A stretch of DNA of 61,743 nt from an uncultured Bacteroidales bacterium (GTDB lineage Bacteria > Bacteroidota > Bacteroidia > Bacteroidales > FEN-979): positions 1 to 61,743 of the forward strand of contig CAIRDP010000057.1 in assembly GCA_903877385.1 (NCBI GenBank), written 5' to 3'. The position numbers and the translations under genes were made by a program. Below are positions 1 through 61,743 of this stretch, one piece after another (the first letter of the stretch is position 1; every line of letters begins with the position of its first letter). The notes beneath the pieces were generated by a model, which saw only the letters and a list, made by a program, of their open reading frames with translations, had not been told where the DNA came from and made no database searches.

Positions 1-149
1 CGAAGTGCCCTATCCCGCATCCCGCATCCCGCATCGGCAACGCGAAGCGTTGCCCATCCCGCATCGGCGCGAAGTGCCCTATCCCGCATCCCGCATCCCG
101 CATCGGCAACGCGAAGCGTTGCCCATCCCGCATCGGCGCGCAGCGCCCT
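1..149. repeat. 69-bp tandem repeat, about 2.2 copies
   Basis: The unit begins CGAAGTGCCCTATCCCGCAT and recurs at 1, 70 and (partial, with changes) 139. Each unit contains three consecutive CATCCCG words and a short hairpin, GCAACGC-GAA-GCGTTGC. It lies directly upstream of lptG, and an open frame runs through it, but the resulting peptide is only the repeat translated. The GCATCCC word is shared with the palindrome at 4095-4136 and with an insert in hisS. Confidence 0.85.
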
Positions 150-223
150 CATCCTACCATTATTCCATCATCCTATACCGTACATCATACATCTTTAATA
201 TCTTTGCTCTGAGAATTTGCATT

Positions 224-1690
224 ATGAAGAAACTGGACTGGTTCATTCTTAAATCATACCTGGGACCTCTTGTCATGACATTCTTCATTGCCCTCTTCAT
301 TCTCCTGATGCAGTTTTTATGGAAGTATATCGATGACCTTGTTGGAAAGGGGCTCGAATGGTACGTCATTATGAAACTGCTGTTCTTCGCCTCATCCACG
401 TTTGTTCCCATGGCTCTTCCCCTGGCCATACTTTTGTCTTCGCTTATGACTTTCGGGAACCTGGGTGAACATTACGAACTGGTCACTATGAAAGCTGCAG
501 GGGTCAGTCTTTTCCGCATCATGCGATCGCTGGTCCTTGTATCGATACTGATCTCGGGGCTGGCATTTTATTTTTCAAACATCATCCTGCCGAAAGCAAA
601 CCTTAAATTTCTTTCCCTTCTCTTCGATGTGAGGGAAAAGAAACTTGCCTTTAACCTCAGGGAAGGTGTTTTTTACAATGGCATTGACGGATTCGTGATC
701 AGGGTCGGGAAAAAAGATGCCGACGGCAATACGATTCGCGACGTTATGGTGTATGACCACACCAAGCATATGGGAAATGTTTCAATGACCGTGGCCGAAT
801 GGGGCAAAATGGAACTTAGTGCCGATAAACGCTACCTGGTTTTTAAACTTAACAACGGGTATAATTATGAAGAGCGCATCGACCTGAGAAGGAATGAAAT
901 AACAAGACCTTTCCAAAGGACGAAATTCACTGAACAGTACCAGATGTTTGATCTTTCGGGCTTGCAGCTTACCCGCACCGACGAAAACCTGTTTAAAAAG
1001 AATTACGAGATGCTGAACATCCGTCAGCTCCAGTTCTCCATTGATTCGATACGGCAGGAACTTCAGCGGGAGCGAAAAATCGCCTCCGATAACATGTATA
1101 ACAATTTTGTGGCTCTCACCAGCCATGATTCTCTGGCCAGGCCTTATATGCAAAAACCCGCCGACTCTAAAACCCCTTCCAGGCCCAAGCCGTTTTTCGC
1201 ATCCAATGTTCTTGCCAGTTTTCCGCCCTCCGACCGTGCCGGCATTATCAATGCAGCATTCAATACTGCCACATCGGTGAAAGAAAATGTTAGTGTATCA
1301 GGCGATAATTTTGAAAACAAGGAAAAACTCGTTTACAAACACCTCATCGTTTACCATCAGAAATTCACTTTCTCGATTGCCTGTTTCCTGCTGTTTTTTA
1401 TCGGGGCCCCCCTGGGCGCCATTATCCGTAAAGGCGGCCTGGGGATGCCGGCGGTAATCTCGACCGTGTTCTTCATTCTTTACTGGGTTATTTCCTTTAC
1501 CGGTGAAAAGTATGCCGCTGAAGGACAGTTGCCGGTTTGGGAGGGAATGTGGCTGGCATCGGCAGTGCTTCTGCCAATAGGTGTTTTTCTCACCCGAAAA
1601 GCAACCAACGACGCCTCCCTGCTTGATGTTGACAGCTGGATCAAGCTCTTCCAGAAGATATTCCACATAAAAACAGAACAGGGCTTATGA
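224..1690 (+). CDS. lptG: LptF/LptG family LPS export permease
   Basis: This is an inner-membrane permease of the LptF/LptG (YjgP/YjgQ) family, which with LptB forms the ABC transporter that extracts lipopolysaccharide from the inner membrane. The N-terminus (MKKLDWFILKSYLGPLVMTF) and the first transmembrane helices are typical. A periplasmic jellyroll region follows, and three hydrophobic helices lie near the C-terminus around HQKFTFSIACFLLFFIGAPL. The ATG at 224 was chosen because the frame upstream only translates the tandem repeat. At 488 residues it is longer than E. coli LptG (about 360), as is usual in Bacteroidota. Its stop overlaps the next start (ATGA). An LptB homologue is at 31971. 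LptF versus LptG identity is not settled by sequence alone. Confidence 0.88.
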   Translation: MKKLDWFILKSYLGPLVMTFFIALFILLMQFLWKYIDDLVGKGLEWYVIMKLLFFASSTFVPMALPLAILLSSLMTFGNLGEHYELVTMKAAGVSLFRIMRSLVLVSILISGLAFYFSNIILPKANLKFLSLLFDVREKKLAFNLREGVFYNGIDGFVIRVGKKDADGNTIRDVMVYDHTKHMGNVSMTVAEWGKMELSADKRYLVFKLNNGYNYEERIDLRRNEITRPFQRTKFTEQYQMFDLSGLQLTRTDENLFKKNYEMLNIRQLQFSIDSIRQELQRERKIASDNMYNNFVALTSHDSLARPYMQKPADSKTPSRPKPFFASNVLASFPPSDRAGIINAAFNTATSVKENVSVSGDNFENKEKLVYKHLIVYHQKFTFSIACFLLFFIGAPLGAIIRKGGLGMPAVISTVFFILYWVISFTGEKYAAEGQLPVWEGMWLASAVLLPIGVFLTRKATNDASLLDVDSWIKLFQKIFHIKTEQGL

Positions 1691-2883
1691 GGATATTATT
1701 CCTTTGTAATAAATCGCCCTGGCCATCCAAAGAAGGCGGTCCCATTGCAATGAATATGCTTATCGAAGGGATGATCGAAGCAGGGCATAAAGTCAAGGTT
1801 CTTGCCGTCAATTCATTTAAATATAATATCAGGGCGGATGACATCCCCCCGGAATACTGTCTGAAGACCGGTATCGAGCTGATCGACGTCGACCTCAGGG
1901 TCAAGGTATTGCCGGCTTTTCTCAACCTTTTCACCAGGAATTCCTATCATATTGAACGCTTCATCTCAGATTCATTCGCCTGCCGACTGAAGGAAGTACT
2001 GCAGGAATCGGATTACGATATCGTTCAGCTTGAAATACTGATGATGGCTTCGTATATCGACCTCATCCGCAGTCATTCAAAAGCAAAGATCGTTTTGAGA
2101 GCCCACAACATCGAACACCTGATCTGGGAAAGGGTGGCCGCAAACTCATCCAATCCTTTTAAAAAGTGGTATATCAACCACCTGGCAAAAACCCTGAAAA
2201 CGTTCGAAATCAGGGTCCCCGCCCTTGTTGACGGGATAGCTGCGATCACAGGGAAAGATGCTGAATTTTTCCGTTCCATCACATCCAAACCCGTGATTTC
2301 CATCCCATTCGGCATCAATCCTGCCGATTACCCGGTAAGGGAAGCAGCAAACAACTATCCTACCATATTTATAATAGGCGCCATGAACTGGATCCCGAAC
2401 CAGGAAGGGGTTCGCTGGTTTTTACAGAATGTATGGACCGACCTGCATAAGAAATATCCCGGGCTCAGGTTTCATATTGCGGGGCGTGAAATGCCGGCAT
2501 GGATGAAAGAACTATCCCTGGCCAATGTTCTTGTTGAAGGCGAGGTTGAAAATGCTTCGGATTTCTATGCAGCCAACGATATCATGATAGTGCCTCTGTT
2601 TTCGGGCAGCGGCATCCGCATCAAGATCATCGAAGCCATGGCCTGGGGGAAGACGGTCATATCCACTTCCCTCGGAGCCGAAGGCATTGAATATACCCGG
2701 GGGGAGAACCTGCTTATTGCCGACCTTGCCTGCGAATTCTTCGAAATGATATCGGTTTGCGTTGAACATCCCGAACTCATCCGTAAAACGGGTATAAATG
2801 CCCGCAGGCTTGCCGAGTCGAAGTATGACCGTAAAAATATCATAGCAAAACTCGAAGCTTTTTATAAGAACCTGACCGCTTAA
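1687..2883 (+). CDS. Glycosyltransferase, GT4-like
   Basis: This is a GT-B fold glycosyltransferase of the GT4 type, 398 residues. The N-terminus MRILFLCNKSPWPSKEGGP is the usual first beta-strand plus glycine-rich loop. The C-terminal half carries the family nucleotide-sugar region with SGSGIRIKIIEAMAWGKTVI, matching the E-x7-E area. No signal peptide or membrane segment is seen, so it probably acts on the cytoplasmic face on a lipid-linked or cell-surface glycan. It overlaps lptG by 4 bp and is followed by a second glycosyltransferase, suggesting an envelope-glycan operon. Donor and acceptor cannot be told from the sequence. Confidence 0.85.
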   Translation: MRILFLCNKSPWPSKEGGPIAMNMLIEGMIEAGHKVKVLAVNSFKYNIRADDIPPEYCLKTGIELIDVDLRVKVLPAFLNLFTRNSYHIERFISDSFACRLKEVLQESDYDIVQLEILMMASYIDLIRSHSKAKIVLRAHNIEHLIWERVAANSSNPFKKWYINHLAKTLKTFEIRVPALVDGIAAITGKDAEFFRSITSKPVISIPFGINPADYPVREAANNYPTIFIIGAMNWIPNQEGVRWFLQNVWTDLHKKYPGLRFHIAGREMPAWMKELSLANVLVEGEVENASDFYAANDIMIVPLFSGSGIRIKIIEAMAWGKTVISTSLGAEGIEYTRGENLLIADLACEFFEMISVCVEHPELIRKTGINARRLAESKYDRKNIIAKLEAFYKNLTA

Positions 2884-2921
2884 TCAGGATTTTCCTATTT
2901 TTGTCCTCCACAGACTTACTC

Positions 2922-4094
2922 ATGAGAATATTTATTCTGCTTCCCCGCGTGCCTTATCCTACCGAAAAGGGTGATAAACTCAGGGCATTCCACCAGATAA
3001 AACAACTTTCGCGTCACAACGAGATCATTTTATGCTGCCTCAACGACACAGTGCTTCATAAGGACGCCCTTCATGTGCTGAATAAATATGTAAAGGCTAT
3101 CCATGTGATTTCCCTTAATAAATTCAGCATACTGCTGAATATCGTCATTGCTTTGTTCAGCGGCAGACCGATGCAGGTTGGATATTTTTACAACCCTGCC
3201 GCCAAGAGGCAGATCCTGAAGCTTATTAAACAATACAAGCCCGATCATATCTTTTGCCAGCTGATACGTGTTGCAGAATATGTAAAGGACCTCCCTGTCC
3301 CGAAGACCATTGACTACCAGGATGTTTTTTCAAAGGGCATCGACCGGCGGATCGTTCTTTCGCCTTTTTTCCTAAAACCCTTTCTGAAGATTGAGCACCG
3401 CCGGCTGCAGAATTATGAGCGAATGGTGTTTGATTGTTTCGACAATAAAATTATCATCTCGGAACCCGACAGGGATCTTATCCCCCATCCCGAACGCGAC
3501 AAGATCGTAGTTGTAGCAAACGGTGTGGATACCGATTTTTTCACCCCTATGGTGAGGGAGAAAAAGTATGACCTGGTTTTTACAGGCAATATGGGTTATC
3601 CGCCGAATATTAACAGCGCCGAATACCTGGTAAACCAGATCATGCCTAAGCTTCTCGGGCTAAAACATGATCTTCACCTGCTTCTTGCCGGGTCCAACCC
3701 GAATATCCGGGTGATGGTCCTGAAATCGAATAATGTTGATGTCAGCGGCTGGGTGCCCGACATGAGGGAGTGCTATGCAGGGGCAAAAGTTTTTATCGCC
3801 CCGATGCAGATCGGCACAGGTCTGCAGAACAAGCTTCTTGAAGCTATGGCCATGCAGATCCCCTGCATAACTTCGCCCCTGGCCTTCCAGGCTCTGAATG
3901 CAAAACAGGGCGAGGATATACTGGTTGCCGAAACTCCCGACGAGTATGTGAAACATATACTGTTCCTCCTGGGCAATCCTGATAAAGCCTGGGAGATAGG
4001 CCTCAACGGCTGCCGTTTTGTTCATGACAACTTCAGCTGGGAGCGTGAAACAGCGAAGATTGAGGCATTATTAGAGAAACCAAAACAGGTGTAA
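2922..4094 (+). CDS. Glycosyltransferase, GT4-like (TIGR03087-type)
   Basis: Second glycosyltransferase, 390 residues from the ATG at 2922; an upstream in-frame TTG at 2901 would add seven residues, but the family N-terminus MRIFILLPRVPYPTEKGDK argues for 2922. The PYPTEKGDKLRAFHQ motif resembles sugar transferases found in exopolysaccharide systems associated with PEP-CTERM/EpsH loci. The C-terminal domain has GTGLQNKLLEAMAMQIPCIT, the GT4 nucleotide-sugar site. It starts 38 bp after the previous glycosyltransferase, so the two probably act in one pathway. No export or membrane signal is visible. The substrate is unknown. Confidence 0.84.
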   Translation: MRIFILLPRVPYPTEKGDKLRAFHQIKQLSRHNEIILCCLNDTVLHKDALHVLNKYVKAIHVISLNKFSILLNIVIALFSGRPMQVGYFYNPAAKRQILKLIKQYKPDHIFCQLIRVAEYVKDLPVPKTIDYQDVFSKGIDRRIVLSPFFLKPFLKIEHRRLQNYERMVFDCFDNKIIISEPDRDLIPHPERDKIVVVANGVDTDFFTPMVREKKYDLVFTGNMGYPPNINSAEYLVNQIMPKLLGLKHDLHLLLAGSNPNIRVMVLKSNNVDVSGWVPDMRECYAGAKVFIAPMQIGTGLQNKLLEAMAMQIPCITSPLAFQALNAKQGEDILVAETPDEYVKHILFLLGNPDKAWEIGLNGCRFVHDNFSWERETAKIEALLEKPKQV

Positions 4095-4136
4095 GATGCA
4101 GGATGCAGGATATCTTGCATCCCGCATCCTGCATCC
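4095..4136. repeat. Palindromic intergenic repeat, GCATCC-word family
   Basis: GATGCAGGATGCAGGATATC is followed by an inverted arm (TTGCATCCCGCATCCTGCATCC region). The word ATGCAGG is iterated in one arm and its complement in the other. It sits between a glycosyltransferase stop and the ettA start and could form a hairpin. Related sequence occurs at 1-149 and inside hisS at 6719-6789. Confidence 0.75.
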
Positions 4137-4150
4137 AAATCTTATCCGAT

Positions 4151-5827
4151 ATGAGCGACGATAAAAAAATAATATTCTCGATGGTGGGTGTGAGCAAGAT
4201 ATTTCCACCCCATAAACAGGTGCTTAAAAACATCTACCTTTCGTTCTTCTACGGCGCCAAAATCGGGATCATCGGGCTGAACGGCTCAGGGAAATCCACT
4301 CTGCTTAAAATCATTGCAGGCATTGAGAAATCATTCCAGGGAGAAGTAGTTTTTTCACAGGGCTATTCTGTAGGATTCCTCGAACAGGAACCCCTCATCG
4401 ACGAGAAAAAGACTGTGAGGCAGGTTGTGGAGGAAGGGGTTCATGAAGTGGTGAACCTTTTAAAAGAATATGAAGCCGTGAACCTGAAATTTTCGGAGCC
4501 CATGGATGATGAGGCAATGAATAAACTCATTGCAAGGCAGGGTGAGCTTACCGAACTTCTCGATCATCATAATGCCTGGGAACTTGACAGCAAGCTTGAA
4601 AGGGCCATGGATGCTTTGCGCTGCCCCGAAGAGAACATGCCGGTTAACGTGCTTTCGGGCGGGGAACGCCGCAGAGTGGCCTTATGCCGTTTGCTGCTCC
4701 AGGAGCCCGACATCCTCCTTCTCGACGAACCTACAAACCACCTTGACGCCGAATCTATCCAATGGCTTGAACAACATCTGCAGCAATATAAGGGAACCGT
4801 AATAGCAATCACCCACGACCGGTACTTTCTTGATAATGTAGCAGGATGGATACTGGAGCTTGACCGGGGCGAGGGGATCCCCTGGCAGGGAAATTACTCT
4901 TCCTGGCTGGATCAGAAGTCGAAGCGGCTGCAGATGGAAGAAAAGCAGGAAAGCCGCCGGCGAAAGACACTGGAGCGCGAGCTCGACTGGGTGAGGATGT
5001 CGGCCAAAGCCCGACAGGCAAAGGGTAAAGCCCGTTTAAGCGCTTACGAGAAACTCCTCAATGAGGATGTGAAAGAAAAGGAAGAACGACTTGAATTATA
5101 CATTCCCAACGGGCCCAGGCTCGGGAACCTGGTGATAGAAGCGAACGGGGTTTCAAAATCTTTTGGTGATAAACTTCTATACGAAAACCTGAGCTTCGCT
5201 TTGCCACCTGCAGGTATTGTGGGTATCATTGGTCCGAACGGGGCAGGGAAAACCACGCTTTTCAGGCTCATCATGGGAAGCGAGAAACCCGAAAAAGGCG
5301 ATTTCAGGATAGGGGAAACAGTAAAACTTGCTTATGTTGACCAGGCCCATACCGCCATTAACCCTGAAAAAACAGTGTACCAGGTCATCTCCAACGACAG
5401 TGAGACCATAGTTTTAGGCGGAAGATCAATGAATGCAAGAGCCTATGTTGCCCGTTTTAACTTCACCGGGGCCGACCAGGAGAAAAAATGCGGGGTGTTG
5501 TCGGGGGGTGAAAGAAACCGTCTTCACCTTGCCCTGACCCTGAAAGAAGAAGCCAATGTTCTGCTGCTCGATGAGCCTACAAACGACATTGACGTAAATA
5601 CGCTGAGGGCCCTCGAGGAAGGCCTTGATAATTTTGCAGGCTGCGCGGTGATCATCTCCCATGACCGCTGGTTCCTCGACCGTGTTGCGACACATATTCT
5701 TTCGTTCGAAGGAGATTCCCAGGTTTATTTCTTTGAAGGTTCCTATTCCGATTACGAGGAAAACAAGAAAAAACGCCTGGGCGACGAAGCGCCTAAGCGG
5801 ATCAAGTATAAGAAGCTGAAAGCATAA
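4151..5827 (+). CDS. ettA: Energy-dependent translational throttle protein EttA
   Basis: This is an ABC-F protein with two ATPase domains and no membrane part; EttA binds the ribosomal E site and gates the first elongation step according to the ATP/ADP ratio. Walker A motifs are GLNGSGKST and GPNGAGKTT; signatures LSGGERRR and LSGGERNR; Walker B ILLLDEPTNHLD and VLLLDEPTNDID. The linker is rich in Arg/Lys (SRRRKTLERELDWVRM), as in EttA. From the ATG at 4151 the length is 558, close to E. coli EttA (555). The longer open frame from 4103 only adds residues encoded by the GCATCC palindrome, so it was rejected as the start. Confidence 0.93.
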   Translation: MSDDKKIIFSMVGVSKIFPPHKQVLKNIYLSFFYGAKIGIIGLNGSGKSTLLKIIAGIEKSFQGEVVFSQGYSVGFLEQEPLIDEKKTVRQVVEEGVHEVVNLLKEYEAVNLKFSEPMDDEAMNKLIARQGELTELLDHHNAWELDSKLERAMDALRCPEENMPVNVLSGGERRRVALCRLLLQEPDILLLDEPTNHLDAESIQWLEQHLQQYKGTVIAITHDRYFLDNVAGWILELDRGEGIPWQGNYSSWLDQKSKRLQMEEKQESRRRKTLERELDWVRMSAKARQAKGKARLSAYEKLLNEDVKEKEERLELYIPNGPRLGNLVIEANGVSKSFGDKLLYENLSFALPPAGIVGIIGPNGAGKTTLFRLIMGSEKPEKGDFRIGETVKLAYVDQAHTAINPEKTVYQVISNDSETIVLGGRSMNARAYVARFNFTGADQEKKCGVLSGGERNRLHLALTLKEEANVLLLDEPTNDIDVNTLRALEEGLDNFAGCAVIISHDRWFLDRVATHILSFEGDSQVYFFEGSYSDYEENKKKRLGDEAPKRIKYKKLKA

Positions 5828-5829
5828 TA

Positions 5830-5851
5830 AATGTACCATGTACCATGTACA
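5830..5851. repeat. ACCATGTAC-word repeat, single arm
   Basis: ATGTACCATGTACCATGTAC lies between the ettA stop and the cupin gene. The same word is found at 7976-8048, 38751-38816 and 50387-50418. Only one arm is present here. Confidence 0.75.
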
Positions 5852-5860
5852 TCTCCTGTT

Positions 5861-6346
5861 ATGATCCTTATAAATAAGAACCTTCTTGATTCCGTATCTT
5901 CTGAGGCCAGTTCAGTTCCAAGGAAACGGAAAAATTTTAATTTCCATAAGGAGTATTCCGACACACTCCAGAGACTGCTCAACGCCATGGAGCCTATGAG
6001 CTATATACAGCCGCATAAGCACCAGGATCCGGACAAGCGTGAGGTTTTCATCGCGCTCAGGGGCCGGATTTTGGTTGTGGAATTTGATGAAAACGGGGGG
6101 ATCAGCGACCATATCATCCTCGACCCACTGAAAGGAGTTTACGGGGCCGAGATCCCTGAACGGACGTTTCACACCATTGTTTCACTCGAAGACGGCAGTG
6201 TGGCCTATGAAGTAAAGGATGGTCCCTACAGCCCGATAGATGATAAGAATTTTGCCGGCTGGGCTCCGCGTGAAGGTTCCCCCCATGCATCTTCTTACCT
6301 GGAAGCCCTGCTCAAACAACTGCATGTCGTGATCCCTGAACCCTAG
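5861..6346 (+). CDS. WbuC family cupin-fold metalloprotein
   Basis: A 161-residue single-domain cupin of the WbuC type, usually found near polysaccharide biosynthesis genes. The cupin motif includes SYIQPHKHQDPDKREVFIAL, with the His-x-His pair and later Glu that bind metal, then RGRILVVEFDENG and the second-motif region around ERTFHTIVSLE. ATG 5861 gives the family N-terminus; the upstream ATG at 5831 lies inside the ACCATGTAC repeat. It follows ettA and the two glycosyltransferases. Its exact reaction is not established for the family. Confidence 0.85.
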   Translation: MILINKNLLDSVSSEASSVPRKRKNFNFHKEYSDTLQRLLNAMEPMSYIQPHKHQDPDKREVFIALRGRILVVEFDENGGISDHIILDPLKGVYGAEIPERTFHTIVSLEDGSVAYEVKDGPYSPIDDKNFAGWAPREGSPHASSYLEALLKQLHVVIPEP

Positions 6347-6465
6347 GTCGTGATCCGTTTTTAGCGAAACCAAAATGAGCATTTAAACGGAATCAGCAAT
6401 CGATACGAATATGTTTGAATCCTGAACCCTTATCCGTGACCCGGATCACGATTCACGGATTTTCA

Positions 6466-6473
6466 TATCTTTG
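6466..6473 (+). promoter_or_regulatory. -7 promoter element of hisS
   Basis: TATCTTTG matches the Bacteroidota -7 consensus TAnnTTTG and lies 15 bp before the hisS ATG. No good -33 TTTG is seen at the expected distance. Confidence 0.55.
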
Positions 6474-6488
6474 CACAAACGACTTTGA

Positions 6489-7898
6489 ATGTCAGTGCAA
6501 AAACCTTCTATCCCTAAAGGAACACGTGATTTTACTCCGGCCGAAATGGTTCGCCGGAACTATATTTTTAATATCATACGTTCAGTTTTTGAAACTTATG
6601 GCTACCTCCCCGTTGAAACTCCGGCTATGGAGAACCTTTCAACCCTTATGGGGAAATACGGGGAAGAAGGGGATAAACTGCTTTTTAAGATTCTGAATTC
6701 TGGGAATTACCTGGAAGGGATGCAGGATCAACAGCCCGGAAGCAATAATAACGGGAACCCTGTTTCGGGTATAGCATCCCGCATCCCTGATCTTACATCT
6801 TTTACACGTCACATTTCCGAGAAGGGGCTGCGCTATGACCTTACCGTTCCCTTTGCCCGTTTCGTGGTACAACATCAGAACGAACTGGTATTCCCTTTCA
6901 AACGTTACCAGATCCAGCCTGTGTGGCGTGCCGACAGGCCGCAGAAAGGCCGTTACAGGGAATTTTTCCAGTGTGATGTTGATGTGATTGGCAGCCCTTC
7001 GTTACTGTATGAGCTTGAACTGATCCAGATCATAGATGATGTATTTTCCCGCCTGGGCATTGAAACCACCACTGTTTTCAACAACCGTAAAATCCTTGCA
7101 GGTATTGCCGAGGCAATCGGGGCTCCCGAAAAGCTGACCGACATTACCGTGGCAATAGACAAGCTTGACAAGACCGGCCTGGAAAAAGTATGCCTGGAGC
7201 TGAACGAAAGAGGCCTCAGTGATTCCGCCATTGCTGCCTTACAGCCAGTATTATTGATGGAAGGCAGGATAAGCGATAAGATTACTATACTCGAGAAATT
7301 ATTTCAAAATTCCGAAACTGGGAATAAAGGAATAGCGGAGCTGAAACAGCTGCTGGGTTTGATCAAAGATCTGAGCCTTAGTAACAAATGGAATTTTGAT
7401 GTAAGGCTTGCCCGGGGTCTCAACTATTATACCGGGACCATCATAGAGGTTAAGGCCAATGATGTTTCCATGGGAAGCATCTGCGGGGGAGGCCGTTACG
7501 ACGACCTCACCGGCATCTTCGGCCTCCCGGGTGTTTCGGGGGTAGGTATATCTTTTGGAGCCGACCGGATTTATGATGTGATGAATGAGCTGAATAAATT
7601 TCCTGATACTATACTGCATACGACAAAAGTATTGTTTGCCAACTTCGGTACTGAAGAAGAAAAATTCTCACTTAAGCTGTTAAGCGATATCAGGAAGGAA
7701 GGGATAGCATCGGAAATTTATCCGGATTCCTCCAAACTTAAGAAGCAGTTGGAGTATGCCAGCCGTAAGCAGATCCCTTTTGTGGTTCTGATCGGAAAAG
7801 ATGAGATGGAAAATGGCCTGCTTACTGTAAAGGACCTTGCAAGCGGGGAGCAAAGCCGGATGAGCAGGGAAGAATTCATCAGCAAGCTAAAAAAATAA
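6489..7898 (+). CDS. hisS: Histidyl-tRNA synthetase
   Basis: Class II aminoacyl-tRNA synthetase that charges tRNA-His. Seen: the N-terminal PKGTRDFTP motif, motif 2 around [19 protein letters not shown], the histidine-A/B regions [12 protein letters not shown] and GGGRYDDL, motif 3 with [11 protein letters not shown], and a C-terminal anticodon-binding domain (TKVLFANFG to EFISKLKK). The length, 469, is slightly above the usual 450-460 for this phylum. The excess lies around residues 78-102, where the linker reads [20 protein letters not shown] and is encoded by DNA resembling the GCATCC palindrome family. The frame and all catalytic motifs are intact. Confidence 0.96.
6718..6790. repeat. GCATCC-word palindrome inside hisS
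   Basis: GATGCAGGAT at 6719-6728 and GCATCCCGCATCCCTG at 6774-6789 form inverted arms of the same type as the intergenic repeat at 4095-4136. They are separated by about 45 bp with a small CCGGAAGC...GTTTCGGG inner pairing. The stretch is translated in frame as part of HisS. Confidence 0.6.
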
Positions 7899-7975
7899 TT
7901 TCATGGTAAAAAGGACATTCCGTATTTCGATTTTAGGTGCCCGTTCATGGGTGATTGGTTCAGAGTAAGGTAATT

Positions 7976-8048
7976 CCATGTACCATGTAGAATGTACAAA
8001 TAAGTGAATTTGTCATTTTTCATTTGTACATGGTAATTGGTACATTGT
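7976..8048. repeat. ACCATGTAC-word palindrome, two arms
   Basis: CCATGTACCATGTAGAATGT on the left and CATTTGTACATGGTAATTGG on the right form an imperfect inverted pair around an AT-rich centre (GTGAATTTGTCATTTTT). The copy at 38751-38816 has the same two-arm structure and a similar centre. It lies in the 190-bp gap between hisS and the ammonia-lyase gene; nothing else is recognised in that gap. Confidence 0.75.
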
Positions 8049-8088
8049 AAATATTTATCACTTTATCCATTCCTGAAAAATAAAATAT

Positions 8089-9612
8089 ATGACATTAATA
8101 ATAAAAGGTTCCGGGCTTACAATAGAAGATGTGGTACGTGTTGCCCGGCACGGAGAAACAGTGCAGCTTGACCCCCAGGCTGTGGAACGCATCCTGAAAT
8201 GCCGCGCCATGCTTGAGCGGAAGATAGATGCTCATGAGATCATGTATGGCGTTAATACCGGTATCGGGGAATTTTCGGAAGTCGTGCTGGATGATAACCA
8301 GGTGCAGGATTTCCAGAAATACCTTATTTATAATCATGCTGCAGGCATAGGCGATCCTATGCCGCTTGACTGGGTTCGGGGCGCCATGCTTGGCCGCATC
8401 AATGTACATGCCCACGGTAACAGCGGATCCCGCCTTGAGATAACCCAGACCCTGGTTGATATGCTGAACAAGGGTGTGACTCCTATGGTTTGCCAGAAAG
8501 GGTCGGTTGGGGCCTGCGGCGACCTGGCCCCCATGTCGCAGATCGCATTGCTCATGATGGGTGAAGGCCATGCATATTATAAAGGTAAGCTTTACGAAGG
8601 CAAGGAAGCCCTGGAGCTTGCAGGGATACCGGTGCCCGGGCTGAAAGCCAGGGACGGTCTTGCCACCATCAATGGTTCCAATGTACTTACAGCCATGAGC
8701 GCCCTGTTCTGCTTTGATGCGAACAACTGGCTGAAACAAGCCGAAATCGCGGCTTCCATGTCACTCGAAGCAATGAAGGCCAATATGAGGCCTTACAGCC
8801 CGAAACTTCACGAGATCCGTGGTTTTAAAGGAGCCGTGCGCTCCGCCGCGGCCATTCTGAAATGTGTGACCGGGGGCGACCTGGCTGAATTAAAGGTAAA
8901 ATGCAAGGTCCAGGATGCCTATTCGATGCGGTCGACCCCCCAGGTGATAGGCGCCGCCCATGATGCCCTGGCTTATGCACGTTCGCAGGTGGAGATTGAA
9001 CTGAACGGTGTTGGCGATAACCCCATCTTTTTCCCTGACGAAAACCTGCAGTTGTCTGGAGCAAATTTCCAGGGTTCGCCGGTCTCGGTTCCCATGGATA
9101 TGGCGGGTTATGTAATCACCATGGTTTGTGTGATGAGCGAACGCCGGATGAACCGTCTCAACCATCCTGCACTCAGTGTGGGACTCCCGGCCTTCCTTAC
9201 CAAAGGCGGAGGAATGTTCTCGGGCATGATGCTCAGCCAGTATACGGCAGATATGCAGATCGTGGAACAACGCATTCTTTCCATGCCGGCTTCTATTCAG
9301 TCGATACCTGCGGCCGCCGACCAGGAAGATTTTGTATCCATGGGGATGAATACGGCTCTTAAAAACTTCCAGATACTCGACAATGCTTACGGAATCCTTG
9401 GTATAGAACTTATGGCTGCAGCCCAGGCCCTTGATTTCCGCGAATATAAATTCGGCATCGGGACTACCAAAGCCAGGGAAGTGATCCGCAGGCATGTTGA
9501 TTTTCTCGAAATTGACAGGCCGCTCTACCCCGACCACAACAAGATGAAGGAACTGGTTAAGTCGTGCCAGATCCTGAAGGAAGTTGAAAAAACGGTGGGA
9601 AGTCTGGAATAA
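8089..9612 (+). CDS. hutH: Histidine/aromatic amino acid ammonia-lyase family protein (MIO triad Ala-Cys-Gly)
   Basis: A 507-residue member of the HAL/PAL superfamily, which deaminates histidine (or phenylalanine/tyrosine) using an MIO group formed from an Ala-Ser-Gly triad. Overall conservation is good: YGVNTGIGEFSE, YNHAAGIGDP with the substrate His, NGSNVLTAMSA, GVGDNPIFF and QEDFVSMGMNTA. The triad here reads Ala142-Cys143-Gly144 (VGACGDLAPMSQ; Cys codon TGC at 8515-8517) instead of ASG. A HAL-type Glu in VEQR is consistent with a histidine-like substrate, but other hut genes are absent nearby, so the hut role is uncertain. It is flanked by a repeat upstream and a membrane-protein gene 34 bp downstream. 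Confidence 0.82.
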   Translation: MTLIIKGSGLTIEDVVRVARHGETVQLDPQAVERILKCRAMLERKIDAHEIMYGVNTGIGEFSEVVLDDNQVQDFQKYLIYNHAAGIGDPMPLDWVRGAMLGRINVHAHGNSGSRLEITQTLVDMLNKGVTPMVCQKGSVGACGDLAPMSQIALLMMGEGHAYYKGKLYEGKEALELAGIPVPGLKARDGLATINGSNVLTAMSALFCFDANNWLKQAEIAASMSLEAMKANMRPYSPKLHEIRGFKGAVRSAAAILKCVTGGDLAELKVKCKVQDAYSMRSTPQVIGAAHDALAYARSQVEIELNGVGDNPIFFPDENLQLSGANFQGSPVSVPMDMAGYVITMVCVMSERRMNRLNHPALSVGLPAFLTKGGGMFSGMMLSQYTADMQIVEQRILSMPASIQSIPAAADQEDFVSMGMNTALKNFQILDNAYGILGIELMAAAQALDFREYKFGIGTTKAREVIRRHVDFLEIDRPLYPDHNKMKELVKSCQILKEVEKTVGSLE

Positions 9613-9646
9613 ACCGGCATCTGATACTTGCATTTAAAATAATATC

Positions 9647-10096
9647 ATGGAAGAAGAATTCGGAACTCCCGGGCCTCCCCCGGGGTCCCCACCGGTAAAC
9701 AGGCCAAATTTGCTGATGATACTATGTATACTTACCATGGTCAACGGCGGTCTAACTTTGATTTCCAGCATTTTTGTAGGTGCATTCTTTGAACAGTTTG
9801 TTGCAATTGCTACAGATTTTGCTGAAAAGTTCAAGATACCAGGGCTTGAAATGATTACCGAAGGCCGACCCTTGTTCTTCTTTGTGAATGCAATCCTGTA
9901 TGCGGTTTCGGTGGCCGGGGCCGTTTTGATGTGGAGACTAAAAAAAACCGGGTTCCATATTTATACCATAGCCCAGATATTATTGATCCTGGCCCCTATC
10001 TATTTTTTCCATCTCCCGGGCCCTTCTGTTTTTGACATCCTCCTTTCGGGAACTTTTGTACTTTTATATTCGACACAGCTTAAAGTAATGACGTGA
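9647..10096 (+). CDS. Small integral membrane protein, unknown function
   Basis: 149 residues. A proline/glycine-rich N-terminus (GTPGPPPGSPPVNRP) is followed by about four hydrophobic segments: LLMILCILTMVNGGLTLISS, FFFVNAILYAVSVAGAVLMW, IYTIAQILLILAPIYFF, and SVFDILLSGTFVLLY. I do not recognise a named family. A similar small protein with a Pro-rich start and four segments lies 87 bp downstream, suggesting distant paralogues. ATG 9647 is the first start in a long open frame. Confidence 0.7.
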   Translation: MEEEFGTPGPPPGSPPVNRPNLLMILCILTMVNGGLTLISSIFVGAFFEQFVAIATDFAEKFKIPGLEMITEGRPLFFFVNAILYAVSVAGAVLMWRLKKTGFHIYTIAQILLILAPIYFFHLPGPSVFDILLSGTFVLLYSTQLKVMT

Positions 10097-10099
10097 ATT

Positions 10100-10179
10100 A
10101 TATGGTGAGATGGTGATCAGGAGAAACTTAACAAGACCTTTTAATTCCCAATCTCATCATCTCACCATCTCACCATCTG
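10100..10179. repeat. TCTCACCA-word palindrome
   Basis: TATGGTGAGATGGTGATCAG on the left and ATCTCATCATCTCACCATCT on the right form an imperfect inverted pair. The ATCTCACC word is iterated on the right. It occupies the gap between the two small membrane-protein genes. The architecture matches the ACCATGTAC and GCATCC families although the words differ. Confidence 0.7.
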
Positions 10180-10183
10180 TATT

Positions 10184-10588
10184 ATGGAAGCACCGCAACC
10201 CCTGCCCAAACCAAAGCGCCCGGTTTTCCTGACTGTAATCTGCTTGTTCGGCCTGGTGTACTTTTTCGTTTTTGCAATCCTGTTTCTATCGGGATTCTTT
10301 TTTGCCGGTTGGGTTACCGATGCAATAAACCTGTATACGCCGGTAGATCGGTATTCGGGTAATGCTGTCAGGTTGATCATGGGGATGTTCTCACTGCTGT
10401 TCATATTGTCATTATCGGGTATCATTGCTATGTGGAACATGCGGAGGTATGGGTATTATATTTTCGGGATATCGTCACTGATCCTTGCTTCTTTTCAGTT
10501 ATTCCAGCCAAGGGTTTCCTTTTCAGGACCTGCCTTCTTCATTGTCCTCCTGATATTATTTGGATTGTATTTCAGGCGATTCCGGTAA
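10184..10588 (+). CDS. Small integral membrane protein, unknown function
   Basis: 134 residues beginning MEAPQPLPKPKRPVFLTVIC, again a proline-rich cytosolic stub ahead of four hydrophobic segments (VICLFGLVYFFVFAILFLSG, LIMGMFSLLFILSLSGIIAM, YYIFGISSLILASFQLF, FFIVLLILFGLYF). Segment three is preceded by WNMRRYGYYIF. I see no catalytic motif. It resembles the protein encoded at 9647-10096 in layout rather than in detailed sequence. Confidence 0.7.
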   Translation: MEAPQPLPKPKRPVFLTVICLFGLVYFFVFAILFLSGFFFAGWVTDAINLYTPVDRYSGNAVRLIMGMFSLLFILSLSGIIAMWNMRRYGYYIFGISSLILASFQLFQPRVSFSGPAFFIVLLILFGLYFRRFR

Positions 10589-10624
10589 GGGGTTAAAAAA
10601 ATTCATAAGTTTTTCCTGTTTTTT

Positions 10625-10656
10625 TTTGTTATTTCCCTAACAATGTAGTAAACTTG
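10625..10656 (+). promoter_or_regulatory. Probable promoter of the susC/susD pair
   Basis: TTTG (10625-10628), then 20 bp, then TAAACTTG (10649-10656), one mismatch from TAnnTTTG. It leaves a leader of about 90 bp before the susC ATG. Confidence 0.45.
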
Positions 10657-10750
10657 CCTACTCATTATTGCTGTTAAACATATCACAATATAATCCCAAG
10701 CAATTAATGTCACTGATTATTAACACATTTACTAACAAAAATCAACGGTT

Positions 10751-13700
10751 ATGAGAAAATTTACTCTTATCCTTGCTTTACTGCTTATGGCAGGTCTGCA
10801 GGGAGTATTTGCTCAAACACGCGTCATTACCGGGACGGTAACCTCTTCGGAGGACAAACAGCCAATTCCGGGTGTGACAGTGGTGGTACCAGGTACCACT
10901 ATCGGTACCAATACTGGGATGGATGGCAAATATGTACTTGCTGTCCCATCCAAGTACACTAGTCTTACCTTCTCCTATGTAGGTATGAAAACCAAGGCTG
11001 TTACCATAGGAACTGCAACAACCCTCGATGTTGTTCTGGATAATGACGTCATGAATATGGATGAAGTCGTTGTCACGGCTATCGGTATCCCCAGGGAAAC
11101 CAAAGCTCTTTCCTATTCAGTGCAGGAAGTCGGAGCGGATGACATCATGAAATCGGCCCGTACAGACGCTGTTAATTCTCTGCAGGGTAAAGTCTCCGAC
11201 GTACAGGTCATCAATTCTGCCGGTGTTGCCGGTGGAGCCACCTACGTCCAGATTCGTGGAGCATCTTCCATCACCCAGAACAACCAGCCCTTGTATGTTA
11301 TCGATGGTATTCCCATCTCTGGAAGTGAAAGCGGCGGTACTTACGGAGTTGACGGTGTTGCAACCTCAAACCGTAACATCGATATCAACCCCGACGATAT
11401 TGAGTCAATGAACGTACTCAAAGGTGGCGCAGCAACAGCTCTTTACGGTTTGCGTGCTGCATCAGGAGCCATTATCATTACAACCAAAAAAGGCAAATCA
11501 ACTCCGGGTAAAAAGATGAGTGTAAATTTCAATACTTACATTCAGTTTGACAAAGTGAGTATGCTTCCTGCCCTTCAGAATGAGTACTCTCAGGGAACCG
11601 GTGGCCAGTGGGTCTCGGGCGGAAGAACTTCCTGGGGCGCCAAAATCGACACCATGTCATTATCAAAAGATCCCTCGGTATGGAATAAATGGAAAAATTT
11701 CGATATTGGAGGTAGTCTTGTACCCAACAGCAGTTCAGTCTCCAAAATTGGCCCTGCCCAGTCGTACAATCCCTATAATTTCTTCCAGACAGGTGTTACT
11801 ACCAACAATTCTCTTTCATTGATGGGTGGTACCGATGTATCAACCTTTTATTTCAGTTTTTCCGACAACCAGTCGAAAGGTATTGTTCCAAACAATACTT
11901 TCCGCAGGAATACCTTCAAACTCGCCGGCGATACCAAACTGGGTGAAAAAGTCAAACTCAGCGGAACGGCCAATTACATGATCACGGGCGGTAATCGTCT
12001 CCAGCAGGGTTCGAATACATCGGGTGTGATGCTCGGTCTCCTCAGGACACCTACCACTTTCGACAACGCAGCAGGATATATGTTACCCGATGTGGAAAAC
12101 GGGACTATCCAGAGAAGTTACCGTCATGGCCGTGGTTATGACAATCCTTACTGGACGGCAAACGAAAACCAATATTCCGACCACCTTGACCGTTTGATCG
12201 GGAGTGTTCAGGTTGATTACTATGCCACGAAATGGCTGTCGGTTACATACCGCCTTGGTGTTGACTGGTGGGGCCGCAGGTGGAAAGACCAGATGAACAT
12301 ATACTCCTCTACCGCTTTCGGCGATGGCTGGGATGTTGATGGGCAGGAGACCGAAAAGGATATGAACTCCGACCTGATGATCAATATCGACAAGGATTTT
12401 GCAAAAGATTTCAACATTAAAGTCCTGCTCGGCCAGAACATGACACGCCAATATTACAAAGGCTTATCGTCTACTGCAAACGGTATGGTAATACCTGAGT
12501 ATTATGACCTGAACAACGGAACCACCATCAGCTCCGCAACCACAACTAACGAAATCAGAAGGGCTGCTATTTACGGTGATGCTACATTATCCTGGAAAAA
12601 CATGTTGTACCTGAGCCTTACCGGCCGTAACGACTGGACCACAACCCTGGTACAGGGCAAGAACTCATTCTTTTATCCCTCGGTTGGTCTGGGCTGGATC
12701 TTCACCCAGCTGCCCGGCCTGAAGGACAATAAAATAATGCCTTACGGTAAACTCAGGGTATCCTATGCAATTGTTGCAAAAGATGCTCCTGCCTACAGTA
12801 CCATTACCTATTATAACACTCCGGCCGTGCTTGACGGATGGACAACAGGACTGGTATTTCCCTGGAATGGCAGCAACGCATTCTCGTTAAGCAACACCCT
12901 GGGAAATAACCAGCTGAAACCTGAAAAGACAAAAACCTGGGAAGTTGGTACTGACCTGAAATTCTGGCAGAACCGTGTTGGTTTTTCATATACTTTCTTC
13001 CACAACAAAGGGCAGGATTTAATCCTTTCAGTACCTATCGCCGCATCAACAGGGTATTCTTCAACCACTTTGAATGCAGCATCCATGACCACTTACGGTC
13101 ATGAAGTAACCCTGGATATCGTTCCCATCAAATCGAAGAACTGGAACTGGGACATCATCATCAACTGGTCATGCATCAAGAATAATGTTGATGCTCTGGC
13201 TCCCAATATCAACCAGATATTCCTTGGTGGATTTGAAGGATCTGAAATCGATGCAATGGTTGGCCAGCCTTATCGTACTATTTACGGGTATGACTGGGTA
13301 AGGGACGCCAAAGGCAATATGGTTATCGGTCCTGACGGTTATCCGGTCGAGCGTGCCGACATGAGTGCACTGGGTAACGTTGATCCGAAATGGACCGGCG
13401 GCCTCGGCACAAACCTTCGCTGGAAAGATCTGAGCCTTTATTTGTTATTCGACGTTAAATACGGTGGAAAAATGTGGGATGGTACCCGTGGTGTTTTGGA
13501 TTATTTCGGAACCTCAGCTGGAACTTTGAACCGTGATGAATGGTATGTTTTCCCGGGTGTAACTTCAAGCGGACAGGTCAATACAGTGCCTGTAAAACTT
13601 GATGAGAACTGGAGAACCGGAATAGGAAGCGGATTCGTAGGTCCTATGGTTGATTACGTGGAGAATTCAGGTTGGGTCCGTCTACGTACGGTAACCTTGT

Positions 13701-13906
13701 CCTATAATTTTACACATATGCTGAAGAAGACCTTTATCAAAGGCCTTAGTCTGTATTTCACCGGAACAAATCTCTGGATCAGCACAAAATACAAGGGGAT
13801 TGATCCTGAAACTAACCTCCTGGGCGCTTCAAATGCTCAGGGCATCGACTATTTCAACATGCCCGGCACAAAAAGTTATACCGTTGGTCTGAACTTATCG
13901 TTCTAA
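10751..13906 (+). CDS. SusC/RagA family TonB-linked outer membrane receptor
   Basis: A 1051-residue TonB-dependent transporter that, with a SusD partner, imports oligosaccharides or peptides across the outer membrane. A signal peptide (MRKFTLILALLLMAGLQGVFAQ) leads into a CarboxypepD_reg-like domain (ITGTVTSSEDKQPIPGVTVV), then the MDEVVVTAIG segment, the plug with VQIRGASSITQNNQPLYVID, and a beta-barrel ending in YTVGLNLSF, with the terminal aromatic typical of Bam substrates. A SusD gene follows after 44 bp. No glycosidase, sulfatase or protease gene adjoins, so the substrate cannot be inferred. Confidence 0.95.
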   Translation: MRKFTLILALLLMAGLQGVFAQTRVITGTVTSSEDKQPIPGVTVVVPGTTIGTNTGMDGKYVLAVPSKYTSLTFSYVGMKTKAVTIGTATTLDVVLDNDVMNMDEVVVTAIGIPRETKALSYSVQEVGADDIMKSARTDAVNSLQGKVSDVQVINSAGVAGGATYVQIRGASSITQNNQPLYVIDGIPISGSESGGTYGVDGVATSNRNIDINPDDIESMNVLKGGAATALYGLRAASGAIIITTKKGKSTPGKKMSVNFNTYIQFDKVSMLPALQNEYSQGTGGQWVSGGRTSWGAKIDTMSLSKDPSVWNKWKNFDIGGSLVPNSSSVSKIGPAQSYNPYNFFQTGVTTNNSLSLMGGTDVSTFYFSFSDNQSKGIVPNNTFRRNTFKLAGDTKLGEKVKLSGTANYMITGGNRLQQGSNTSGVMLGLLRTPTTFDNAAGYMLPDVENGTIQRSYRHGRGYDNPYWTANENQYSDHLDRLIGSVQVDYYATKWLSVTYRLGVDWWGRRWKDQMNIYSSTAFGDGWDVDGQETEKDMNSDLMINIDKDFAKDFNIKVLLGQNMTRQYYKGLSSTANGMVIPEYYDLNNGTTISSATTTNEIRRAAIYGDATLSWKNMLYLSLTGRNDWTTTLVQGKNSFFYPSVGLGWIFTQLPGLKDNKIMPYGKLRVSYAIVAKDAPAYSTITYYNTPAVLDGWTTGLVFPWNGSNAFSLSNTLGNNQLKPEKTKTWEVGTDLKFWQNRVGFSYTFFHNKGQDLILSVPIAASTGYSSTTLNAASMTTYGHEVTLDIVPIKSKNWNWDIIINWSCIKNNVDALAPNINQIFLGGFEGSEIDAMVGQPYRTIYGYDWVRDAKGNMVIGPDGYPVERADMSALGNVDPKWTGGLGTNLRWKDLSLYLLFDVKYGGKMWDGTRGVLDYFGTSAGTLNRDEWYVFPGVTSSGQVNTVPVKLDENWRTGIGSGFVGPMVDYVENSGWVRLRTVTLSYNFTHMLKKTFIKGLSLYFTGTNLWISTKYKGIDPETNLLGASNAQGIDYFNMPGTKSYTVGLNLSF

Positions 13907-13950
13907 GCCGTTTCAGAATATCAGATAACAAAAATTAAAAAAAAACAGAT

Positions 13951-15366
13951 ATGAAAAAAATTAACATAAAACTCATAGGACTGGTTTTCCTGATGGCTCT
14001 GGCGTTTGGTTCATGTAAAAGCTGGATCGACACCAACATCAATACGAACCCGGATCTGCCCGCAGATGTCCCGATGAGTTCCATTTTGACAGGTGTTCAG
14101 GCTAATATGGCCTACAACACCATAGGCGGGAATGACATTTCCAGGGTAACCTCGATCTGGTTGCAGTATTACCAGGGAATTGCCCGTCAATCACAGTCTA
14201 CCGCCAATTACTACTGGCTGGAATCGGATGATAACAACCTTTGGGTGACCGATTATACCAATACCATGATGAACCTTCAGATGATCATCTCCAAGTCAGC
14301 TACAGCAAACAACATCACGTATAAAGGTGTTGCAGAAGTATTGCTTGCAAACACACTTGGAGTTGTTACCGATGTTTGGGGTGACATGCCTTACTCGTCA
14401 GCATTCCAGGGCATTGCAAACCTGAATCCTTCGTTTGACAACCAGCAGAAGATCTACACTACCATTATGAATCTGCTTGATGATGCTATCATTCAGTTAG
14501 GCGATCCAACCGCCCCCGCCATTGACGGTGACGTCATGTATGGTGGCGATCCCGCTTTATGGTTGCAGGCAGCACATACTCTTAAAGCCCGTTACATCCT
14601 GCATTTGTGCAAACTTCAGCCCACTGCTTTTGCCGATGCTCTTGCCGCACTTGACGGTGGGATCAGCAGTAATGACAATGACTGCCAGTTCGCATTCTTT
14701 GATGCAGCCGGCCAGCAAAATCCATTATTCCAGTTCATGCAGCAGCGTGGTGATATCAGCATGGCCCAGGTGTTTATCGACACCCTGAATTTAGTTCGCC
14801 ATGATCCCAGGCTACCGCTGTTTGCCACAGTATCCCTTGATACTACAAGACCTTACTTTGGCAACGGCTGGGGTGAAACCAGTAATGATGCATCATTGCC
14901 GGGAAATGCAGTTGCATCTGCCGCTGCACCAGTTCCTTTTGTAACCTATGTTGAGGCCTTGTTCATCAAAGCCGAATGCTTGTACCAGACCAATGCCCCG
15001 GTTGAACAGGTGAGGATAGCCCTTATTGATGCTGTTACTGCTTCCATGCAAAAATTCGGAGCCGATTATGTAACCTGGATGACTTTCTATTCAAGCTATA
15101 TCAATGTTTCTTCAGGCCCCCCTCTGTACAAAGAAATAATGATGCAGAAATGGATCGCCCTGTATAACCAGGCTGAAGCTTTTAACGACTGGAGAAGAAC
15201 CAACAACGTTATCGGGCTTTCGGCCAATCCTACAACTGCAGCCCAGAAAAATGAAATCCCAAGGCATTACCCCGAGGCACAAACCGAGGTAAACTACAAC
15301 CCGAACACACCAAAGGGAATCGATCTTTGGACAAGGGTCTGGTGGGATGTTGCACCAGCTAAATAA
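13951..15366 (+). CDS. SusD/RagB family nutrient-binding outer membrane lipoprotein
   Basis: A 471-residue partner of the upstream SusC. The signal peptide ends in a lipobox (MALAFGSCKSW), with Cys as the lipid-modified residue. The sequence has the SusD-like-2 character: NTNPDLPADVPMSSILTGVQ, YKGVAEVLLANTLGVVTDVWGDMPYS, TLKARYILHL, and IMMQKWIALYNQAEAFNDWRR near the C-terminus. It probably sits on the cell surface as a lid over the SusC barrel. A strong terminator follows. Confidence 0.93.
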   Translation: MKKINIKLIGLVFLMALAFGSCKSWIDTNINTNPDLPADVPMSSILTGVQANMAYNTIGGNDISRVTSIWLQYYQGIARQSQSTANYYWLESDDNNLWVTDYTNTMMNLQMIISKSATANNITYKGVAEVLLANTLGVVTDVWGDMPYSSAFQGIANLNPSFDNQQKIYTTIMNLLDDAIIQLGDPTAPAIDGDVMYGGDPALWLQAAHTLKARYILHLCKLQPTAFADALAALDGGISSNDNDCQFAFFDAAGQQNPLFQFMQQRGDISMAQVFIDTLNLVRHDPRLPLFATVSLDTTRPYFGNGWGETSNDASLPGNAVASAAAPVPFVTYVEALFIKAECLYQTNAPVEQVRIALIDAVTASMQKFGADYVTWMTFYSSYINVSSGPPLYKEIMMQKWIALYNQAEAFNDWRRTNNVIGLSANPTTAAQKNEIPRHYPEAQTEVNYNPNTPKGIDLWTRVWWDVAPAK

Positions 15367-15380
15367 TCAGATTTGACGTT

Positions 15381-15426
15381 AAAAAAGAGGCTGTCTCAAA
15401 TGTGCGGGACAGCCTCTTTTTTTTTA
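15381..15426. terminator. Bidirectional rho-independent terminator
   Basis: A nine-base-pair stem, GAGGCTGTC (15387-15395) with GACAGCCTC (15408-15416), is preceded by AAAAAA and followed by TTTTTTTTT. It serves susD on the plus strand and the sphingolipid operon on the minus strand, whose last stop codon lies in the T tract. Confidence 0.9.
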
Positions 15427-16542
15427 GAAATGCCTTATCCAGCAACGCCGCCGGATGATCTGGCGGGGGTGAAAATCTTTCCAGATTAATAAGGCCTTTG
15501 AATTATCTTCCAGCTGGGGGTTTGAGTAGGCTGTCTTAATCCCGTATTTCAGGTAGGCCCTGTGCATATCCCTCCACACCAGCGCAGCAGCGCCTTTACC
15601 GTGATATTCGGGGTGAACGCCCACCAGGTACATGTCGATAATATCGTTCCGGTAAACCGCCTTCAGCAAATGAAACCAGCCAAAGGGGAAGATCTTCCCG
15701 TTTGATCTTTGCAGAGCCGCGGTCACCGATGGCAGGGTTACACCGAAACCCACTACATCATCCTTCGGATCCACCACGAATACAACAAATTCGGGGCGGA
15801 TAAAACCAAAGTACTGCTGCACATAAGCATCCATCTGCTTTTCTCCGATGGCGGCAAAACCATATAATTCATCGAAAGCATGGTTCAGCATACTGAACAT
15901 CTTCCGGGCATAAGGAATGAGATCTTTTCTCCGTTTTACCTTCAGAACCCTGAGATGATATTTTTCTTCAACGATTTTTGCAGTACGCTCCACCTTCTCA
16001 GGCAATACAGGGGGAATTTTAAATTCAAACTGAAGCCAGTCGGCTCCCTTTACAAATCCCATCCTCACCATATGGTCCACATAATAGGGATGGTTGTAAA
16101 TCGAAGAAATCGTGCAGTGCTGGTCAAAGCCTTCGACCATCATACCCTCATTATCCATATCGGTAAATCCCAAAGGGCCCTGGATTCCTTTCATCCCCTG
16201 AGCCCTGCCCCATTCCGAAACAGTATCTATCAGCTTCTGTGAAACTTCTGCATCATCAATGAAATCGATCCAACCAAACCTTACCAGTTCCTCACCCCAG
16301 CGTTTATTGGCCTTTGTGTTTATTATTCCGGCCACTCTACCGACCAGCTTTCCGTCTTTATAGGCCAGCCAGTATTCAGCTCTGCAATATTCGAAAGCAT
16401 GATTTTTTTCAGGTGATAAGGTGTTCTTTTCATCCATTATGATTGGAGGGCACCAATATGGATTTCCTTTGTAAAGATGATGAGGGAATGTAATGAACTT
16501 CTTTAACTGTTCCGATGTGGTAACTTTTCTGATTTCTGTCAT
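15424..16542 (-). CDS. GNAT-fold acyltransferase-like protein, candidate sphingolipid N-acyltransferase (copy 2)
   Basis: 372 residues. The C-terminal half has GNAT features: LVGVHPEYHGKGAAALVWRD resembles the acyl-CoA binding Q/RxxGxG/A segment, followed by SNPQLEDNSKALLIWKDF. The N-terminal half has WCPPIIMDEKNTLSPEKN and GPLGFTDMDNEGMMVEGFD. It is clearly paralogous to the gene at 17564-18688 (same motifs throughout). Both lie downstream of serine palmitoyltransferase in one operon. From context I infer a role in acylating the sphingoid base, as GNAT-like bacterial ceramide synthases do; family assignment at this level needs a profile search. Confidence 0.7.
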   Translation of the reverse strand: MTEIRKVTTSEQLKKFITFPHHLYKGNPYWCPPIIMDEKNTLSPEKNHAFEYCRAEYWLAYKDGKLVGRVAGIINTKANKRWGEELVRFGWIDFIDDAEVSQKLIDTVSEWGRAQGMKGIQGPLGFTDMDNEGMMVEGFDQHCTISSIYNHPYYVDHMVRMGFVKGADWLQFEFKIPPVLPEKVERTAKIVEEKYHLRVLKVKRRKDLIPYARKMFSMLNHAFDELYGFAAIGEKQMDAYVQQYFGFIRPEFVVFVVDPKDDVVGFGVTLPSVTAALQRSNGKIFPFGWFHLLKAVYRNDIIDMYLVGVHPEYHGKGAAALVWRDMHRAYLKYGIKTAYSNPQLEDNSKALLIWKDFHPRQIIRRRCWIRHF

Positions 16543-16556
16543 CAGGCAAGGATTAA

Positions 16557-17561
16557 TTATAACCAGCCTTCATTTTTATACCATTCCAATACCTCTTTAA
16601 CACCTCTGTCAAGGTCGTATTCAGCTTTGAAACTGAAATCGTTCTGAAGCACATCCACCTGGCAGGTCCAATTGGTGCTTTTCATGATGTTGAACTTGTC
16701 GGTATTGAGTGTTGGCATGCTGCCGGCAAGGCTGAATGTTTTTTCAAGAAGTAGGGCAATTCCACCGACCAGGCCAGCCGGGAGGGTGAAACTCAGTGTT
16801 TTTTTATTCAGGTGTTTCTTTGTGATTGCAGCAAACTCCCTGGAATCATACTGCTTCCCGTCGGTCACAAAATAGGATCTTTCCCTGATTCCCGAGACCG
16901 CTGCATCAAGGATCAGCCTTACCAGGTCCCTTACATAAATAAATGTCAGGATCTGCGGCTTGTAGCCGATATACGGTTCCATCCCCCTCTTGATCGTCTG
17001 GAAGTAAACAAAATAATCCTTCTCCCTTGGGCCGTAAACACCCGAAGGGCGAATGATCAGCCATGGGAACTCCCTGAGAGACGTGATGTATTTTTCGGTT
17101 TCAAGTTTGCTTTTTCCGTATTCGTCAACGGGTTTCGGTGTGTCGCCGAGCATTACCGGTTTCATGCTTACAGGATCGCCGGGCCCGAATGCAGCAAGAC
17201 TGCTTATATAAACAAATTTCAGGGGAATTGAACCGGATTCAATCAATGCCTCAACCAGATTCCGGGTGAAGGAATAATTGACCCGGTAGAAGTCATCAGT
17301 TTTTTTAGCCTTGGTGATTCCTGCATTGTGGATGATGTAATCAAACGTAATGCCCTTTTGTTTCTGATCAAGAAGAAAATCCATGATCCTGCCTTTATCG
17401 GTGATATCCAGAACGGCAAACCGTATTCGGGGATCCTGTAAATAGCTGCGTGAACTTGATTTTCTGACACCCGCAAATACGGTGAGATCTCTTTTTAAAG
17501 CTTCTTCAACAAGAAAACTTCCAATGAATCCGCTTGAGCCGGTGATCAGGATATTAGGCAT
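16557..17561 (-). CDS. NAD-dependent epimerase/dehydratase family protein, candidate ceramide/3-ketosphinganine reductase (CerR-like)
   Basis: A short-chain dehydrogenase of the extended type, 334 residues. The N-terminus MPNILITGSSGFIGSFLVEE has the GxxGxxG NAD(P) motif. Later come VYISSLAAFGPGD and the catalytic YGKSK (Tyr-x3-Lys). The ATG at 17561 was chosen because it begins at the Rossmann strand and sits 2 bp after the upstream stop; a start at 17588 would overlap that gene. It lies between two GNAT-like genes in the serine palmitoyltransferase operon, which matches bacterial ceramide clusters where such a reductase (CerR) reduces the 3-keto group. Substrate is inferred from context only. 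Confidence 0.78.
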   Translation of the reverse strand: MPNILITGSSGFIGSFLVEEALKRDLTVFAGVRKSSSRSYLQDPRIRFAVLDITDKGRIMDFLLDQKQKGITFDYIIHNAGITKAKKTDDFYRVNYSFTRNLVEALIESGSIPLKFVYISSLAAFGPGDPVSMKPVMLGDTPKPVDEYGKSKLETEKYITSLREFPWLIIRPSGVYGPREKDYFVYFQTIKRGMEPYIGYKPQILTFIYVRDLVRLILDAAVSGIRERSYFVTDGKQYDSREFAAITKKHLNKKTLSFTLPAGLVGGIALLLEKTFSLAGSMPTLNTDKFNIMKSTNWTCQVDVLQNDFSFKAEYDLDRGVKEVLEWYKNEGWL

Positions 17562-17563
17562 TA

Positions 17564-18688
17564 TCAGGCAAAATGTTTCACCCAGCACCGCCTCTTAAGA
17601 TGCTGTCGGGTTGTATCGAAATTCTTCCACATTAATACAGCCGACTTATTGTCTTCAAGCTGGGGATTGGTAACAACGATCCTGACCTTGTTCTTGATAA
17701 AACCCTTGTGTATCTCGTTGTAATACATTGCAACCACGCCTTTGTTAAGGTATTCGGGTTTCACCCCATTCAGGTACATATCCACTATATCGTTCGATTT
17801 GAGGGCTCTCATGATATGGTACCAGCCGAAGGGGAAAAGCTTGCCGTTGCATTTCTGCAGGGCATGAGTGAGTGAGGGTAAACAGACTCCAAACCCCACT
17901 ACATCGTCCTGTTCATTGAGGACCATGCCGACAAAATCGGGGTTGATAAACGGGAAATATTGTTTGGTATAAAGATCGGTTTGCCTCTTTGTAAGCCGGG
18001 TATACCCGTAAAGATTGTCAAAAGCATCATTCAGGGTTGCCCACATTTTCGGGGCATACGGCAGGAAATCCTTGGCTTTTTTGGCTTTCAGCACTTTCAG
18101 GTTATACTTTTTTGCAACCAGCTCTGCGGCTCTTTGAATCTTTTCGGGGATGGGGGGAACTGTTATCTCCACCTGTACCCAATCGGCAGCTTTTTCAAAA
18201 CCCAGCTTCACCATATGATCCACGTAATACGGATAATTGTAAATCGAAGCAAGGGTGGCCAGTTCCTCGAAACCCTGGATCAGCATGCCTTCATTATCCA
18301 TATCCGAAAAGCCAAGCGGGCCGTGGATACCCATCATACCTTTAGTTTTCCCCCATTTAATTACGGTTTCGATCAGGGCTGTGGAGACTTCAATATCGTC
18401 AATGAAATCGATCCAACCGAACCTCACCAGCTTCTCATTCCAGCGAATATTGGAGGTTTTATTAATGATGGCGGCAACCCTGCCAACCAGTTCATTTCCC
18501 TTATAGGCCAGGAAATATTGGGATTCACAGAATTCGAAGGCCGGATTCTTTTTAGGATCCAGTGTATTCCATTCATCCATACGCATGGGGGGGCACCAGT
18601 ATTTATTGCCCTTGTACAGCTTGTATTGAAATTTTATGAAACGGCCTAAATCACTTTTAGACTTTACCGGTTTAATGCTCACAGTCAT
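17564..18688 (-). CDS. GNAT-fold acyltransferase-like protein, candidate sphingolipid N-acyltransferase (copy 1)
   Basis: 374 residues, paralogue of 15424-16542. Shared landmarks are YKGNKYWCPPMRMDEWNTLD, LVGRVAAIIN, VRFGWIDFIDDIEVS, GPLGFSDMDNEGMLIQGFEE, YNYPYYVDHMVKLGFEKAAD and the GNAT-like VKPEYLNKGVVAMYYNEIHK with TNPQLEDNKSAVLMWKNFD. It follows the serine palmitoyltransferase gene by 18 bp. Two such proteins in one operon could differ in acyl chain or in substrate, or one could act on a different step. No signal peptide or membrane segment is seen. Confidence 0.7.
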   Translation of the reverse strand: MTVSIKPVKSKSDLGRFIKFQYKLYKGNKYWCPPMRMDEWNTLDPKKNPAFEFCESQYFLAYKGNELVGRVAAIINKTSNIRWNEKLVRFGWIDFIDDIEVSTALIETVIKWGKTKGMMGIHGPLGFSDMDNEGMLIQGFEELATLASIYNYPYYVDHMVKLGFEKAADWVQVEITVPPIPEKIQRAAELVAKKYNLKVLKAKKAKDFLPYAPKMWATLNDAFDNLYGYTRLTKRQTDLYTKQYFPFINPDFVGMVLNEQDDVVGFGVCLPSLTHALQKCNGKLFPFGWYHIMRALKSNDIVDMYLNGVKPEYLNKGVVAMYYNEIHKGFIKNKVRIVVTNPQLEDNKSAVLMWKNFDTTRQHLKRRCWVKHFA

Positions 18689-18706
18689 AAATCCAGAATT
18701 ATTGCA

Positions 18707-19894
18707 TCATCTGATGATACGAAGCTTTTTCCCTACCCTTTCAAACTTTTCAAGGGCAGTATCAATCTGCTCTTTAGTATGAGTAGCCATGAGTGAAAAC
18801 CGGATCAGGGTATCGTCCTTGCTCACCGCGGGAGAAACTACCGGATTGATAAAGACTCCTTCATCCAGCAACATCTTGGTCAGGGTAAGGGTTTTTATAT
18901 TATCCCTGATGTAAAGGGGGATGATCGGTGTTTGTGAAAGGCCGGTATCAAATCCAAGGCGTTTAAAATTTTCCAATGCATACCAGGTCAGGTCCCAAAG
19001 GTGCTTGATGCGTTCCGGTTCATTTTTAATAATTTCCAGGGCGGCAAGTACGGCTGCGGCAGATGCAGGCGTCATACTGGCGCTGAAAATAAGGGTGCGG
19101 GAATGATGTTTTATATAATTGATGGTTTCAAAATCGCTGGCAATAAAGCCTCCCAGGGCAGCCAGGGATTTTGAAAAGGTACCCATAATGAGGTCGACCT
19201 TTTTGGTAAGGCCGAAATGGGAGGCAGTTCCTGATCCATGCTCCCCGATCACACCGATTGCATGGGCATCATCAACCATAACAGAACCGCCATATTTATC
19301 GGCAAGTTTAACGATTTCGGGCAGCTTGGCGATATCACCGTCCATGCTGAAAATGCCGTCCACGACAACGAGTTTCACCCTGTTAGGTTCACAACGTTTT
19401 AAAATCCTTTCCAGGGACGTCATGTCATTATGACGGTATTTTATGACCTTGGCAAAGGAAAGCCTCGTGGCTTCAATGATGGATGCATGATCAAGCTCGT
19501 CGATAAGCAGATAATCGTTCCTGCCTGTCACGGTGGGAATAACCCCCAGGTTAACCTGGAATCCGGTACTGAAACACAGTGCGGCATCTTTCTTGACAAA
19601 CTCTGCAAGTTTTTTCTCAAGTTCGATATGCAGGTCAAGCGTACCGTTCAGGAACCTTGATCCGGCGCAGCCTGATCCGTACTTTTCGGTTGCCTTGATC
19701 GCCGCTTCCTTGATCGCGGGATGATTGGTGAGCCCCATGTAGCTGTTCGAACCGAACATCAACACTTTTTTCCCGCCAATGGTCACAACAGTATCCTGAT
19801 CCGATTCGATCATTCTGAAAAAAGGATAGATCCCCATCCTTTCCACTTTCTGCGGATCAGTATAATGAGAAAATTTCCTTTGAAGGATCCTCAT
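18707..19894 (-). CDS. spt: Serine palmitoyltransferase (alpha-oxoamine synthase)
   Basis: A PLP enzyme of the alpha-oxoamine synthase family, 395 residues, first gene of the minus-strand sphingolipid operon. It would condense L-serine with an acyl thioester to 3-ketosphinganine. Motifs: FGSNSYMGLTNHP, GSGCAGSRFLNGTLDLH, the PLP aspartate region VMVDDAHAIGVIGEHGSG, and the Schiff-base Lys in GTFSKSLAALGGFIASD. KBL and BioF share this fold. The assignment to Spt rests on the FSASMTPASAAAV region and on the neighbouring reductase and acyltransferase genes. Confidence 0.88.
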   Translation of the reverse strand: MRILQRKFSHYTDPQKVERMGIYPFFRMIESDQDTVVTIGGKKVLMFGSNSYMGLTNHPAIKEAAIKATEKYGSGCAGSRFLNGTLDLHIELEKKLAEFVKKDAALCFSTGFQVNLGVIPTVTGRNDYLLIDELDHASIIEATRLSFAKVIKYRHNDMTSLERILKRCEPNRVKLVVVDGIFSMDGDIAKLPEIVKLADKYGGSVMVDDAHAIGVIGEHGSGTASHFGLTKKVDLIMGTFSKSLAALGGFIASDFETINYIKHHSRTLIFSASMTPASAAAVLAALEIIKNEPERIKHLWDLTWYALENFKRLGFDTGLSQTPIIPLYIRDNIKTLTLTKMLLDEGVFINPVVSPAVSKDDTLIRFSLMATHTKEQIDTALEKFERVGKKLRIIR

Positions 19895-19938
19895 AGTTAT
19901 ATTTTTATACGATAAAACATGTAAAGATATACTATTTT

Positions 19939-20523
19939 CTAAATATTTTGGTCAGCAAATTCCCTGCCCAGTTTCAGGGCTTTGAGATTTTTCTCAATGA
20001 CAGCATCTCCCTTGGTCCTGAAAGTGAAGCGTATTGCATCTTCGAATTTTTCATAGGCAAGACCCAGGAAGGGGGAAGCGGCGCCAAGGATCACAATGTT
20101 GGCTGACCTGGCCGAGCCGGCTTCTTTTGCCAGGGTGTCGGCATCCAGGGCAACATGATGGGGCAGCTTATTGATCTCTGCCAACACTTTTGACATTTCG
20201 GGATAATTCGGAATATTGTTGAACGGGATGGTATTGGTCACAAGCCATCCGTTTTCAGGCGAAAGGTAAGCAAGATACCTGAGCGATTCAAGAGGTTCCA
20301 CCGAGATAATAAGGTCGGCCTGACCAAATGGAATAAGGTCCGAGGCAATCTCATCGTGCGAGATTCTCAGGTTCGACATGACATCCCCTCCTCTCTGGCT
20401 CATCCCATGGACCTCCGACTGCTTGAGGAACATCTTCTCCTGAAGTGCGGCGTACCCTATGATGGCAGCAATGGAAATAATTCCCTGACCTCCGACTCCT
20501 GCTAAGATGATATCTTTTTTCAT
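19939..20523 (-). CDS. iorB: Indolepyruvate:ferredoxin oxidoreductase, beta subunit
   Basis: The gamma-type subunit of the 2-oxoacid:ferredoxin oxidoreductase family, 194 residues from the ATG at 20523. MKKDIILAGVGGQGIISIAA is the hallmark N-terminus and VHGMSQRGGDVMSNLRIS the second conserved motif. With IorA it oxidatively decarboxylates aryl-pyruvates from aromatic amino acid transamination, reducing ferredoxin. The longer frame to 20577 would overlap iorA by 35 bp and lacks family similarity, so the internal start was taken. Confidence 0.92.
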   Translation of the reverse strand: MKKDIILAGVGGQGIISIAAIIGYAALQEKMFLKQSEVHGMSQRGGDVMSNLRISHDEIASDLIPFGQADLIISVEPLESLRYLAYLSPENGWLVTNTIPFNNIPNYPEMSKVLAEINKLPHHVALDADTLAKEAGSARSANIVILGAASPFLGLAYEKFEDAIRFTFRTKGDAVIEKNLKALKLGREFADQNI

Positions 20524-20542
20524 CAGATAATAATTAAAGCTG

Positions 20543-22144
20543 TTATTTGAATTTTTGGCGCATACGTTTATCAACATTCACTATACATTCCCTTCTTGGG
20601 ATGATTACCGAAACACCGGGGTAATCCAGTTCTTCCTTCATGATCCTCACATTTTCCTCATGATATTTTTTCAGAGGTTTGATCACCCGGATATGAGCTT
20701 CCTCAACGCCCACCCCCTTGCAGATATCTTCAATCCGTCCTTCACCGGCCGAATCCTGTCCGCCCGTCATAGCTGTAGTTGCATTGTCAAGAATGATCAC
20801 CGTGACCGGAGATTTATCATTGACTGCATCGAGAAGTCCTGTTATTCCGCTGTGTGTGAATGTAGAATCCCCGATCACCGCAACAGAAGGGACCAAGCCG
20901 GCATCAGCAGCCCCCTTTGCCATGGTAATGGAAGCCCCCATGTCGACGCAGCTGTTAATGGCTTCATAAGGCGGCAGGGCTCCGAGGGTGTAACAACCTA
21001 TATCGGAAAAAACCCTGCCTTTTGTAAGTTCCTTAAGGACCTCGTTCAGGGCTATGTATGAATCAATATGCGGGCAGCCAGCACAAAGCTGGGGAGGCCG
21101 GTTAACCACCAGGCCGGGAACCGGAAGGCCTTTCGTATCAGGCAAACCAAGCGCAACTGCAAGGATATTCGGATTGAGTTCCCCTGTCCTTGGAATTGTT
21201 CCGTCCAACCTGCCCCTGATCTTTTTAGTCCCGGGAATATATCCGCGCAGCATTTCCTCGATCACAGGATACCCGTCCTCAAGGATAAGAACCTCACCGC
21301 ATTCGGCAACCAGCTTTTCCACTTGTTTGCGAGGCAAGGGGTATTGGCCGATCTTTAGCAGGGGATAAGGAATACTTCTGCCTGCGAAATTCTCCTTAAG
21401 GTAATTGATCGCAATACCGGCAACAATGATGCCTTTGGATTTATCAGTTGCGTCGGTGTATAAATTAAAGGGAGAATTTTCAGATTCCTCCAGGAAGTGC
21501 TTTTGAGTATGAATAAGGTTATCATATCGTTTCCTTGCAATGGCAGGCAGCAATACAAACTGCCTCAGATCGGAAGGCATGTGCATTGTATTCTCGTCAC
21601 GGCATTCCCTGCGCACAACTCCTGAGCGGGAATGGGCCATTCGCGTTGTGATCCTGAGTAATACTGGTATTTTGTATTTTTCGGAAAAATCAAAAGCGTA
21701 GAAAACCATATCGTAGGCTTCCTGCTGGTTCGATGGTTCCAGTATAGGCACCATGGCGAACTTACCGTAAACCCTTGAATCCTGTTCGTTTTGTGAAGAA
21801 TGCATGGAGGGGTCATCGGCCGAAACAACAATAAGGCCGCCATTGGCCCCCGTAATTGCCGAGTTGATAAAAGGATCGGCAGCAACGTTAAGGCCCACAT
21901 GCTTCATGCAAACCATTGCGCGTTTGCCGGCATACGACATGCCCAGGGCGGCTTCCATAGCGGTTTTTTCATTCGCCGACCAGCTGCAATGGATGTGGTT
22001 TTCTTTTGCAGTCCTTGAATGCTGCACATATTCAGTAATTTCAGTTGAAGGAGTGCCGGGATAAGCATAAATCCCACTCAGGCCGGCATCCAGTGCACCT
22101 ACTGCGATAGCCTCGTCGCCAAGTAATAAAAGCTTATGTGCCAT
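20543..22144 (-). CDS. iorA: Indolepyruvate:ferredoxin oxidoreductase, alpha subunit, lacking the C-terminal ferredoxin domain
   Basis: 533 residues from the ATG at 22144. The N-terminal part (LLLGDEAIAVGALDAGLSGI, YPGTPSTEITEY) is the pyrimidine-binding half. The C-terminal part carries the thiamine diphosphate motif (GDSTFTHSGITGLLDAVNDK to ILDNATTAMTGGQ) with the cluster-adjacent CAGCPH. The protein ends at IIPRRECIVNVDKRMRQKFK, without the two CxxCxxCxxxC motifs that archaeal IorA has at its C-terminus. This shorter form may be normal for the phylum; electrons would then leave through a separate ferredoxin. Operon with iorB, 19 bp apart. Confidence 0.9.
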   Translation of the reverse strand: MAHKLLLLGDEAIAVGALDAGLSGIYAYPGTPSTEITEYVQHSRTAKENHIHCSWSANEKTAMEAALGMSYAGKRAMVCMKHVGLNVAADPFINSAITGANGGLIVVSADDPSMHSSQNEQDSRVYGKFAMVPILEPSNQQEAYDMVFYAFDFSEKYKIPVLLRITTRMAHSRSGVVRRECRDENTMHMPSDLRQFVLLPAIARKRYDNLIHTQKHFLEESENSPFNLYTDATDKSKGIIVAGIAINYLKENFAGRSIPYPLLKIGQYPLPRKQVEKLVAECGEVLILEDGYPVIEEMLRGYIPGTKKIRGRLDGTIPRTGELNPNILAVALGLPDTKGLPVPGLVVNRPPQLCAGCPHIDSYIALNEVLKELTKGRVFSDIGCYTLGALPPYEAINSCVDMGASITMAKGAADAGLVPSVAVIGDSTFTHSGITGLLDAVNDKSPVTVIILDNATTAMTGGQDSAGEGRIEDICKGVGVEEAHIRVIKPLKKYHEENVRIMKEELDYPGVSVIIPRRECIVNVDKRMRQKFK

Positions 22145-22168
22145 GATGGTATTGTGATTGTATCTGAG

Positions 22169-22176
22169 CAAAAATA
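22169..22176 (-). promoter_or_regulatory. -7 promoter element of iorA-iorB
   Basis: On the minus strand it reads TATTTTTG, a match to TAnnTTTG, 24 bp upstream of the iorA start. The -33 region is weak. Confidence 0.45.
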
Positions 22177-22223
22177 AGAATATTTTCATTATGCGTTTTC
22201 TTTTTTAACTCACACATTATAGC

Positions 22224-22231
22224 TACTTTTG
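22224..22231 (+). promoter_or_regulatory. -7 promoter element of the TonB receptor gene
   Basis: TACTTTTG matches TAnnTTTG and is 34 bp before the ATG at 22266. It diverges from the iorA promoter in the same 121-bp gap. Confidence 0.55.
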
Positions 22232-22265
22232 AGGCAATTTTATTTTTCGTACCAGAACCCTTTCT

Positions 22266-24581
22266 ATGACACTGCGAAATTTACTGCCTGCACTCCTGCT
22301 ATGCATGATTGGTATGATTACTGCCCAGTTTACTGCCTCCGCCCAAAGTGGCATCATCCGCGGATTCGTTTACGAAAAGGATGGCGGTGAACCTGCTCTT
22401 TATACAAATGTATACCTGGCCAAAACGACTTTTGGCGCCACTACCGACCAGAACGGGTTTTTCACCATTTCGAAGATTCCTGCCGGTTCCTACACCCTGA
22501 TGGTTACCTATATCGGATTTGATACGCTCAGGTTCCCGATAACAATTAACAAAAACGACCTTCTAACCAAAAAGTTTTACCTTACCAAGTCTACGGTAGA
22601 GCTGATGGAAGTCAGCGTTTCAGCTTCAAAACAGGATAAAACAACCCAAACCCAGACGTCCATTATAAAAATTACGCCCAAAGAGATCACCCAGATCCCT
22701 ACCATTGGCGGTCAGCCCGACCTTGCCCAGTATCTGCAGGTCTTGCCTGGTGTGATTTTCTCAGGTGACCAGGGCGGACAGCTTTACATCCGTGGCGGCC
22801 CCCCCATCCAGAATAAAGTTTTACTCGACGGGATGATCATTTATAACCCTTTCCATTCCATCGGGCTGTTCTCGGTCTTTGATGTGGATATCCTTAAAAA
22901 TGTGGATGTTTATACAGGCGGCTTTAATGCACAGTACGGAGGCAGGATCTCATCTGTAATGGATATCACAACCAGGGACGGGAACAAGAACCGTTTCGGG
23001 GGGAAAGTGGATGTGAGCACTTTCGGGGCCAAGGCCCTTTTTGAGGGACCTATCGCAAAGGCAAAAACAGAAAACGACGCTTCGGCTTCCCTGATACTTT
23101 CGGTCAAGGGCTCTTACCTGGAACAGAGCAGCAAATTGCTTTATACCTATGTTAATGAAAACGGATTGCCTTATAATTACCTCGATATTTATGGCAAGAT
23201 CTCGATCAATGCAGCCAATGGCAGCAAGGTAAACCTTTACGGGTTTGATTTTAACGATAAGGTGCAGTACCAGATCCTGCAGAATTATAACTGGAATCAA
23301 TACGGTGGAGGATTGAACTTTGTTGCCATACCGGGTAAATCCCCTGTACTACTGGAAGGCCACATGGCCTATTCCTATTACAGGGTGGAGATGGACCAGG
23401 TCAATATGTCGCCGCGTTCAAGCTCGATTGGAGGGTTTAACGTCGGGCTTGACTTTACCTATTTCTTCGGGAAAAGCAATTTACAATACGGGCTTGAAGG
23501 TTCAGGATACCATACTGTTCTTAGCTTCTATAACAGTATCAACCGCACCATCAGCTATGACGAGAATACCACTGAAATCTCAGGCTACGCTAAATACAAA
23601 TGGATAGTCGGGAAATTTGTGATAGAACCGGGCCTGCGCCTGGAATATTATGCGACCCTGGCCAATTTCCGCCTGGAGCCACGCTTGTCGGTAAAATATA
23701 ATGTGCTGCCTACTTTCAGGCTAAAAATGGCCGCCGGCATGTACTCCCAGGATCTCATCAGTACAACTTACAGCCAGGATGTGGTCAGCCTGTTCACAGG
23801 TTATCTCGCAGCTCCCCAGAACCTCCAGGAAGAATTCCTCGGGAAAACGGTCAGCACCCGCCTCCAGCTTTGCAACCAGGTTATCCTGGGATTTGAATGG
23901 GACCTATTGAAAAACCTTTCGCTTAACGTAGAAGGATATTACAAGTATTATCCCCAGCTTACTACCATGAACCGTAATAAACTGTATGACGATACACCTG
24001 CAAACGCAAGCAAACCCGATTACCTGAAAAAGGATTTTATTCTTGAAACCGGAGATGCCGAAGGTGTGGATGTCTCCCTGAAATACCAGCTTTCAAAACT
24101 CAGCCTCTGGCTAACTTATTCCCTCTGTTACGTTCACCTTTATGATGGGGTGATGCATTATGTTCCCATCTGGGACAGAAGGCACAATATCAATCTCGTC
24201 GCCACTTATCTTTTCGGGAGAAAAGGCAGCTGGGAAGTTGATGCAAGGTATAACTTCGGATCAGGATTCCCATTTACACAAACCCAGGGATTTTATGAAA
24301 AACTGCCGTTCGTCGACATGGGGGGCGATTATACCACCACCAACGGGGAACTGGCCACTCTTTATGCCGATTATAATAAAGGCCGGCTTACCGCATACAG
24401 CAGGCTTGACCTTAGCCTGAAAAAATCTTTTTTCTTCGGAAAATACACAAGACTCGACGCCACTGTAAGCTTAACCAATGCCCTGAACCAGGAAAACATA
24501 TTCTATTTCGACCGTATTTCCTATACCCAGGTCAACCAGCTGCCAATTATGCCAAGTGCCGGTATCAGTGTAACATTCTAA
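22266..24581 (+). CDS. TonB-dependent receptor with carboxypeptidase-regulatory-like domain
   Basis: A 771-residue outer membrane receptor. A signal peptide (LLPALLLCMIGMITAQFTAS) is followed by a CarboxypepD_reg-like domain (GIIRGFVYEKDGGEPALYTN, SYTLMVTYIGFDT), a plug domain (GVIFSGDQGGQLYIRGGPPI, KVLLDGMIIYNPFH, YTGGFNAQYGGRISSVMDI) and a barrel ending in AGISVTF. There is no SusD partner; a small lipoprotein follows. The plug is of the general TonB receptor type rather than SusC. The substrate is unknown. Confidence 0.92.
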   Translation: MTLRNLLPALLLCMIGMITAQFTASAQSGIIRGFVYEKDGGEPALYTNVYLAKTTFGATTDQNGFFTISKIPAGSYTLMVTYIGFDTLRFPITINKNDLLTKKFYLTKSTVELMEVSVSASKQDKTTQTQTSIIKITPKEITQIPTIGGQPDLAQYLQVLPGVIFSGDQGGQLYIRGGPPIQNKVLLDGMIIYNPFHSIGLFSVFDVDILKNVDVYTGGFNAQYGGRISSVMDITTRDGNKNRFGGKVDVSTFGAKALFEGPIAKAKTENDASASLILSVKGSYLEQSSKLLYTYVNENGLPYNYLDIYGKISINAANGSKVNLYGFDFNDKVQYQILQNYNWNQYGGGLNFVAIPGKSPVLLEGHMAYSYYRVEMDQVNMSPRSSSIGGFNVGLDFTYFFGKSNLQYGLEGSGYHTVLSFYNSINRTISYDENTTEISGYAKYKWIVGKFVIEPGLRLEYYATLANFRLEPRLSVKYNVLPTFRLKMAAGMYSQDLISTTYSQDVVSLFTGYLAAPQNLQEEFLGKTVSTRLQLCNQVILGFEWDLLKNLSLNVEGYYKYYPQLTTMNRNKLYDDTPANASKPDYLKKDFILETGDAEGVDVSLKYQLSKLSLWLTYSLCYVHLYDGVMHYVPIWDRRHNINLVATYLFGRKGSWEVDARYNFGSGFPFTQTQGFYEKLPFVDMGGDYTTTNGELATLYADYNKGRLTAYSRLDLSLKKSFFFGKYTRLDATVSLTNALNQENIFYFDRISYTQVNQLPIMPSAGISVTF

Positions 24582-24609
24582 TCAGGAAACAAGAATTTAA
24601 ATTCCCCTT

Positions 24610-25026
24610 ATGCAAAAAGTCAAGGCCCTGGTTTTCACGGCTATGCTGGCTTTCCTCGTATTTGCGGGATGCCAGAAGGAAAACGGCACAACTCCCTCAT
24701 CCGATGCCAGGTCTGCCTTTACAGGCAACTGGAGTGTTCAGGAATCCTGGGTGAAACTTTATTATGAAGTGAGTATTTCGGCTGATACAAGTTCAAAAGC
24801 AGGTGTACTTATCTCCAATTTTGCAGGTATCGGCTTATCCTATAAACCGGCCAAAGCACTTGTTTCGGGCAACACCATTACCCTTGACCCCAACCAGACC
24901 ATCGGCAACGGGCTTGTTGTAAACGGTTCCGGCACACTTTCAGGCAACACCGTTATTCATTGGAATTATACGATAAGCGACGGGGCTACACTTAGGCAGG
25001 TCTCGGCGACTTACACCAAAGATTAG
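24610..25026 (+). CDS. Small lipoprotein, unknown function
   Basis: 138 residues with a lipoprotein signal (MLAFLVFAGCQKE; lipidated Cys at about residue 21). The mature part is beta-rich and Ser/Gly/Thr-rich (FTGNWSVQESWVKLYYEVS, GNTITLDPNQTIGNGLVVNG), reminiscent of lipocalin-like small domains that start TGNW. It follows the TonB receptor by 28 bp and may be a surface or periplasmic accessory to it. Its 3' end overlaps the convergent DUF4296 gene by 4 bp. Confidence 0.75.
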   Translation: MQKVKALVFTAMLAFLVFAGCQKENGTTPSSDARSAFTGNWSVQESWVKLYYEVSISADTSSKAGVLISNFAGIGLSYKPAKALVSGNTITLDPNQTIGNGLVVNGSGTLSGNTVIHWNYTISDGATLRQVSATYTKD

Positions 25027-25400
25027 CTTTGACCCTTAAGCGGGATCTTCTTAAGCCTGTTGATCCGCTGAATCACCGTGTCGTAGATTTTTGAAAATTT
25101 CGCAGGGTCCTGCTGGTAATACCCCAGATTCCTGACAAACTGTGAGGAAGTGACATGATACCTGAGGAAAAGCTTCCGGTACGCTTCCTTGTTCCATTTC
25201 CCGTCCTGCTCCCCCCTGTTCCTCTGTATCATAAGGGCGCCTTCAAGCAAATGAACATCAACAAGCAATGATGTCATTTTTTTTTCGGGGATAACGGAAT
25301 CGGCAGGCAAACTCTTCTCTTTTTCAGGCCGGGCAGGCGGGCTGCACGATTGAAGAGCAAACAACAAACCCAGGGTAAATAAGACCGCCTTATGCTTCAT
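25023..25400 (-). CDS. DUF4296 family lipoprotein
   Basis: 125 residues, with lipobox FALQSCSPPA and the DUF4296 pattern: MTSLLVDVHLLEGAL, then LFLRYHVTSSQFVRNLGYYQQDPAKFSKIYDTVIQRINRL (given in part; residues about 72-115). The family is restricted to Bacteroidota and has no established function. It overlaps the OmpH-like gene upstream by 1 bp, so the two are co-transcribed. Confidence 0.85.
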   Translation of the reverse strand: MKHKAVLFTLGLLFALQSCSPPARPEKEKSLPADSVIPEKKMTSLLVDVHLLEGALMIQRNRGEQDGKWNKEAYRKLFLRYHVTSSQFVRNLGYYQQDPAKFSKIYDTVIQRINRLKKIPLKGQS

Positions 25401-26107
25401 TATTTCTTTCTTTCCACGTACTCCTTGTTGATGGCATCCAAAATAGTATGCGTAATGTCAAGGGTGTCGTTTGCAACAAGTATCTCCCCTTCGCTCTTGT
25501 AACCCATGATATAATCAAACCTGTACGTTTTATTGAAGCGTTTCAGAAAGTGGGTCAGGGTATCGGTCAGTTTCTCGTTCATCGCCATTTGCTGCTGGGT
25601 CATCATCTGCGTATACCTGTCCTTTTTCTCAAGCAGATCCTGTTGCCTTTTCATAAGGATCTCATAAATCTGCTTGGCCTTATCGTCGGAAATAGCCTTT
25701 GCCTGTACCTTCTGCTGAAAATCAGCTCCGTCCTTCTGTAGCGTCTCCTCGTCCTTTTTCAGTTCCAACTGCATCTTGTTCACTGTCGCTTCAAGATCTT
25801 TACGAAGATTCCTGATCAGCTCGTATTTCAGGTTCAGTGAGTCGAGGTTCAGGTAAACGACCGAAAGAGCCTTCCCTTTTGAGTTTTGTAATGCTGCCGG
25901 CAATTGCACCTGGTTTTCTTTTTTTGTAAGCACCAGAATATATAATATGACAAGGCCTGCAAGAACTACAAGTCCAAGCACAGTGTTGATGGTGAAAACA
26001 AAAAAAGGATGTTTGGGAGCTGATGGCTTTTCTTCGGCGGCCCCGTTGAATTCAATAGCTGCATTTTCCTGAATCTCTCCAGGCATGTTTACATTTTCTT
26101 CCTGCAT
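25400..26107 (-). CDS. Membrane-anchored OmpH/Skp-like protein
   Basis: 235 residues. An acidic cytosolic stub of about 35 residues is followed by one transmembrane helix (INTVLGLVVLAGLVILYILV) and a periplasmic region. That region begins SVVYLNLDSLNLKYELIRNL and continues as a long charged coiled coil (LRKDLEATVNKMQLELKKDE to KKDRYTQMMTQQQMAMNEKL), as in OmpH/Skp periplasmic chaperones. It ends with YIMGYKSEGEILVANDTLDI, also Skp-like. Unlike canonical Skp it is anchored by a TM helix instead of being released by a signal peptidase. Downstream of recQ by 11 bp. Confidence 0.8.
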   Translation of the reverse strand: MQEENVNMPGEIQENAAIEFNGAAEEKPSAPKHPFFVFTINTVLGLVVLAGLVILYILVLTKKENQVQLPAALQNSKGKALSVVYLNLDSLNLKYELIRNLRKDLEATVNKMQLELKKDEETLQKDGADFQQKVQAKAISDDKAKQIYEILMKRQQDLLEKKDRYTQMMTQQQMAMNEKLTDTLTHFLKRFNKTYRFDYIMGYKSEGEILVANDTLDITHTILDAINKEYVERKK

Positions 26108-26118
26108 GATTTAAAGTT

Positions 26119-28320
26119 TTAATTACCTAATTCCGACATGAATTTGATGCGCATAAGCCGGATTTCTTCTTCGGTAAACTCATCTTCGCCTAGTTCACGA
26201 AGGGCTTCATTGATGGAATCCGATTCCGCTTTGCGAAAGTACTCGAAAATTTCATCCTGATGGTATGGATCCACCACTTCATCTATATAATAATCCAGAT
26301 CTATCTTGGTGCCCGAACCTACTATACTTTCGATTTCGGAAAGCAGTTCGCCAAAGTTCAGGTTTTTCGCAAGGGCTATATCCTCCAGTGCAATTTTACG
26401 GTCAATACTGCGGATGATATACACCTTGATCCCCGATTTGTTAACCACCGATTTCACGACCATATCCATGGGCCTGATGATCTCGTTCTCCTCTACATAC
26501 TCCTTGATCAGGTCAAGAAAAGGTTTACCGTATTTATGTGCTTTACCGCTTCCAACGCCTGTGATCTGCTTGAGTTCCTCGGGGTTGATGGGGTACTGGA
26601 TTGCCATATCCTCAAGCGAAGGATCCTGGAAAATCACAAAAGGAGGCAGCTTTTCCTTGCGGGCAATTTCCTTGCGGAGATCTTTCAGAAGGGCAAACAG
26701 GGTTTTATCGGCTGTACTGCTCTTCGACCCCATGGCTTCCATCAGGTCCTCTTCCTCGGGATTCTCATAATCCCTGTCGTCCATAAGCATCATGGAGTAT
26801 GGATTCCTTAGGAATTCCATCCCCTCGGGGCTGATCTTAAGAAGGCCGTAATTTTCGATATCTTTTGTAAGCAGCCGTTCTATCAGGGCCTGCCTTATCA
26901 CAGCATTCCAGAATTTCTCCTCTTTTGCTGCGCCCTTGCCGAATTCAGCCAGTTTGTTGTGCCTGTACGATTTTATGGTAGATGAATTCTTACCGATAAT
27001 TATACTAATAATATGTTTGTTCTTGAATTGCTGCTTGACGGCAAGCACTGTTTCAAGAACCAGCTGCACATATTGCTTTCCTTCAAATTTTTTTCTTGGA
27101 TGCATACAGTTGTCGCAGTTCTGACAATTTTCTTCCCTGAATATCTCCCCGAAATAATGCAGCAGCTGTTTGCGGCGGCAAACCGATGATTCGCTGTAGG
27201 CAACAGTTTCAAGCAGCAGCTGTTTTGCGATTTCCTGTTCGGCAACAGATTTGCCTTTCAGGAACTTCTCAAGTTTCTGAATGTCTTCATACGCATAAAA
27301 TGCGATGCAGTTACCTTCCCCGTCATCCCTTCCTGCCCTTCCGGTTTCCTGGTAATATCCTTCAAGGCTTTTGGGCATGTCGTTATGAATCACATACCTT
27401 ACGTCGGGTTTGTCGATGCCCATGCCAAAAGCAATAGTGGCAACAATAACATCAACCTCTTCCATCAGGAATTTATCCTGGTTCGACCTGCGGGTTGCCG
27501 CATCAAGGCCTGCATGGTACGGCAGGGCTTTGATCCCGTTCACAACCAGGGTGTCGGCCAGTTCCTCAACTTTCTTTCGGCTGAGGCAGTATACGATACC
27601 CGACTTACCCTGGTGCCCCTTGATATATTTTATAATGTCCTTGGAAGCGTTCTTTGTTTTAGCCCTGACTTCATAATACAGGTTGGGCCTGTTGAAGGAT
27701 GCTTTGAAAACCGTTGCATCCATCATGTTCAGGTTCTTCTGTATATCCTGCTGAACCTTTGGGGTCGCTGTAGCCGTAAGGGCTATTACCGGGACATCCT
27801 GCCCTATGGCCTGGATAATAGGCCTTAGCCGGCGGTATTCAGGCCTGAAATCATGGCCCCATTCCGAGATGCAATGGGCCTCATCAATGGCATAGAAAGA
27901 TATGTTGATGTTTTTAAGAAAGTCGATGTTCTCTTCTTTCGTAATGGTTTCCGGTGCAACGTATAACAGCTTGGTTTTGCTCCGGCTTACATCTTTTTTA
28001 ACCTGGGCGATCTCCTGCTTGGTCAGGGAAGAGTTCATGAAATGCGCAACTTCTTCCTCGGTTCCGAAACTCCTCATTGAATCAACCTGATTTTTCATCA
28101 AAGCAATGAGAGGGGATACGATAATTGCGGTACCCGGCAGCACTAAGGCCGGAAGTTGGTAGCATAATGATTTGCCGCCCCCTGTGGGCATAATAACAAA
28201 TGTGTCTTTTTTAGCCAGGACATTACGTATCACAGCTTCCTGGCTTCCTTTGAATCCACTAAAACCAAAAACTTTCTTTAATACTTCGTGCAGCTTGTAT
28301 TCGTCTTTGCTTACTGCCAT
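26119..28320 (-). CDS. recQ: ATP-dependent DNA helicase RecQ
   Basis: 733 residues. Helicase motifs: [18 protein letters not shown] (Walker A), [20 protein letters not shown] (DEAH), [15 protein letters not shown], and [21 protein letters not shown] with [13 protein letters not shown] (motifs V and VI). The zinc site is in [12 protein letters not shown] with CQNCDNC. An RQC winged helix and an HRDC domain ([33 protein letters not shown]) follow, then a C-terminal acidic extension common in this phylum. It unwinds recombination and replication intermediates. A divergent promoter region separates it from kdsD. Confidence 0.95.
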   Translation of the reverse strand: [733 protein letters not shown]

Positions 28321-28339
28321 TTTAAAATGATTAATTTCG

Positions 28340-28347
28340 TACTTTTG
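28340..28347 (+). promoter_or_regulatory. -7 promoter element of kdsD operon
   Basis: TACTTTTG matches TAnnTTTG; it would give a leader of about 90 bp before the TTG start of kdsD. Confidence 0.5.
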
Positions 28348-28387
28348 TCTGTCGAACCTTGATTATTAATTTTTTAGCTCCTATATA

Positions 28388-28420
28388 CAAATATAAACAT
28401 AAACCTCTCCAAATAACCAA
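28388..28420 (-). promoter_or_regulatory. Probable promoter of recQ
   Basis: On the minus strand a TTGG-type -33 (28417-28420) is followed after about 22 bp by TATATTTG (28388-28395), an exact TAnnTTTG. It lies 68 bp upstream of the recQ start. Confidence 0.5.
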
Positions 28421-28442
28421 AAAAAATTAAAAAAATTGTGCA

Positions 28443-29408
28443 TTGAAAAACTCTGAGGCATTGAAAAAGGTTGCCATCCGCACAATTGCTGATGAAGCCG
28501 CTGCAATTCAGAATCTATCTAAATCCATTAATGATGATTTTCTGAAATGCATACAGCATATTATAACCTCAAAAGGGAGGGTGGTTGTCACAGGTATAGG
28601 TAAAAGTGCCATAGTGGGGCAGAAAATAGTCGCCACATTCAATTCCACGGGAACACCTGCTATCTTCATGCATGCCGCAGATGCCATCCACGGTGACCTG
28701 GGGATCATCCAGAAAGAGGATATCATTATCTGCCTCTCGAAAAGCGGGGAGACTCCCGAAATCAAAGTCCTGGTTCCCCTGCTTAAACAGCATGGCAGCC
28801 TGCTGATCTCCATTGCGGGAAATATAAATTCATATCTTGCCCTTCAGTCCGACTATGTACTTGACACTACGGTAAGCAGGGAGGCCTGCCCCAATAACCT
28901 TGCCCCCACTTCCAGCACCACGGCCCAGATGGTCATGGGCGATGCCCTCGCAGTATGCCTGCTTGAAGCCAGGGGCTTTACAGCCGGCGATTTCGCAAAA
29001 TTTCATCCGGGCGGAGCCCTTGGTAAAAAAATGTACCTTAAAGTCTCTGATCTCTATATCAGAAACCAGAAACCCATGGTCAAAACAAGCGATGATATCA
29101 AAAAAGTCATCCTTGAAATATCCTCGAAAAGACTTGGGGCTACCGCTGTGCTTGAAGGCAGCAAGCTGGCCGGTATCATTACCGACGGCGACCTCAGGCG
29201 AATGCTCGAAAAGGACCTTGACCTCAGGAAACAGCTTGCCGGGGATATCATGTCGGCGGGACCTAAAACCGTAAGCCCTTCCACCCTGGTGATCGATGCC
29301 CTTACGCTGATGAGGAAAAATAATATTACCCAGCTCCTTGTCGTTGAAAGATCATCATATAAAGGAGTCATCCATCTTCATGATATCCTTAAAGAAGGAA
29401 TAATCTGA
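28443..29408 (+). CDS. kdsD: Arabinose-5-phosphate isomerase KdsD/KpsF
   Basis: 321 residues. An N-terminal SIS sugar-isomerase domain (GRVVVTGIGKSAIVGQKIVA, SFNSTGTPAIFMHAADAIHG-like region with HGDLG, ICLSKSGETPEIKVL) is followed by two CBS domains (MVKTSDDIKKVILEISSKRL; AGDIMSAGPKTVSPSTLVID). It converts ribulose-5-phosphate to arabinose-5-phosphate, the first step of Kdo synthesis for LPS. The frame has no ATG near the 5' end; TTG at 28443 fits the family N-terminus and the 328-residue E. coli length. The DUF5686 gene starts 7 bp downstream and lptB follows that. Confidence 0.92.
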   Translation: MKNSEALKKVAIRTIADEAAAIQNLSKSINDDFLKCIQHIITSKGRVVVTGIGKSAIVGQKIVATFNSTGTPAIFMHAADAIHGDLGIIQKEDIIICLSKSGETPEIKVLVPLLKQHGSLLISIAGNINSYLALQSDYVLDTTVSREACPNNLAPTSSTTAQMVMGDALAVCLLEARGFTAGDFAKFHPGGALGKKMYLKVSDLYIRNQKPMVKTSDDIKKVILEISSKRLGATAVLEGSKLAGIITDGDLRRMLEKDLDLRKQLAGDIMSAGPKTVSPSTLVIDALTLMRKNNITQLLVVERSSYKGVIHLHDILKEGII

Positions 29409-29414
29409 TAAAGA

Positions 29415-31928
29415 ATGGGAAAAAAACCCGGGGGTTTTTCCGTTGCCACCCTCAGCGGCATTGTTTGTTGTTTTTTCATTCTGGCATTTTCACCCACAGC
29501 CGTATCCCAGGCAACCAAGATCATGGGGCATGTCAAAGACGCCAAAACGGGGGAAGCCATACCTTTTGTAAATATAGTCCCCAAAGGCACAACCCTGGGC
29601 ACCCTCACCGACTTCAACGGGAATTACGCCCTTGAATTCAAAACCAAAGCCGACAGCCTCTGGGCTTCGGTACTGGGATACCAGGGCAAAACACATAAAA
29701 TCACCCAGCACCAGTTCCAGACCATAGATTTTGAGATGGAACCCCAGCAATACAACCTCCAGGAAGTTGTAGTGCGTTATAAAGGAAACCCGGCCGATGA
29801 GATATTGAAAAAAGTGATACGGCATAAACCTGAAAACATGCTGCAGTCGTTCGACACATACCAGTATAAGGCTTATACAAAGATCGAAGTGGACGCCAAT
29901 AACATCAGCGATAAGCTGAAAAACCGGAAAATACTCAAACCTTTTGATTTCGTCTGGAGTTATGTCGACACCTCTATCATCAACGGAAAGTCCTACCTCC
30001 CGGTTTTCATAACCGAAACAATGAGCGATGTGTATTACAGGAAATCACCGAGATCGAAAAAAGAGATCATAAGAGCCAGCCGCATCTCGGGTCTTGAAAA
30101 TCAAAGCGTATCCCAGTTTCTTGGAAACCTGTCACAGGAAGTGGATGTGTATAAAAATTATGTGCTGATCTTTGAGAAGAATTTTACCAGTCCCATTGCC
30201 GATTTCGGACTTGACGCATATAAATATTACCTGGTGGATTCCTCGTTTATAGGTAAAAACTGGTGTTACCACCTTATGTTCAAGCCCAAACGCCTGCAGG
30301 AACTAACGTTTACGGGGAATATCTGGATCGCCGATACTTCTTTTGCAGTGAGAAAAGTTGAAATGCGCATTGCCAGCGACGCCAATATCAATTTCATCAA
30401 TGACATTGCCATTGCCCAGGAATATGAGTGGACCGAGAAGCGGTTCTGGCTGCTGACCAAGGACAAGTTTTCGGTTGACTTCAACGTCGTGGAAAATGCC
30501 CGCAAACTGATAGGGTTTTTCGCCCACCGTACAGTGCAGTATACCGGTTTCCAGTTCGACATCCCTGAATCGCTGAAGTATTTCTCGATGCCGACCAACG
30601 TGATCATTGAACCCCAGGCCGAAAAAAAGGACGAAGCATTCTGGGATGCCAACAGGCCCGACAAGCTCAGCAAGACCGAAAAAGGGATCTACACCATGGT
30701 TGATTCCGTAAAGAACATGCCTATTTTTAAAACGTATGTGGATGTGATCTACGGAATAACAACCGGCTATCTCTCCTGGGGCAAGTTTGAACTCGGTCCT
30801 TATACCAAGTTATTCAGCTATAACGGAGTTGAAGGGGCCAGGTTCAGGTTCGGGGGCCGTACAGCCAACAGTTTCAGCAAGAAGATACAGCTTGAGGCAT
30901 ACCTTGCATACGGGACCCTCGATGGCGAATTCAAATTCGGGGGCGATATACTGTATATGTTCAGTAAAAATCCCAGGAGGGACCTCGCGGTTTCATACAA
31001 ATGGGATGTAGAACAGCTCGGGCTCAGCCCCAATGCCTTTTCAACCGACAACATCCTTTCATCGCTTTTCCACAGGGGGCCGAATAATAAACTTACCATG
31101 GTAAGGGAATATAAAGTGGCCTATGAGCACGAATGGTTCAACGGCCTGATCAATACCCTTACCGTGACCCACAGGGAAATGTTCCCACTGGGAATGACCA
31201 GCTTCGTTGTTTTTCCCGATAATACTGCAACGCCTGTGTTCATGAATTCGATATTTACTTCCGAGGTACGCCTCGATACCCGTTTATCCTGGCGTGAAAA
31301 GTTCATTAACTCCGAATTTTACAGGTACACCATAAGTTCCAGTTACCCCATCATCTTGGTCAGTTTCGCTTACGGCATACCCGGTGTTTTTAAGAGCGAC
31401 TATGAATACGAGCGGCTGCAGGTCAATATCCAGCAGTGGTTCAATTTTTCAACCATCGGCTGGTCCAAATATAAGATTGAAGTGGGTAAGATATGGGGAA
31501 CCCTGCCCTATCCCCTTCTCAGGAACCATGATGGGAACCAGACTTTTCTTTTCGACGAGGATGCATCCAACCTGATGAATTATTACGAATTTGTCAGTGA
31601 TACCTGGCTGAGCGTTTATTTTACACATCACTTTGACGGCCTGCTGTTCAACCATATTCCCCTTCTGAGGAAATTAAAATGGAGGGAGGTCGTGCATATG
31701 CGCTGTATATACGGCACCCTGGAAGCAAAGAATGAGAACTATTCCCTTTTCCCCGACCAGATGCGACCATTCGGAAGCGAACCTTACTGGGAAGCAGGCG
31801 CCGGTATCGAGAACATCTTTAAGATTTTCAGGGTTGATGCCGTATGGAGAATGAGCCACCTGCATGACCTTCAAAATCCCAATGTCACCAAATTCGGACT
31901 TTTCGTTTCAATGAACTTTACATTCTGA
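29415..31928 (+). CDS. DUF5686 outer-membrane protein with CarboxypepD_reg-like domain
   Basis: 837 residues. A signal-like hydrophobic segment (SGIVCCFFILAFSPTAVSQA) precedes a carboxypeptidase-regulatory-like domain (MGHVKDAKTGEAIPFVNIVP to ASVLGYQGKTHKI). The DUF5686 region (EVVVRYKGNPADEILKKVIR, FDTYQYKAYTKIEVD, YLPVFITETMSDVYY) follows, and the C-terminal half is barrel-like, ending FGLFVSMNFTF. This family is common in Bacteroidota and is thought to be an outer-membrane protein of unknown function. It is sandwiched between kdsD and lptB, pointing to an envelope role. Confidence 0.86.
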   Translation: MGKKPGGFSVATLSGIVCCFFILAFSPTAVSQATKIMGHVKDAKTGEAIPFVNIVPKGTTLGTLTDFNGNYALEFKTKADSLWASVLGYQGKTHKITQHQFQTIDFEMEPQQYNLQEVVVRYKGNPADEILKKVIRHKPENMLQSFDTYQYKAYTKIEVDANNISDKLKNRKILKPFDFVWSYVDTSIINGKSYLPVFITETMSDVYYRKSPRSKKEIIRASRISGLENQSVSQFLGNLSQEVDVYKNYVLIFEKNFTSPIADFGLDAYKYYLVDSSFIGKNWCYHLMFKPKRLQELTFTGNIWIADTSFAVRKVEMRIASDANINFINDIAIAQEYEWTEKRFWLLTKDKFSVDFNVVENARKLIGFFAHRTVQYTGFQFDIPESLKYFSMPTNVIIEPQAEKKDEAFWDANRPDKLSKTEKGIYTMVDSVKNMPIFKTYVDVIYGITTGYLSWGKFELGPYTKLFSYNGVEGARFRFGGRTANSFSKKIQLEAYLAYGTLDGEFKFGGDILYMFSKNPRRDLAVSYKWDVEQLGLSPNAFSTDNILSSLFHRGPNNKLTMVREYKVAYEHEWFNGLINTLTVTHREMFPLGMTSFVVFPDNTATPVFMNSIFTSEVRLDTRLSWREKFINSEFYRYTISSSYPIILVSFAYGIPGVFKSDYEYERLQVNIQQWFNFSTIGWSKYKIEVGKIWGTLPYPLLRNHDGNQTFLFDEDASNLMNYYEFVSDTWLSVYFTHHFDGLLFNHIPLLRKLKWREVVHMRCIYGTLEAKNENYSLFPDQMRPFGSEPYWEAGAGIENIFKIFRVDAVWRMSHLHDLQNPNVTKFGLFVSMNFTF

Positions 31929-31937
31929 CGATTTTAT

Positions 31938-31945
31938 TAATTTTG
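31938..31945 (+). promoter_or_regulatory. -7 promoter element of lptB
   Basis: TAATTTTG matches TAnnTTTG, 25 bp before the lptB ATG and just after the stop of the upstream gene. Confidence 0.5.
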
Positions 31946-31970
31946 ACTGAGCTAAGACAAAATACCCCAT

Positions 31971-32693
31971 ATGATACTGCGAACCGAGAAAATTGTAAAA
32001 AAATACCGTAAAAGAACCGTTGTAAATGAGGTTTCAGTAGAGGTAAATCAGGGGGAGATCGTTGGTTTGCTCGGTCCTAACGGAGCCGGCAAAACCACAT
32101 CGTTTTACATTATCGTAGGGCTGATAAAACCTCTGGCCGGGGATGTTTTCCTTGATGATGTGAATATCACGAATGAACCCATGTATAAACGGGCCCAGAG
32201 AGGTATCAGCTACCTTCCCCAGGAGGCTTCGGTGTTTCGTAAACTCAGCGTCGAAGATAATATCAGGGCTATTCTTGAATTCACAGGACTCAGCAGGGAT
32301 CAGCAGAAAGAACGCCTCGAGACCCTGCTCGATGAATTCGGACTTCAGCATGTTCGTAAAAGCGAAGGGATAACATTGTCGGGGGGAGAGCGAAGGAGGT
32401 GCGAAATCGCCCGCTGCCTTGCAGTTGACCCTAAGTTCATCCTGCTCGACGAGCCATTCGCAGGCATAGACCCTATAGCCGTGGAAGATATTCAAAACAT
32501 AGTATACAGGCTGAAAGAAAAGAATATCGGAGTTCTCATCACCGACCATAACGTTCATGAAACCCTCACAATAACCGACCGCGCTTACCTTCTTTTTGAA
32601 GGTTCAATCCTTCGTGCCGGAACTTCCCGCGAACTCGCCGATGACCCGCATGTTCGCAAGGTATACCTTGGCGAAAATTTCGAGCTCAGGTAA
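31971..32693 (+). CDS. lptB: LPS export ABC transporter ATPase LptB
   Basis: 240 residues. ABC ATPase with Walker [18 protein letters not shown], the LptB-specific Q-loop region [14 protein letters not shown], signature [16 protein letters not shown], Walker [16 protein letters not shown], and the H-loop [11 protein letters not shown]. It powers LPS extraction together with LptF/LptG; an LptG homologue is at 224. Nearby KdsD makes a Kdo precursor, so this area is LPS-related. It converges on pssA. Confidence 0.95.
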
Positions 32694-32715
32694 AGTTTAA
32701 ATAGCATTTCGCTAC

Positions 32716-33453
32716 TTAAATCTGTCTCTGGTATCCCAGCGAAAGCAGGAGGTATAGCAAAATGATCACCGGCAGGGCATTCAGCGAAAATAAAATCAGC
32801 AGTACAAGAGATAAAATCAATAAGATGTAACTCTTCTGATTTTCGGCCCAGCCCGTCGTTTTAAACTTAAGTGAGAATATCTTGAAATCTGAAACAAGGA
32901 GAAAAGAGAAAAATACCGTAAGGATGGCGATGACCCTTGAGTTTGAGAAAAATTCAGCAAAGAAATCAAGCTTGATAAGCGAAAACAGGTGTGGCTGAAG
33001 AAAGATCACCAGAGGAATGGAAGCGAAAAAGATTGCATTTGCAGGGGTGGGCAATCCTATAAAATTATGCTCCTGCCTCAGGTCGATATTGAATTTCCCC
33101 AGCCTTATTGCTGAACATACAGGAATTAGCAGGGCAAAATACGGGGTGATGTGCATGCGGTCCAGGGCATTGCAGCTTCCTGCACAGTTTGCCGAAAGAA
33201 GGTTAAACACGATAATACCCGGAGCTACTCCGAAGGAAACCACATCGGCCAGGGAATCAAGCTGCTTCCCCAGTTCTGAACGGGCATCCAGCAGCCTCGC
33301 CAGGGTGCCGTCAAGAAAATCGAACACGGCTGCAATAAAAATGAAAACAGCAGCCCAAATAACCTGCCCCGACATCATTGAAGTGATGGACAGGGTTCCG
33401 CTTACAAGGTTGAGGAGGGTTACCGAATTGGGGATATAGTATTTGAATTTCAT
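32716..33453 (-). CDS. pssA: CDP-diacylglycerol-serine O-phosphatidyltransferase
   Basis: 245 residues with several transmembrane helices. The CDP-alcohol phosphotransferase motif DGxxAR-x8-GxxxDxxxD is seen as DGTLARLLDARSELGKQLDS followed by LADVVSFGVAPG. It makes phosphatidylserine, the precursor of phosphatidylethanolamine. The start KYYIPNSVTLLNLVSGTLSI is typical of the bacterial type II PssA. Divergent from the porin gene and convergent with lptB; a weak inverted repeat (TTTAAATAGC/GCTACTTAAA) lies between the two stops. Confidence 0.93.
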   Translation of the reverse strand: MKFKYYIPNSVTLLNLVSGTLSITSMMSGQVIWAAVFIFIAAVFDFLDGTLARLLDARSELGKQLDSLADVVSFGVAPGIIVFNLLSANCAGSCNALDRMHITPYFALLIPVCSAIRLGKFNIDLRQEHNFIGLPTPANAIFFASIPLVIFLQPHLFSLIKLDFFAEFFSNSRVIAILTVFFSFLLVSDFKIFSLKFKTTGWAENQKSYILLILSLVLLILFSLNALPVIILLYLLLSLGYQRQI

Positions 33454-33522
33454 AAGGCAAATTTACACTTTTTAAACTCTGTTCGATATGCACGAACCTG
33501 CCGTTCGCTAAAGTATTTTTGC

Positions 33523-33530
33523 TACTTTTG
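33523..33530 (+). promoter_or_regulatory. -7 promoter element of the porin gene
   Basis: TACTTTTG, followed by CACCC, is a classic Bacteroidota -7 element. It lies 27 bp before the ATG. Confidence 0.6.
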
Positions 33531-33556
33531 CACCCTAACATATTAACAAAGATACT

Positions 33557-34966
33557 ATGAAAAAACTTCACAAACTACTTTTGCTTGCAGTTTTTATGCT
33601 GCTCCTGGGCACATCCTCAATGGCCCAGTTCACAGTTTCGGGAGAATTCAGGCCAAGGGCCGAATATCGTGACGGTTATACCAAGCTGCGCGACTCAACC
33701 CAAACCGGTTATGGGGACATCCTCGGCAGGGAACGTATTACTTTCGATTACATGAACGACAAGTTTACCACCCGCTTTTCATTACAGCACGCTTTCGTAT
33801 TCGGGGAGAATAACTTTTACAACAGCGATACCATCAGGAATAACACGGTCAATATTTTTGAAGCCTGGTTCAAATACAATTTCGTGGATAACTTCTCAAT
33901 ACGGGTTGGCCGGATCACCCTCTCGTACGATGACCAAAGGCTTATCGGGTACAATAACTGGAGGCCCCAGGGATCGGCCCACGACATGGTTGGGTTCCAG
34001 TGGGCGGCGCCTCAAGCATCCTACCAGGGAGATTTCGGATTTGCCATCAACAACACCAGTCCGGCCGGCGCTTTCATCTCCAATTACAACATGAAAAATT
34101 ACAAGTACATGTCGTATTTATGGAACCAGAAGTCATTTTTTAAGGAAATGCTGAAAATTTCGGTGATGGCCCTGGTAGACGCATACCAGCTTCCAACCCA
34201 GTACCAGACTGTAACTTCTTCGCAGATACTCTGGGTTGTCAATGGGACCGATACGGTTGGCCATACAACCATCACTACCAAATCCCAGGTTCCCATTACC
34301 AATCCCAACCAGGTTTATGCCAGGTACACCCTGGGAGGCAATGTATGGTTCAACTGGAAAAACCTCAGTGCCTGGGCCGGCGGTTACTACCAGGGCGGAC
34401 ACATCCAGGACGGGCGCGAGGTTTCGGCTTATATGTTCGGTGGTAACGTGGGTTACCAGATCGTGAAACCCTTTAAACTGATGATTGGCTACGAGCAGCT
34501 GAGCGGGACCGACAACAACCCGGCCAATAAGGCCGACCTTGCCAAGAAAGTGAGCAGCTTTAATGTGTTATACGGGACCAACCACCAGCTGTACGGGTAC
34601 ATGGACATGTTCAACAGTATGCTTCAGACCACTTACAACTACCCGGGACTCAACCAGATCTATGCCCGTGGCACAGTGAATTTCAGTAAGCTAACCTCCC
34701 TGGAAGCCACATGGAGGTATTTCAGCTTTGGTAAAGATTATCTCACCGACGGCACAAAAGTCAATAAGAATCTTGGTTCTGAACTTGACATGATGTTCCT
34801 CTACAAACCCCTTCCCAATGTTGAGCTGAATGCAGCTTACTGCTATTTCTTCCCGACCTCCACCATGGAACTTCTCAACGGTTTGAAAAGCTCCGTCAGG
34901 GGATCCCAGTACGCATATATCATGATCACTTACAAACCAAAATTCTTTACCACCGAAAAGAAATAG
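33557..34966 (+). CDS. Outer membrane porin, alginate-export/OprP-like beta-barrel
   Basis: 469 residues. The signal peptide is LLLLAVFMLLLGTSSMAQFT. The rest is an uninterrupted beta-barrel pattern: SGEFRPRAEYRDGYTKL, GRERITFDYMNDKFTTRFSL, and FNLRVG-like FSIRVGRITLSYDDQRLIGY. The barrel ends AYIMITYKPKFF. The Glu-Phe-Arg-Pro-Arg start and GRERITF strand resemble the alginate_exp family of Bacteroidota. Substrate is unknown. It stands alone between its own promoter and a strong terminator. Confidence 0.82.
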   Translation: MKKLHKLLLLAVFMLLLGTSSMAQFTVSGEFRPRAEYRDGYTKLRDSTQTGYGDILGRERITFDYMNDKFTTRFSLQHAFVFGENNFYNSDTIRNNTVNIFEAWFKYNFVDNFSIRVGRITLSYDDQRLIGYNNWRPQGSAHDMVGFQWAAPQASYQGDFGFAINNTSPAGAFISNYNMKNYKYMSYLWNQKSFFKEMLKISVMALVDAYQLPTQYQTVTSSQILWVVNGTDTVGHTTITTKSQVPITNPNQVYARYTLGGNVWFNWKNLSAWAGGYYQGGHIQDGREVSAYMFGGNVGYQIVKPFKLMIGYEQLSGTDNNPANKADLAKKVSSFNVLYGTNHQLYGYMDMFNSMLQTTYNYPGLNQIYARGTVNFSKLTSLEATWRYFSFGKDYLTDGTKVNKNLGSELDMMFLYKPLPNVELNAAYCYFFPTSTMELLNGLKSSVRGSQYAYIMITYKPKFFTTEKK

Positions 34967-34979
34967 TTCATACCTTTGA

Positions 34980-35029
34980 AACATCCGGCTTTGCAGGCAT
35001 AATGCTTGTGGCCGGATGTTTTTATTTTT
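34980..35029 (+). terminator. Rho-independent terminator after the porin gene
   Basis: A 10-bp stem, AACATCCGGC (34980-34989) with GCCGGATGTT (35011-35020), has a loop that can itself pair (AGGCATAATGCTT) and is followed by TTTATTTTTA. Confidence 0.85.
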
Positions 35030-35056
35030 AGCGGTTTATAAACCTGCCAGCCCTGT

Positions 35057-36280
35057 ATGGAATTGCCTGTAGAAATCAAGATAACTGATTATAATTATAA
35101 GCTGCCTGCGGATCGCATCGCCCAAAGGCCCTTGCAGGAAAGGGATGCGTCGCGCCTGCTGCTGTGGAAGGATGGCAGGATCTCGGACGAGCATTTTTCG
35201 GCTGTTGACAGCCTGATCCCCGAAGGCAGCCTCCTGGTGTTCAACGACACAAAGGTGGTGAGGGCCAGGCTGATGTTTGCAAAATCCAGCGGGGGAGCCA
35301 TTGAGGTTTTCTGCCTGGAACCCTTATCCCCCTCGGTAGATTTCCAGCTGGCGTTTCAGCAGGGATCGCCCTGCCGCTGGAGCTGCCTGGTCGGAAACAA
35401 GAAAAAATGGAAAGACGAGCCCCTTAGAAGAAGCCTGGACGATAAAGGCAGCTGGCTGATGGCCGAAAGAAAATCAAACCTCTCCGACGGATGTTTTGAG
35501 ATTGAATTCAGCTGGTCTCCTTCTTCACTCTCTTTTTCCCAGGTGCTGATGATGGCCGGCAGCATCCCCCTTCCTCCTTATATTGACAGGGAATCGGATG
35601 ATGAAGACGTATCCAGGTACCAGACCGTTTATGCAAAACATGAGGGATCAGTTGCTGCTCCGACTGCCGGACTGCACTTTACCAAGGATATCTTTGAGAG
35701 GCTCAGAAAACGGCATTGCCGTGAAGAGAGCCTTACGCTTCATGTAGGACTTGGGACCTTCAGGCCCGTTAGCGTGACCAATGTGCGCGATCACATCATG
35801 CATAACGAACCCTTCGTGATCAAACTTTCGACCCTGAAAGCCCTGAGGAACAGTTTGGGCTCAACCATAATTGCCGTGGGCACAACCTCGGCACGTACAC
35901 TTGAAAGCCTCTATTGGCTGGGAGTTAAGGCAGCAGCCAATCCGGGTACCGAAATAAAACAGATGAACCAATGGTTTCCATATGAAACCTTAGATCCCGA
36001 TTTACCCTCGCCGGCGGAGGCCCTGGATGCCCTTATCCTTTACTTTGAGAACAAAGGCCTCAGCGAATACCATGGAAGTACAAGCCTGATCATAGTCCCC
36101 GCTTATACATTCAGGCTGGTAAAAGGACTGATCACCAATTTCCATATGCCCCAGAGCACCCTGCTCCTCCTGGTTGCAGCCTTCGCAGGGACGGGCTGGA
36201 AGGATGCATACACCCACGCCCTTTCCAATGGGTACAGGTTCCTGAGCTACGGCGATGCCTGCATGTTTTTACAAAAATAA
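35057..36280 (+). CDS. queA: S-adenosylmethionine:tRNA ribosyltransferase-isomerase QueA
   Basis: 407 residues. It transfers the ribosyl part of S-adenosylmethionine to preQ1 at position 34 of tRNA to make epoxyqueuosine. Conserved segments: YNYKLPADRIAQRPLQERD, LLVFNDTKVVRARL, IPLPPYIDRESDDEDVSRYQ, TVYAKHEGSVAAPTAGLHFT, LHVGLGTFRPV, and LITNFHMPQSTLLLLVAAFA. Length is larger than E. coli QueA (356), as seen in Bacteroidota. The tatA gene starts 52 bp downstream. Confidence 0.95.
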   Translation: MELPVEIKITDYNYKLPADRIAQRPLQERDASRLLLWKDGRISDEHFSAVDSLIPEGSLLVFNDTKVVRARLMFAKSSGGAIEVFCLEPLSPSVDFQLAFQQGSPCRWSCLVGNKKKWKDEPLRRSLDDKGSWLMAERKSNLSDGCFEIEFSWSPSSLSFSQVLMMAGSIPLPPYIDRESDDEDVSRYQTVYAKHEGSVAAPTAGLHFTKDIFERLRKRHCREESLTLHVGLGTFRPVSVTNVRDHIMHNEPFVIKLSTLKALRNSLGSTIIAVGTTSARTLESLYWLGVKAAANPGTEIKQMNQWFPYETLDPDLPSPAEALDALILYFENKGLSEYHGSTSLIIVPAYTFRLVKGLITNFHMPQSTLLLLVAAFAGTGWKDAYTHALSNGYRFLSYGDACMFLQK

Positions 36281-36332
36281 TATATGCAATTGTTTTTCTT
36301 TGCTTAACTTTGTCCCTCAAATTCAGAAACCC

Positions 36333-36560
36333 ATGACTTTAGGCATTTTATTGATTTTCGGTTTGGGCACCCAGGAAATAATGTTTATTGCCCTCATCAT
36401 TCTTCTCCTCTTCGGCGGATCAAAGATTCCCGAACTCATGAAAGGTATCGGAAAAGGCGTCAAAAGCTTTAAAGACGGCATGGCCGGCATAGAAGATGAG
36501 CTGAAAACAGACACTAAAAAAGATCAGACCACCAGCGACAAGCCAGAGGAAAAAAAATAA
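36333..36560 (+). CDS. tatA: Twin-arginine translocase subunit TatA/TatE
   Basis: 75 residues. A single N-terminal transmembrane helix (EIMFIALIILLLFGG) with the Phe-Gly hinge is followed by the amphipathic helix KIPELMKGIGKGVKSFKDGM and an acidic/Lys-rich tail (TKKDQTTSDKPEEKK). This is the pore-forming subunit of the Tat system. ATG 36333 gives the canonical short N-terminus; the open frame from 36255 overlaps queA. No tatC is in the window. Confidence 0.93.
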   Translation: MTLGILLIFGLGTQEIMFIALIILLLFGGSKIPELMKGIGKGVKSFKDGMAGIEDELKTDTKKDQTTSDKPEEKK

Positions 36561-36580
36561 ACCTCCTGCTTTAACAAATC

Positions 36581-36634
36581 AATGGCATCCAATCTGCAGA
36601 AATACTGCATACATTGGTTGCCATTTTTGTTTTT
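36581..36634 (+). terminator. Rho-independent terminator after tatA
   Basis: A long imperfect hairpin: AATGGCA/TGCCATT outer stem (36581-36587 and 36619-36625), CCAAT/ATTGG inner stem and a CTGCAG-type top, followed by TTTTGTTTTT. It separates the housekeeping genes from the sulfur cluster. The remaining 36635-36771 holds no gene. Confidence 0.8.
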
Positions 36635-36771
36635 AATCACTTCTGCTCAATTCCCCTCCCCGGGGAAGTAAGCCAGTCCGGGGCCCGGGCTGCACACCGT
36701 TTTATTTGTGAATGCTTTAACAGTATTTAGAAACAGTCTGAATATAAATTTTTGAAATATTCATGAATCGC

Positions 36772-36804
36772 TTTGGTATCACCAAATAAATATATATACC
36801 TTTG
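36772..36804 (+). promoter_or_regulatory. Promoter of the SQR/DUF1641/dsrC-like genes
   Basis: TTTG (36772-36775), 21 bp, then TACCTTTG (36797-36804), a full -33/-7 Bacteroidota pair. The -33 lies inside a 15-bp inverted repeat, TTTGGTATCACCAAA (36772-36786), a possible operator unlike the TGTGA sites elsewhere in the cluster. Confidence 0.65.
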
Positions 36805-36842
36805 TCCATATTTGCACAGAACCCCTATATTTCCTTAAAAAA

Positions 36843-38072
36843 ATGAAAAAGCTACTGATCTTAGGCGCTGGTACCGGCGGTACCATTATGGCCAACAAAA
36901 TGCGTAACCTTCTCGAGCGTGACGAATGGGACATTACCATCGTCGACCAGCACAAAACCCATTATTACCAGCCGGGTTTCCTGTTCATGCCCTTCGGGTA
37001 TTACACCAAACATGATGTGGTTAAACCCAAAACGAACTTCCTCCCCTTCGGTGTCAACGTGATCTTTCAGGGGATAGAACGAATTGATGCAACTTCCGAT
37101 TCGGTGCATTTAAAAGACGGGACCCTCCTTCACTATGATTTTCTGATCATCGCAACGGGCACCCGCACAGCCCCCGAAGAAACTCCCGGTCTGACGGGCC
37201 CCTTATGGCATAAGAATATTTTCGATTTTTACACCTATGAAGGGGCTGAAGCCCTTGCCGGCTTTTTCAAGACATGGAAAGGCAGGGAACTCGTGCTCAA
37301 TATTGCCGATATGCCGATCAAATGCCCGGTTGCACCCCTGGAATTTGTAATGTTTGCCGACGCTTTCTTTACCGAAAGAGGCCTTAGGAACGACATCAAT
37401 ATCACTTACGTGACCCCGATGTCGGGAGCTTTCACCAAACCCAGGGCATCGAAAGTGCTTGGTGAACTCCTGGTCCAGAAGAACATCAAAATTATTCCTG
37501 ATTTTTATATAGAGAAGGTGGATAACGAAAAGAAAGCGATAGTTTCGTACGATGAACGCGAGATCCCCTTTGACTGCCTTATATCCATCCCCGTTCATAA
37601 GGGAAATCCCCTGATCGGACGCAGCGGGCTGGGCGACGAAATGGACTTTGTAAAAGCCGATAAATACACCTTGCAGCAGGTAGAATTTCCAAATGTTTTC
37701 GTGATAGGAGATGCAGGGAATTTCCCCACGTCAAAAGCCGGCTCTGTGGTTCATTTCCAGGCCGATGTCTTGACCGAGAACCTGATGTGTGCCATAGAGA
37801 ACAGGCCGCTCACCGATAAGTTCGACGGGCATTCAAACTGTTATATAGAGACCGGTTTCGGCAAAGGCGCCCTTATCGACTTTAATTATGATACCGAGCC
37901 TTTACCCGGCTCTTTCCCCTTCCCCGGCATAGGACCCTTCGGCCTCCTCAAGGAAACCCGGACCAACCATTACGGAAAACTTATGTTCCGATGGATCTAC
38001 TGGCATATCCTGTTAAAAGGGAAAGAAATGCCGATCGATTCCAAGATGACTATGGCAGGTAAAAAAATGTAA
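36843..38072 (+). CDS. Sulfide:quinone oxidoreductase-like FAD/NAD(P)-binding protein
   Basis: 409 residues of the SQR/flavocytochrome c dehydrogenase family. KKLLILGAGTGGTIMANKMR binds FAD ADP; YHYDFLIIATGTRTAPEETP-like text (residues about 97-118) and NVFVIGDAGNFPTSKAGSVV are the later FAD motifs. Two Cys match the positions of the redox pair in SQR: KCPVAPLEF (about residue 160) and SNCYIETGFGKG (about 335); the third Cys of type I enzymes is missing. The C-terminal FRWIYWHILLKGKEMPI could be an amphipathic membrane anchor. Likely oxidises sulfide or handles polysulfide at the membrane; partner or direction unproven. First gene of the sulfur cluster; DUF1641 gene follows after 11 bp. Confidence 0.8.
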   Translation: MKKLLILGAGTGGTIMANKMRNLLERDEWDITIVDQHKTHYYQPGFLFMPFGYYTKHDVVKPKTNFLPFGVNVIFQGIERIDATSDSVHLKDGTLLHYDFLIIATGTRTAPEETPGLTGPLWHKNIFDFYTYEGAEALAGFFKTWKGRELVLNIADMPIKCPVAPLEFVMFADAFFTERGLRNDINITYVTPMSGAFTKPRASKVLGELLVQKNIKIIPDFYIEKVDNEKKAIVSYDEREIPFDCLISIPVHKGNPLIGRSGLGDEMDFVKADKYTLQQVEFPNVFVIGDAGNFPTSKAGSVVHFQADVLTENLMCAIENRPLTDKFDGHSNCYIETGFGKGALIDFNYDTEPLPGSFPFPGIGPFGLLKETRTNHYGKLMFRWIYWHILLKGKEMPIDSKMTMAGKKM

Positions 38073-38083
38073 ATCGGGGAATT

Positions 38084-38746
38084 ATGGCTGAAAAAGAAAT
38101 ACAGGAGCAGCTTAACGAGCTCCGTCAGAAAATGGACCTGATGCTGGAATATGTTTCGGTACAGAATCAGAAGAGAGAAGAAATCGATGATTTTGTCGAG
38201 GATGCGGGCATAATTGTCAAGGATGTGGTTAAACAAACCTCCTTAATGCTCGACAAAGCCCAGGTTGAACTGGATCATTGCGGCCTTTCCTGCCTCATGA
38301 TCAAGGTTCTTCAGAACGTCGGCACTTTTCATGAGATGTTCGAAATGATGGAAAGTGCAAAGGATTTCATGAAGGACGTCACTCCCATACTGCATCAGGT
38401 TGGGCTTGATGCGGTAAATAAGATGAATGAATTCGACAGCAAAGGGTACTTTGATTATATCAGGGAACTTGGTAATTTCGCTGATCAGTGGGTAACGGTT
38501 TTTACAAAGGACGATATCATAAGGCTGGAGAACAACCTGGAGAATATTGCAGGTATAGTTCGCAATCTGTCGGATCCCGCCCTCATGAAAAGCCTGAATA
38601 ATATGACCCTTGCCCTTTCCTTAGTGAAACCGGATGAGAAACTTGACAATAAATCACTGTTTGGATTGTTCAAACAACTGAACTCTCCCGAGCTGAGAAA
38701 GTCATTGTCGTATTCTCTGAGGCTGGTGCAGGCAATGAATAAATGA
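38084..38746 (+). CDS. DUF1641 family protein
   Basis: 220 residues, predicted mostly helical. The N-terminal half has a short coiled coil (EIQEQLNELRQKMDLMLEYV); the C-terminal half carries the DUF1641 pattern around TKDDIIRLENNLENIAGIVR, LNNMTLALSLVKPDEKLDNK and SLFGLFKQLNSPELRKSLSY. DUF1641 genes often lie next to SQR-like flavoproteins and Hdr-like sulfur genes; the molecular role is unknown. It holds two Cys (HCGLSC). Translationally close to the SQR-like gene. Confidence 0.82.
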   Translation: MAEKEIQEQLNELRQKMDLMLEYVSVQNQKREEIDDFVEDAGIIVKDVVKQTSLMLDKAQVELDHCGLSCLMIKVLQNVGTFHEMFEMMESAKDFMKDVTPILHQVGLDAVNKMNEFDSKGYFDYIRELGNFADQWVTVFTKDDIIRLENNLENIAGIVRNLSDPALMKSLNNMTLALSLVKPDEKLDNKSLFGLFKQLNSPELRKSLSYSLRLVQAMNK

Positions 38747-38750
38747 TGGA

Positions 38751-38816
38751 CCATGTACCATGTACAATGTACGAATAGGGAATCTGTTTTTCATTTGTAC
38801 ATGGTACAAGGTACTT
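38751..38816. repeat. ACCATGTAC-word palindrome, two arms
   Basis: CCATGTACCATGTACAATGT on the left and CATTTGTACATGGTACAAGG on the right surround GAATCTGTTTTT. It is the best sibling of the copy at 7976-8048 and occupies the gap between the DUF1641 and dsrC-like genes, apparently within an operon. Confidence 0.78.
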
Positions 38817-38887
38817 TTTACATAACATAGGGTTTAATCAAAAATCAAACTATAAATCAGGTAAAACAAATATTAAACGATCACAAC

Positions 38888-39199
38888 ATGGCACAGAAAA
38901 ATTTTGCTGGAATCAGCGTAGATGTGAATGATGAAGGGTATATGACAAACCCTTCGCAATGGACCAAAGACATTGCCAGGGAAATTGCAAAGGAAGAAGG
39001 TATCGAACTTACCGAGAAACACTATTCGTTGCTGGAATTCCTTCGCCAGAAGCAGGCTAAGGGTGAGAGCCTCACAATCAGGTCGGTCGGGACCAGCGGT
39101 TTTATTGACATTAAAGGCTTTTACCAGCTTTTCCCGGGAGCTCCCATGAAGAAAGCCGCTAAAATTGCAGGCATTCCCAAGCCGGCTTCCTGTGTTTAA
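38888..39199 (+). CDS. DsrC/TusE family sulfur-carrier protein, single-Cys form
   Basis: 103 residues of the DsrC/TusE/DsvC family. YMTNPSQWTKDIAREIAKEE and the C-terminal arm GFYQLFPGAPMKKAAKIAGI then PKPASCV are diagnostic. The penultimate Cys102 (CysB) is present, but the position eleven residues earlier, where DsrC has CysA, is Ala91. Such single-Cys members act like TusE, taking a persulfide from a TusA/DsrE-type donor, and cannot form the intramolecular DsrC disulfide. A second, two-Cys family member is encoded at 42544. It precedes a DsrE-family gene by 29 bp. Confidence 0.92.
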   Translation: MAQKNFAGISVDVNDEGYMTNPSQWTKDIAREIAKEEGIELTEKHYSLLEFLRQKQAKGESLTIRSVGTSGFIDIKGFYQLFPGAPMKKAAKIAGIPKPASCV

Positions 39200-39228
39200 T
39201 CAGTCAAACAACCTCAACATTTAAAACA

Positions 39229-39729
39229 ATGGTAAAAGAAGAATTTCCCCTGAAAAAAGTCTGCATAATCTGCGCAAAGGGAACGATTGAAGATGTGTAT
39301 GCAACCCTCGTAATGAGTAACGGCGCCGTGATGGAAGGCATTGAGACCAAAATCTTTTTTACCTTCTTCGGGCTGGATGCCATTACAAAAAAACAAATGA
39401 AAAGCCTGCATACAGGCACTGTAGGCAATCCGGCCATGCGTATGCCCGGCGGACTGCCCTTTCCTACCCTTCTGGGCATATTGCCAGGGGTGGAAGCCGG
39501 CGTATCGTCCATGATGAAAAGCCAGATGGAAGCCCTGGATATTCCACCGGTACAGGAATTTCTTGAAATGATAGAAGCCGGCGGAGGAGAAGTTTTCGCC
39601 TGCAAACTGGCCATGGATATGTTCAAGCTGAAAAAAGAAGACCTCTGGGACGGTGTTAAAGCGGTTCTGACCGTTGGTGAATTTTACGAAATGTGCGGAG
39701 GGTTACAAACCCAGATCATCTTCACATAA
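39229..39729 (+). CDS. DsrE/DsrF/DrsH-like (DsrE2-type) sulfurtransferase
   Basis: 166 residues of the DsrE-like family that carries persulfide sulfur between TusA and DsrC-type acceptors. The N-terminal KKVCIICAKGTIEDVYATLV strand has Cys12 and Cys15. The later Cys in EVFACKLAMDMFKLKKEDLW occupies the position conserved in DsrE2 (compare INICEMSMNLMGFKKEEM in the paralogue at 46187), and GGLQ/MCGG lies near the end. The hydrophobic stretch GLPFPTLLGILPGVEAG is typical of the longer DsrE2 type. Same operon as the dsrC-like gene; convergent with the regulator gene. Confidence 0.85.
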   Translation: MVKEEFPLKKVCIICAKGTIEDVYATLVMSNGAVMEGIETKIFFTFFGLDAITKKQMKSLHTGTVGNPAMRMPGGLPFPTLLGILPGVEAGVSSMMKSQMEALDIPPVQEFLEMIEAGGGEVFACKLAMDMFKLKKEDLWDGVKAVLTVGEFYEMCGGLQTQIIFT

Positions 39730-39740
39730 TGTACATTCTC

Positions 39741-40442
39741 TTATCCGTTCCTGCTGATCTGCTGAAGCAGGTCCGGATCCTTGATTCTTACGAGCCTGTC
39801 TTCGACCGACAGTATCCCGTCCTCTTTTAATTTAAGCAAAACCCGGGTTGCGCTTTCCCTCGATATTCCTATCAGGTCGGCAAGTTCCTGCCTTGTAAAC
39901 GGGATCTCAAATTCCATGTTCTCGTATATGATCCGCGAAAAATACAACATTGCGTCGGCCACCTTGCCGTAAGTCTTCTTCTGAGACTGGCTCATGAAGC
40001 GGTGAAAATTGTTCAGACTGTCGCGTGAAACCGAGATAAGAATCTCGTAGGCAAACTCCCCATTCTTTTTAATGAGTTGCTTAAACATACTTATGTCGAT
40101 ATAACAGACCTTGATGTCTTCAAGTGCAGCGTAAGAATAATGGTTCACTCTGTCACCAAACAGTGACGGCAGCCCCAGGTAACTGTATCTCTTGACTATC
40201 TGCAGGATTTGCTCTTTATCCTTTGATGTCCTCACATATTCCTTGACCAGCCCCGATTTAAGGTAAATAATGTTTGAATTCAGGGATCCTTCATGAATTA
40301 TAATATCACCCTTTTTAAATTCAGCTTCACGGCTGTTTTCATTCACCAGGTCCAGCTCCCCGGGCGCCAGTATGGCAGCGGCACAGGACTTTTCCTTGCA
40401 ATCACGGCAATGGGTTTTATATGGAAGGGGATCGGGAAACAT
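39741..40442 (-). CDS. Crp/Fnr family regulator with N-terminal Cys cluster
   Basis: 233 residues. An N-terminal Cys12-x2-Cys15-x4-Cys20 (HCRDCKEKSC) plus Cys at about 113 (IKVCYIDIS) recalls the four ligands of the Fnr [4Fe-4S] cluster. A cyclic-nucleotide-binding-like jellyroll (FKKGDIIIHEGSLNSNIIYL) and a C-terminal helix-turn-helix (TRQELADLIGISRESATRVL) follow. It is the only regulator in the sulfur cluster, and TGTGA-N6-TCACA sites of the Crp/Fnr type lie upstream of itself and at 46066. It probably senses oxygen, redox state or sulfane sulfur; the ligand is inferred. Confidence 0.88.
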   Translation of the reverse strand: MFPDPLPYKTHCRDCKEKSCAAAILAPGELDLVNENSREAEFKKGDIIIHEGSLNSNIIYLKSGLVKEYVRTSKDKEQILQIVKRYSYLGLPSLFGDRVNHYSYAALEDIKVCYIDISMFKQLIKKNGEFAYEILISVSRDSLNNFHRFMSQSQKKTYGKVADAMLYFSRIIYENMEFEIPFTRQELADLIGISRESATRVLLKLKEDGILSVEDRLVRIKDPDLLQQISRNG

Positions 40443-40476
40443 CAGGTTAACAGATAAGTTCGGATGATTTTGCCCA

Positions 40477-40484
40477 CAAAGATG
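40477..40484 (-). promoter_or_regulatory. Possible -7 element of the Crp/Fnr regulator gene
   Basis: On the minus strand it reads CATCTTTG, one mismatch from TAnnTTTG. If it is used, the operator at 40506-40521 would be centred near -41, the class II activator position. Confidence 0.35.
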
Positions 40485-40505
40485 GGGTAATTTTCACTAA
40501 CTACA

Positions 40506-40521
40506 TGTGATTATTATCACA
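40506..40521. promoter_or_regulatory. Crp/Fnr-type operator
   Basis: TGTGATTATTATCACA is TGTGA-N6-TCACA with 6-bp perfect arms, in the gap between the regulator gene (minus) and the NifX-like gene (plus). A second, poorer site TTGTC-ATTATA-TCACG lies at 40536-40551. The same consensus recurs at 46066-46081. Confidence 0.7.
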
Positions 40522-40641
40522 CTTATTATTGCTTGTTGTCATTATATCACGCTATCCTGCTCACTGTCTATTATATCCAATTGCATACATTGTTGTATTC
40601 AGTATCACGACTGCTTAATCTCAAACTGCACATGGTATTGG

Positions 40642-40649
40642 TAATTTTG
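40642..40649 (+). promoter_or_regulatory. -7 promoter element of the NifX/desulfurase/DsrC/DsrMK-like operon
   Basis: TAATTTTG matches TAnnTTTG, 66 bp before the ATG at 40715. There is no -33 TTTG, which would suit an activated promoter. Confidence 0.4.
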
Positions 40650-40714
40650 ACCACATGGTTTCAGGCCTGCTTTTATCATCATTAAAGCTGAAGGGCCTGC
40701 TAAAGGAAAAACAT

Positions 40715-41056
40715 ATGAAAGCAGCAATTCCCACGAACGACGGTATAATGATGGCCAGCTTATTTGAACAGGCCAAGGGGTTTCTTGTCCTGAATATTGA
40801 ACTGGGGAAAATTGTAAAGGAAGAATTAATATGGAATAATACCAGGTATATCGCAGATTCACCCGAAGGATTTCTGGCTCCCCTTAATGAGTGTTCAGCG
40901 GTTTTTGCCGAAAAGATAGCAGATTCCCTTAAATCAGCCCTGGGCAAAAAAGGCATCTCCCTGATCCGGAGCCACGATAGTATAATCACAAATGTTATTG
41001 TGAACTATCTGGAAAATGAAGTCGGCAAAGCAGCCGATTATTGTTGTTGTCCGTGA
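40715..41056 (+). CDS. NifX/NifB-like dinitrogenase iron-molybdenum cofactor domain protein
   Basis: 113 residues. The N-terminus MKAAIPTNDGIMMASLFEQA and LVLNIELGKIVKEELIWN match the small NifX/NifB C-terminal-like domain that binds metal clusters; no nif genes are nearby. The protein ends in DYCCCP, three adjacent Cys that could bind metal or carry sulfur. The ATG at 40715 was preferred to 40655 because the domain starts there. A cysteine-desulfurase-like gene begins 13 bp downstream. Confidence 0.72.
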   Translation: MKAAIPTNDGIMMASLFEQAKGFLVLNIELGKIVKEELIWNNTRYIADSPEGFLAPLNECSAVFAEKIADSLKSALGKKGISLIRSHDSIITNVIVNYLENEVGKAADYCCCP

Positions 41057-41069
41057 TGAGCTCTGCTGT

Positions 41070-42536
41070 ATGAACCTCGAATCGTATTTCAAACCATTCC
41101 GCAACTCTACAATAGGTGATGGGCAGACTTACCTTACCCGGTATGGCCTTCAGCATATGGTATATGCCGACTGGATCGCCAGCGGCCGTTTATACAGACC
41201 CATTGAAGATATTATTACAGGCCGAATAGGTCCTTTTGTGGGCAATACCCATACCGAGACCAGCGAAACCGGTAAATTGATGACGCTTGCCTATCACAGG
41301 GCCCATCAGAACATCAAGAAACATGTCAATGCCGGGCTAAACGATGTGATCATCACCACGGGCTTCGGGATGACAGGGGCTGTTGTGAAATTCCAGAGGA
41401 TACTGGGAATGAAACAATGTGCCATGCTTTCAGGCGGGAAATGCCTGAAAGAAAAGGAAAAACCCGTGGTTTTCATCACCCATATGGAGCATCATTCGAA
41501 TCAAACCTCCTGGTATGAAACCGTGGCCGATGTAGTAGTTATAAAACCGGGCAAAGATCTGTTGTTCGACCTCAACCATCTTGAGGACACCCTGAAATCA
41601 TACGGCAAAGGCAGAAAACTTATAGGTTCCTTCACTGCCTGTTCGAATGTGACTGGCGTAAGAACACCCATTCATGAAATGGCGGCCTTGATGCATAAGT
41701 ACGGAGGGAAGATATTTGTTGATTATGCAGCCTCTGCACCTTACGAAGATATTAATATGCATCCCGGTGATCCTATGCAGGACCTGGATGCGGTGTATTT
41801 CTCTCCGCATAAATTTCTTGGAGGGCCGGGTTCCTCGGGAGTCCTGATTTTCAATACAAACCTGTACAACAACCGTGTTCCCGACCAGCCGGGAGGAGGC
41901 ACAGTTGATTGGACCAATCCCTGGGGCGACTACAAATTCATTGATGATATAGAAATACGGGAAGACGGGGGTACGCCGGGCTTCCTTCAGTCAATACGGG
42001 CCGCTCTAAGCATGGATCTGAAGAACCAAATGGGGGTTTCAAATATACGCGAACGGGAAGACCAGTTGCTGGCTGTCGCGTTCGGGGAACTCTCGGGAGT
42101 CCCGGGACTGCATATCCTGGCCGACAATGTCACTTCCCGCCTGGGTGTTATTTCGTTTTATATTGATTCCATTCATTATAACCTCATTGTTTCCCTGCTG
42201 AGTGACCGCTTCGGAATTCAGGTCAGGGGCGGATGTGCCTGTGCCGGAACTTATGGTCACTACCTGCTTGATGTGAGCTTTGAAAAATCACAAAAGATAA
42301 CGAACAGCATTTCCAGCGGAGACTTATCTGAGAAACCAGGCTGGGTAAGGCTTTCACTTCATCCGACCATGACAGACCAGGAGTTGGTTTACATTGCTGA
42401 TGCATTACGCCAGATCTCGCTTAAGCATAAAGAGTGGATCAGCGACTACGAGTACAACAAACACACCAATGAATTCAGGCTTAACAGGGAAAATCCCTCA
42501 GCCACAGATATCAATAAATGGTTAACTCTGCAATAA
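41070..42536 (+). CDS. Class V aminotransferase, cysteine-desulfurase-like (long form)
   Basis: 488 residues from ATG 41070 (an ATG at 41016 overlaps the upstream gene). PLP fold with ITTGFGMTGAVVKFQRILG, FITHMEHHSNQTSWYE, KIFVDYAASAPYEDI (PLP Asp), and the Schiff-base Lys in YFSPHKFLGGPGSSGVLIF. A Cys-rich loop, QVRGGCACAGTYGHYLL, stands where desulfurases carry the catalytic persulfide Cys. It is larger than IscS/SufS (about 400) and has a C-terminal extension. I infer release of sulfane sulfur from cysteine for the adjoining DsrC/DsrE/TusA carriers. The gene lies 7 bp before the two-Cys DsrC. Confidence 0.82.
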   Translation: MNLESYFKPFRNSTIGDGQTYLTRYGLQHMVYADWIASGRLYRPIEDIITGRIGPFVGNTHTETSETGKLMTLAYHRAHQNIKKHVNAGLNDVIITTGFGMTGAVVKFQRILGMKQCAMLSGGKCLKEKEKPVVFITHMEHHSNQTSWYETVADVVVIKPGKDLLFDLNHLEDTLKSYGKGRKLIGSFTACSNVTGVRTPIHEMAALMHKYGGKIFVDYAASAPYEDINMHPGDPMQDLDAVYFSPHKFLGGPGSSGVLIFNTNLYNNRVPDQPGGGTVDWTNPWGDYKFIDDIEIREDGGTPGFLQSIRAALSMDLKNQMGVSNIREREDQLLAVAFGELSGVPGLHILADNVTSRLGVISFYIDSIHYNLIVSLLSDRFGIQVRGGCACAGTYGHYLLDVSFEKSQKITNSISSGDLSEKPGWVRLSLHPTMTDQELVYIADALRQISLKHKEWISDYEYNKHTNEFRLNRENPSATDINKWLTLQ

Positions 42537-42543
42537 TATCACT

Positions 42544-42861
42544 ATGGCAACACTTGAAATAGACGGTAAAGCGTTTCTGGTAGACGGAGATGGTTTTCTC
42601 ACCACTCCCGAAGTCTGGACCGAAGAGGTGGCAAGGAGTTTTGCCCGATACGACGGTATCACCGAAATGAATGAAAAACACTGGGCTGTAGTCAAACTTA
42701 TACGCCGTACCTGGGAGGAGAAGGCGATGGCTCCCATGGTAAGAGTACTATGCCAGGAAACCGGACTTAAACTCCGTGAGATTTATGAACTTTTCCCGCT
42801 GGGACCGGCCAGGGGTGCTTGCCGCGTGGCAGGCCTGCCTAAACCCGATGGTTGCGTATAA
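42544..42861 (+). CDS. dsrC: DsrC family protein with both redox cysteines
   Basis: 105 residues. AFLVDGDGFLTTPEVWTEEV and IYELFPLGPARGACRVAGLP followed by KPDGCV define the family. Both C-terminal-arm cysteines are present: Cys93 (CysA) and Cys104 (CysB), eleven residues apart at the same numbers as in D. vulgaris DsrC. Such proteins carry a sulfite- or sulfur-derived trisulfide between the two Cys, which DsrMK reduces. The next two genes encode a DsrM-like and a DsrK-like protein. No dsrAB is in the window, so its sulfur source must be different here. Confidence 0.93.
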   Translation: MATLEIDGKAFLVDGDGFLTTPEVWTEEVARSFARYDGITEMNEKHWAVVKLIRRTWEEKAMAPMVRVLCQETGLKLREIYELFPLGPARGACRVAGLPKPDGCV

Positions 42862-42873
42862 ACCCTAAGGCAT

Positions 42874-43506
42874 ATGACCTGGTATACCGTGTTTTTCTTC
42901 ATTGCCTTCCTGGTTTGCATGGCCGGTCTTAGCTTTCACCTGCTTCGTCTTTTGCAATCAGGGAACAACATGGACTATGCACCTCAATCGGGAAGCATTA
43001 CGGCAGGAATTCGATACTCCTTCACCGGGGCCATGAGCCCGACAAAAAAGGAATCTGCTTTCCTGCATCTTCCAACCTATTCAGCAGGAATCATCTATCA
43101 CCTTGGAACATTTCTATCGGTGCTTCTGATTTTTATTTTGTGGGCGGATGTGATCTTCCCTGCGGCCCTGTCATGGGGTCTTGCCTCATTTCTGCTGGTA
43201 TCTGCTCTTTGCGGTATTGGTATACTGCTCAAAAGAATGATAAAAAAAGGGCTGAGGGAACTCTCAAACCCCGATGATTATATTTCAAACGTTCTTGTTA
43301 CCGTTTTTCAGCTCCTGATGGGACTTACACTGGTTTCGGGTAAGGTTTTCACTCCCTGGCTTTTTATTGCAGCAGCACTGCTGTTATTTTACATTCCTCT
43401 TGGAAAGTTAAAACACCTTTTGTATTTCTTTGCGGCAAGATGGCAACTTGGGCTTTTTTATGGCCGCAGGGGCGTATGGCCTCCCATAAAGAACCAGAAA
43501 CCCTGA
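42874..43506 (+). CDS. DsrM/NarI-like cytochrome b membrane subunit
   Basis: 210 residues with about five transmembrane helices: TVFFFIAFLVCMAGLSFHLL, HLGTFLSVLLIFILWADVIF, LSWGLASFLLVSALCGIGIL, LVTVFQLLMGLTLVSG, and WLFIAAALLLFYIP. Histidines that could ligate b hemes are at the end of helix 1 (FHLLRLL), in LHLPTYSAGIIYHLG and in KLKHLLYFFAARW, as in NarI/DsrM/HmeC. It would take electrons from menaquinol (or give them) and pass them to the DsrK-like protein encoded 3 bp downstream. Confidence 0.82.
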   Translation: MTWYTVFFFIAFLVCMAGLSFHLLRLLQSGNNMDYAPQSGSITAGIRYSFTGAMSPTKKESAFLHLPTYSAGIIYHLGTFLSVLLIFILWADVIFPAALSWGLASFLLVSALCGIGILLKRMIKKGLRELSNPDDYISNVLVTVFQLLMGLTLVSGKVFTPWLFIAAALLLFYIPLGKLKHLLYFFAARWQLGLFYGRRGVWPPIKNQKP

Positions 43507-43509
43507 GCC

Positions 43510-44871
43510 ATGGAAGAAGCTATCAATAAATTTGTATTAGCCCCGGCAGAAGTTGTGGACCCCGGTTCCTTAACAAAAAGAAGGAAACTTACCCAGGGGG
43601 AGATTAACAAAGCCCTGAAAGTATTTGAAAACGGAGGAGGAGCAAAACTCCTGACTCACCTGAACAGTTGTGTTCACTGCGGATTATGCGCCGAAAGTTG
43701 CATTTATTACAAGGCCACAGGCGATGACCGCTTTACCCCGGCCCGCAAAGTCGACCTGGTCGCTTCGGTTTACCGGAGGTACCATACATTCGCAGGAAAG
43801 TACCTGCCTTCATTGGTCAGCGCGAGGGATCTCAATGAAGATACAGCTGATGAAATGGTGGACCTGCTTTTCGGCGCCTGCACCATGTGCGGCCGCTGCA
43901 CAATGCATTGTTCCATAGGAGTCGACATTGCATACCTTGTCAAAACAGGCAGGACCATGCTTTCAGTAATGGGGATGGTGCCTGCCACCTTGCAGTCGAC
44001 AGTTAAAGCTGCCGTTGATACCGGCAATAATATGGGCATCCCCACCCCTGAATTCGTGGACACCCTGAAATGGATGGAAGATGAGATGATGGATGAACCG
44101 GGGACAAAGGATGCCCGCATCCCTGTGGATGCGAAAGGCAGAAACATCCTCTACACCCTCAATCCGAGGGAACCCAAATTCTTCCCCCTTTCCATTTCGG
44201 CTATGGCAAAGATCTTTTATGCTGCAGGCGAAAGCTGGACTCTCTCATCGTCAATGTACGACATCACCAATTACGCCTACTTCTCGGGAAACCAGGATGA
44301 GGCCTCGCTGATCGCAAAGAGGATGTGGGATGAGATGGATAAACTGGATGCATCCACCCTGGTACTTGCCGAATGCGGCCACGGTTCACGTGCCCTGAGA
44401 TGGGAATCGCCGAATTACTTACACAAGACATTCCCTTTCAAAGTAAAAACCTCTGTTGAGATCATAGCCGATTATCTCCATGATGGCAAGATAAAGCTGG
44501 ACAGGGAGAAATTCAAAGAAGCAGTCACCCTGCATGACCCATGCAACCTGGTAAGAAGCGGAGGGATATGCATGGAACAAAGGTATATCCTGAATGAATT
44601 TATCAAAGATTTCAGGGAAATGACACCCTGTGGGATCGACAACTATTGTTGCGGGGGCGGGGGCGGACAGCTTGCCATGAGCGAATACAATGAACGCAGG
44701 ATGAAGACTGCCAGGGTTAAAGCTGAACAAATAAGAAAAACCGGGGCTAAGATCGTGGTATCTCCCTGCCACAACTGCGTGGACCAGCTGACCCAGATCA
44801 ATTTTTCATTTAAACTGAACGTACAAATAAAAACCCTGGCAGAGCTTGTTGCCGACGCCCTTATCTTATAA
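43510..44871 (+). CDS. DsrK/HdrD-like iron-sulfur protein with CCG domain
   Basis: 453 residues. Two [4Fe-4S] ferredoxin motifs, CVHCGLCAESC (54-64) and CTMCGRCTMHC (124-134), are followed by a cysteine-rich CCG domain: LHDPCNLVRSGG, CGIDNYCCGGGGGQLA (from about 374) and SPCHNCVDQL (about 418). SPCHNC is typical of DsrK, which carries a noncubane catalytic cluster that reduces the DsrC disulfide or trisulfide. Together with the membrane subunit upstream and DsrC this forms a DsrMK-DsrC-like unit. It is the only CCG protein in the cluster; no HdrB is found. Confidence 0.92.
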   Translation: MEEAINKFVLAPAEVVDPGSLTKRRKLTQGEINKALKVFENGGGAKLLTHLNSCVHCGLCAESCIYYKATGDDRFTPARKVDLVASVYRRYHTFAGKYLPSLVSARDLNEDTADEMVDLLFGACTMCGRCTMHCSIGVDIAYLVKTGRTMLSVMGMVPATLQSTVKAAVDTGNNMGIPTPEFVDTLKWMEDEMMDEPGTKDARIPVDAKGRNILYTLNPREPKFFPLSISAMAKIFYAAGESWTLSSSMYDITNYAYFSGNQDEASLIAKRMWDEMDKLDASTLVLAECGHGSRALRWESPNYLHKTFPFKVKTSVEIIADYLHDGKIKLDREKFKEAVTLHDPCNLVRSGGICMEQRYILNEFIKDFREMTPCGIDNYCCGGGGGQLAMSEYNERRMKTARVKAEQIRKTGAKIVVSPCHNCVDQLTQINFSFKLNVQIKTLAELVADALIL

Positions 44872-44874
44872 AAT

Positions 44875-46035
44875 ATGAGTGAACTCATTTATCTCGACAA
44901 TTCTGCCACTACCTTTCCGAAGCCGGCCGTGGTGTATGATTTCATGTGTGATTTCTACCGCAAACACGGTGTAAATCCGGGCAGGTCAGGCTTTGACGCG
45001 GCTCTTGAAACAGAGGAAGTGATCATGAATACCCGTAAAATGCTCACGAAACTGTTCAACGGCACCGACTACAACCGGCTCACCTTCAGTTATAACGCCA
45101 CTGATTCCCTGAACATCATCATACAGGGCCTGGCCTTGCAGGGCGATCATGTGGTCACTACGAAACTGGAGCACAATTCAGTGCTGCGCCCGCTTTACCA
45201 CCTGGAACAGGATAATCGCATTGAAGTCACCCGTGTGCCGTTTGACTCGCATGGTTACGTAGACCCTGAGGATATACGAAAAGCCATCCGCAGTAACACG
45301 AAATTCGTGATCGTAAACCACTGTTCCAACGTTATAGGCACAATACAAGCGGTAGAGGAAATCGGGAAGATCTGCAGGGAGGCCGGGGTTTACTTTGTTG
45401 TTGACGGAAGCCAGAGTGCAGGGGCCGTTCCCGTGGATATGAAAAAAATGAACATCGACGTGTTTGTGTTCACAGGTCATAAATGCCTCATGGGGCCAAC
45501 GGGAATAGGAGGTTCTTACGTGATGGAAAATGTCAGTATAAAGCAGACACGCTTCGGCGGAACAGGGGTGAGATCGGCCCAAAAGACCCATCTTGACGAA
45601 TACCCGTACAGGCTTGAATGCGGCACCCTGAACCTGGTTGGTGTGGCCGGCTTGAATGCAGGGGTAAACTGGATACTTGAACAGGGAATAGAGAAAATGC
45701 ATGAAAGGGAGATCATGCTGTGGAACAGACTCAGGACCGGTGTTCAGGGCCTGGATAACGTCACCACCTACTGCGCCGAAAGCCCAATCAATAAAAATCC
45801 TGTACTAAGCTTAAACATCAAAGGCTTCGATTCGGGCGATGTGGGAACCATGCTCGATGTCGATTATAATATTGCCTGCCGTACAGGACTGCAGTGTGCA
45901 CCCCTGGTGCATGAAGTGCTGGGAACCGATAAAATACACGGTACGGTAAGGTTAAGCATAGGACCCTTCAATTCAATTGAGCATATTGATGCGGCGGTGA
46001 ATGCCATAAGCGAGATCTCAGGCATCAGTAAATAA
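44875..46035 (+). CDS. Cysteine desulfurase family protein (class V aminotransferase)
   Basis: 386 residues, close to the TIGR01977 subgroup of cysteine desulfurases. MSELIYLDNSATTFPKPAVV is the family start. LEHNSVLRPLYHL, FVVDGSQSAGAVPVDMKKM (PLP Asp), TGHKCLMGPTGIGGSYV (Schiff-base Lys) and the catalytic Cys loop CRTGLQCAPLVHEVLG follow. It would generate an enzyme-bound persulfide from cysteine. It starts 3 bp after the DsrK-like gene and ends before the 54-bp palindrome. It is the second such enzyme in this cluster; the two are not close copies. Confidence 0.88.
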   Translation: MSELIYLDNSATTFPKPAVVYDFMCDFYRKHGVNPGRSGFDAALETEEVIMNTRKMLTKLFNGTDYNRLTFSYNATDSLNIIIQGLALQGDHVVTTKLEHNSVLRPLYHLEQDNRIEVTRVPFDSHGYVDPEDIRKAIRSNTKFVIVNHCSNVIGTIQAVEEIGKICREAGVYFVVDGSQSAGAVPVDMKKMNIDVFVFTGHKCLMGPTGIGGSYVMENVSIKQTRFGGTGVRSAQKTHLDEYPYRLECGTLNLVGVAGLNAGVNWILEQGIEKMHEREIMLWNRLRTGVQGLDNVTTYCAESPINKNPVLSLNIKGFDSGDVGTMLDVDYNIACRTGLQCAPLVHEVLGTDKIHGTVRLSIGPFNSIEHIDAAVNAISEISGISK

Positions 46036-46046
46036 CTTCAGCCTTC

Positions 46047-46100
46047 GTAATAAGTCCCAGGCCGGTGTGATATATATCACACCGGCCTGGGACTTATTAC
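46047..46100. repeat. Perfect 54-bp palindrome containing a Crp/Fnr operator
   Basis: The left arm 46047-46072 starts GTAATAAGTCCCAGGCCGGT; the right arm 46075-46100 is its exact complement, with TA at the centre. The middle is TGTGATATATATCACA. There is no T tract after it, so it is not an ordinary terminator. It lies 11 bp after the desulfurase stop and about 87 bp before the next ATG. Confidence 0.95.
46066..46081. promoter_or_regulatory. Crp/Fnr-type operator at the centre of the palindrome
   Basis: TGTGATATATATCACA, TGTGA-N6-TCACA, the same consensus as at 40506-40521. Its centre is about 73 bp upstream of the start point predicted from TACCTTTG at 46136, a class I type position. Confidence 0.72.
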
Positions 46101-46135
46101 ATGCGATTTAAGCGCTTTAATGTTAGGCCGACTTC

Positions 46136-46143
46136 TACCTTTG
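46136..46143 (+). promoter_or_regulatory. -7 promoter element of the DsrE/TusA/Hdr-like operon
   Basis: TACCTTTG matches TAnnTTTG exactly and is identical to the -7 element of the SQR-like gene at 36797. The -33 region has no TTTG, consistent with dependence on an activator at 46066-46081. Confidence 0.65.
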
Positions 46144-46186
46144 TACACATCTATTTATCTACATTTTTACATCTAACAAAAATTCT

Positions 46187-46732
46187 ATGGGCACAGAACT
46201 CGAGAATCAGATTGCTGATTTAAAAAAACAAATCAACCTGCTTAAGGAAGGCACTAAAGACCAGCTTTCGATGGTGGTCTTTTCAGGCGACATGGATAAG
46301 ATCCTTGCTGCTTTGATCATTGCAACAGGCGCAGCCGCTTTCGATATGAAAGTTAAACTCTTCTTTACTTTCTGGGCGATTTCCGCATTGCGGGATCCTG
46401 CAAAAACCGGCAAAGGCAAGAATTTCATTGAGAAAATGTTTGGGATGATGCTTCCTAAAGGGAGTCCCAAACTGAAACTTTCCAATATGAACATGTGTGG
46501 TGCTGGCACCGCCATGATGAAAGGGATCATGAAGAAACACAAGGTCGCATCCATTGAAGAAATGCTGAAAACAGCAGCTGAGTTAGGCATAGAGATCAAC
46601 ATCTGCGAGATGTCGATGAACCTGATGGGGTTTAAAAAGGAAGAGATGATAAATTATCCGCATATGACAATTTGCGGGGTTGCAACTTTCCTTACCGATG
46701 CAGCTGAAAGTAAAATTCAATTATTTATATAA
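46187..46732 (+). CDS. DsrE/DsrF/DrsH-like (DsrE2-type) sulfurtransferase
   Basis: 181 residues, distant paralogue of 39229-39729. An N-terminal helix (ENQIADLKKQINLLKEG) is followed by the DsrE2 core: SMVVFSGDMDKILAALIIAT, MKVKLFFTFWAISALRDP, MCGAGTAMMKGIMKKH, and INICEMSMNLMGFKKEEMIN with the conserved Cys. TICGVATFLTDA ends the domain. It would accept persulfide from TusA or hand it on. First gene of the third transcription unit; tusA follows 86 bp later. Confidence 0.88.
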   Translation: MGTELENQIADLKKQINLLKEGTKDQLSMVVFSGDMDKILAALIIATGAAAFDMKVKLFFTFWAISALRDPAKTGKGKNFIEKMFGMMLPKGSPKLKLSNMNMCGAGTAMMKGIMKKHKVASIEEMLKTAAELGIEINICEMSMNLMGFKKEEMINYPHMTICGVATFLTDAAESKIQLFI

Positions 46733-46818
46733 TTAATTATAAACTGCAGAAAACCTGCTCCGGGTCTCGGGCGGATCGTCCCGGATCATTCCCGGAAAAT
46801 TAAAAAGGAGAAAACACA

Positions 46819-47070
46819 ATGAGCACAGAAGAATTAAAAAACCTCAAATCGAACACCATCGTTGATGCACGCGGAACCGCTTGTCCGGGACCGTTATTAG
46901 CTGCAAAAAAAGCCATCGGAGAGATTGAATCAGGAGAAATTATGGAAATCTATTCCTCGGATGAAGGCACAAAGAACGATATCCCAAAGTGGTGCAATAA
47001 AATGACCCATGAATTTTTAGGGATCATTGAAGAAGACAGCTATTCAAGATTATTTCTGAAGAAAGCATAA
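46819..47070 (+). CDS. tusA: TusA/SirA family sulfur carrier
   Basis: 83 residues. DARGTACPGPLLAAKKAIGE holds the Cys-Pro motif with active Cys22, which carries the persulfide. The remainder (EIMEIYSSDEGTKNDIPKWC, FLGIIEEDSYSRLFLKKA) is the ferredoxin-like two-layer fold typical of TusA. A Shine-Dalgarno-like AAAAAGGAGAAAA lies 10 bp before the ATG, which is unusual for this genome. It links DsrE and DsrC in the proposed relay. The 174-bp gap after it shows no recognisable feature. Confidence 0.93.
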   Translation: MSTEELKNLKSNTIVDARGTACPGPLLAAKKAIGEIESGEIMEIYSSDEGTKNDIPKWCNKMTHEFLGIIEEDSYSRLFLKKA

Positions 47071-47244
47071 ACCTCAGCCCCGGGATTCTTTTCAGTCTAT
47101 ACCCTGCTACTCTTAAAGCTGCTGATTTGATGAAGAGGACAAGTCTTCCGGGGATTGGTTTACCAGGGCGGGTTTTAACCGGCAACCCTTTATCGGTTCG
47201 ACCGGCCCTTACCAGGAACAGGAATAAAAACAAAAATCTGATTT

Positions 47245-47640
47245 ATGGAAACAAAAAAATCGCCCAGGATCCTGGTATTCTCTACCGACAAGATCTCTGA
47301 TCCCGGCATTGACCAGGCAGGACTTCGTAAGATCCATTATTCGCCAACGGTATATACCATTAGCCTGCCATGTTCATCGGGCATCAAGCCCCGCTGGGTC
47401 ATGCGTGCATTCGAGCAGGGCTTCGACGGAGTGTTCATTGCCGCCGACGGGCATGAATGTTCCTACAGTTCACGCTGCCCTGAGTTTACCAATAAGATCA
47501 TCGAAGAATGCCAGAAGCAGATGACGGCAAAGGGAATAAGTCCCAAACGCATCAGGATGGCGGCTATTTGTTCTGTATGTGCCGAGCCCTTTGCCAGCCA
47601 CATGGCCAATTTCACAAAAATCTTAGCTGAACTTTCATGA
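47245..47640 (+). CDS. MvhD/FlpD-like hydrogenase delta-type iron-sulfur protein
   Basis: 131 residues of the methyl-viologen-reducing hydrogenase delta (MvhD) family, a small [2Fe-2S] protein that passes electrons into HdrA. Cysteines occur in the family pattern: LPCSSGIKPRWVMRAFEQGF, GHECSYSSRCPE and ICSVCAEPFASHM. It overlaps the HdrA-GltD fusion gene by 4 bp (ATGA), so the products are probably stoichiometric partners. In QmoB of sulfate reducers this domain is fused to HdrA; here it is separate. Confidence 0.88.
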   Translation: METKKSPRILVFSTDKISDPGIDQAGLRKIHYSPTVYTISLPCSSGIKPRWVMRAFEQGFDGVFIAADGHECSYSSRCPEFTNKIIEECQKQMTAKGISPKRIRMAAICSVCAEPFASHMANFTKILAELS

Positions 47641-50384
47641 AGACAGAAGAAAAAAAATACGATGTAATGGTTATCGGGGGCGGCATTGCCGGGCAGGAAG
47701 CGGCCTTATCTCTTGCCAACATGGACTATAAAGTATTGCTTGTCGAGAAAGGTTTATCCATTGGCGGCAAGATGATACAGCTGAGCAAGGTGTTTCCAAC
47801 CCTTGACTGTGCAGCATGCATCACAACACCCAAGATGTCGGAAACGGCAAGACATTCAAACATCACTTTATTATTGAACTCAGAGATCGATAGTATAAAA
47901 AGGAATGAAAGAGGCTTTCATCTTGAGATCAATAAAAATCCCAGGTATGTAAAACCTGAAGCCTGCACCGGCTGCCAGGAATGTGAAATGGCATGTCCGG
48001 AAGTACGCTCTGATGAATACAATGCACATCTTGCAGGACGTAAAGTAGCCTACATCCCCTTCAGCCTTGCCAATCCCAGGATTGCTGTTATCGAGCGCCA
48101 GGACACATCGGCTCCCTGCATCGCAGCCTGTCCGGGTGGAGTGAAACCCTATGGGTATATTTCGCTGGTCCGCAACGGTCAGTATGAAGAGGCCATGCAC
48201 CTGCATATGGAGGACATTCCTATACCGGGGAGCCTGGGCCGTGCCTGTTATTCACCCTGTCAGGGTGAATGCACCCGCGCAAGTCTCGAAGCCACGGTCG
48301 ACATCCGCAGGATAAAAAGATTTTTTGCAGAGGACTATTATATTAAATACCCTGAAGCGCCCGCAAGGCTAATAGAAAAGAACAGCGGCAAGAAAATTGC
48401 CATAGTAGGTTCAGGACCTGCCGGCCTTACCGCCGCTTACCACCTGGCTCTTGCCGGCCACAAGGTGAAGATATTCGAGGCTGCCCCTGAAGCAGGTGGT
48501 ATGTTAAAGCTTACACTCCCCGCTTACCGGCTCCCGAATACCGTCGTGGACAGGGACATTGAGAACATCACTTCACTCGGAGTTGAGATAGAGTGCAACC
48601 ACCCTGTTGGCAGCCTGCACAAGATCAAAGAACTGGGTTATGATGCTGTTTTCGTCGCTGTTGGAACGCATAAAACCAGCAAGATGAACATCCCCGGTTC
48701 AGATCTTAAAGGGGTTGTTTCCTGCCTTGATTTCCTGAGGGAATCGAAAATTGGTCTAAAAACCGATCTTACAGGTAAAAAAGTTATGGTGATCGGTGGC
48801 GGGAATACCGCCATGGATTCGGCCCGCACAGCTTTGCGATTAGGAGCGTCAAAAGTTTCCATCATTTATCGCAGGAGCCGCGAAGAAATGCCGGCATGGA
48901 AAGACGAAATCCATGAGGCCGAAGAAGAAGGAATACACTTTGAGTTACTCCGGAACCCTGCAAAATTTGCTGGCGCAGATGGCAGTCTCACTCATGTTGT
49001 CCTGATCAAGATGGCCCTGGGTGAACCGGATGCAAGCGGCCGCAGGAAACCTGTCGAGGTAAAGGGTTCTGAATATACCGAGGACGTTGATTTTGTTATT
49101 GAAGCCATAGGGCTATCCCCTACCACATCCGCCTTCAGCAAAGAAATTGAACTGGAAAAGGACGGCCGAATCAAAACCGATAAAAATACATTGCAGACTG
49201 CCACCCCCTGGTTATTTGCAGGCGGAGATTCGGTCAGCGGTTCTTCAACCATTATTGAAGCAGCCGGACAGGGAAAACGTGCAGCCTTTTATATGGACAA
49301 ATACCTGCAAGAACTTGAATTGTCTGATTTCGAGTTTGGCGACAAACTTCCGGCAGTGGACAAAAAGAAAATTTTAGCCAGGACCGACATTAAATTGAAA
49401 CCTGCGCTGGATGAAAAAGTAAGGCCGGTTGCAGAACGGATTAAAGACTTCAATGAAGTTGAATTTACATTCACTGAAGAAGAAGTTCACCAGAGCGCCG
49501 ACCGCTGCCTCGATTGCAGCAACTGCAGGGAATGTCACCAGTGTGTGAGCGCCTGCCCGGCATACGCAATAGATTTCTCCCAGAAAAAAGAAATTGTAAA
49601 AGCATATGCAAGTTCAGTGATCATTGCATCCGGCTTCAATTTGTTCAACGCTGCATATAAACCGCAGTATTCTTTCAACCAGCTTCCCAATGTGATCGAT
49701 TCATTGCAGATGGACAGGCTCATCGCCCCGACCCGCCCCTACAATAACGTACTCAGGCCGGGTGACGGGAAAACCCCGGGAAATATTGCTTATGTATTGT
49801 GCACAGGATCCAGGGATTCAAGCCTTGAAAATTTCCGTTCATGTTCGGTTGCAGCTACTAATAATCCCATTTGTTCACAGATTTGCTGCATGTATTCGCT
49901 CAAGCAGGCTCAGCTTCTTATGGGAGCTTTACCCATGGCGGATATCACAATCTATTATATGGACATACGCACTTTTGGCAAGGGTTACGAGGAATTTTAC
50001 CAGCAGTCGAAATCCATGGGTGTTAACCTGGTGAAAGCCAAAGTTGCCAGGATCAAAGGCAAGGAAGACGGAAAGGGAGACGTGGTTTTGAGGATTGAAG
50101 ATGTGGAGACAGGACAGGTAAAAGAAATGACCCATGACCTGGTGGTGCTTTCGGTAGGCATGATGCCCGAGAATGCAGTACTAAAGTCATTTAAAGACGG
50201 CAGCCCTGCTCTTGACCAGTATAATTTCATCAAACAGATCGACCTTCAACTGAACCCGGCAAGGACCAGCGTGGAAGGAGTTTTTGTAGCCGGCACATCA
50301 GCAGCCCCTATGGATATTCCCGATTCGATTTTATCGGCAGGGGCGGCAGCGAGTGAGGTGGCGGCATATCTTAGTCAACAATAA
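47637..50384 (+). CDS. HdrA-like flavoprotein with inserted GltD/NfnB-type NAD(P)H flavodomain
   Basis: 915 residues. The HdrA part starts DVMVIGGGIAGQEAALSLAN, with LDCAACITTPKMSE and a [4Fe-4S] site CTGCQECEMACP (110-121). From about 158 a GltD-like unit begins (CIAACPGGVKPYGY, ACYSPCQGECTR), with FAD motif IAIVGSGPAGLTAAY (about 253), NAD(P) motif VMVIGGGNTAMDSARTALRL (about 383) and PWLFAGGDSVSG. It is followed by CLDCSNCRECHQCVSACP (623-640) and the second HdrA half: VLCTGSRDSS, CSQICCMYSLKQAQ, DIRTFGKGYEEFY. The insert should let NAD(P)H reduce, or be reduced by, the HdrA flavin. Such flavins can bifurcate; whether this one does is unknown. Confidence 0.92.
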   Translation: MKTEEKKYDVMVIGGGIAGQEAALSLANMDYKVLLVEKGLSIGGKMIQLSKVFPTLDCAACITTPKMSETARHSNITLLLNSEIDSIKRNERGFHLEINKNPRYVKPEACTGCQECEMACPEVRSDEYNAHLAGRKVAYIPFSLANPRIAVIERQDTSAPCIAACPGGVKPYGYISLVRNGQYEEAMHLHMEDIPIPGSLGRACYSPCQGECTRASLEATVDIRRIKRFFAEDYYIKYPEAPARLIEKNSGKKIAIVGSGPAGLTAAYHLALAGHKVKIFEAAPEAGGMLKLTLPAYRLPNTVVDRDIENITSLGVEIECNHPVGSLHKIKELGYDAVFVAVGTHKTSKMNIPGSDLKGVVSCLDFLRESKIGLKTDLTGKKVMVIGGGNTAMDSARTALRLGASKVSIIYRRSREEMPAWKDEIHEAEEEGIHFELLRNPAKFAGADGSLTHVVLIKMALGEPDASGRRKPVEVKGSEYTEDVDFVIEAIGLSPTTSAFSKEIELEKDGRIKTDKNTLQTATPWLFAGGDSVSGSSTIIEAAGQGKRAAFYMDKYLQELELSDFEFGDKLPAVDKKKILARTDIKLKPALDEKVRPVAERIKDFNEVEFTFTEEEVHQSADRCLDCSNCRECHQCVSACPAYAIDFSQKKEIVKAYASSVIIASGFNLFNAAYKPQYSFNQLPNVIDSLQMDRLIAPTRPYNNVLRPGDGKTPGNIAYVLCTGSRDSSLENFRSCSVAATNNPICSQICCMYSLKQAQLLMGALPMADITIYYMDIRTFGKGYEEFYQQSKSMGVNLVKAKVARIKGKEDGKGDVVLRIEDVETGQVKEMTHDLVVLSVGMMPENAVLKSFKDGSPALDQYNFIKQIDLQLNPARTSVEGVFVAGTSAAPMDIPDSILSAGAAASEVAAYLSQQ

Positions 50385-50386
50385 AA

Positions 50387-50418
50387 ATGTACCATGTACC
50401 ATGTACAATGTACAAATG
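50387..50418. repeat. ACCATGTAC-word repeat, single arm
   Basis: ATGTACCATGTACCATGTAC and ACAATGTACAAATG lie in the 44-bp gap between the two hdrA-like genes, apparently within one operon. It matches the left arm of the copies at 7976 and 38751. Confidence 0.75.
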
Positions 50419-50428
50419 AAATAGAAAA

Positions 50429-52426
50429 ATGGAAGAGAAAAAGAAAAAACAAAGAATAGGCGTTTACATCTGCCATTGCGGGGGTAATATCTCCGATTAC
50501 GTGGATGTGGAGCAGCTTCGCGATATAGTGGGCCAGGAAGAAAACGTGGCAGTTTCAAAAAATGTGATGTTTGCGTGTGCCGATTCCAACCAGAAGGAGA
50601 TGATCAAGGATATTCAGGAAAAGCAGCTCGATGGTATCGTCGTGGCTTCCTGTTCTCCCAAGCTTCACCTGCATACTTTCCGGGGCGTAGCTGAACGTGC
50701 TGGGTTAAATCCCTATAATTATGTACAGGTTAACGTGCGTGAGCAATGTTCCTGGGCCCATTCAGATCACCCTGACCAGGCATCGTACAAAGCAGCCGGT
50801 TTGATCCGTGCGGGTATCCGCAGGGTTTCAAGTTCAGAAGCCCTCACAAATATTGAAGTCAAAGCCACCAAATCGGTTGTTGTAATCGGCGCGGGAGTTG
50901 CCGGAATGCGGGCTGCAATAGACCTTGCACGCATGGGCAATCAGGTTGTGCTGGTTGAGAAAGAACCGGTTGCCGGCGGACAAATGGCCGGTAAAGGTCC
51001 GGTATTCCCTACAAACCAAAAAGGACAGGAACTGGTGGATACCCTTCTTGGAGAGATCCGGAAATTATCGAAGATCACCCTGTTCACCTCGGCTACCGTA
51101 GATAAAGTCACTGGCAGCATAGGAAATTTCAAGGTGGATGTGAGAGTGAACGGCACCCCCGGCGAAGTCATGAGCTTCCCGGCAGGAGCCATACTGGTAA
51201 CTACCGGTTATGAATCCTATGCACCCAAAGAAGGCGAATATGGTTTCACCGAAGGCAGCAGGGTGATCACGATGAAAGAATTTGACAAGCTGGTTGATTC
51301 ATCAAACGGCAGTCTTTCTTACCAGGGAAAAGCTGTTAAGACCATTGCATACATCTACTGTGTAGGCATGAGGCAGACCAAGGGAGAGAACAAATATTGT
51401 TCAAGGAGCTGCTGTACCGCCGCCATCCATTCTTCCATCACAGTACATGAAAAGTTCAAGGGCATAAAGGCGTTTCATTTGTACCGCGACATCCGCACTT
51501 ACGGAAAAAATGAAATATTGTATGAGAAGTCATCCAAATTGGGTGATACTTACCTGATGTATCAGGAAAAAGAGCCTCCTCAAGTGGTGCAGGGGAAAAA
51601 TATTGTTAATGTAAAAATCAAGGATTCGCTGACCAGGAAAAGGGAACTTGAACTTGACGCCGACCTGGTAGTATTGGTCACCGGCATGGTGCCCCGTAAA
51701 GACAGCCAGGATATCGCAAACAAACTGAAGATACCCATCGGGAGTGACAAATTCTTTAACGAGATACATCCGAAACTCAGACCGGTTGAAACTGTAATCA
51801 ATGGAGTATTCCTGGGCGGAAGTTGCCAGGGACCCAAAAATATAACCGAATCGGTACAATCGGCAATGGCGGCTTCGGCAAAGATCAATGCCATTATTCG
51901 TAAAGATACGCTTGAGCTGGAACCTATTGTTGCCCGTATTGATGCGGAAGCCTGCACCTGGTGCGGAAAATGCCAGGAAGTATGCGAATACGATGCAATT
52001 TTCCAGATAGAAACTAACGGCAAAGTCGTGGCGTCGGTGAACGATCCTGTTTGTAAGGGCTGCGGGATCTGTGCCCCAATATGCCCTGCCGACGCCATAG
52101 ACATTGCCCAGTATACAAATGATGAGATCGAAGGGATGATAGACGGATTTTCGCAACAGGTAGACCTGAATGTCGAAAAAGGGAAATCAGGACAAGAGGG
52201 AGATGCAGGAGGCATGAAAGACTTTCCGCAAATCTGGAAATCCATCATGGAAGACCTCTTGGAGGAACCAAAGACAATTCCCCAGATCGCTGCCAGCCTT
52301 CAACAGCCTTCGGAACTTGTAACCTGGCACCTGATGACCATGAATAAATATTATATTGTTGAGTCGGCAGGCATTGACGATAATGATGAATACTTCCTCT
52401 ACAAACTTAAAAACCAGGCGAAATGA
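50429..52426 (+). CDS. HdrA-like flavoprotein with C-terminal winged helix
   Basis: 665 residues. The N-terminal domain (IGVYICHCGGNISDYVDVEQ, VASCSPKLHLHTFRGVAERA, NVREQCSWAH) and FAD domain (VVVIGAGVAGMRAAIDLARM) are canonical HdrA. YCVGMRQTKGENKYCSRSCC and FHLYRDIRTYGKNE lie in the middle. Two [4Fe-4S] motifs follow: CTWCGKCQEVCEYDAI (from 509) and CKGCGICAPICPADAI (from 541). From about 600 to the end there is an ArsR-like winged helix (LEEPKTIPQIAASLQQPSEL, VTWHLMTMNKYYIVESAGID). It overlaps the QmoC-like gene by 4 bp. With the fusion upstream it resembles the QmoA/QmoB pair of sulfate reducers. Confidence 0.9.
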   Translation: MEEKKKKQRIGVYICHCGGNISDYVDVEQLRDIVGQEENVAVSKNVMFACADSNQKEMIKDIQEKQLDGIVVASCSPKLHLHTFRGVAERAGLNPYNYVQVNVREQCSWAHSDHPDQASYKAAGLIRAGIRRVSSSEALTNIEVKATKSVVVIGAGVAGMRAAIDLARMGNQVVLVEKEPVAGGQMAGKGPVFPTNQKGQELVDTLLGEIRKLSKITLFTSATVDKVTGSIGNFKVDVRVNGTPGEVMSFPAGAILVTTGYESYAPKEGEYGFTEGSRVITMKEFDKLVDSSNGSLSYQGKAVKTIAYIYCVGMRQTKGENKYCSRSCCTAAIHSSITVHEKFKGIKAFHLYRDIRTYGKNEILYEKSSKLGDTYLMYQEKEPPQVVQGKNIVNVKIKDSLTRKRELELDADLVVLVTGMVPRKDSQDIANKLKIPIGSDKFFNEIHPKLRPVETVINGVFLGGSCQGPKNITESVQSAMAASAKINAIIRKDTLELEPIVARIDAEACTWCGKCQEVCEYDAIFQIETNGKVVASVNDPVCKGCGICAPICPADAIDIAQYTNDEIEGMIDGFSQQVDLNVEKGKSGQEGDAGGMKDFPQIWKSIMEDLLEEPKTIPQIAASLQQPSELVTWHLMTMNKYYIVESAGIDDNDEYFLYKLKNQAK

Positions 52427-53538
52427 CCAAGATAGATCCACATTTTGCAGATGAACTGAAAAAATACGGGGCAAAGGATTTCGATGCCTGCTTCAACTGC
52501 GGGAATTGTACTGCAATTTGTACACTTACTGAGAAATCGACCAACTTCCCCCGAATGATGTTACGTCTTGGAATGCTTGGCCTGAAAAAGGATATTCTGG
52601 CCAGCAGGGAGCCATGGTTATGTTATGCATGCGGTGATTGCAGTGAAACCTGTCCAAGGCAAGCAGGTCCCGGCCAGTATATGGCTGCTATCAGGCGTTA
52701 TGCCATCTCGGCCTATGAACCAACAGGCCTAACAAAGCTAATGTTTAAAAGTAATCCCATATTTGTTTTTGTCACTTTGCTAATTGCTGTATTCCTGGGT
52801 TTCTTTCTGTTTACCCTGAAACCCGAATATGAAGTATCGCGCTGGATATTCGCTTACCTTCCATATGCTGTAATTCACAACATGGGCTTAGTAATTTTTG
52901 GTTTTACCGGACTTTCCATGATCTGGGGTGCACTATCCATGATCCTGAATCTGAATCGGAATAAGGATAAAAAAGAAAAGTCAGATGTAAGCTTTTTCAA
53001 AGCCCTTTCTCTTGTGATCAGCGAGCTTACAACTTTGAAACGTTACCAGAACTGCGACACCGAGGAAGATTCATTCTGGAAAGAAAAACCCTGGTATGTG
53101 AAGCCCTGGTTGGTGCATTGGGCCATCATGTGGGGATTTATAGGTCTGCTTGTTGCAACCAGCCTTGATTTCATCCTGAAAGATCCTGTAACCACGATAT
53201 GGTGGCCAAGCCGTATCCTGGGATCCATCGCCGGTTTGTTCATGGTATACGGAACCAGTTTGGCCATCAATTACCGTTGGAAAAAAGTGACCAAAGCATA
53301 CAGCGAAACAAGCGCTGCAGACTGGACATTCCTTTGGTTCCTTTGGATTGCAGGAATAACCGGGTTCTGGTTAGAAGCCTCGGTTGCATTTGGAGCAGAC
53401 AATATTGCAACCCAGTTCATTTTCCTGGTTCATACCGTGATCTCGATGGAACTTGTGCTGCTATTTGCCTTTTCCAAGTTCGCACATGCCCTTTACCGCA
53501 CCCTGGCATTGTTTTTTCATTTCAGAAACCAGGGTTAG
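52423..53538 (+). CDS. QmoC-like protein: HdrC iron-sulfur domain fused to cytochrome b membrane domain
   Basis: 371 residues. The HdrC-like N-terminus has two [4Fe-4S] motifs, CFNCGNCTAIC (23-33) and CYACGDCSETCPRQ (67-80). From about 107 there are six hydrophobic segments, including FVFVTLLIAVFLGFFLF, AVIHNMGLVIFGFTGLSMIW, VHWAIMWGFIGLLVATSLDF, and FIFLVHTVISMELVLLFAF. His residues in HNMG, VHW, VHT and KFAHALY could ligate b hemes. This is the QmoC architecture, which joins Hdr-type subunits to the menaquinone pool. It ends the sulfur cluster. Confidence 0.9.
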   Translation: MTKIDPHFADELKKYGAKDFDACFNCGNCTAICTLTEKSTNFPRMMLRLGMLGLKKDILASREPWLCYACGDCSETCPRQAGPGQYMAAIRRYAISAYEPTGLTKLMFKSNPIFVFVTLLIAVFLGFFLFTLKPEYEVSRWIFAYLPYAVIHNMGLVIFGFTGLSMIWGALSMILNLNRNKDKKEKSDVSFFKALSLVISELTTLKRYQNCDTEEDSFWKEKPWYVKPWLVHWAIMWGFIGLLVATSLDFILKDPVTTIWWPSRILGSIAGLFMVYGTSLAINYRWKKVTKAYSETSAADWTFLWFLWIAGITGFWLEASVAFGADNIATQFIFLVHTVISMELVLLFAFSKFAHALYRTLALFFHFRNQG

Positions 53539-53671
53539 ACATCCGGAACAGGGAAGTATTTATACCCTTTTCCGCAGGTGACGGCGATAATACATGATGA
53601 ATCATAGGATAAAGGCTGTCATTATTAACATCCAATAGCCCTGGATGACAATGAATAAATTTAAAATAAAA

Positions 53672-53703
53672 TTTGCGTTTAATACGATAATTATGTAACT
53701 TTG
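53672..53703 (+). promoter_or_regulatory. Promoter of the DUF4143 ATPase and toxin-antitoxin genes
   Basis: TTTG (53672-53675), exactly 20 bp, TAACTTTG (53696-53703): a full match to the Bacteroidota -33/-7 pair, 20 bp before the ATG. Confidence 0.72.
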
Positions 53704-53723
53704 TTTATTGGATTATCGGGTTA

Positions 53724-55085
53724 ATGCAAAATTTTATGATCAAACGCCTCATTACACATCAGATCCGGGATCACCTGTCAAAGAAAGAAATAACACTCAT
53801 CGGAGGTCCGCGCCAGGTTGGGAAGACCACCCTGATGAATATCCTTATTGATGATCTGAAATCAGCAGGAGAACCTGTGTTGTTTCTTAGTTTTGATTAT
53901 GAATCGGATCTCCCCTTTCTTCGCTCCCAGGATGCCCTGATCAGCAGAATTAATCTTGAATTCGGCCAACGAAAGGGATTTGTGTTCATTGATGAAATCC
54001 AGAGAAAAGAAAATGCAGGGGTTTTTCTTAAAGGCCTTTACGATATGCAGCTTCCCTGTAAATTCATTATTTCCGGTTCCGGAAGTATTGAGCTGAAAGA
54101 AAAAATATCTGAATCACTGGCCGGGAGGAAACGTATTTTCGAAGTTTTACCCCTGAGCTTTCATGAATTTCTTGACTACCGCACCGATTATAAATATTCC
54201 GACAGGCTGCCGGCTTATATTAATCTGCATTTCCCTTTTGTAATGACCTTGTTTAATGAATATCTGAATTTTGGAGGTTATCCCCGTGTGGTAACAGAAT
54301 CTTCTGCCCGTGAAAAGCTGCAGGTCATCAATGAAATTTTCCAGTCGTACATTGACAGGGACATACGTTTATTTTTACAGGGTGACCGTCCTGAGTCATA
54401 CGCAAGGCTTATTAAATTACTTGCGGCTCAAACCGGCCAGATCCTGAATCTTAACAACCTGGCCAATATTGCTCAGTTGAGTGTGCCCACCATCAGGAAG
54501 TATCTCTGGTACGCAGAAAAAACATATTTTGTCAGGCTGCTTACTCCATATTTCAACAATGCGATCAAGGAAATAACAAAATCCCCTGTAGCATATTTCT
54601 ATGACCATGGGATGAGAAACCTGGTCCTGTCATCTTTTGGAAATCTTCAACGGCCGCAGGATCAGGGTTTTGTATTTCAGAACATTGTTGGAAATCTCCT
54701 GTTACACGAATTAAGGGTATCGCAATATCCGGTACATTTCTGGCGTACCACCGATAAAGCTGAAGTTGACTTTGTGATCGATCGGGGGAAAGACCCTATC
54801 GGGATTGAAGTCAAGTTGAGTGCATTAAAAAAGCCCATGATGACCCGTTCCCTCAGGAATTTCATTGATAAATACCAACCCACTGAAGCCTGGGTTGTAA
54901 ATCTCGCTTTGGATGATGAAATAACTATTGGAAAAACCCGGGTGCGGTTCGTACCGTTTTTCAATCTGCACGAAATTCTGAAGGAACTCATCAGTTCATT
55001 CGAAGCCAATTACCAGGTCCAGGAAAGGAAGTTCGCATATAAGTTTCTGCGAAAAAAGCAGAAATTCTTTCCCGAAAATCGTTAA
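53724..55085 (+). CDS. AAA ATPase with DUF4143 (archaeal-ATPase-like)
   Basis: 453 residues. The AAA_14 domain has Walker A GGPRQVGKTTLMNILIDDL, Walker B GFVFIDEIQRKENAG and FIISGSGSIELKEKISESLA. The C-terminal DUF4143 has FVFQNIVGNLLLHEL, HFWRTTDKAEVDFVIDRG and GIEVKLSALKK, a PD-(D/E)xK nuclease-like pattern (E-x-D, E-x-K). These proteins are frequent in genomic islands with no settled function. A second in-frame ATG at 53736 is possible. First gene of the accessory region. Confidence 0.88.
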   Translation: MQNFMIKRLITHQIRDHLSKKEITLIGGPRQVGKTTLMNILIDDLKSAGEPVLFLSFDYESDLPFLRSQDALISRINLEFGQRKGFVFIDEIQRKENAGVFLKGLYDMQLPCKFIISGSGSIELKEKISESLAGRKRIFEVLPLSFHEFLDYRTDYKYSDRLPAYINLHFPFVMTLFNEYLNFGGYPRVVTESSAREKLQVINEIFQSYIDRDIRLFLQGDRPESYARLIKLLAAQTGQILNLNNLANIAQLSVPTIRKYLWYAEKTYFVRLLTPYFNNAIKEITKSPVAYFYDHGMRNLVLSSFGNLQRPQDQGFVFQNIVGNLLLHELRVSQYPVHFWRTTDKAEVDFVIDRGKDPIGIEVKLSALKKPMMTRSLRNFIDKYQPTEAWVVNLALDDEITIGKTRVRFVPFFNLHEILKELISSFEANYQVQERKFAYKFLRKKQKFFPENR

Positions 55086-55094
55086 TTTCGTATC

Positions 55095-55397
55095 ATGGCT
55101 GAAGTAAAAAAACCGCTATTTAACAAACGTATCTTCTGGGATGTGAATTTTGAGGCACTTGATTATGACCTCCGGGCCAATTTTGTGATCGAGAGAGTAT
55201 TTGAGAGGGGCGACGTGGAAGATATCAGGCAGTGCCGGAGATATTATGGAGATGAAAAAGTAACGGAGGCGTTACTGAAGGCGAAATACCTCCCATTGCA
55301 TACCATTCATTTTGCCAGCGCAGTTATTGATAAACCATTGGAGGATTTCAGATGTTACATACTGAGACAGTTGAACCCGGGACTTTTTCCTTATTGA
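55095..55397 (+). CDS. DUF6922-like protein, probable antitoxin partner
   Basis: 100 residues. FNKRIFWDVNFEALDYDLRA, NFVIERVFERGDVEDIRQCR, RYYGDEKVTEALLKAKYLP and CYILRQLNPGLFPY match the DUF6922 pattern commonly found beside AbiEii-type nucleotidyltransferases. Its end overlaps the downstream gene by 46 bp, a tight coupling usual for toxin-antitoxin pairs. No DNA-binding domain is obvious. The antitoxin role is inferred from context. Confidence 0.75.
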   Translation: MAEVKKPLFNKRIFWDVNFEALDYDLRANFVIERVFERGDVEDIRQCRRYYGDEKVTEALLKAKYLPLHTIHFASAVIDKPLEDFRCYILRQLNPGLFPY

Positions 55398-55978
55398 AAA
55401 GGTTAATGGATCTGCCATCACTGAGTTCCTTTTCTCTGGTTGGCGGGACTGCACTGGCATTGAGATATGGGCACCGGAGTTCAGTGGATCTTGACTTGTT
55501 CTATCACCAAAAATTTGATCAGCCTCAAATTGTCCAGGATCTGAAATCAGAATTCGGAGATAAATTTTTGTATAAACAGGAACATACACACTTTGGCATT
55601 TTCTGCTTCATCAACGAAGTGAAGGTTGATTTTGTTCACTTCCCTCATCTTCCAATTAAACCATTTGAAACAATTGAACAGATACGATTTTATAGCCTGG
55701 CCGACATTGCAGCCATGAAAATCCAGGCAATACTTGGCAGAGCCAAGAAAAAAGATTTCTATGATCTTCATGAATTATTGCAGCATTTCTCTTTGCACCA
55801 GGTCATTGATTGGCATTATGAAAAATATCCCAGCCAGATGCTCGCGATCAGCATTCCACACGCAATTACCTATTTTGTGGATGCAGAGGAATCCGAAACA
55901 CCGGTAAGTTTCAAAAATCAAACCTGGGAAGGAGTAAAAAAAGGAATTTCAAAAGCCGTAAGGGATTACCTGAGCTAA
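55352..55978 (+). CDS. AbiEii/AbiGii-type nucleotidyltransferase toxin
   Basis: 208 residues. SLVGGTALALRYGHRSSVDL then DLFYHQKF is the nucleotidyltransferase motif GGT-x-L-x4-G-x-R-x-S-x-D-x-D. DIAAMKIQAILGRAKKKDFY followed by DLHELL is the second family motif. AbiEii-like toxins block growth by nucleotidylating tRNA or similar targets. It overlaps the DUF6922-like gene in another frame. ATG 55352 gives the normal family start. Confidence 0.85.
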   Translation: MLHTETVEPGTFSLLKRLMDLPSLSSFSLVGGTALALRYGHRSSVDLDLFYHQKFDQPQIVQDLKSEFGDKFLYKQEHTHFGIFCFINEVKVDFVHFPHLPIKPFETIEQIRFYSLADIAAMKIQAILGRAKKKDFYDLHELLQHFSLHQVIDWHYEKYPSQMLAISIPHAITYFVDAEESETPVSFKNQTWEGVKKGISKAVRDYLS

Positions 55979-56012
55979 AATTTACCGCCAGGCTCTGACA
56001 ACAATTCTGTTC

Positions 56013-56807
56013 TCAGGGCTTTCTCCCGATAGTCTGGCTTACGAACAGCACATCTTCCCTCCCGGATGCCCGGGTATGTGCGGTATCGCAGTAATCCAGG
56101 ATCTGCTGTTTCAACTCCTTAGTCCATAGACCCGGTTCAACTGCGCTGTACAGGTTAGCATAACTCCTGATTACATCATAAAACTCACGGGATCCCACCG
56201 TGGCCGGGGAGACATGCCTGAGAACAGATTCCACACCGGAAAAACCCTGGTCCTTCAAATATTTCGGCAATGCCAGGGATATCCTCGGATGAGACTTAAT
56301 GTTGTGGTAGAACTCAAGCTCCTTATCCCTGAAAAGTTTCCAGGTACTATTGCCGGCATAGCTGGTATCTATGAAATACTCGGTGATCATCAATAGTCCT
56401 CCAATCCTGAGTTTTGTGAAAGCATCCGAGATAAACTCGGGAACATCCTTCATATGCTCTACCGCGAATCTGGCCGTGATCAGATCAAAATTTTCTGATG
56501 GGAATGAATGGTCAAACAGCATATTCTCAAACGACAGGTTTGCTGCGCTGTGCTTCTCCCGGGCAGATGAGATCAGCTCAGGATCAGCATCAACTGCTTT
56601 ATACATAACTGAGGGAGTCAACCCGGCCAGCCCCGAGATAAAATTCCCCTCCCCTGTCCCCACATCAAGAACGGATTTAATATTGTTTTTCAGGATCAGT
56701 TCCCCGAGGTAATCGTATTCAAAAACTGAAAAGGCCCTGGTTTGTGCTTCGTAACAACCCCTCACAAAATCAATGATCCCGAGGATACGTTCATTTACAT
56801 TGCTCAT
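56013..56807 (-). CDS. Class I SAM-dependent methyltransferase
   Basis: 264 residues. Motif I is SVLDVGTGEGNFISGL; post-I acidic residue in YKAVDADPELISSA; motif IV region FDLITARFAVEHMKDVPEFI; motif V ALKLRIGGLL-like FTKLRIGGLLMITEYF. No target-specifying domain is recognised. It lies 17 bp after a thioesterase-type gene on the same strand and may be co-transcribed with it. Substrate unknown. Confidence 0.82.
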   Translation of the reverse strand: MSNVNERILGIIDFVRGCYEAQTRAFSVFEYDYLGELILKNNIKSVLDVGTGEGNFISGLAGLTPSVMYKAVDADPELISSAREKHSAANLSFENMLFDHSFPSENFDLITARFAVEHMKDVPEFISDAFTKLRIGGLLMITEYFIDTSYAGNSTWKLFRDKELEFYHNIKSHPRISLALPKYLKDQGFSGVESVLRHVSPATVGSREFYDVIRSYANLYSAVEPGLWTKELKQQILDYCDTAHTRASGREDVLFVSQTIGRKP

Positions 56808-56824
56808 TTATCAACTTTCGGACA

Positions 56825-57250
56825 TTAAAACGTTTTATTTTCCATCTTTTCGATTACCTGTCGAATGTTCAGCGGAATGGTGAGTTTTTTCCCCTTTCTG
56901 AAATCATACATAACTATGACATCCTGAGCTTCCGCGCATATCCGGCCTTGTTCGTCGATGACCTGGTGCGAGATGCCAAAGCTGGTGTTCCTGATAAAGG
57001 TAACGCTTGACTGAATCGTGATCTGGCCGGGATAGAACAAGGGATGCCTGAAATCGCATTTGCATGACGCAAGAATAGGGCCTGTATTGAGTTCCTGCTG
57101 GTCCACAGCCAGTCCTATTTTATTCAGATATTCGACTCTGGAGGACTGGACATATTTAAATATGGAGATATTGTTGACATGGCCCAGGTAATCAAGCTCG
57201 CTCCAGTCGATCCGGAGGTTCAGTTTCATAGGATAAGTCAGATCTGTCAT
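56825..57250 (-). CDS. Acyl-CoA thioesterase, 4HBT/YbgC-like hotdog fold
   Basis: 141 residues. RIDWSELDYLGHVNNISIFK contains the Asp/Gly-His-Val-Asn motif of the 4-hydroxybenzoyl-CoA thioesterase family (here YLGHVNN), and SSRVEYLNKIGL matches the following helix. VTFIRNTSFGISHQVIDEQG is the beta-strand region. It would hydrolyse acyl-CoA or acyl-ACP thioesters; substrate unknown. Confidence 0.87.
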   Translation of the reverse strand: MTDLTYPMKLNLRIDWSELDYLGHVNNISIFKYVQSSRVEYLNKIGLAVDQQELNTGPILASCKCDFRHPLFYPGQITIQSSVTFIRNTSFGISHQVIDEQGRICAEAQDVIVMYDFRKGKKLTIPLNIRQVIEKMENKTF

Positions 57251-57283
57251 AACCAGGTTAGCGTTATTGTATTTGATTGAGTT

Positions 57284-57532
57284 CTATTTCTTCTCATTAT
57301 TTTCATATTCCTCAATGATCAATCTTGCCTTCTCAAAGTCCAGATTGGAAACAACAACTTTGATGGAACCCGCTCCCCCACCTGCAGTGTACCATGGAGC
57401 CAAAGTGCCTGTATTTTCATCTTGTAAGAATGTTTCTATTTCAGCATTCTCCAGGAGGCTTTTAACCATTTCAACATCCCAGATACTTCCGGCATAAACT
57501 TCAACCGGAAAGATTTCATCCTTTGCTTTCAT
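57284..57532 (-). CDS. DUF2007 family putative signal-transducing protein
   Basis: 82 residues. VEVYAGSIWDVEMVKSLLEN, AEIETFLQDENTGTLAPW and IKVVVSNLDFEKARLIIEEY give the ferredoxin-like DUF2007 pattern: a small PII-like domain common in Bacteroidota with no proven function. It stands 33 bp before the thioesterase gene on the same strand. Confidence 0.82.
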   Translation of the reverse strand: MKAKDEIFPVEVYAGSIWDVEMVKSLLENAEIETFLQDENTGTLAPWYTAGGGAGSIKVVVSNLDFEKARLIIEEYENNEKK

Positions 57533-58138
57533 TTTCCTTGTAAATTTATAAAACAGTTCGTCATCTTTGTTGGGGTAAGCGGCATGTTATAAGGTTTTGA
57601 TGCTGTTTTGCTCTTTAAAGTTACACAATGATAATATTTCATCACACACTTCTTCAGGAGTTTTGTTTTTGACAAAAACTATGTGTTTTGCAACTTCATA
57701 ATTTGAGTGATTATAAACTAAATATTCGATTAGTTCTCTGTCGCCTGATTTAATGTCCCGCCGATTATAGATAAAATTTAACGTTTCTGCATTATCTTTG
57801 CTTGGGACTAGAAAAACTACATTTTCATATGGTTCTAATACTTTTTTAATACGATTTAAATCAAAATTATACCCCGATATAACATTGCCACCACCGAAAT
57901 CAAAGATGCAGTTTTGGTGATCTTCAAGTATTCTTTCAATTGAATAAGCATCAAATATTTTTCCATATTGAAAAATCGCCATTATCCCAGCTTTTTCATA
58001 TAGGTTCTTCATATGTATATGATCATATCCGATTTCCTTATAATAGTCAAATCGAAGATCATCAAGTGAAATTACTGGTTTGTTTATCTTTTTTGAAATT
58101 ATTCTAGCTGTTGTTGTTTTTCCAACTGCAACACTACC

Positions 58139-59790
58139 TAGGGTCTGCTGATTTTCTATGAACTCAGCTATTTTCGACAGTTTCCACTATATTTACCATG
58201 TATTAGCTGCAAGATTATATGGCAAAAACTCAAAAAAACCGTGCATCTAAAAATCCCTACATCAGTCCGAATCAATTAAGTTTGGTCGGATTTGAAAGCC
58301 CGTTCAGCCAGGAATTGGATCCCAATAATCGGTGGGTCATCTTGGCCAGGAAAATACCATGGGATATTTTGGTAAGCACCTACCAGAGCCAATTGAGAAA
58401 CGGTAACCTGGGGGCCGACGGGATAAATCCACGTGTGGCCATTGGTGCAATGATTCTAAAACATGTTTGCAATATCAGCGATCGTGAAACGGTTCTGCAG
58501 ATACAAGAGAACATGTATATGCAGTATTTCATCGGCTATAACAGTTTCAGCAAAGAAACTCCTTTTGATCCTTCTCTGTTTGTTGAATTCAGAAAAAGAT
58601 TGGGCATTGAACAGATTAACATGATCAATGAAAAAATCCTGGGATTATCGCATGCCAGCACGGAAGTACTGGAGACTGCCGATGATAATTCCAAGGACGA
58701 TGACAACCATACATCGTCTACAGTTTCTTCAGCAATTGAAAGCGATGAACCTTTGCAAGAAATTACTCATCATGGCAAATTGATAACCGATGCCACGGCT
58801 TGTCCCCAGGATATTGCTTATCCAACCGATCTGAACCTGTTAAACGATGCACGTGAAAAATCCGAGGAGCTGATCGATAAACTGTTTAATGAAAGACTGC
58901 ATCCATCAAAACCGAGGACCTATCGGAAAGTAGCCAGAAAAAACTATCTCAAGGTTGCCCAGTTGAAGATCAAATCAAAAAAACAAATACACAACGGCGT
59001 TAAAAAACAACTGGGATATCTCAAGCGGAACATAAAAAGCATCAACAGACTTTTAGATTCTTATGAAAAGTTCCCCTTTACTCCAAAAGAACACAAGTAT
59101 TTGTTTGTGATCACCAACCTGTATGATCAGCAGTACACCATGTTCAAACAGCGAAGTCATCAGGTTGATCATCGGATTGTAAGCATTCATCAGCCTCACG
59201 TAAGGCCGATTGTTCGTGGAAAGACCAATGCGTATGTAGAATTTGGAGCCAAAATCAACGTGTCGCTGATGAACGGGTTTGCTTTTTTGGATGATTTTTC
59301 CTGGGAAGCATTTAACGAAGGGACAAGGTTGATTTCGACAGTAAAAAAATACAAGCAGCGTTTTGGTTATTGGCCAGAAGAAGTGTTGGCCGATAAAATA
59401 TATTGCAACCGGGCAAACAGGGCTCAATTGAAATTACTTGGGATCAAACTCAGAGCCAAACCGCTTGGAAGGCCCAGGGCAGTGGATGTGGAACACGTAA
59501 GACCGGGCGAAAGAAATCCAATCGAGGGAACGTTTGGTCAAGCCAAAACAGCTTACGGTTTAAACCGGGTAAAAGCAAGGCTGGCTGGGACAAGTGAATC
59601 GTGGATCGCCACCATTATCCTCACACTCAACCTGATTAAATTAATCGGGTTGGGTGCCTATTGCCAACTTTTATCAATGATAACTTTCTCAGCAGAACAT
59701 TTGTCGGACCTGCTCCGGAATTTTATGGATCGACCTATCCTGCTCCCAAATTTTGAACAGAAATGTGCCTGACATAATCAGCAGGCCCTA
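58139..59790 (+). mobile_element. IS1182/IS5-like insertion sequence
   Basis: 1652 bp carrying one transposase gene. Ends are TAGGGTCTGCTGATT (58139-58153) and AATCAGCAGGCCCTA (59776-59790), inverted repeats with one mismatch. The flanks (ACACTACC on the left, ATTATCAA on the right) show no target duplication beyond the TA already in the ends, and excision of exactly this segment restores the interrupted gene. Confidence 0.9.
58219..59772 (+). CDS. Transposase, IS1182/IS5 type (DUF772 plus DDE domain)
   Basis: 517 residues. The N-terminal DUF772 helix-turn-helix region (NPRVAIGAMILKHVCNISDR, QYFIGYNSFSKETPFDPSLF) is followed by the catalytic domain: GKLITDATACPQDIAYPTDL (first Asp), EVLADKIYCNRANR (second Asp) and RPGERNPIEGTFGQAKTAYG (Glu). 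A low-complexity acidic linker (ETADDNSKDDDNHTSSTVSS) sits between. The frame is intact, so the element may still be active. It fills almost the whole IS. Confidence 0.93.
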   Translation: MAKTQKNRASKNPYISPNQLSLVGFESPFSQELDPNNRWVILARKIPWDILVSTYQSQLRNGNLGADGINPRVAIGAMILKHVCNISDRETVLQIQENMYMQYFIGYNSFSKETPFDPSLFVEFRKRLGIEQINMINEKILGLSHASTEVLETADDNSKDDDNHTSSTVSSAIESDEPLQEITHHGKLITDATACPQDIAYPTDLNLLNDAREKSEELIDKLFNERLHPSKPRTYRKVARKNYLKVAQLKIKSKKQIHNGVKKQLGYLKRNIKSINRLLDSYEKFPFTPKEHKYLFVITNLYDQQYTMFKQRSHQVDHRIVSIHQPHVRPIVRGKTNAYVEFGAKINVSLMNGFAFLDDFSWEAFNEGTRLISTVKKYKQRFGYWPEEVLADKIYCNRANRAQLKLLGIKLRAKPLGRPRAVDVEHVRPGERNPIEGTFGQAKTAYGLNRVKARLAGTSESWIATIILTLNLIKLIGLGAYCQLLSMITFSAEHLSDLLRNFMDRPILLPNFEQKCA

Positions 59791-59937
59791 ATTATCAATT
59801 GTCATTATCGGATTCAAAGTTTATCGTATATGATGCTGCCAATACAGAGGTTATAAAGTAAAAGAAAAATAATAAGCGTCGAAGGCTTCATCCTGGTTGT
59901 ATTAAATGGATGTTAGTCTGAGTATTTGTTGATTCAA

Positions 59938-60363
59938 TCACTTCAGCTTACATGCAGCTTCTATCATCCCCTTTAATATTTTCAGATCAATATCTTTCAG
60001 TTTATTAATGTACAGGCAGCCCATACCCGCTTTATACTTACCCAATTTTTCAAGCGCGGCGGTAAGTGCATCAACATTAATGCCGAAGTATAATGTCAGG
60101 TTCGTTTTTCGTGCTGCGAAGCCTAAACGCATCCAGTCAGCTTCACGGCCTGTCGTTGGGCTTTTGTGTCTTTTGATCCCAAAACCGATGAAGGAATTGC
60201 TCCATAGGACCGGCTCTTCCTTGCTGGCTGTTTTCATCATTTCCAGCAGCACAAAACTGTCTTTGCGCTTTTGCTCATTGTCAATGTTATTGAGGAAATC
60301 CTCTACGATTGCGGTGGTTGGTTTTATTTTATTATCCGCCAGTTTTGATTTTTTTTCAGCCAT
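59938..60363 (-). CDS. DUF1801 family protein
   Basis: 141 residues. IVEDFLNNIDNEQKRKDSFV, PVLWSNSFIGFGIKRHKS, NLTLYFGINVDALTAALEKL, and KYKAGMGCLYINKLKDIDLK match the DUF1801 (YdhG/YdeI-like) fold, often called an iron-chaperone-like or SRPBCC-adjacent domain; no firm function. Its ATG directly abuts a 20-bp inverted repeat that brackets the next toxin-antitoxin pair, so its native promoter may have been displaced. Confidence 0.85.
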   Translation of the reverse strand: MAEKKSKLADNKIKPTTAIVEDFLNNIDNEQKRKDSFVLLEMMKTASKEEPVLWSNSFIGFGIKRHKSPTTGREADWMRLGFAARKTNLTLYFGINVDALTAALEKLGKYKAGMGCLYINKLKDIDLKILKGMIEAACKLK

Positions 60364-60381
60364 GTTAGTGCCAGACCAATT

Positions 60382-60792
60382 TTAAAGATTAATAAAATCC
60401 TGAGCTGTCAGAACCGTTATTTGAGCTTTTTTATAGTCTTTCAAATTTCTAGTCAATAAAATTCCAATTTCATTTTGTAAAGCAGAAAAGTATTGAATTG
60501 CATCTTCAAAATCATTGAATTCGGAATTCAACGAAAGGTCAATTATTTTTTCATTTAATGGCGCTATTTGGACAAGTAACTTAAACTTTCTTACTATTTT
60601 TTGGGCTTCAAATGACGATGTTTCCTTTGATAGCAGATAGTGAATATTAGCTATAGACAATGAGGAAATATAAATTTGAATCTTGCCCTCATCTGCCAAT
60701 GTAAATAACCTGGCAGCAGCCTGATAAAAAGGTTCACGTTTAGCTAAAAGATCATAAATAATATCAGTATCAACAAAGACCTTTTTTTTCAT
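60382..60792 (-). CDS. PIN-domain toxin (VapC-like)
   Basis: 136 residues. VFVDTDIIYDLLAKREPFYQ has the first PIN Asp; ANIHYLLSKETSSFEAQKIV and FNDFEDAIQYFSALQNEIGI (Glu-Asp-Ala pattern) carry further acidic residues; LLTRNLKDYKKAQITVLTAQ has the last region. PIN toxins cleave tRNA or rRNA. The 5' end overlaps the antitoxin gene by 4 bp. The stop TAA lies inside the left 20-bp inverted repeat. Confidence 0.88.
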   Translation of the reverse strand: MKKKVFVDTDIIYDLLAKREPFYQAAARLFTLADEGKIQIYISSLSIANIHYLLSKETSSFEAQKIVRKFKLLVQIAPLNEKIIDLSLNSEFNDFEDAIQYFSALQNEIGILLTRNLKDYKKAQITVLTAQDFINL

Positions 60793-61034
60793 AAATACTT
60801 ATCGGTTAAGTGTTTATGATAGTTTTTATTAAGGTCAGAATTGTTTGAAAGTTGGATCACACCACTTAGAGATTTAACTAATGGAGAAATATGATCTTCT
60901 TCATCGGAAGTTTTTGTCACAGCTTCTAAATAATTTTCAATTAGTTTAGATAAACTGGTTTCATGATCGTTAGCATATTTTTTTGCCTGGTCAATAACCT
61001 TCTTTTTTAGTCTTAAAGTCAGTTTGGTTTCCAT
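60789..61034 (-). CDS. DUF6364-like antitoxin
   Basis: 81 residues from ATG 61034. METKLTLRLKKKVIDQAKKY is a ribbon-helix-helix type start, followed by ANDHETSLSKLIENYLEAVT. The C-terminal tail (EDHISPLVKSLSGVI) would bind the PIN toxin. Such proteins are usual partners of PIN toxins in Bacteroidota and repress their own promoter. The open frame runs further upstream to 61064, but the RHH fold starts at 61034. Confidence 0.85.
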   Translation of the reverse strand: METKLTLRLKKKVIDQAKKYANDHETSLSKLIENYLEAVTKTSDEEDHISPLVKSLSGVIQLSNNSDLNKNYHKHLTDKYL

Positions 61035-61104
61035 ATGACATGCTTTAGGCGTACAAAGATACAAAATATATACGTCAATGTCAAATCATTGGCAAAATTG
61101 GTCT

Positions 61105-61188
61105 GGCACTAACGCCCGGTCTGTACGCAGCAAAGGCAAAGCCTTTGATAATAACTTTGCGTTAGAATTGGGGCGGTTAGCGGCATGT
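61105..61188 (-). repeat. attC-like imperfect hairpin
   Basis: Read on the minus strand it runs from ACATGCCGCTAACCGCCCC to CGGGCGTTAGTGCC. The outer arms CTAACCGCCC and GGGCGTTAG pair with one bulged C, and an inner GCAAAG/CTTTGC pairing follows. About 84 nt, with GCTAAC/GTTAG cores, it resembles an integron cassette attC site placed just after the frameshifted DUF2442 gene. A short related sequence, ACATGCCGCTTACCCCAA, follows the kinase-like gene near 57570-57587. Confidence 0.45.
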
Positions 61189-61435
61189 CAGACTACGTGT
61201 TTATTGCTCTTTGAATAATGTAAAAGACCATTGATTGATAGATCTTCATCAAGGGCAGGCCAATGTATACCATATCCAGAAGGGGAGACGATGAAATTTT
61301 GACATTCAGTTAGATTGGCTTTTGCTAATTTTTCTGAGATTTCTTTTATTGCAAATTTATATTCCTGATTATTAATTTAATAATGAAAAAATCATTATTA
61401 AAACTAATATCAGATAAGTTGAATAGTTTTTCCAT
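61188..61435 (-). pseudogene. Frameshifted DUF2442 family gene
   Basis: From the ATG at 61435 the frame reads MEKLFNLSDISFNNDFFIIK and then shifts. A second frame, after a stop, continues EYKFAIKEISEKLAKANL and FIVSPSGYGIHWPALDEDLS to a stop at 61188. SPSGYGIHWPALDEDLS is the DUF2442 signature. The span of 248 nt is not a multiple of three, consistent with a single-base indel. Confidence 0.7.
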
Positions 61436-61743
61436 GAGACTAGGATTTACCAAAAAATTTATTCCATTCTGAAACTATATAATCAAAATGCTCATATATA
61501 TTTTTTTGATTTCTCTTTTTGCTTGAATAGTGCAATTAATAAAATATTTGGCATACTGTTTTGTATTAAAATTTATGAAAGAAGTCGACACTTGTCAAAT
61601 TTCGTATCCTCTCAAAAAAGCAAGGTAGCCAGTTAATAACTTTCTGATTACTATTTTTTCTTGGCCTCGATCCTGCTAAAGGCACACTATAATTTTGTTT
61701 TTACAATAACTGCCGATGAAGGATCCGATCCTGCATATTAATC
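61436..61743 (-). other. AT-rich gap with degraded coding sequence
   Basis: No intact gene. On the minus strand, short blocks in different frames look like remnants, for example VINWLPCFFERIRN, then FNTKQYAKYFINCTIQAKRE, then EHFDYIVSEWNKFFGKS ending just before the DUF2442 start. I do not recognise the family, and sequence error cannot be excluded. The window ends here. Confidence 0.35.

Follow-up and report, generated by a model that had tools for sequence, protein, structure and literature searches.

A two-Cys DsrC together with DsrMK is usually taken as a mark of sulfite or sulfate metabolism, of which DsrABC-DsrMK(JOP) is the familiar arrangement. Related parts are found in the Tmc and Hmc complexes (TmcBC, HmcEF) and in Qmo; in the sHdr route of sulfur oxidation, TusA, DsrE and HdrA-like genes are grouped, and in Desulfovibrio the Flx-Hdr system meets DsrC. 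Two sulfur-trafficking systems also invite comparison: the IscS-TusA-TusBCD-TusE relay of E. coli (PMC3397948) and the YTD cluster of sulfur disproportionators, which contains tusA and dsrE-type genes (PMC12998232).

We analysed positions 36843-53538 of a window of 61,743 nucleotides, the contig CAIRDP010000057.1 of an uncultured Bacteroidales bacterium (assembly GCA_903877385.1). Like DsrABC-DsrMK(JOP), this locus has a two-Cys DsrC (DsrC2), for which the DsrC chain 1ji8 is the closest solved structure, a DsrM- and DsrK-like membrane pair and a CCG centre; unlike that system, it has no detected siroheme reductase, its sulfur apparently comes from a desulfurase, and its DsrK is distant in the tree from two dsrA-linked DsrK proteins of the same phylum. 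No J, O or P subunit was found among the cluster genes scanned. The Tmc and Hmc families score best for the DsrK- and DsrM-like proteins, but at less than half of their cut-offs, and the operon differs in holding a desulfurase and DsrC; the cluster scan named no cytochrome c gene. As in Qmo, a QmoC-like fusion adjoins two HdrA-type flavoproteins; unlike Qmo, the fusion stays under the NF038018 cut-off (195 vs 300 bits), AprA is unmatched in the source genome, and an MvhD, an NAD(P)H insert and TusA-DsrE2 partners are added. The grouping of TusA, DsrE and HdrA-like genes recalls sHdr, but the cluster, unlike HdrABC and sHdr, lacks HdrB. A desulfurase, TusA, DsrE-like proteins and a single-Cys, TusE-like DsrC are held in common with the E. 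coli relay, to which the locus adds quinone-linked redox subunits and the two-Cys DsrC, and the tusA and dsrE-type genes are shared with the YTD cluster, whose yedE was not found among the cluster genes scanned.

All 17 genes listed in a preliminary description of this DNA are present, and their family calls hold (Table 1). That description treated the 17 kb as a single system, but the stretch consists of three conserved modules, A, B and C. Since gene order is kept across dozens of genomes, a chance arrangement is excluded; the finding that the set is conserved in relatives also contradicts the possibility, raised earlier, that it never is. The modules nevertheless separate in relatives, which rules out one indivisible system: modules occur singly in other families, and B and C are co-located in two (f1 and f70). 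A single system of 17 kb is unsupported as originally stated, and only module B holds the two-Cys DsrC required for reduction.

Table 1. Genes and putative operators at the locus, with the evidence for each assignment.
Feature	Module	Position	Strand	Basis
Sulfide:quinone oxidoreductase (SQR), type III	A	36843..38072	+	NF049943; alignment; nearest PDB entry SQOR
DUF1641-like protein	A	38084..38746	+	Homologues L075 and L079 above PF07849 cut-off
Single-Cys DsrC, type I	A	38888..39199	+	PF04358, 91 bits; alignments
DsrE2-type sulfurtransferase	A	39229..39729	+	PF13686, 96 bits
Crp/Fnr-family regulator, divergent from module B		39741..40442	-	PF13545, PF00027; neighbours in relatives
Putative palindromic operator TGTGATTATTATCACA, in the interval separating crp from module B		40506..40521		Recurs before nifX in relatives
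NifX-like small protein	B	40655..41056	+	PF02579, 21.4 bits, under cut-off of 26.3
Divergent class-V PLP enzyme, SufS-like	B	41070..42536	+	PF00266; PDB SufS; alignment
Two-Cys DsrC, type II	B	42544..42861	+	PF04358, 112.5 bits; PDB 1ji8; alignments
DsrM/TmcC/HmcE-like membrane subunit	B	42874..43506	+	Predicted NarI-like fold
DsrK/TmcB/HmcF-like Fe-S protein	B	43510..44871	+	PF02754 and Fer4 models
Cysteine desulfurase-family enzyme	B	44875..46035	+	TIGR01977; PDB; alignment
Perfect 54-bp palindrome upstream of module C, centred on putative operator TGTGATATATATCACA		46047..46100		Core recurs before dsrE2b in relatives
DsrE2-type sulfurtransferase	C	46187..46732	+	PF13686, 166 bits
TusA	C	46819..47070	+	PF01206, 75.7 bits
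MvhD/FlpD	C	47245..47640	+	PF02662, 94.6 bits
HdrA with NAD(P)H-type insert	C	47637..50384	+	PF14691, PF07992; PDB NfnA-like and HdrA matches
HdrA2-like flavoprotein	C	50429..52426	+	PDB HdrA match
QmoC-like HdrC-cytochrome b fusion	C	52423..53538	+	NF038018

In module B, the NifX call is weak. The class-V PLP gene had been started at 41016, but several homologues begin at the place equivalent to 41070, making the latter the more likely start; its K266, C407 and C409 (numbered from 41016) are conserved in 27 of 27 sequences. Alignments place both CysB and CysA in the DsrC of this module, 11 residues apart. In the DsrM-like protein His65, His76 and His181 are conserved, and His22 less so (at least 90% in 24 aligned rows, below 90% in 28 relatives). 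The best match of its structural model is NarI, with a Foldseek probability of 0.98-0.99 but an E value of at least 0.19, which supports the assignment without proving it. The DsrK-like protein combines a CCG domain with two 4Fe-4S motifs, and its CCG and cluster cysteines are invariant (15/15). It scores higher against TmcB (308 bits, cut-off 735) and HmcF (293, cut-off 750) than against DsrK (256, cut-off 400) and reaches none of the three cut-offs; it and the QmoC-like protein are best described as homologues lying under the equivalog cut-offs. The desulfurase passes the TIGR01977 cut-off (433.4 vs 377 bits), and all 26 aligned sequences share its K203 and C341.

Neither the dsrA profile (TIGR02064) nor the siroheme reductase profile (PF01077) matched the source genome, and dsrA was above cut-off in none of 149 genomes. 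No siroheme reductase was detected in 39 of 40 DsrC-bearing genomes, the source genome included, in any of the 29 two-Cys DsrC genomes of the same order searched, or in 11 genomes of another class carrying module B or a related DsrMK pair, a search in which both dsrA-bearing genomes included were matched. These results support the earlier proposal of a DsrC/DsrMK route without DsrAB, and the dsrA and aprA profiles gave no sign that the source genome holds dsrAB or aprAB elsewhere. The 29 two-Cys dsrC genes break the rule, as set out in the published text available, that ties the second cysteine to DsrAB. On these siroheme reductase searches, sulfite was rejected as the feed for DsrC. Sulfur supply by a polysulfide or thiosulfate reductase of the molybdoenzyme type was rejected for the source genome, whose one PF00384 match was judged formate-dehydrogenase-like by its domains and neighbours. 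Many uncultured anaerobic Bacteroidales thus carry sulfur machinery of the sulfate-reducer type with sulfite reductase undetected in the genomes checked, a warning that dsrC-dsrMK alone is insufficient for calling sulfite reduction. Other Bacteroidota with dsrAB or Asr are reported (PMC11406059, PMC9040765), so the absence of the reductase does not hold phylum-wide.

In place of a sulfite reductase, the recurrent partner of DsrC and DsrMK is the desulfurase. All 74 named loci with room upstream show a two-Cys dsrC and dsrM immediately ahead of dsrK, and of 80 named loci 72 have a desulfurase no more than 2 kb downstream. Among relatives, the same-strand neighbours of 29 two-Cys dsrC genes within 6 kb include dsrM in 28 cases, dsrK in 26 and a desulfurase in 24; two more have the desulfurase nearby on the opposite strand. 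In G115 the desulfurase follows dsrC2 by 52 bp without intervening dsrMK. Five named loci (L104, L119, L121, L122 and L125) have no desulfurase next to dsrC-M-K although at least 4 kb lie downstream, and G043 has none either; the enzyme is therefore not universal. This core recurs in many Bacteroidales and Ignavibacteria MAGs, and the set is present in MAGs from Lac Pavin, a stratified anoxic lake. Of 394 other genomes in a phylum-wide sample, a single one had a module-B-like DsrK at E 1e-60: the protein is common in the anaerobic order and rare in the phylum.

The association of sulfate-reducer-type machinery with a desulfurase suggests an unrecognised route from cysteine or persulfide sulfur to H2S. 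From the gene content, the cysteine pattern, the synteny, the undetected sulfite reductase and the operator common to B and C, we infer a scheme in which each chemical step, its direction and any energy conservation are proposals. The desulfurase would convert L-cysteine sulfur to a persulfide and pass it to the penultimate cysteine (CysA) of the two-Cys DsrC; attack by CysB would release H2S and leave a DsrC disulfide, which DsrM-DsrK would re-reduce with menaquinol, the b hemes of DsrM feeding electrons to the iron-sulfur (CCG) centre of DsrK. The net reaction, sulfane sulfur and menaquinol to H2S, would serve as an electron sink and perhaps a redox loop. We advance this sulfite-reductase-free use of DsrC-DsrMK, in which menaquinol would drive the reductive release of sulfide from DsrC loaded by the desulfurase, as a tentative reading whose chances fall just short of even. 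In its favour, E. coli IscS with cysteine is reported to persulfurate A. vinosum DsrC in vitro, a reaction abolished by mutation of the DsrC CysA (PMC3397948), and sulfur transfer from TusA and DsrEFH to DsrC is described (PMC13293266). The rumen title of one locus and the cysteine-synthase-like neighbours in genus g3 (both below) also speak for it. Counted against it are the SQR, an oxidative enzyme, in the same genome, the loci without a desulfurase, the low scores of the DsrK-like protein, AprA in some two-Cys genomes, and G002, where nifX, the PLP gene and module C occur without dsrC2-M-K-desulfurase. The wider extension is possible but on balance doubtful: anaerobic Bacteroidota would widely respire cysteine (sulfane sulfur), conserving energy through a minimal menaquinol:DsrC oxidoreductase, and DsrC-DsrMK would be a general persulfide-reduction module instead of a mark of sulfite metabolism. 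If the tentative reading is right, sulfide can arise from cysteine by a quinol-linked route, which is not among the microbial H2S pathways in the available portion of a 2026 review that does include plain cysteine desulfuration (PMC13232883); nor was the operon found in the text available from the open-licence literature searched, PMC10504309 and PMC10266427 among it.

Module A bears on whether the same proteins might run oxidatively. Its SQR passes the cut-off of NF049943, an NCBIfam model named for a selenoprotein subtype (627.6 vs 525 bits), and Cys161 and Cys333 are conserved in 42 of 42 homologues. The DUF1641-like protein itself has no Pfam match. The adjacent DsrC has CysA only, the CysB position being Ala in alignments; sulfane sulfur derived from sulfide by SQR may be captured on it. 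In an oxidative run, SQR would make the persulfide, a DsrE2/TusA/DsrC relay would carry it, DsrMK and the Hdr/Qmo-like proteins would return electrons to quinone, and AprAB-QmoABC would lead to sulfate in some relatives. In a sulfur oxidiser, Hdr-like genes are reported on the flanks of a TusA/DsrE cluster (PMC4175335), and AprA, matched in 45 genomes (37 below cut-off only), exceeds the cut-off in 8 of 149 genomes, none with dsrA above cut-off. Three of these (G011, G018 and G140) are among the 29 two-Cys genomes, G117 has AprA as two fragments, both below cut-off, and G125 has an apr-qmo gene row (AprB, QmoA and QmoB named by eye); oxidative use could occur in G011, G018, G140 and G117. We consider this rather unlikely as the general explanation. 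The source genome has no aprA match, and with dsrA unmatched and HdrB missing from the cluster, no known sulfite-making enzyme is present there. The locus L153, which carries module B, is titled as a water-buffalo rumen MAG, making an oxidative role there unlikely. Moreover, dsrK lies within 6 kb of a single-Cys DsrC in only 6 of 47 cases among relatives. Of the two persulfide sources suggested in the preliminary description, cysteine gains support from the position of the desulfurase, and SQR belongs to a module that seldom has dsrK nearby; module A is probably an independent neighbour of B and C.

In the source's family, module C would add to the reductive scheme a further supply of sulfane sulfur and would connect NAD(P)H with the quinone pool, its operator being of the type seen ahead of module B. 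The NAD(P)H-binding insert of its first HdrA (about residues 155-560) is of the NfnB/GltD type. The window has no HdrB, as first described, but the genome does: contig C6 encodes HdrC-HdrB-HdrA-MvhD with Flx-like genes, and the HdrB-like protein there has two CCG stretches and adjoins its own HdrA and HdrC. The DsrC2-DsrMK-desulfurase operon might serve persulfide homeostasis, thiol redox balancing or biosynthetic sulfide supply in place of a respiratory electron sink, and this Flx-Hdr set may share DsrC. In keeping with this, a cysteine-synthase-like gene, scoring below the cysK cut-off, directly follows the desulfurase or PLP gene in three loci of genus g3. A dedicated membrane quinol complex would, we argue, be a costly means of sulfide supply, and we regard this explanation as unlikely.

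The remaining possibility is that three unrelated sulfur modules have become neighbours by accident in one family, sharing no process. Their occurrence alone in other families fits this, as do four genomes (G002, G003, G007 and G008) in which one module is missing or the modules lie on separate contigs. The co-location of B and C in two families argues otherwise, as does the identical type of palindromic operator ahead of both, and we judge an accidental association improbable. The pattern TGTGA-N6-TCACA occurs twice in the window, where 0.02 would be expected, and a putative operator precedes 15 of 22 nifX and 12 of 14 dsrE2b starts. Genome-wide, the pattern is not enriched in the source genome (7 sites vs 10 for the reversed control; G006, 10 vs 1; G010, 7 vs 3), and the other sites inspected adjoin no clear sulfur gene; the informative point is therefore its position ahead of B and C. 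The module C palindrome was rejected as a mere terminator hairpin: its 16-bp core (46066-46081) is kept in 12 of 14 cases and the flanking pairing is not, extending 10-19 bp beyond the core in the source and three same-genus genomes and 0-2 bp in the other eight. The divergently encoded Crp protein may bind the operator shared by B and C, which would form a testable regulon.

The 17-kb block carries the genes named in the preliminary description, whose assignments were upheld with small changes by Pfam and NCBIfam searches and are collected in the table. The flanks that were scanned look unrelated, with queuosine synthesis genes upstream and AAA/DUF4143 and AbiEii-type genes downstream.

Features of the window, with their positions and the basis of each assignment
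Feature	Position	Basis	Remark
Sulfur cluster	36843-53538		17 genes, + strand throughout save one Crp/Fnr-type regulator
SQR		Pfam/NCBIfam	type III
DUF1641		Pfam	recognised via two homologues
DsrC (two), DsrE2 (two), Crp, TusA, MvhD		Pfam/NCBIfam	
NifX		Pfam	weak assignment
Class-V PLP enzymes (two)	one at 44875-46035		the one at this position lies above a cysteine desulfurase family cut-off
DsrM-like protein, DsrK-like protein		Pfam/NCBIfam	
HdrA-type flavoproteins (two), QmoC-like fusion (one)		Pfam/NCBIfam	
TGTGA-N6-TCACA operators (two)	40506, 46066		0.02 sites expected
Perfect palindrome, 54 bp	46047-46100		centred on operator
Aromatic amino acid lyase	8089-9612	PF00221, 527 bits	no relation to sulfur cluster

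These genes had been taken for one joined system, but comparison of 149 genomes, the window's own included, gives three co-located modules instead: A (SQR to the first DsrE2), B (NifX to the cysteine desulfurase, with DsrMK) and C (the second DsrE2 to the QmoC-like fusion). DsrC is present in 64 of these genomes as 76 open frames, one gene (genome G056) being split across two contigs. At the position of CysB, the second Cys, 11 residues from the penultimate CysA, type I proteins (47/76) have Ala, Ser or Thr and type II proteins (29/76) have Cys. On the same strand and within 6 kb, type I genes neighbor DsrE2a (44/47) and SQR (42/47), while type II genes neighbor dsrM (28/29), dsrK (26/29) and a desulfurase (24/29, with two further cases on the opposite strand); the three type II loci lacking the desulfurase lie at contig ends in G011 and G021 and away from one in G043. 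Type I occurs alone in 35 genomes, type II alone in 18 and both together in 11. Module C headed by dsrE2b-tusA was observed in two families, f1 and f70. From these neighbor patterns and the separate occurrence of the two types, it follows that the 17-kb block consists of three modules lying side by side. Some relatives depart in detail: one locus (L063 of G115, 17323-18853), with a contig end nearby, has the desulfurase immediately downstream of a two-Cys dsrC, without an intervening dsrMK, and in genus g3 a cysteine-synthase-like gene directly follows the desulfurase or class-V PLP gene (L057 15774-16931, L071 5305-6417, L073 13520-14632), a fourth relative of this gene standing after dsrE2a in genus g6 (L072).

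Module B was followed further by scanning the DsrK-like protein against one genome per GTDB species, which returned 343 related stretches. Among the best 80 of these 343, the titles name Bacteroidota-side taxa, Ignavibacteria included, save one plain "bacterium" and one Alphaproteobacteria; the latter (L091) has a Bacteroidales-type module B and is probably a mislabelled MAG. In this best 80, a two-Cys DsrC and DsrM directly precede DsrK in all 74 loci with upstream room, and a desulfurase lies within 2 kb downstream in 72/80, being missing in five loci with at least 4 kb of downstream sequence.

The absence of dsrAB reported for the window extends to its genome (4.3 Mb, 98% complete), where profile searches gave no dsrA above cut-off and no aprA match, and where the only two DsrC copies are those of the window. 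Across the 149 genomes dsrA was never above cut-off (single weak match, G106), while aprA was in eight, with weaker or partial matches in 37 more. PF01077 siroheme sulfite/nitrite reductases were sought in 40 of the 64 DsrC genomes, all 29 two-Cys genomes among them, with a search that matched 11 of 14 known genomes; none was found in 39, the sole exception being G106, where only module A was seen. The one PF00384 molybdoenzyme match in the window's genome has formate-dehydrogenase-like domains. HdrB, noted as lacking from the window, is present elsewhere in the genome, on contig C6 (HdrC-HdrB-HdrA-MvhD plus Flx-like genes), and contig C63 (L041) holds a second HdrA-QmoC-HdrA2-MvhD set, headed by its own Crp gene and adjoining a Vhu-like NiFe hydrogenase. 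Several relatives have aprA and qmo-type genes and no dsrA (L069 of G125, L202 of G018, L203 of G140, L070 and L204 of G011), G125 in an apr-qmo row whose AprB, QmoA and QmoB were assigned by eye. The PF01077 search found no siroheme reductase in G011, G018, G049 or G140, and it is odd in its own right that APS reductase and Qmo occur together where no sulfite reductase was detected.

According to the available part of PMC3397948, a CysB-equivalent Cys occurs only in DsrAB-bearing organisms, with Methylococcaceae, Marinobacter and Lawsonia as exceptions. This rule is broken by the 29 two-Cys DsrC genes, since the PF01077 search found a siroheme reductase in none of their 29 genomes. DsrMK without identified DsrAB is described in part of PMC10504309 for seven bacterial assemblies and some Chloroflexi; therefore the bare lack of DsrAB beside DsrMK is not new, and no word beginning "Bacteroid" occurs in that paper's main text. 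What is new is the apparent sulfur source combined with no sulfite reductase, the component parts being already known; in the open-licence literature only the A. vinosum paper was found to treat DsrC, cysteine desulfurase and DsrK together, and a description elsewhere is possible.

A heterologous pair provides an in vitro precedent for transfer from a desulfurase to CysA of DsrC (available part of PMC3397948), and DsrMK(JOP) is described, in parts of PMC10504309 and PMC13232883, as reducing the DsrC trisulfide with menaquinol as donor. In 24 aligned rows of the DsrM-like protein, His76 and His181 are invariant and His22 and His65 are conserved in at least 90%; these residues, a confident predicted model (mean pLDDT 90) and its best structural match, NarI (though not by E-value), fit a b-heme quinol role. 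Beyond these precedents and DsrM features, we infer the proposed mechanism.

In a second class, that of genome G328, DsrK-like matches at E 1e-60 were found in 18/149 genomes and fall, by score and family, into three kinds: the window type (five genomes, one partial; no dsrA), a type at 416-432 bits (six genomes; no dsrA), and a type in seven genomes with dsrA above cut-off, its DsrK locus being read in two. PF01077 matched none of the 11 genomes of the first two kinds and 2/2 dsrA-bearing genomes. In a DsrK tree of 21 rows, the two dsrA-linked proteins are set apart by a long branch (100/100), and a branch at 78/96 divides the window type from the other rows. The three loci read for the 416-432 bit type (L245, L246 and L247, of G580, G592 and G566) have the order DsrE2-TusA-DsrM-DsrK and then a CxxCH protein, DsrC being absent from the stretches read. 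This row, which also includes a MerR-like regulator, represents a second arrangement of DsrMK that lacks a sulfite reductase; its carrier may be TusA.

In its exact form, the TGTGA-N6-TCACA operator occurs 35 times in 1.12 Mb of DsrC-bearing loci; at 34 of these sites, sqr, dsrC1, nifX, the PLP gene or dsrE2b lies no more than 320 bp downstream. With the window's own genome included, it precedes 14/22 nifX starts (15/22 with the two outer bases free) and 11/14 dsrE2b starts (12/14), in all 12 of the latter at 120-122 bp upstream; another copy stands 22 bp further on in three relatives. The half-sites seem to be held by selection, because the inner six bases vary among the genomes compared, which are non-independent relatives. 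Operators stand before only 2/39 sqr and 3/45 dsrC1 starts, so module A lies mostly outside the operator-defined regulon. Pairing past the 16-bp core of the dsrE2b palindrome reaches 10-19 bp in the window's genome and three of the same genus, and 0-2 bp in eight others.
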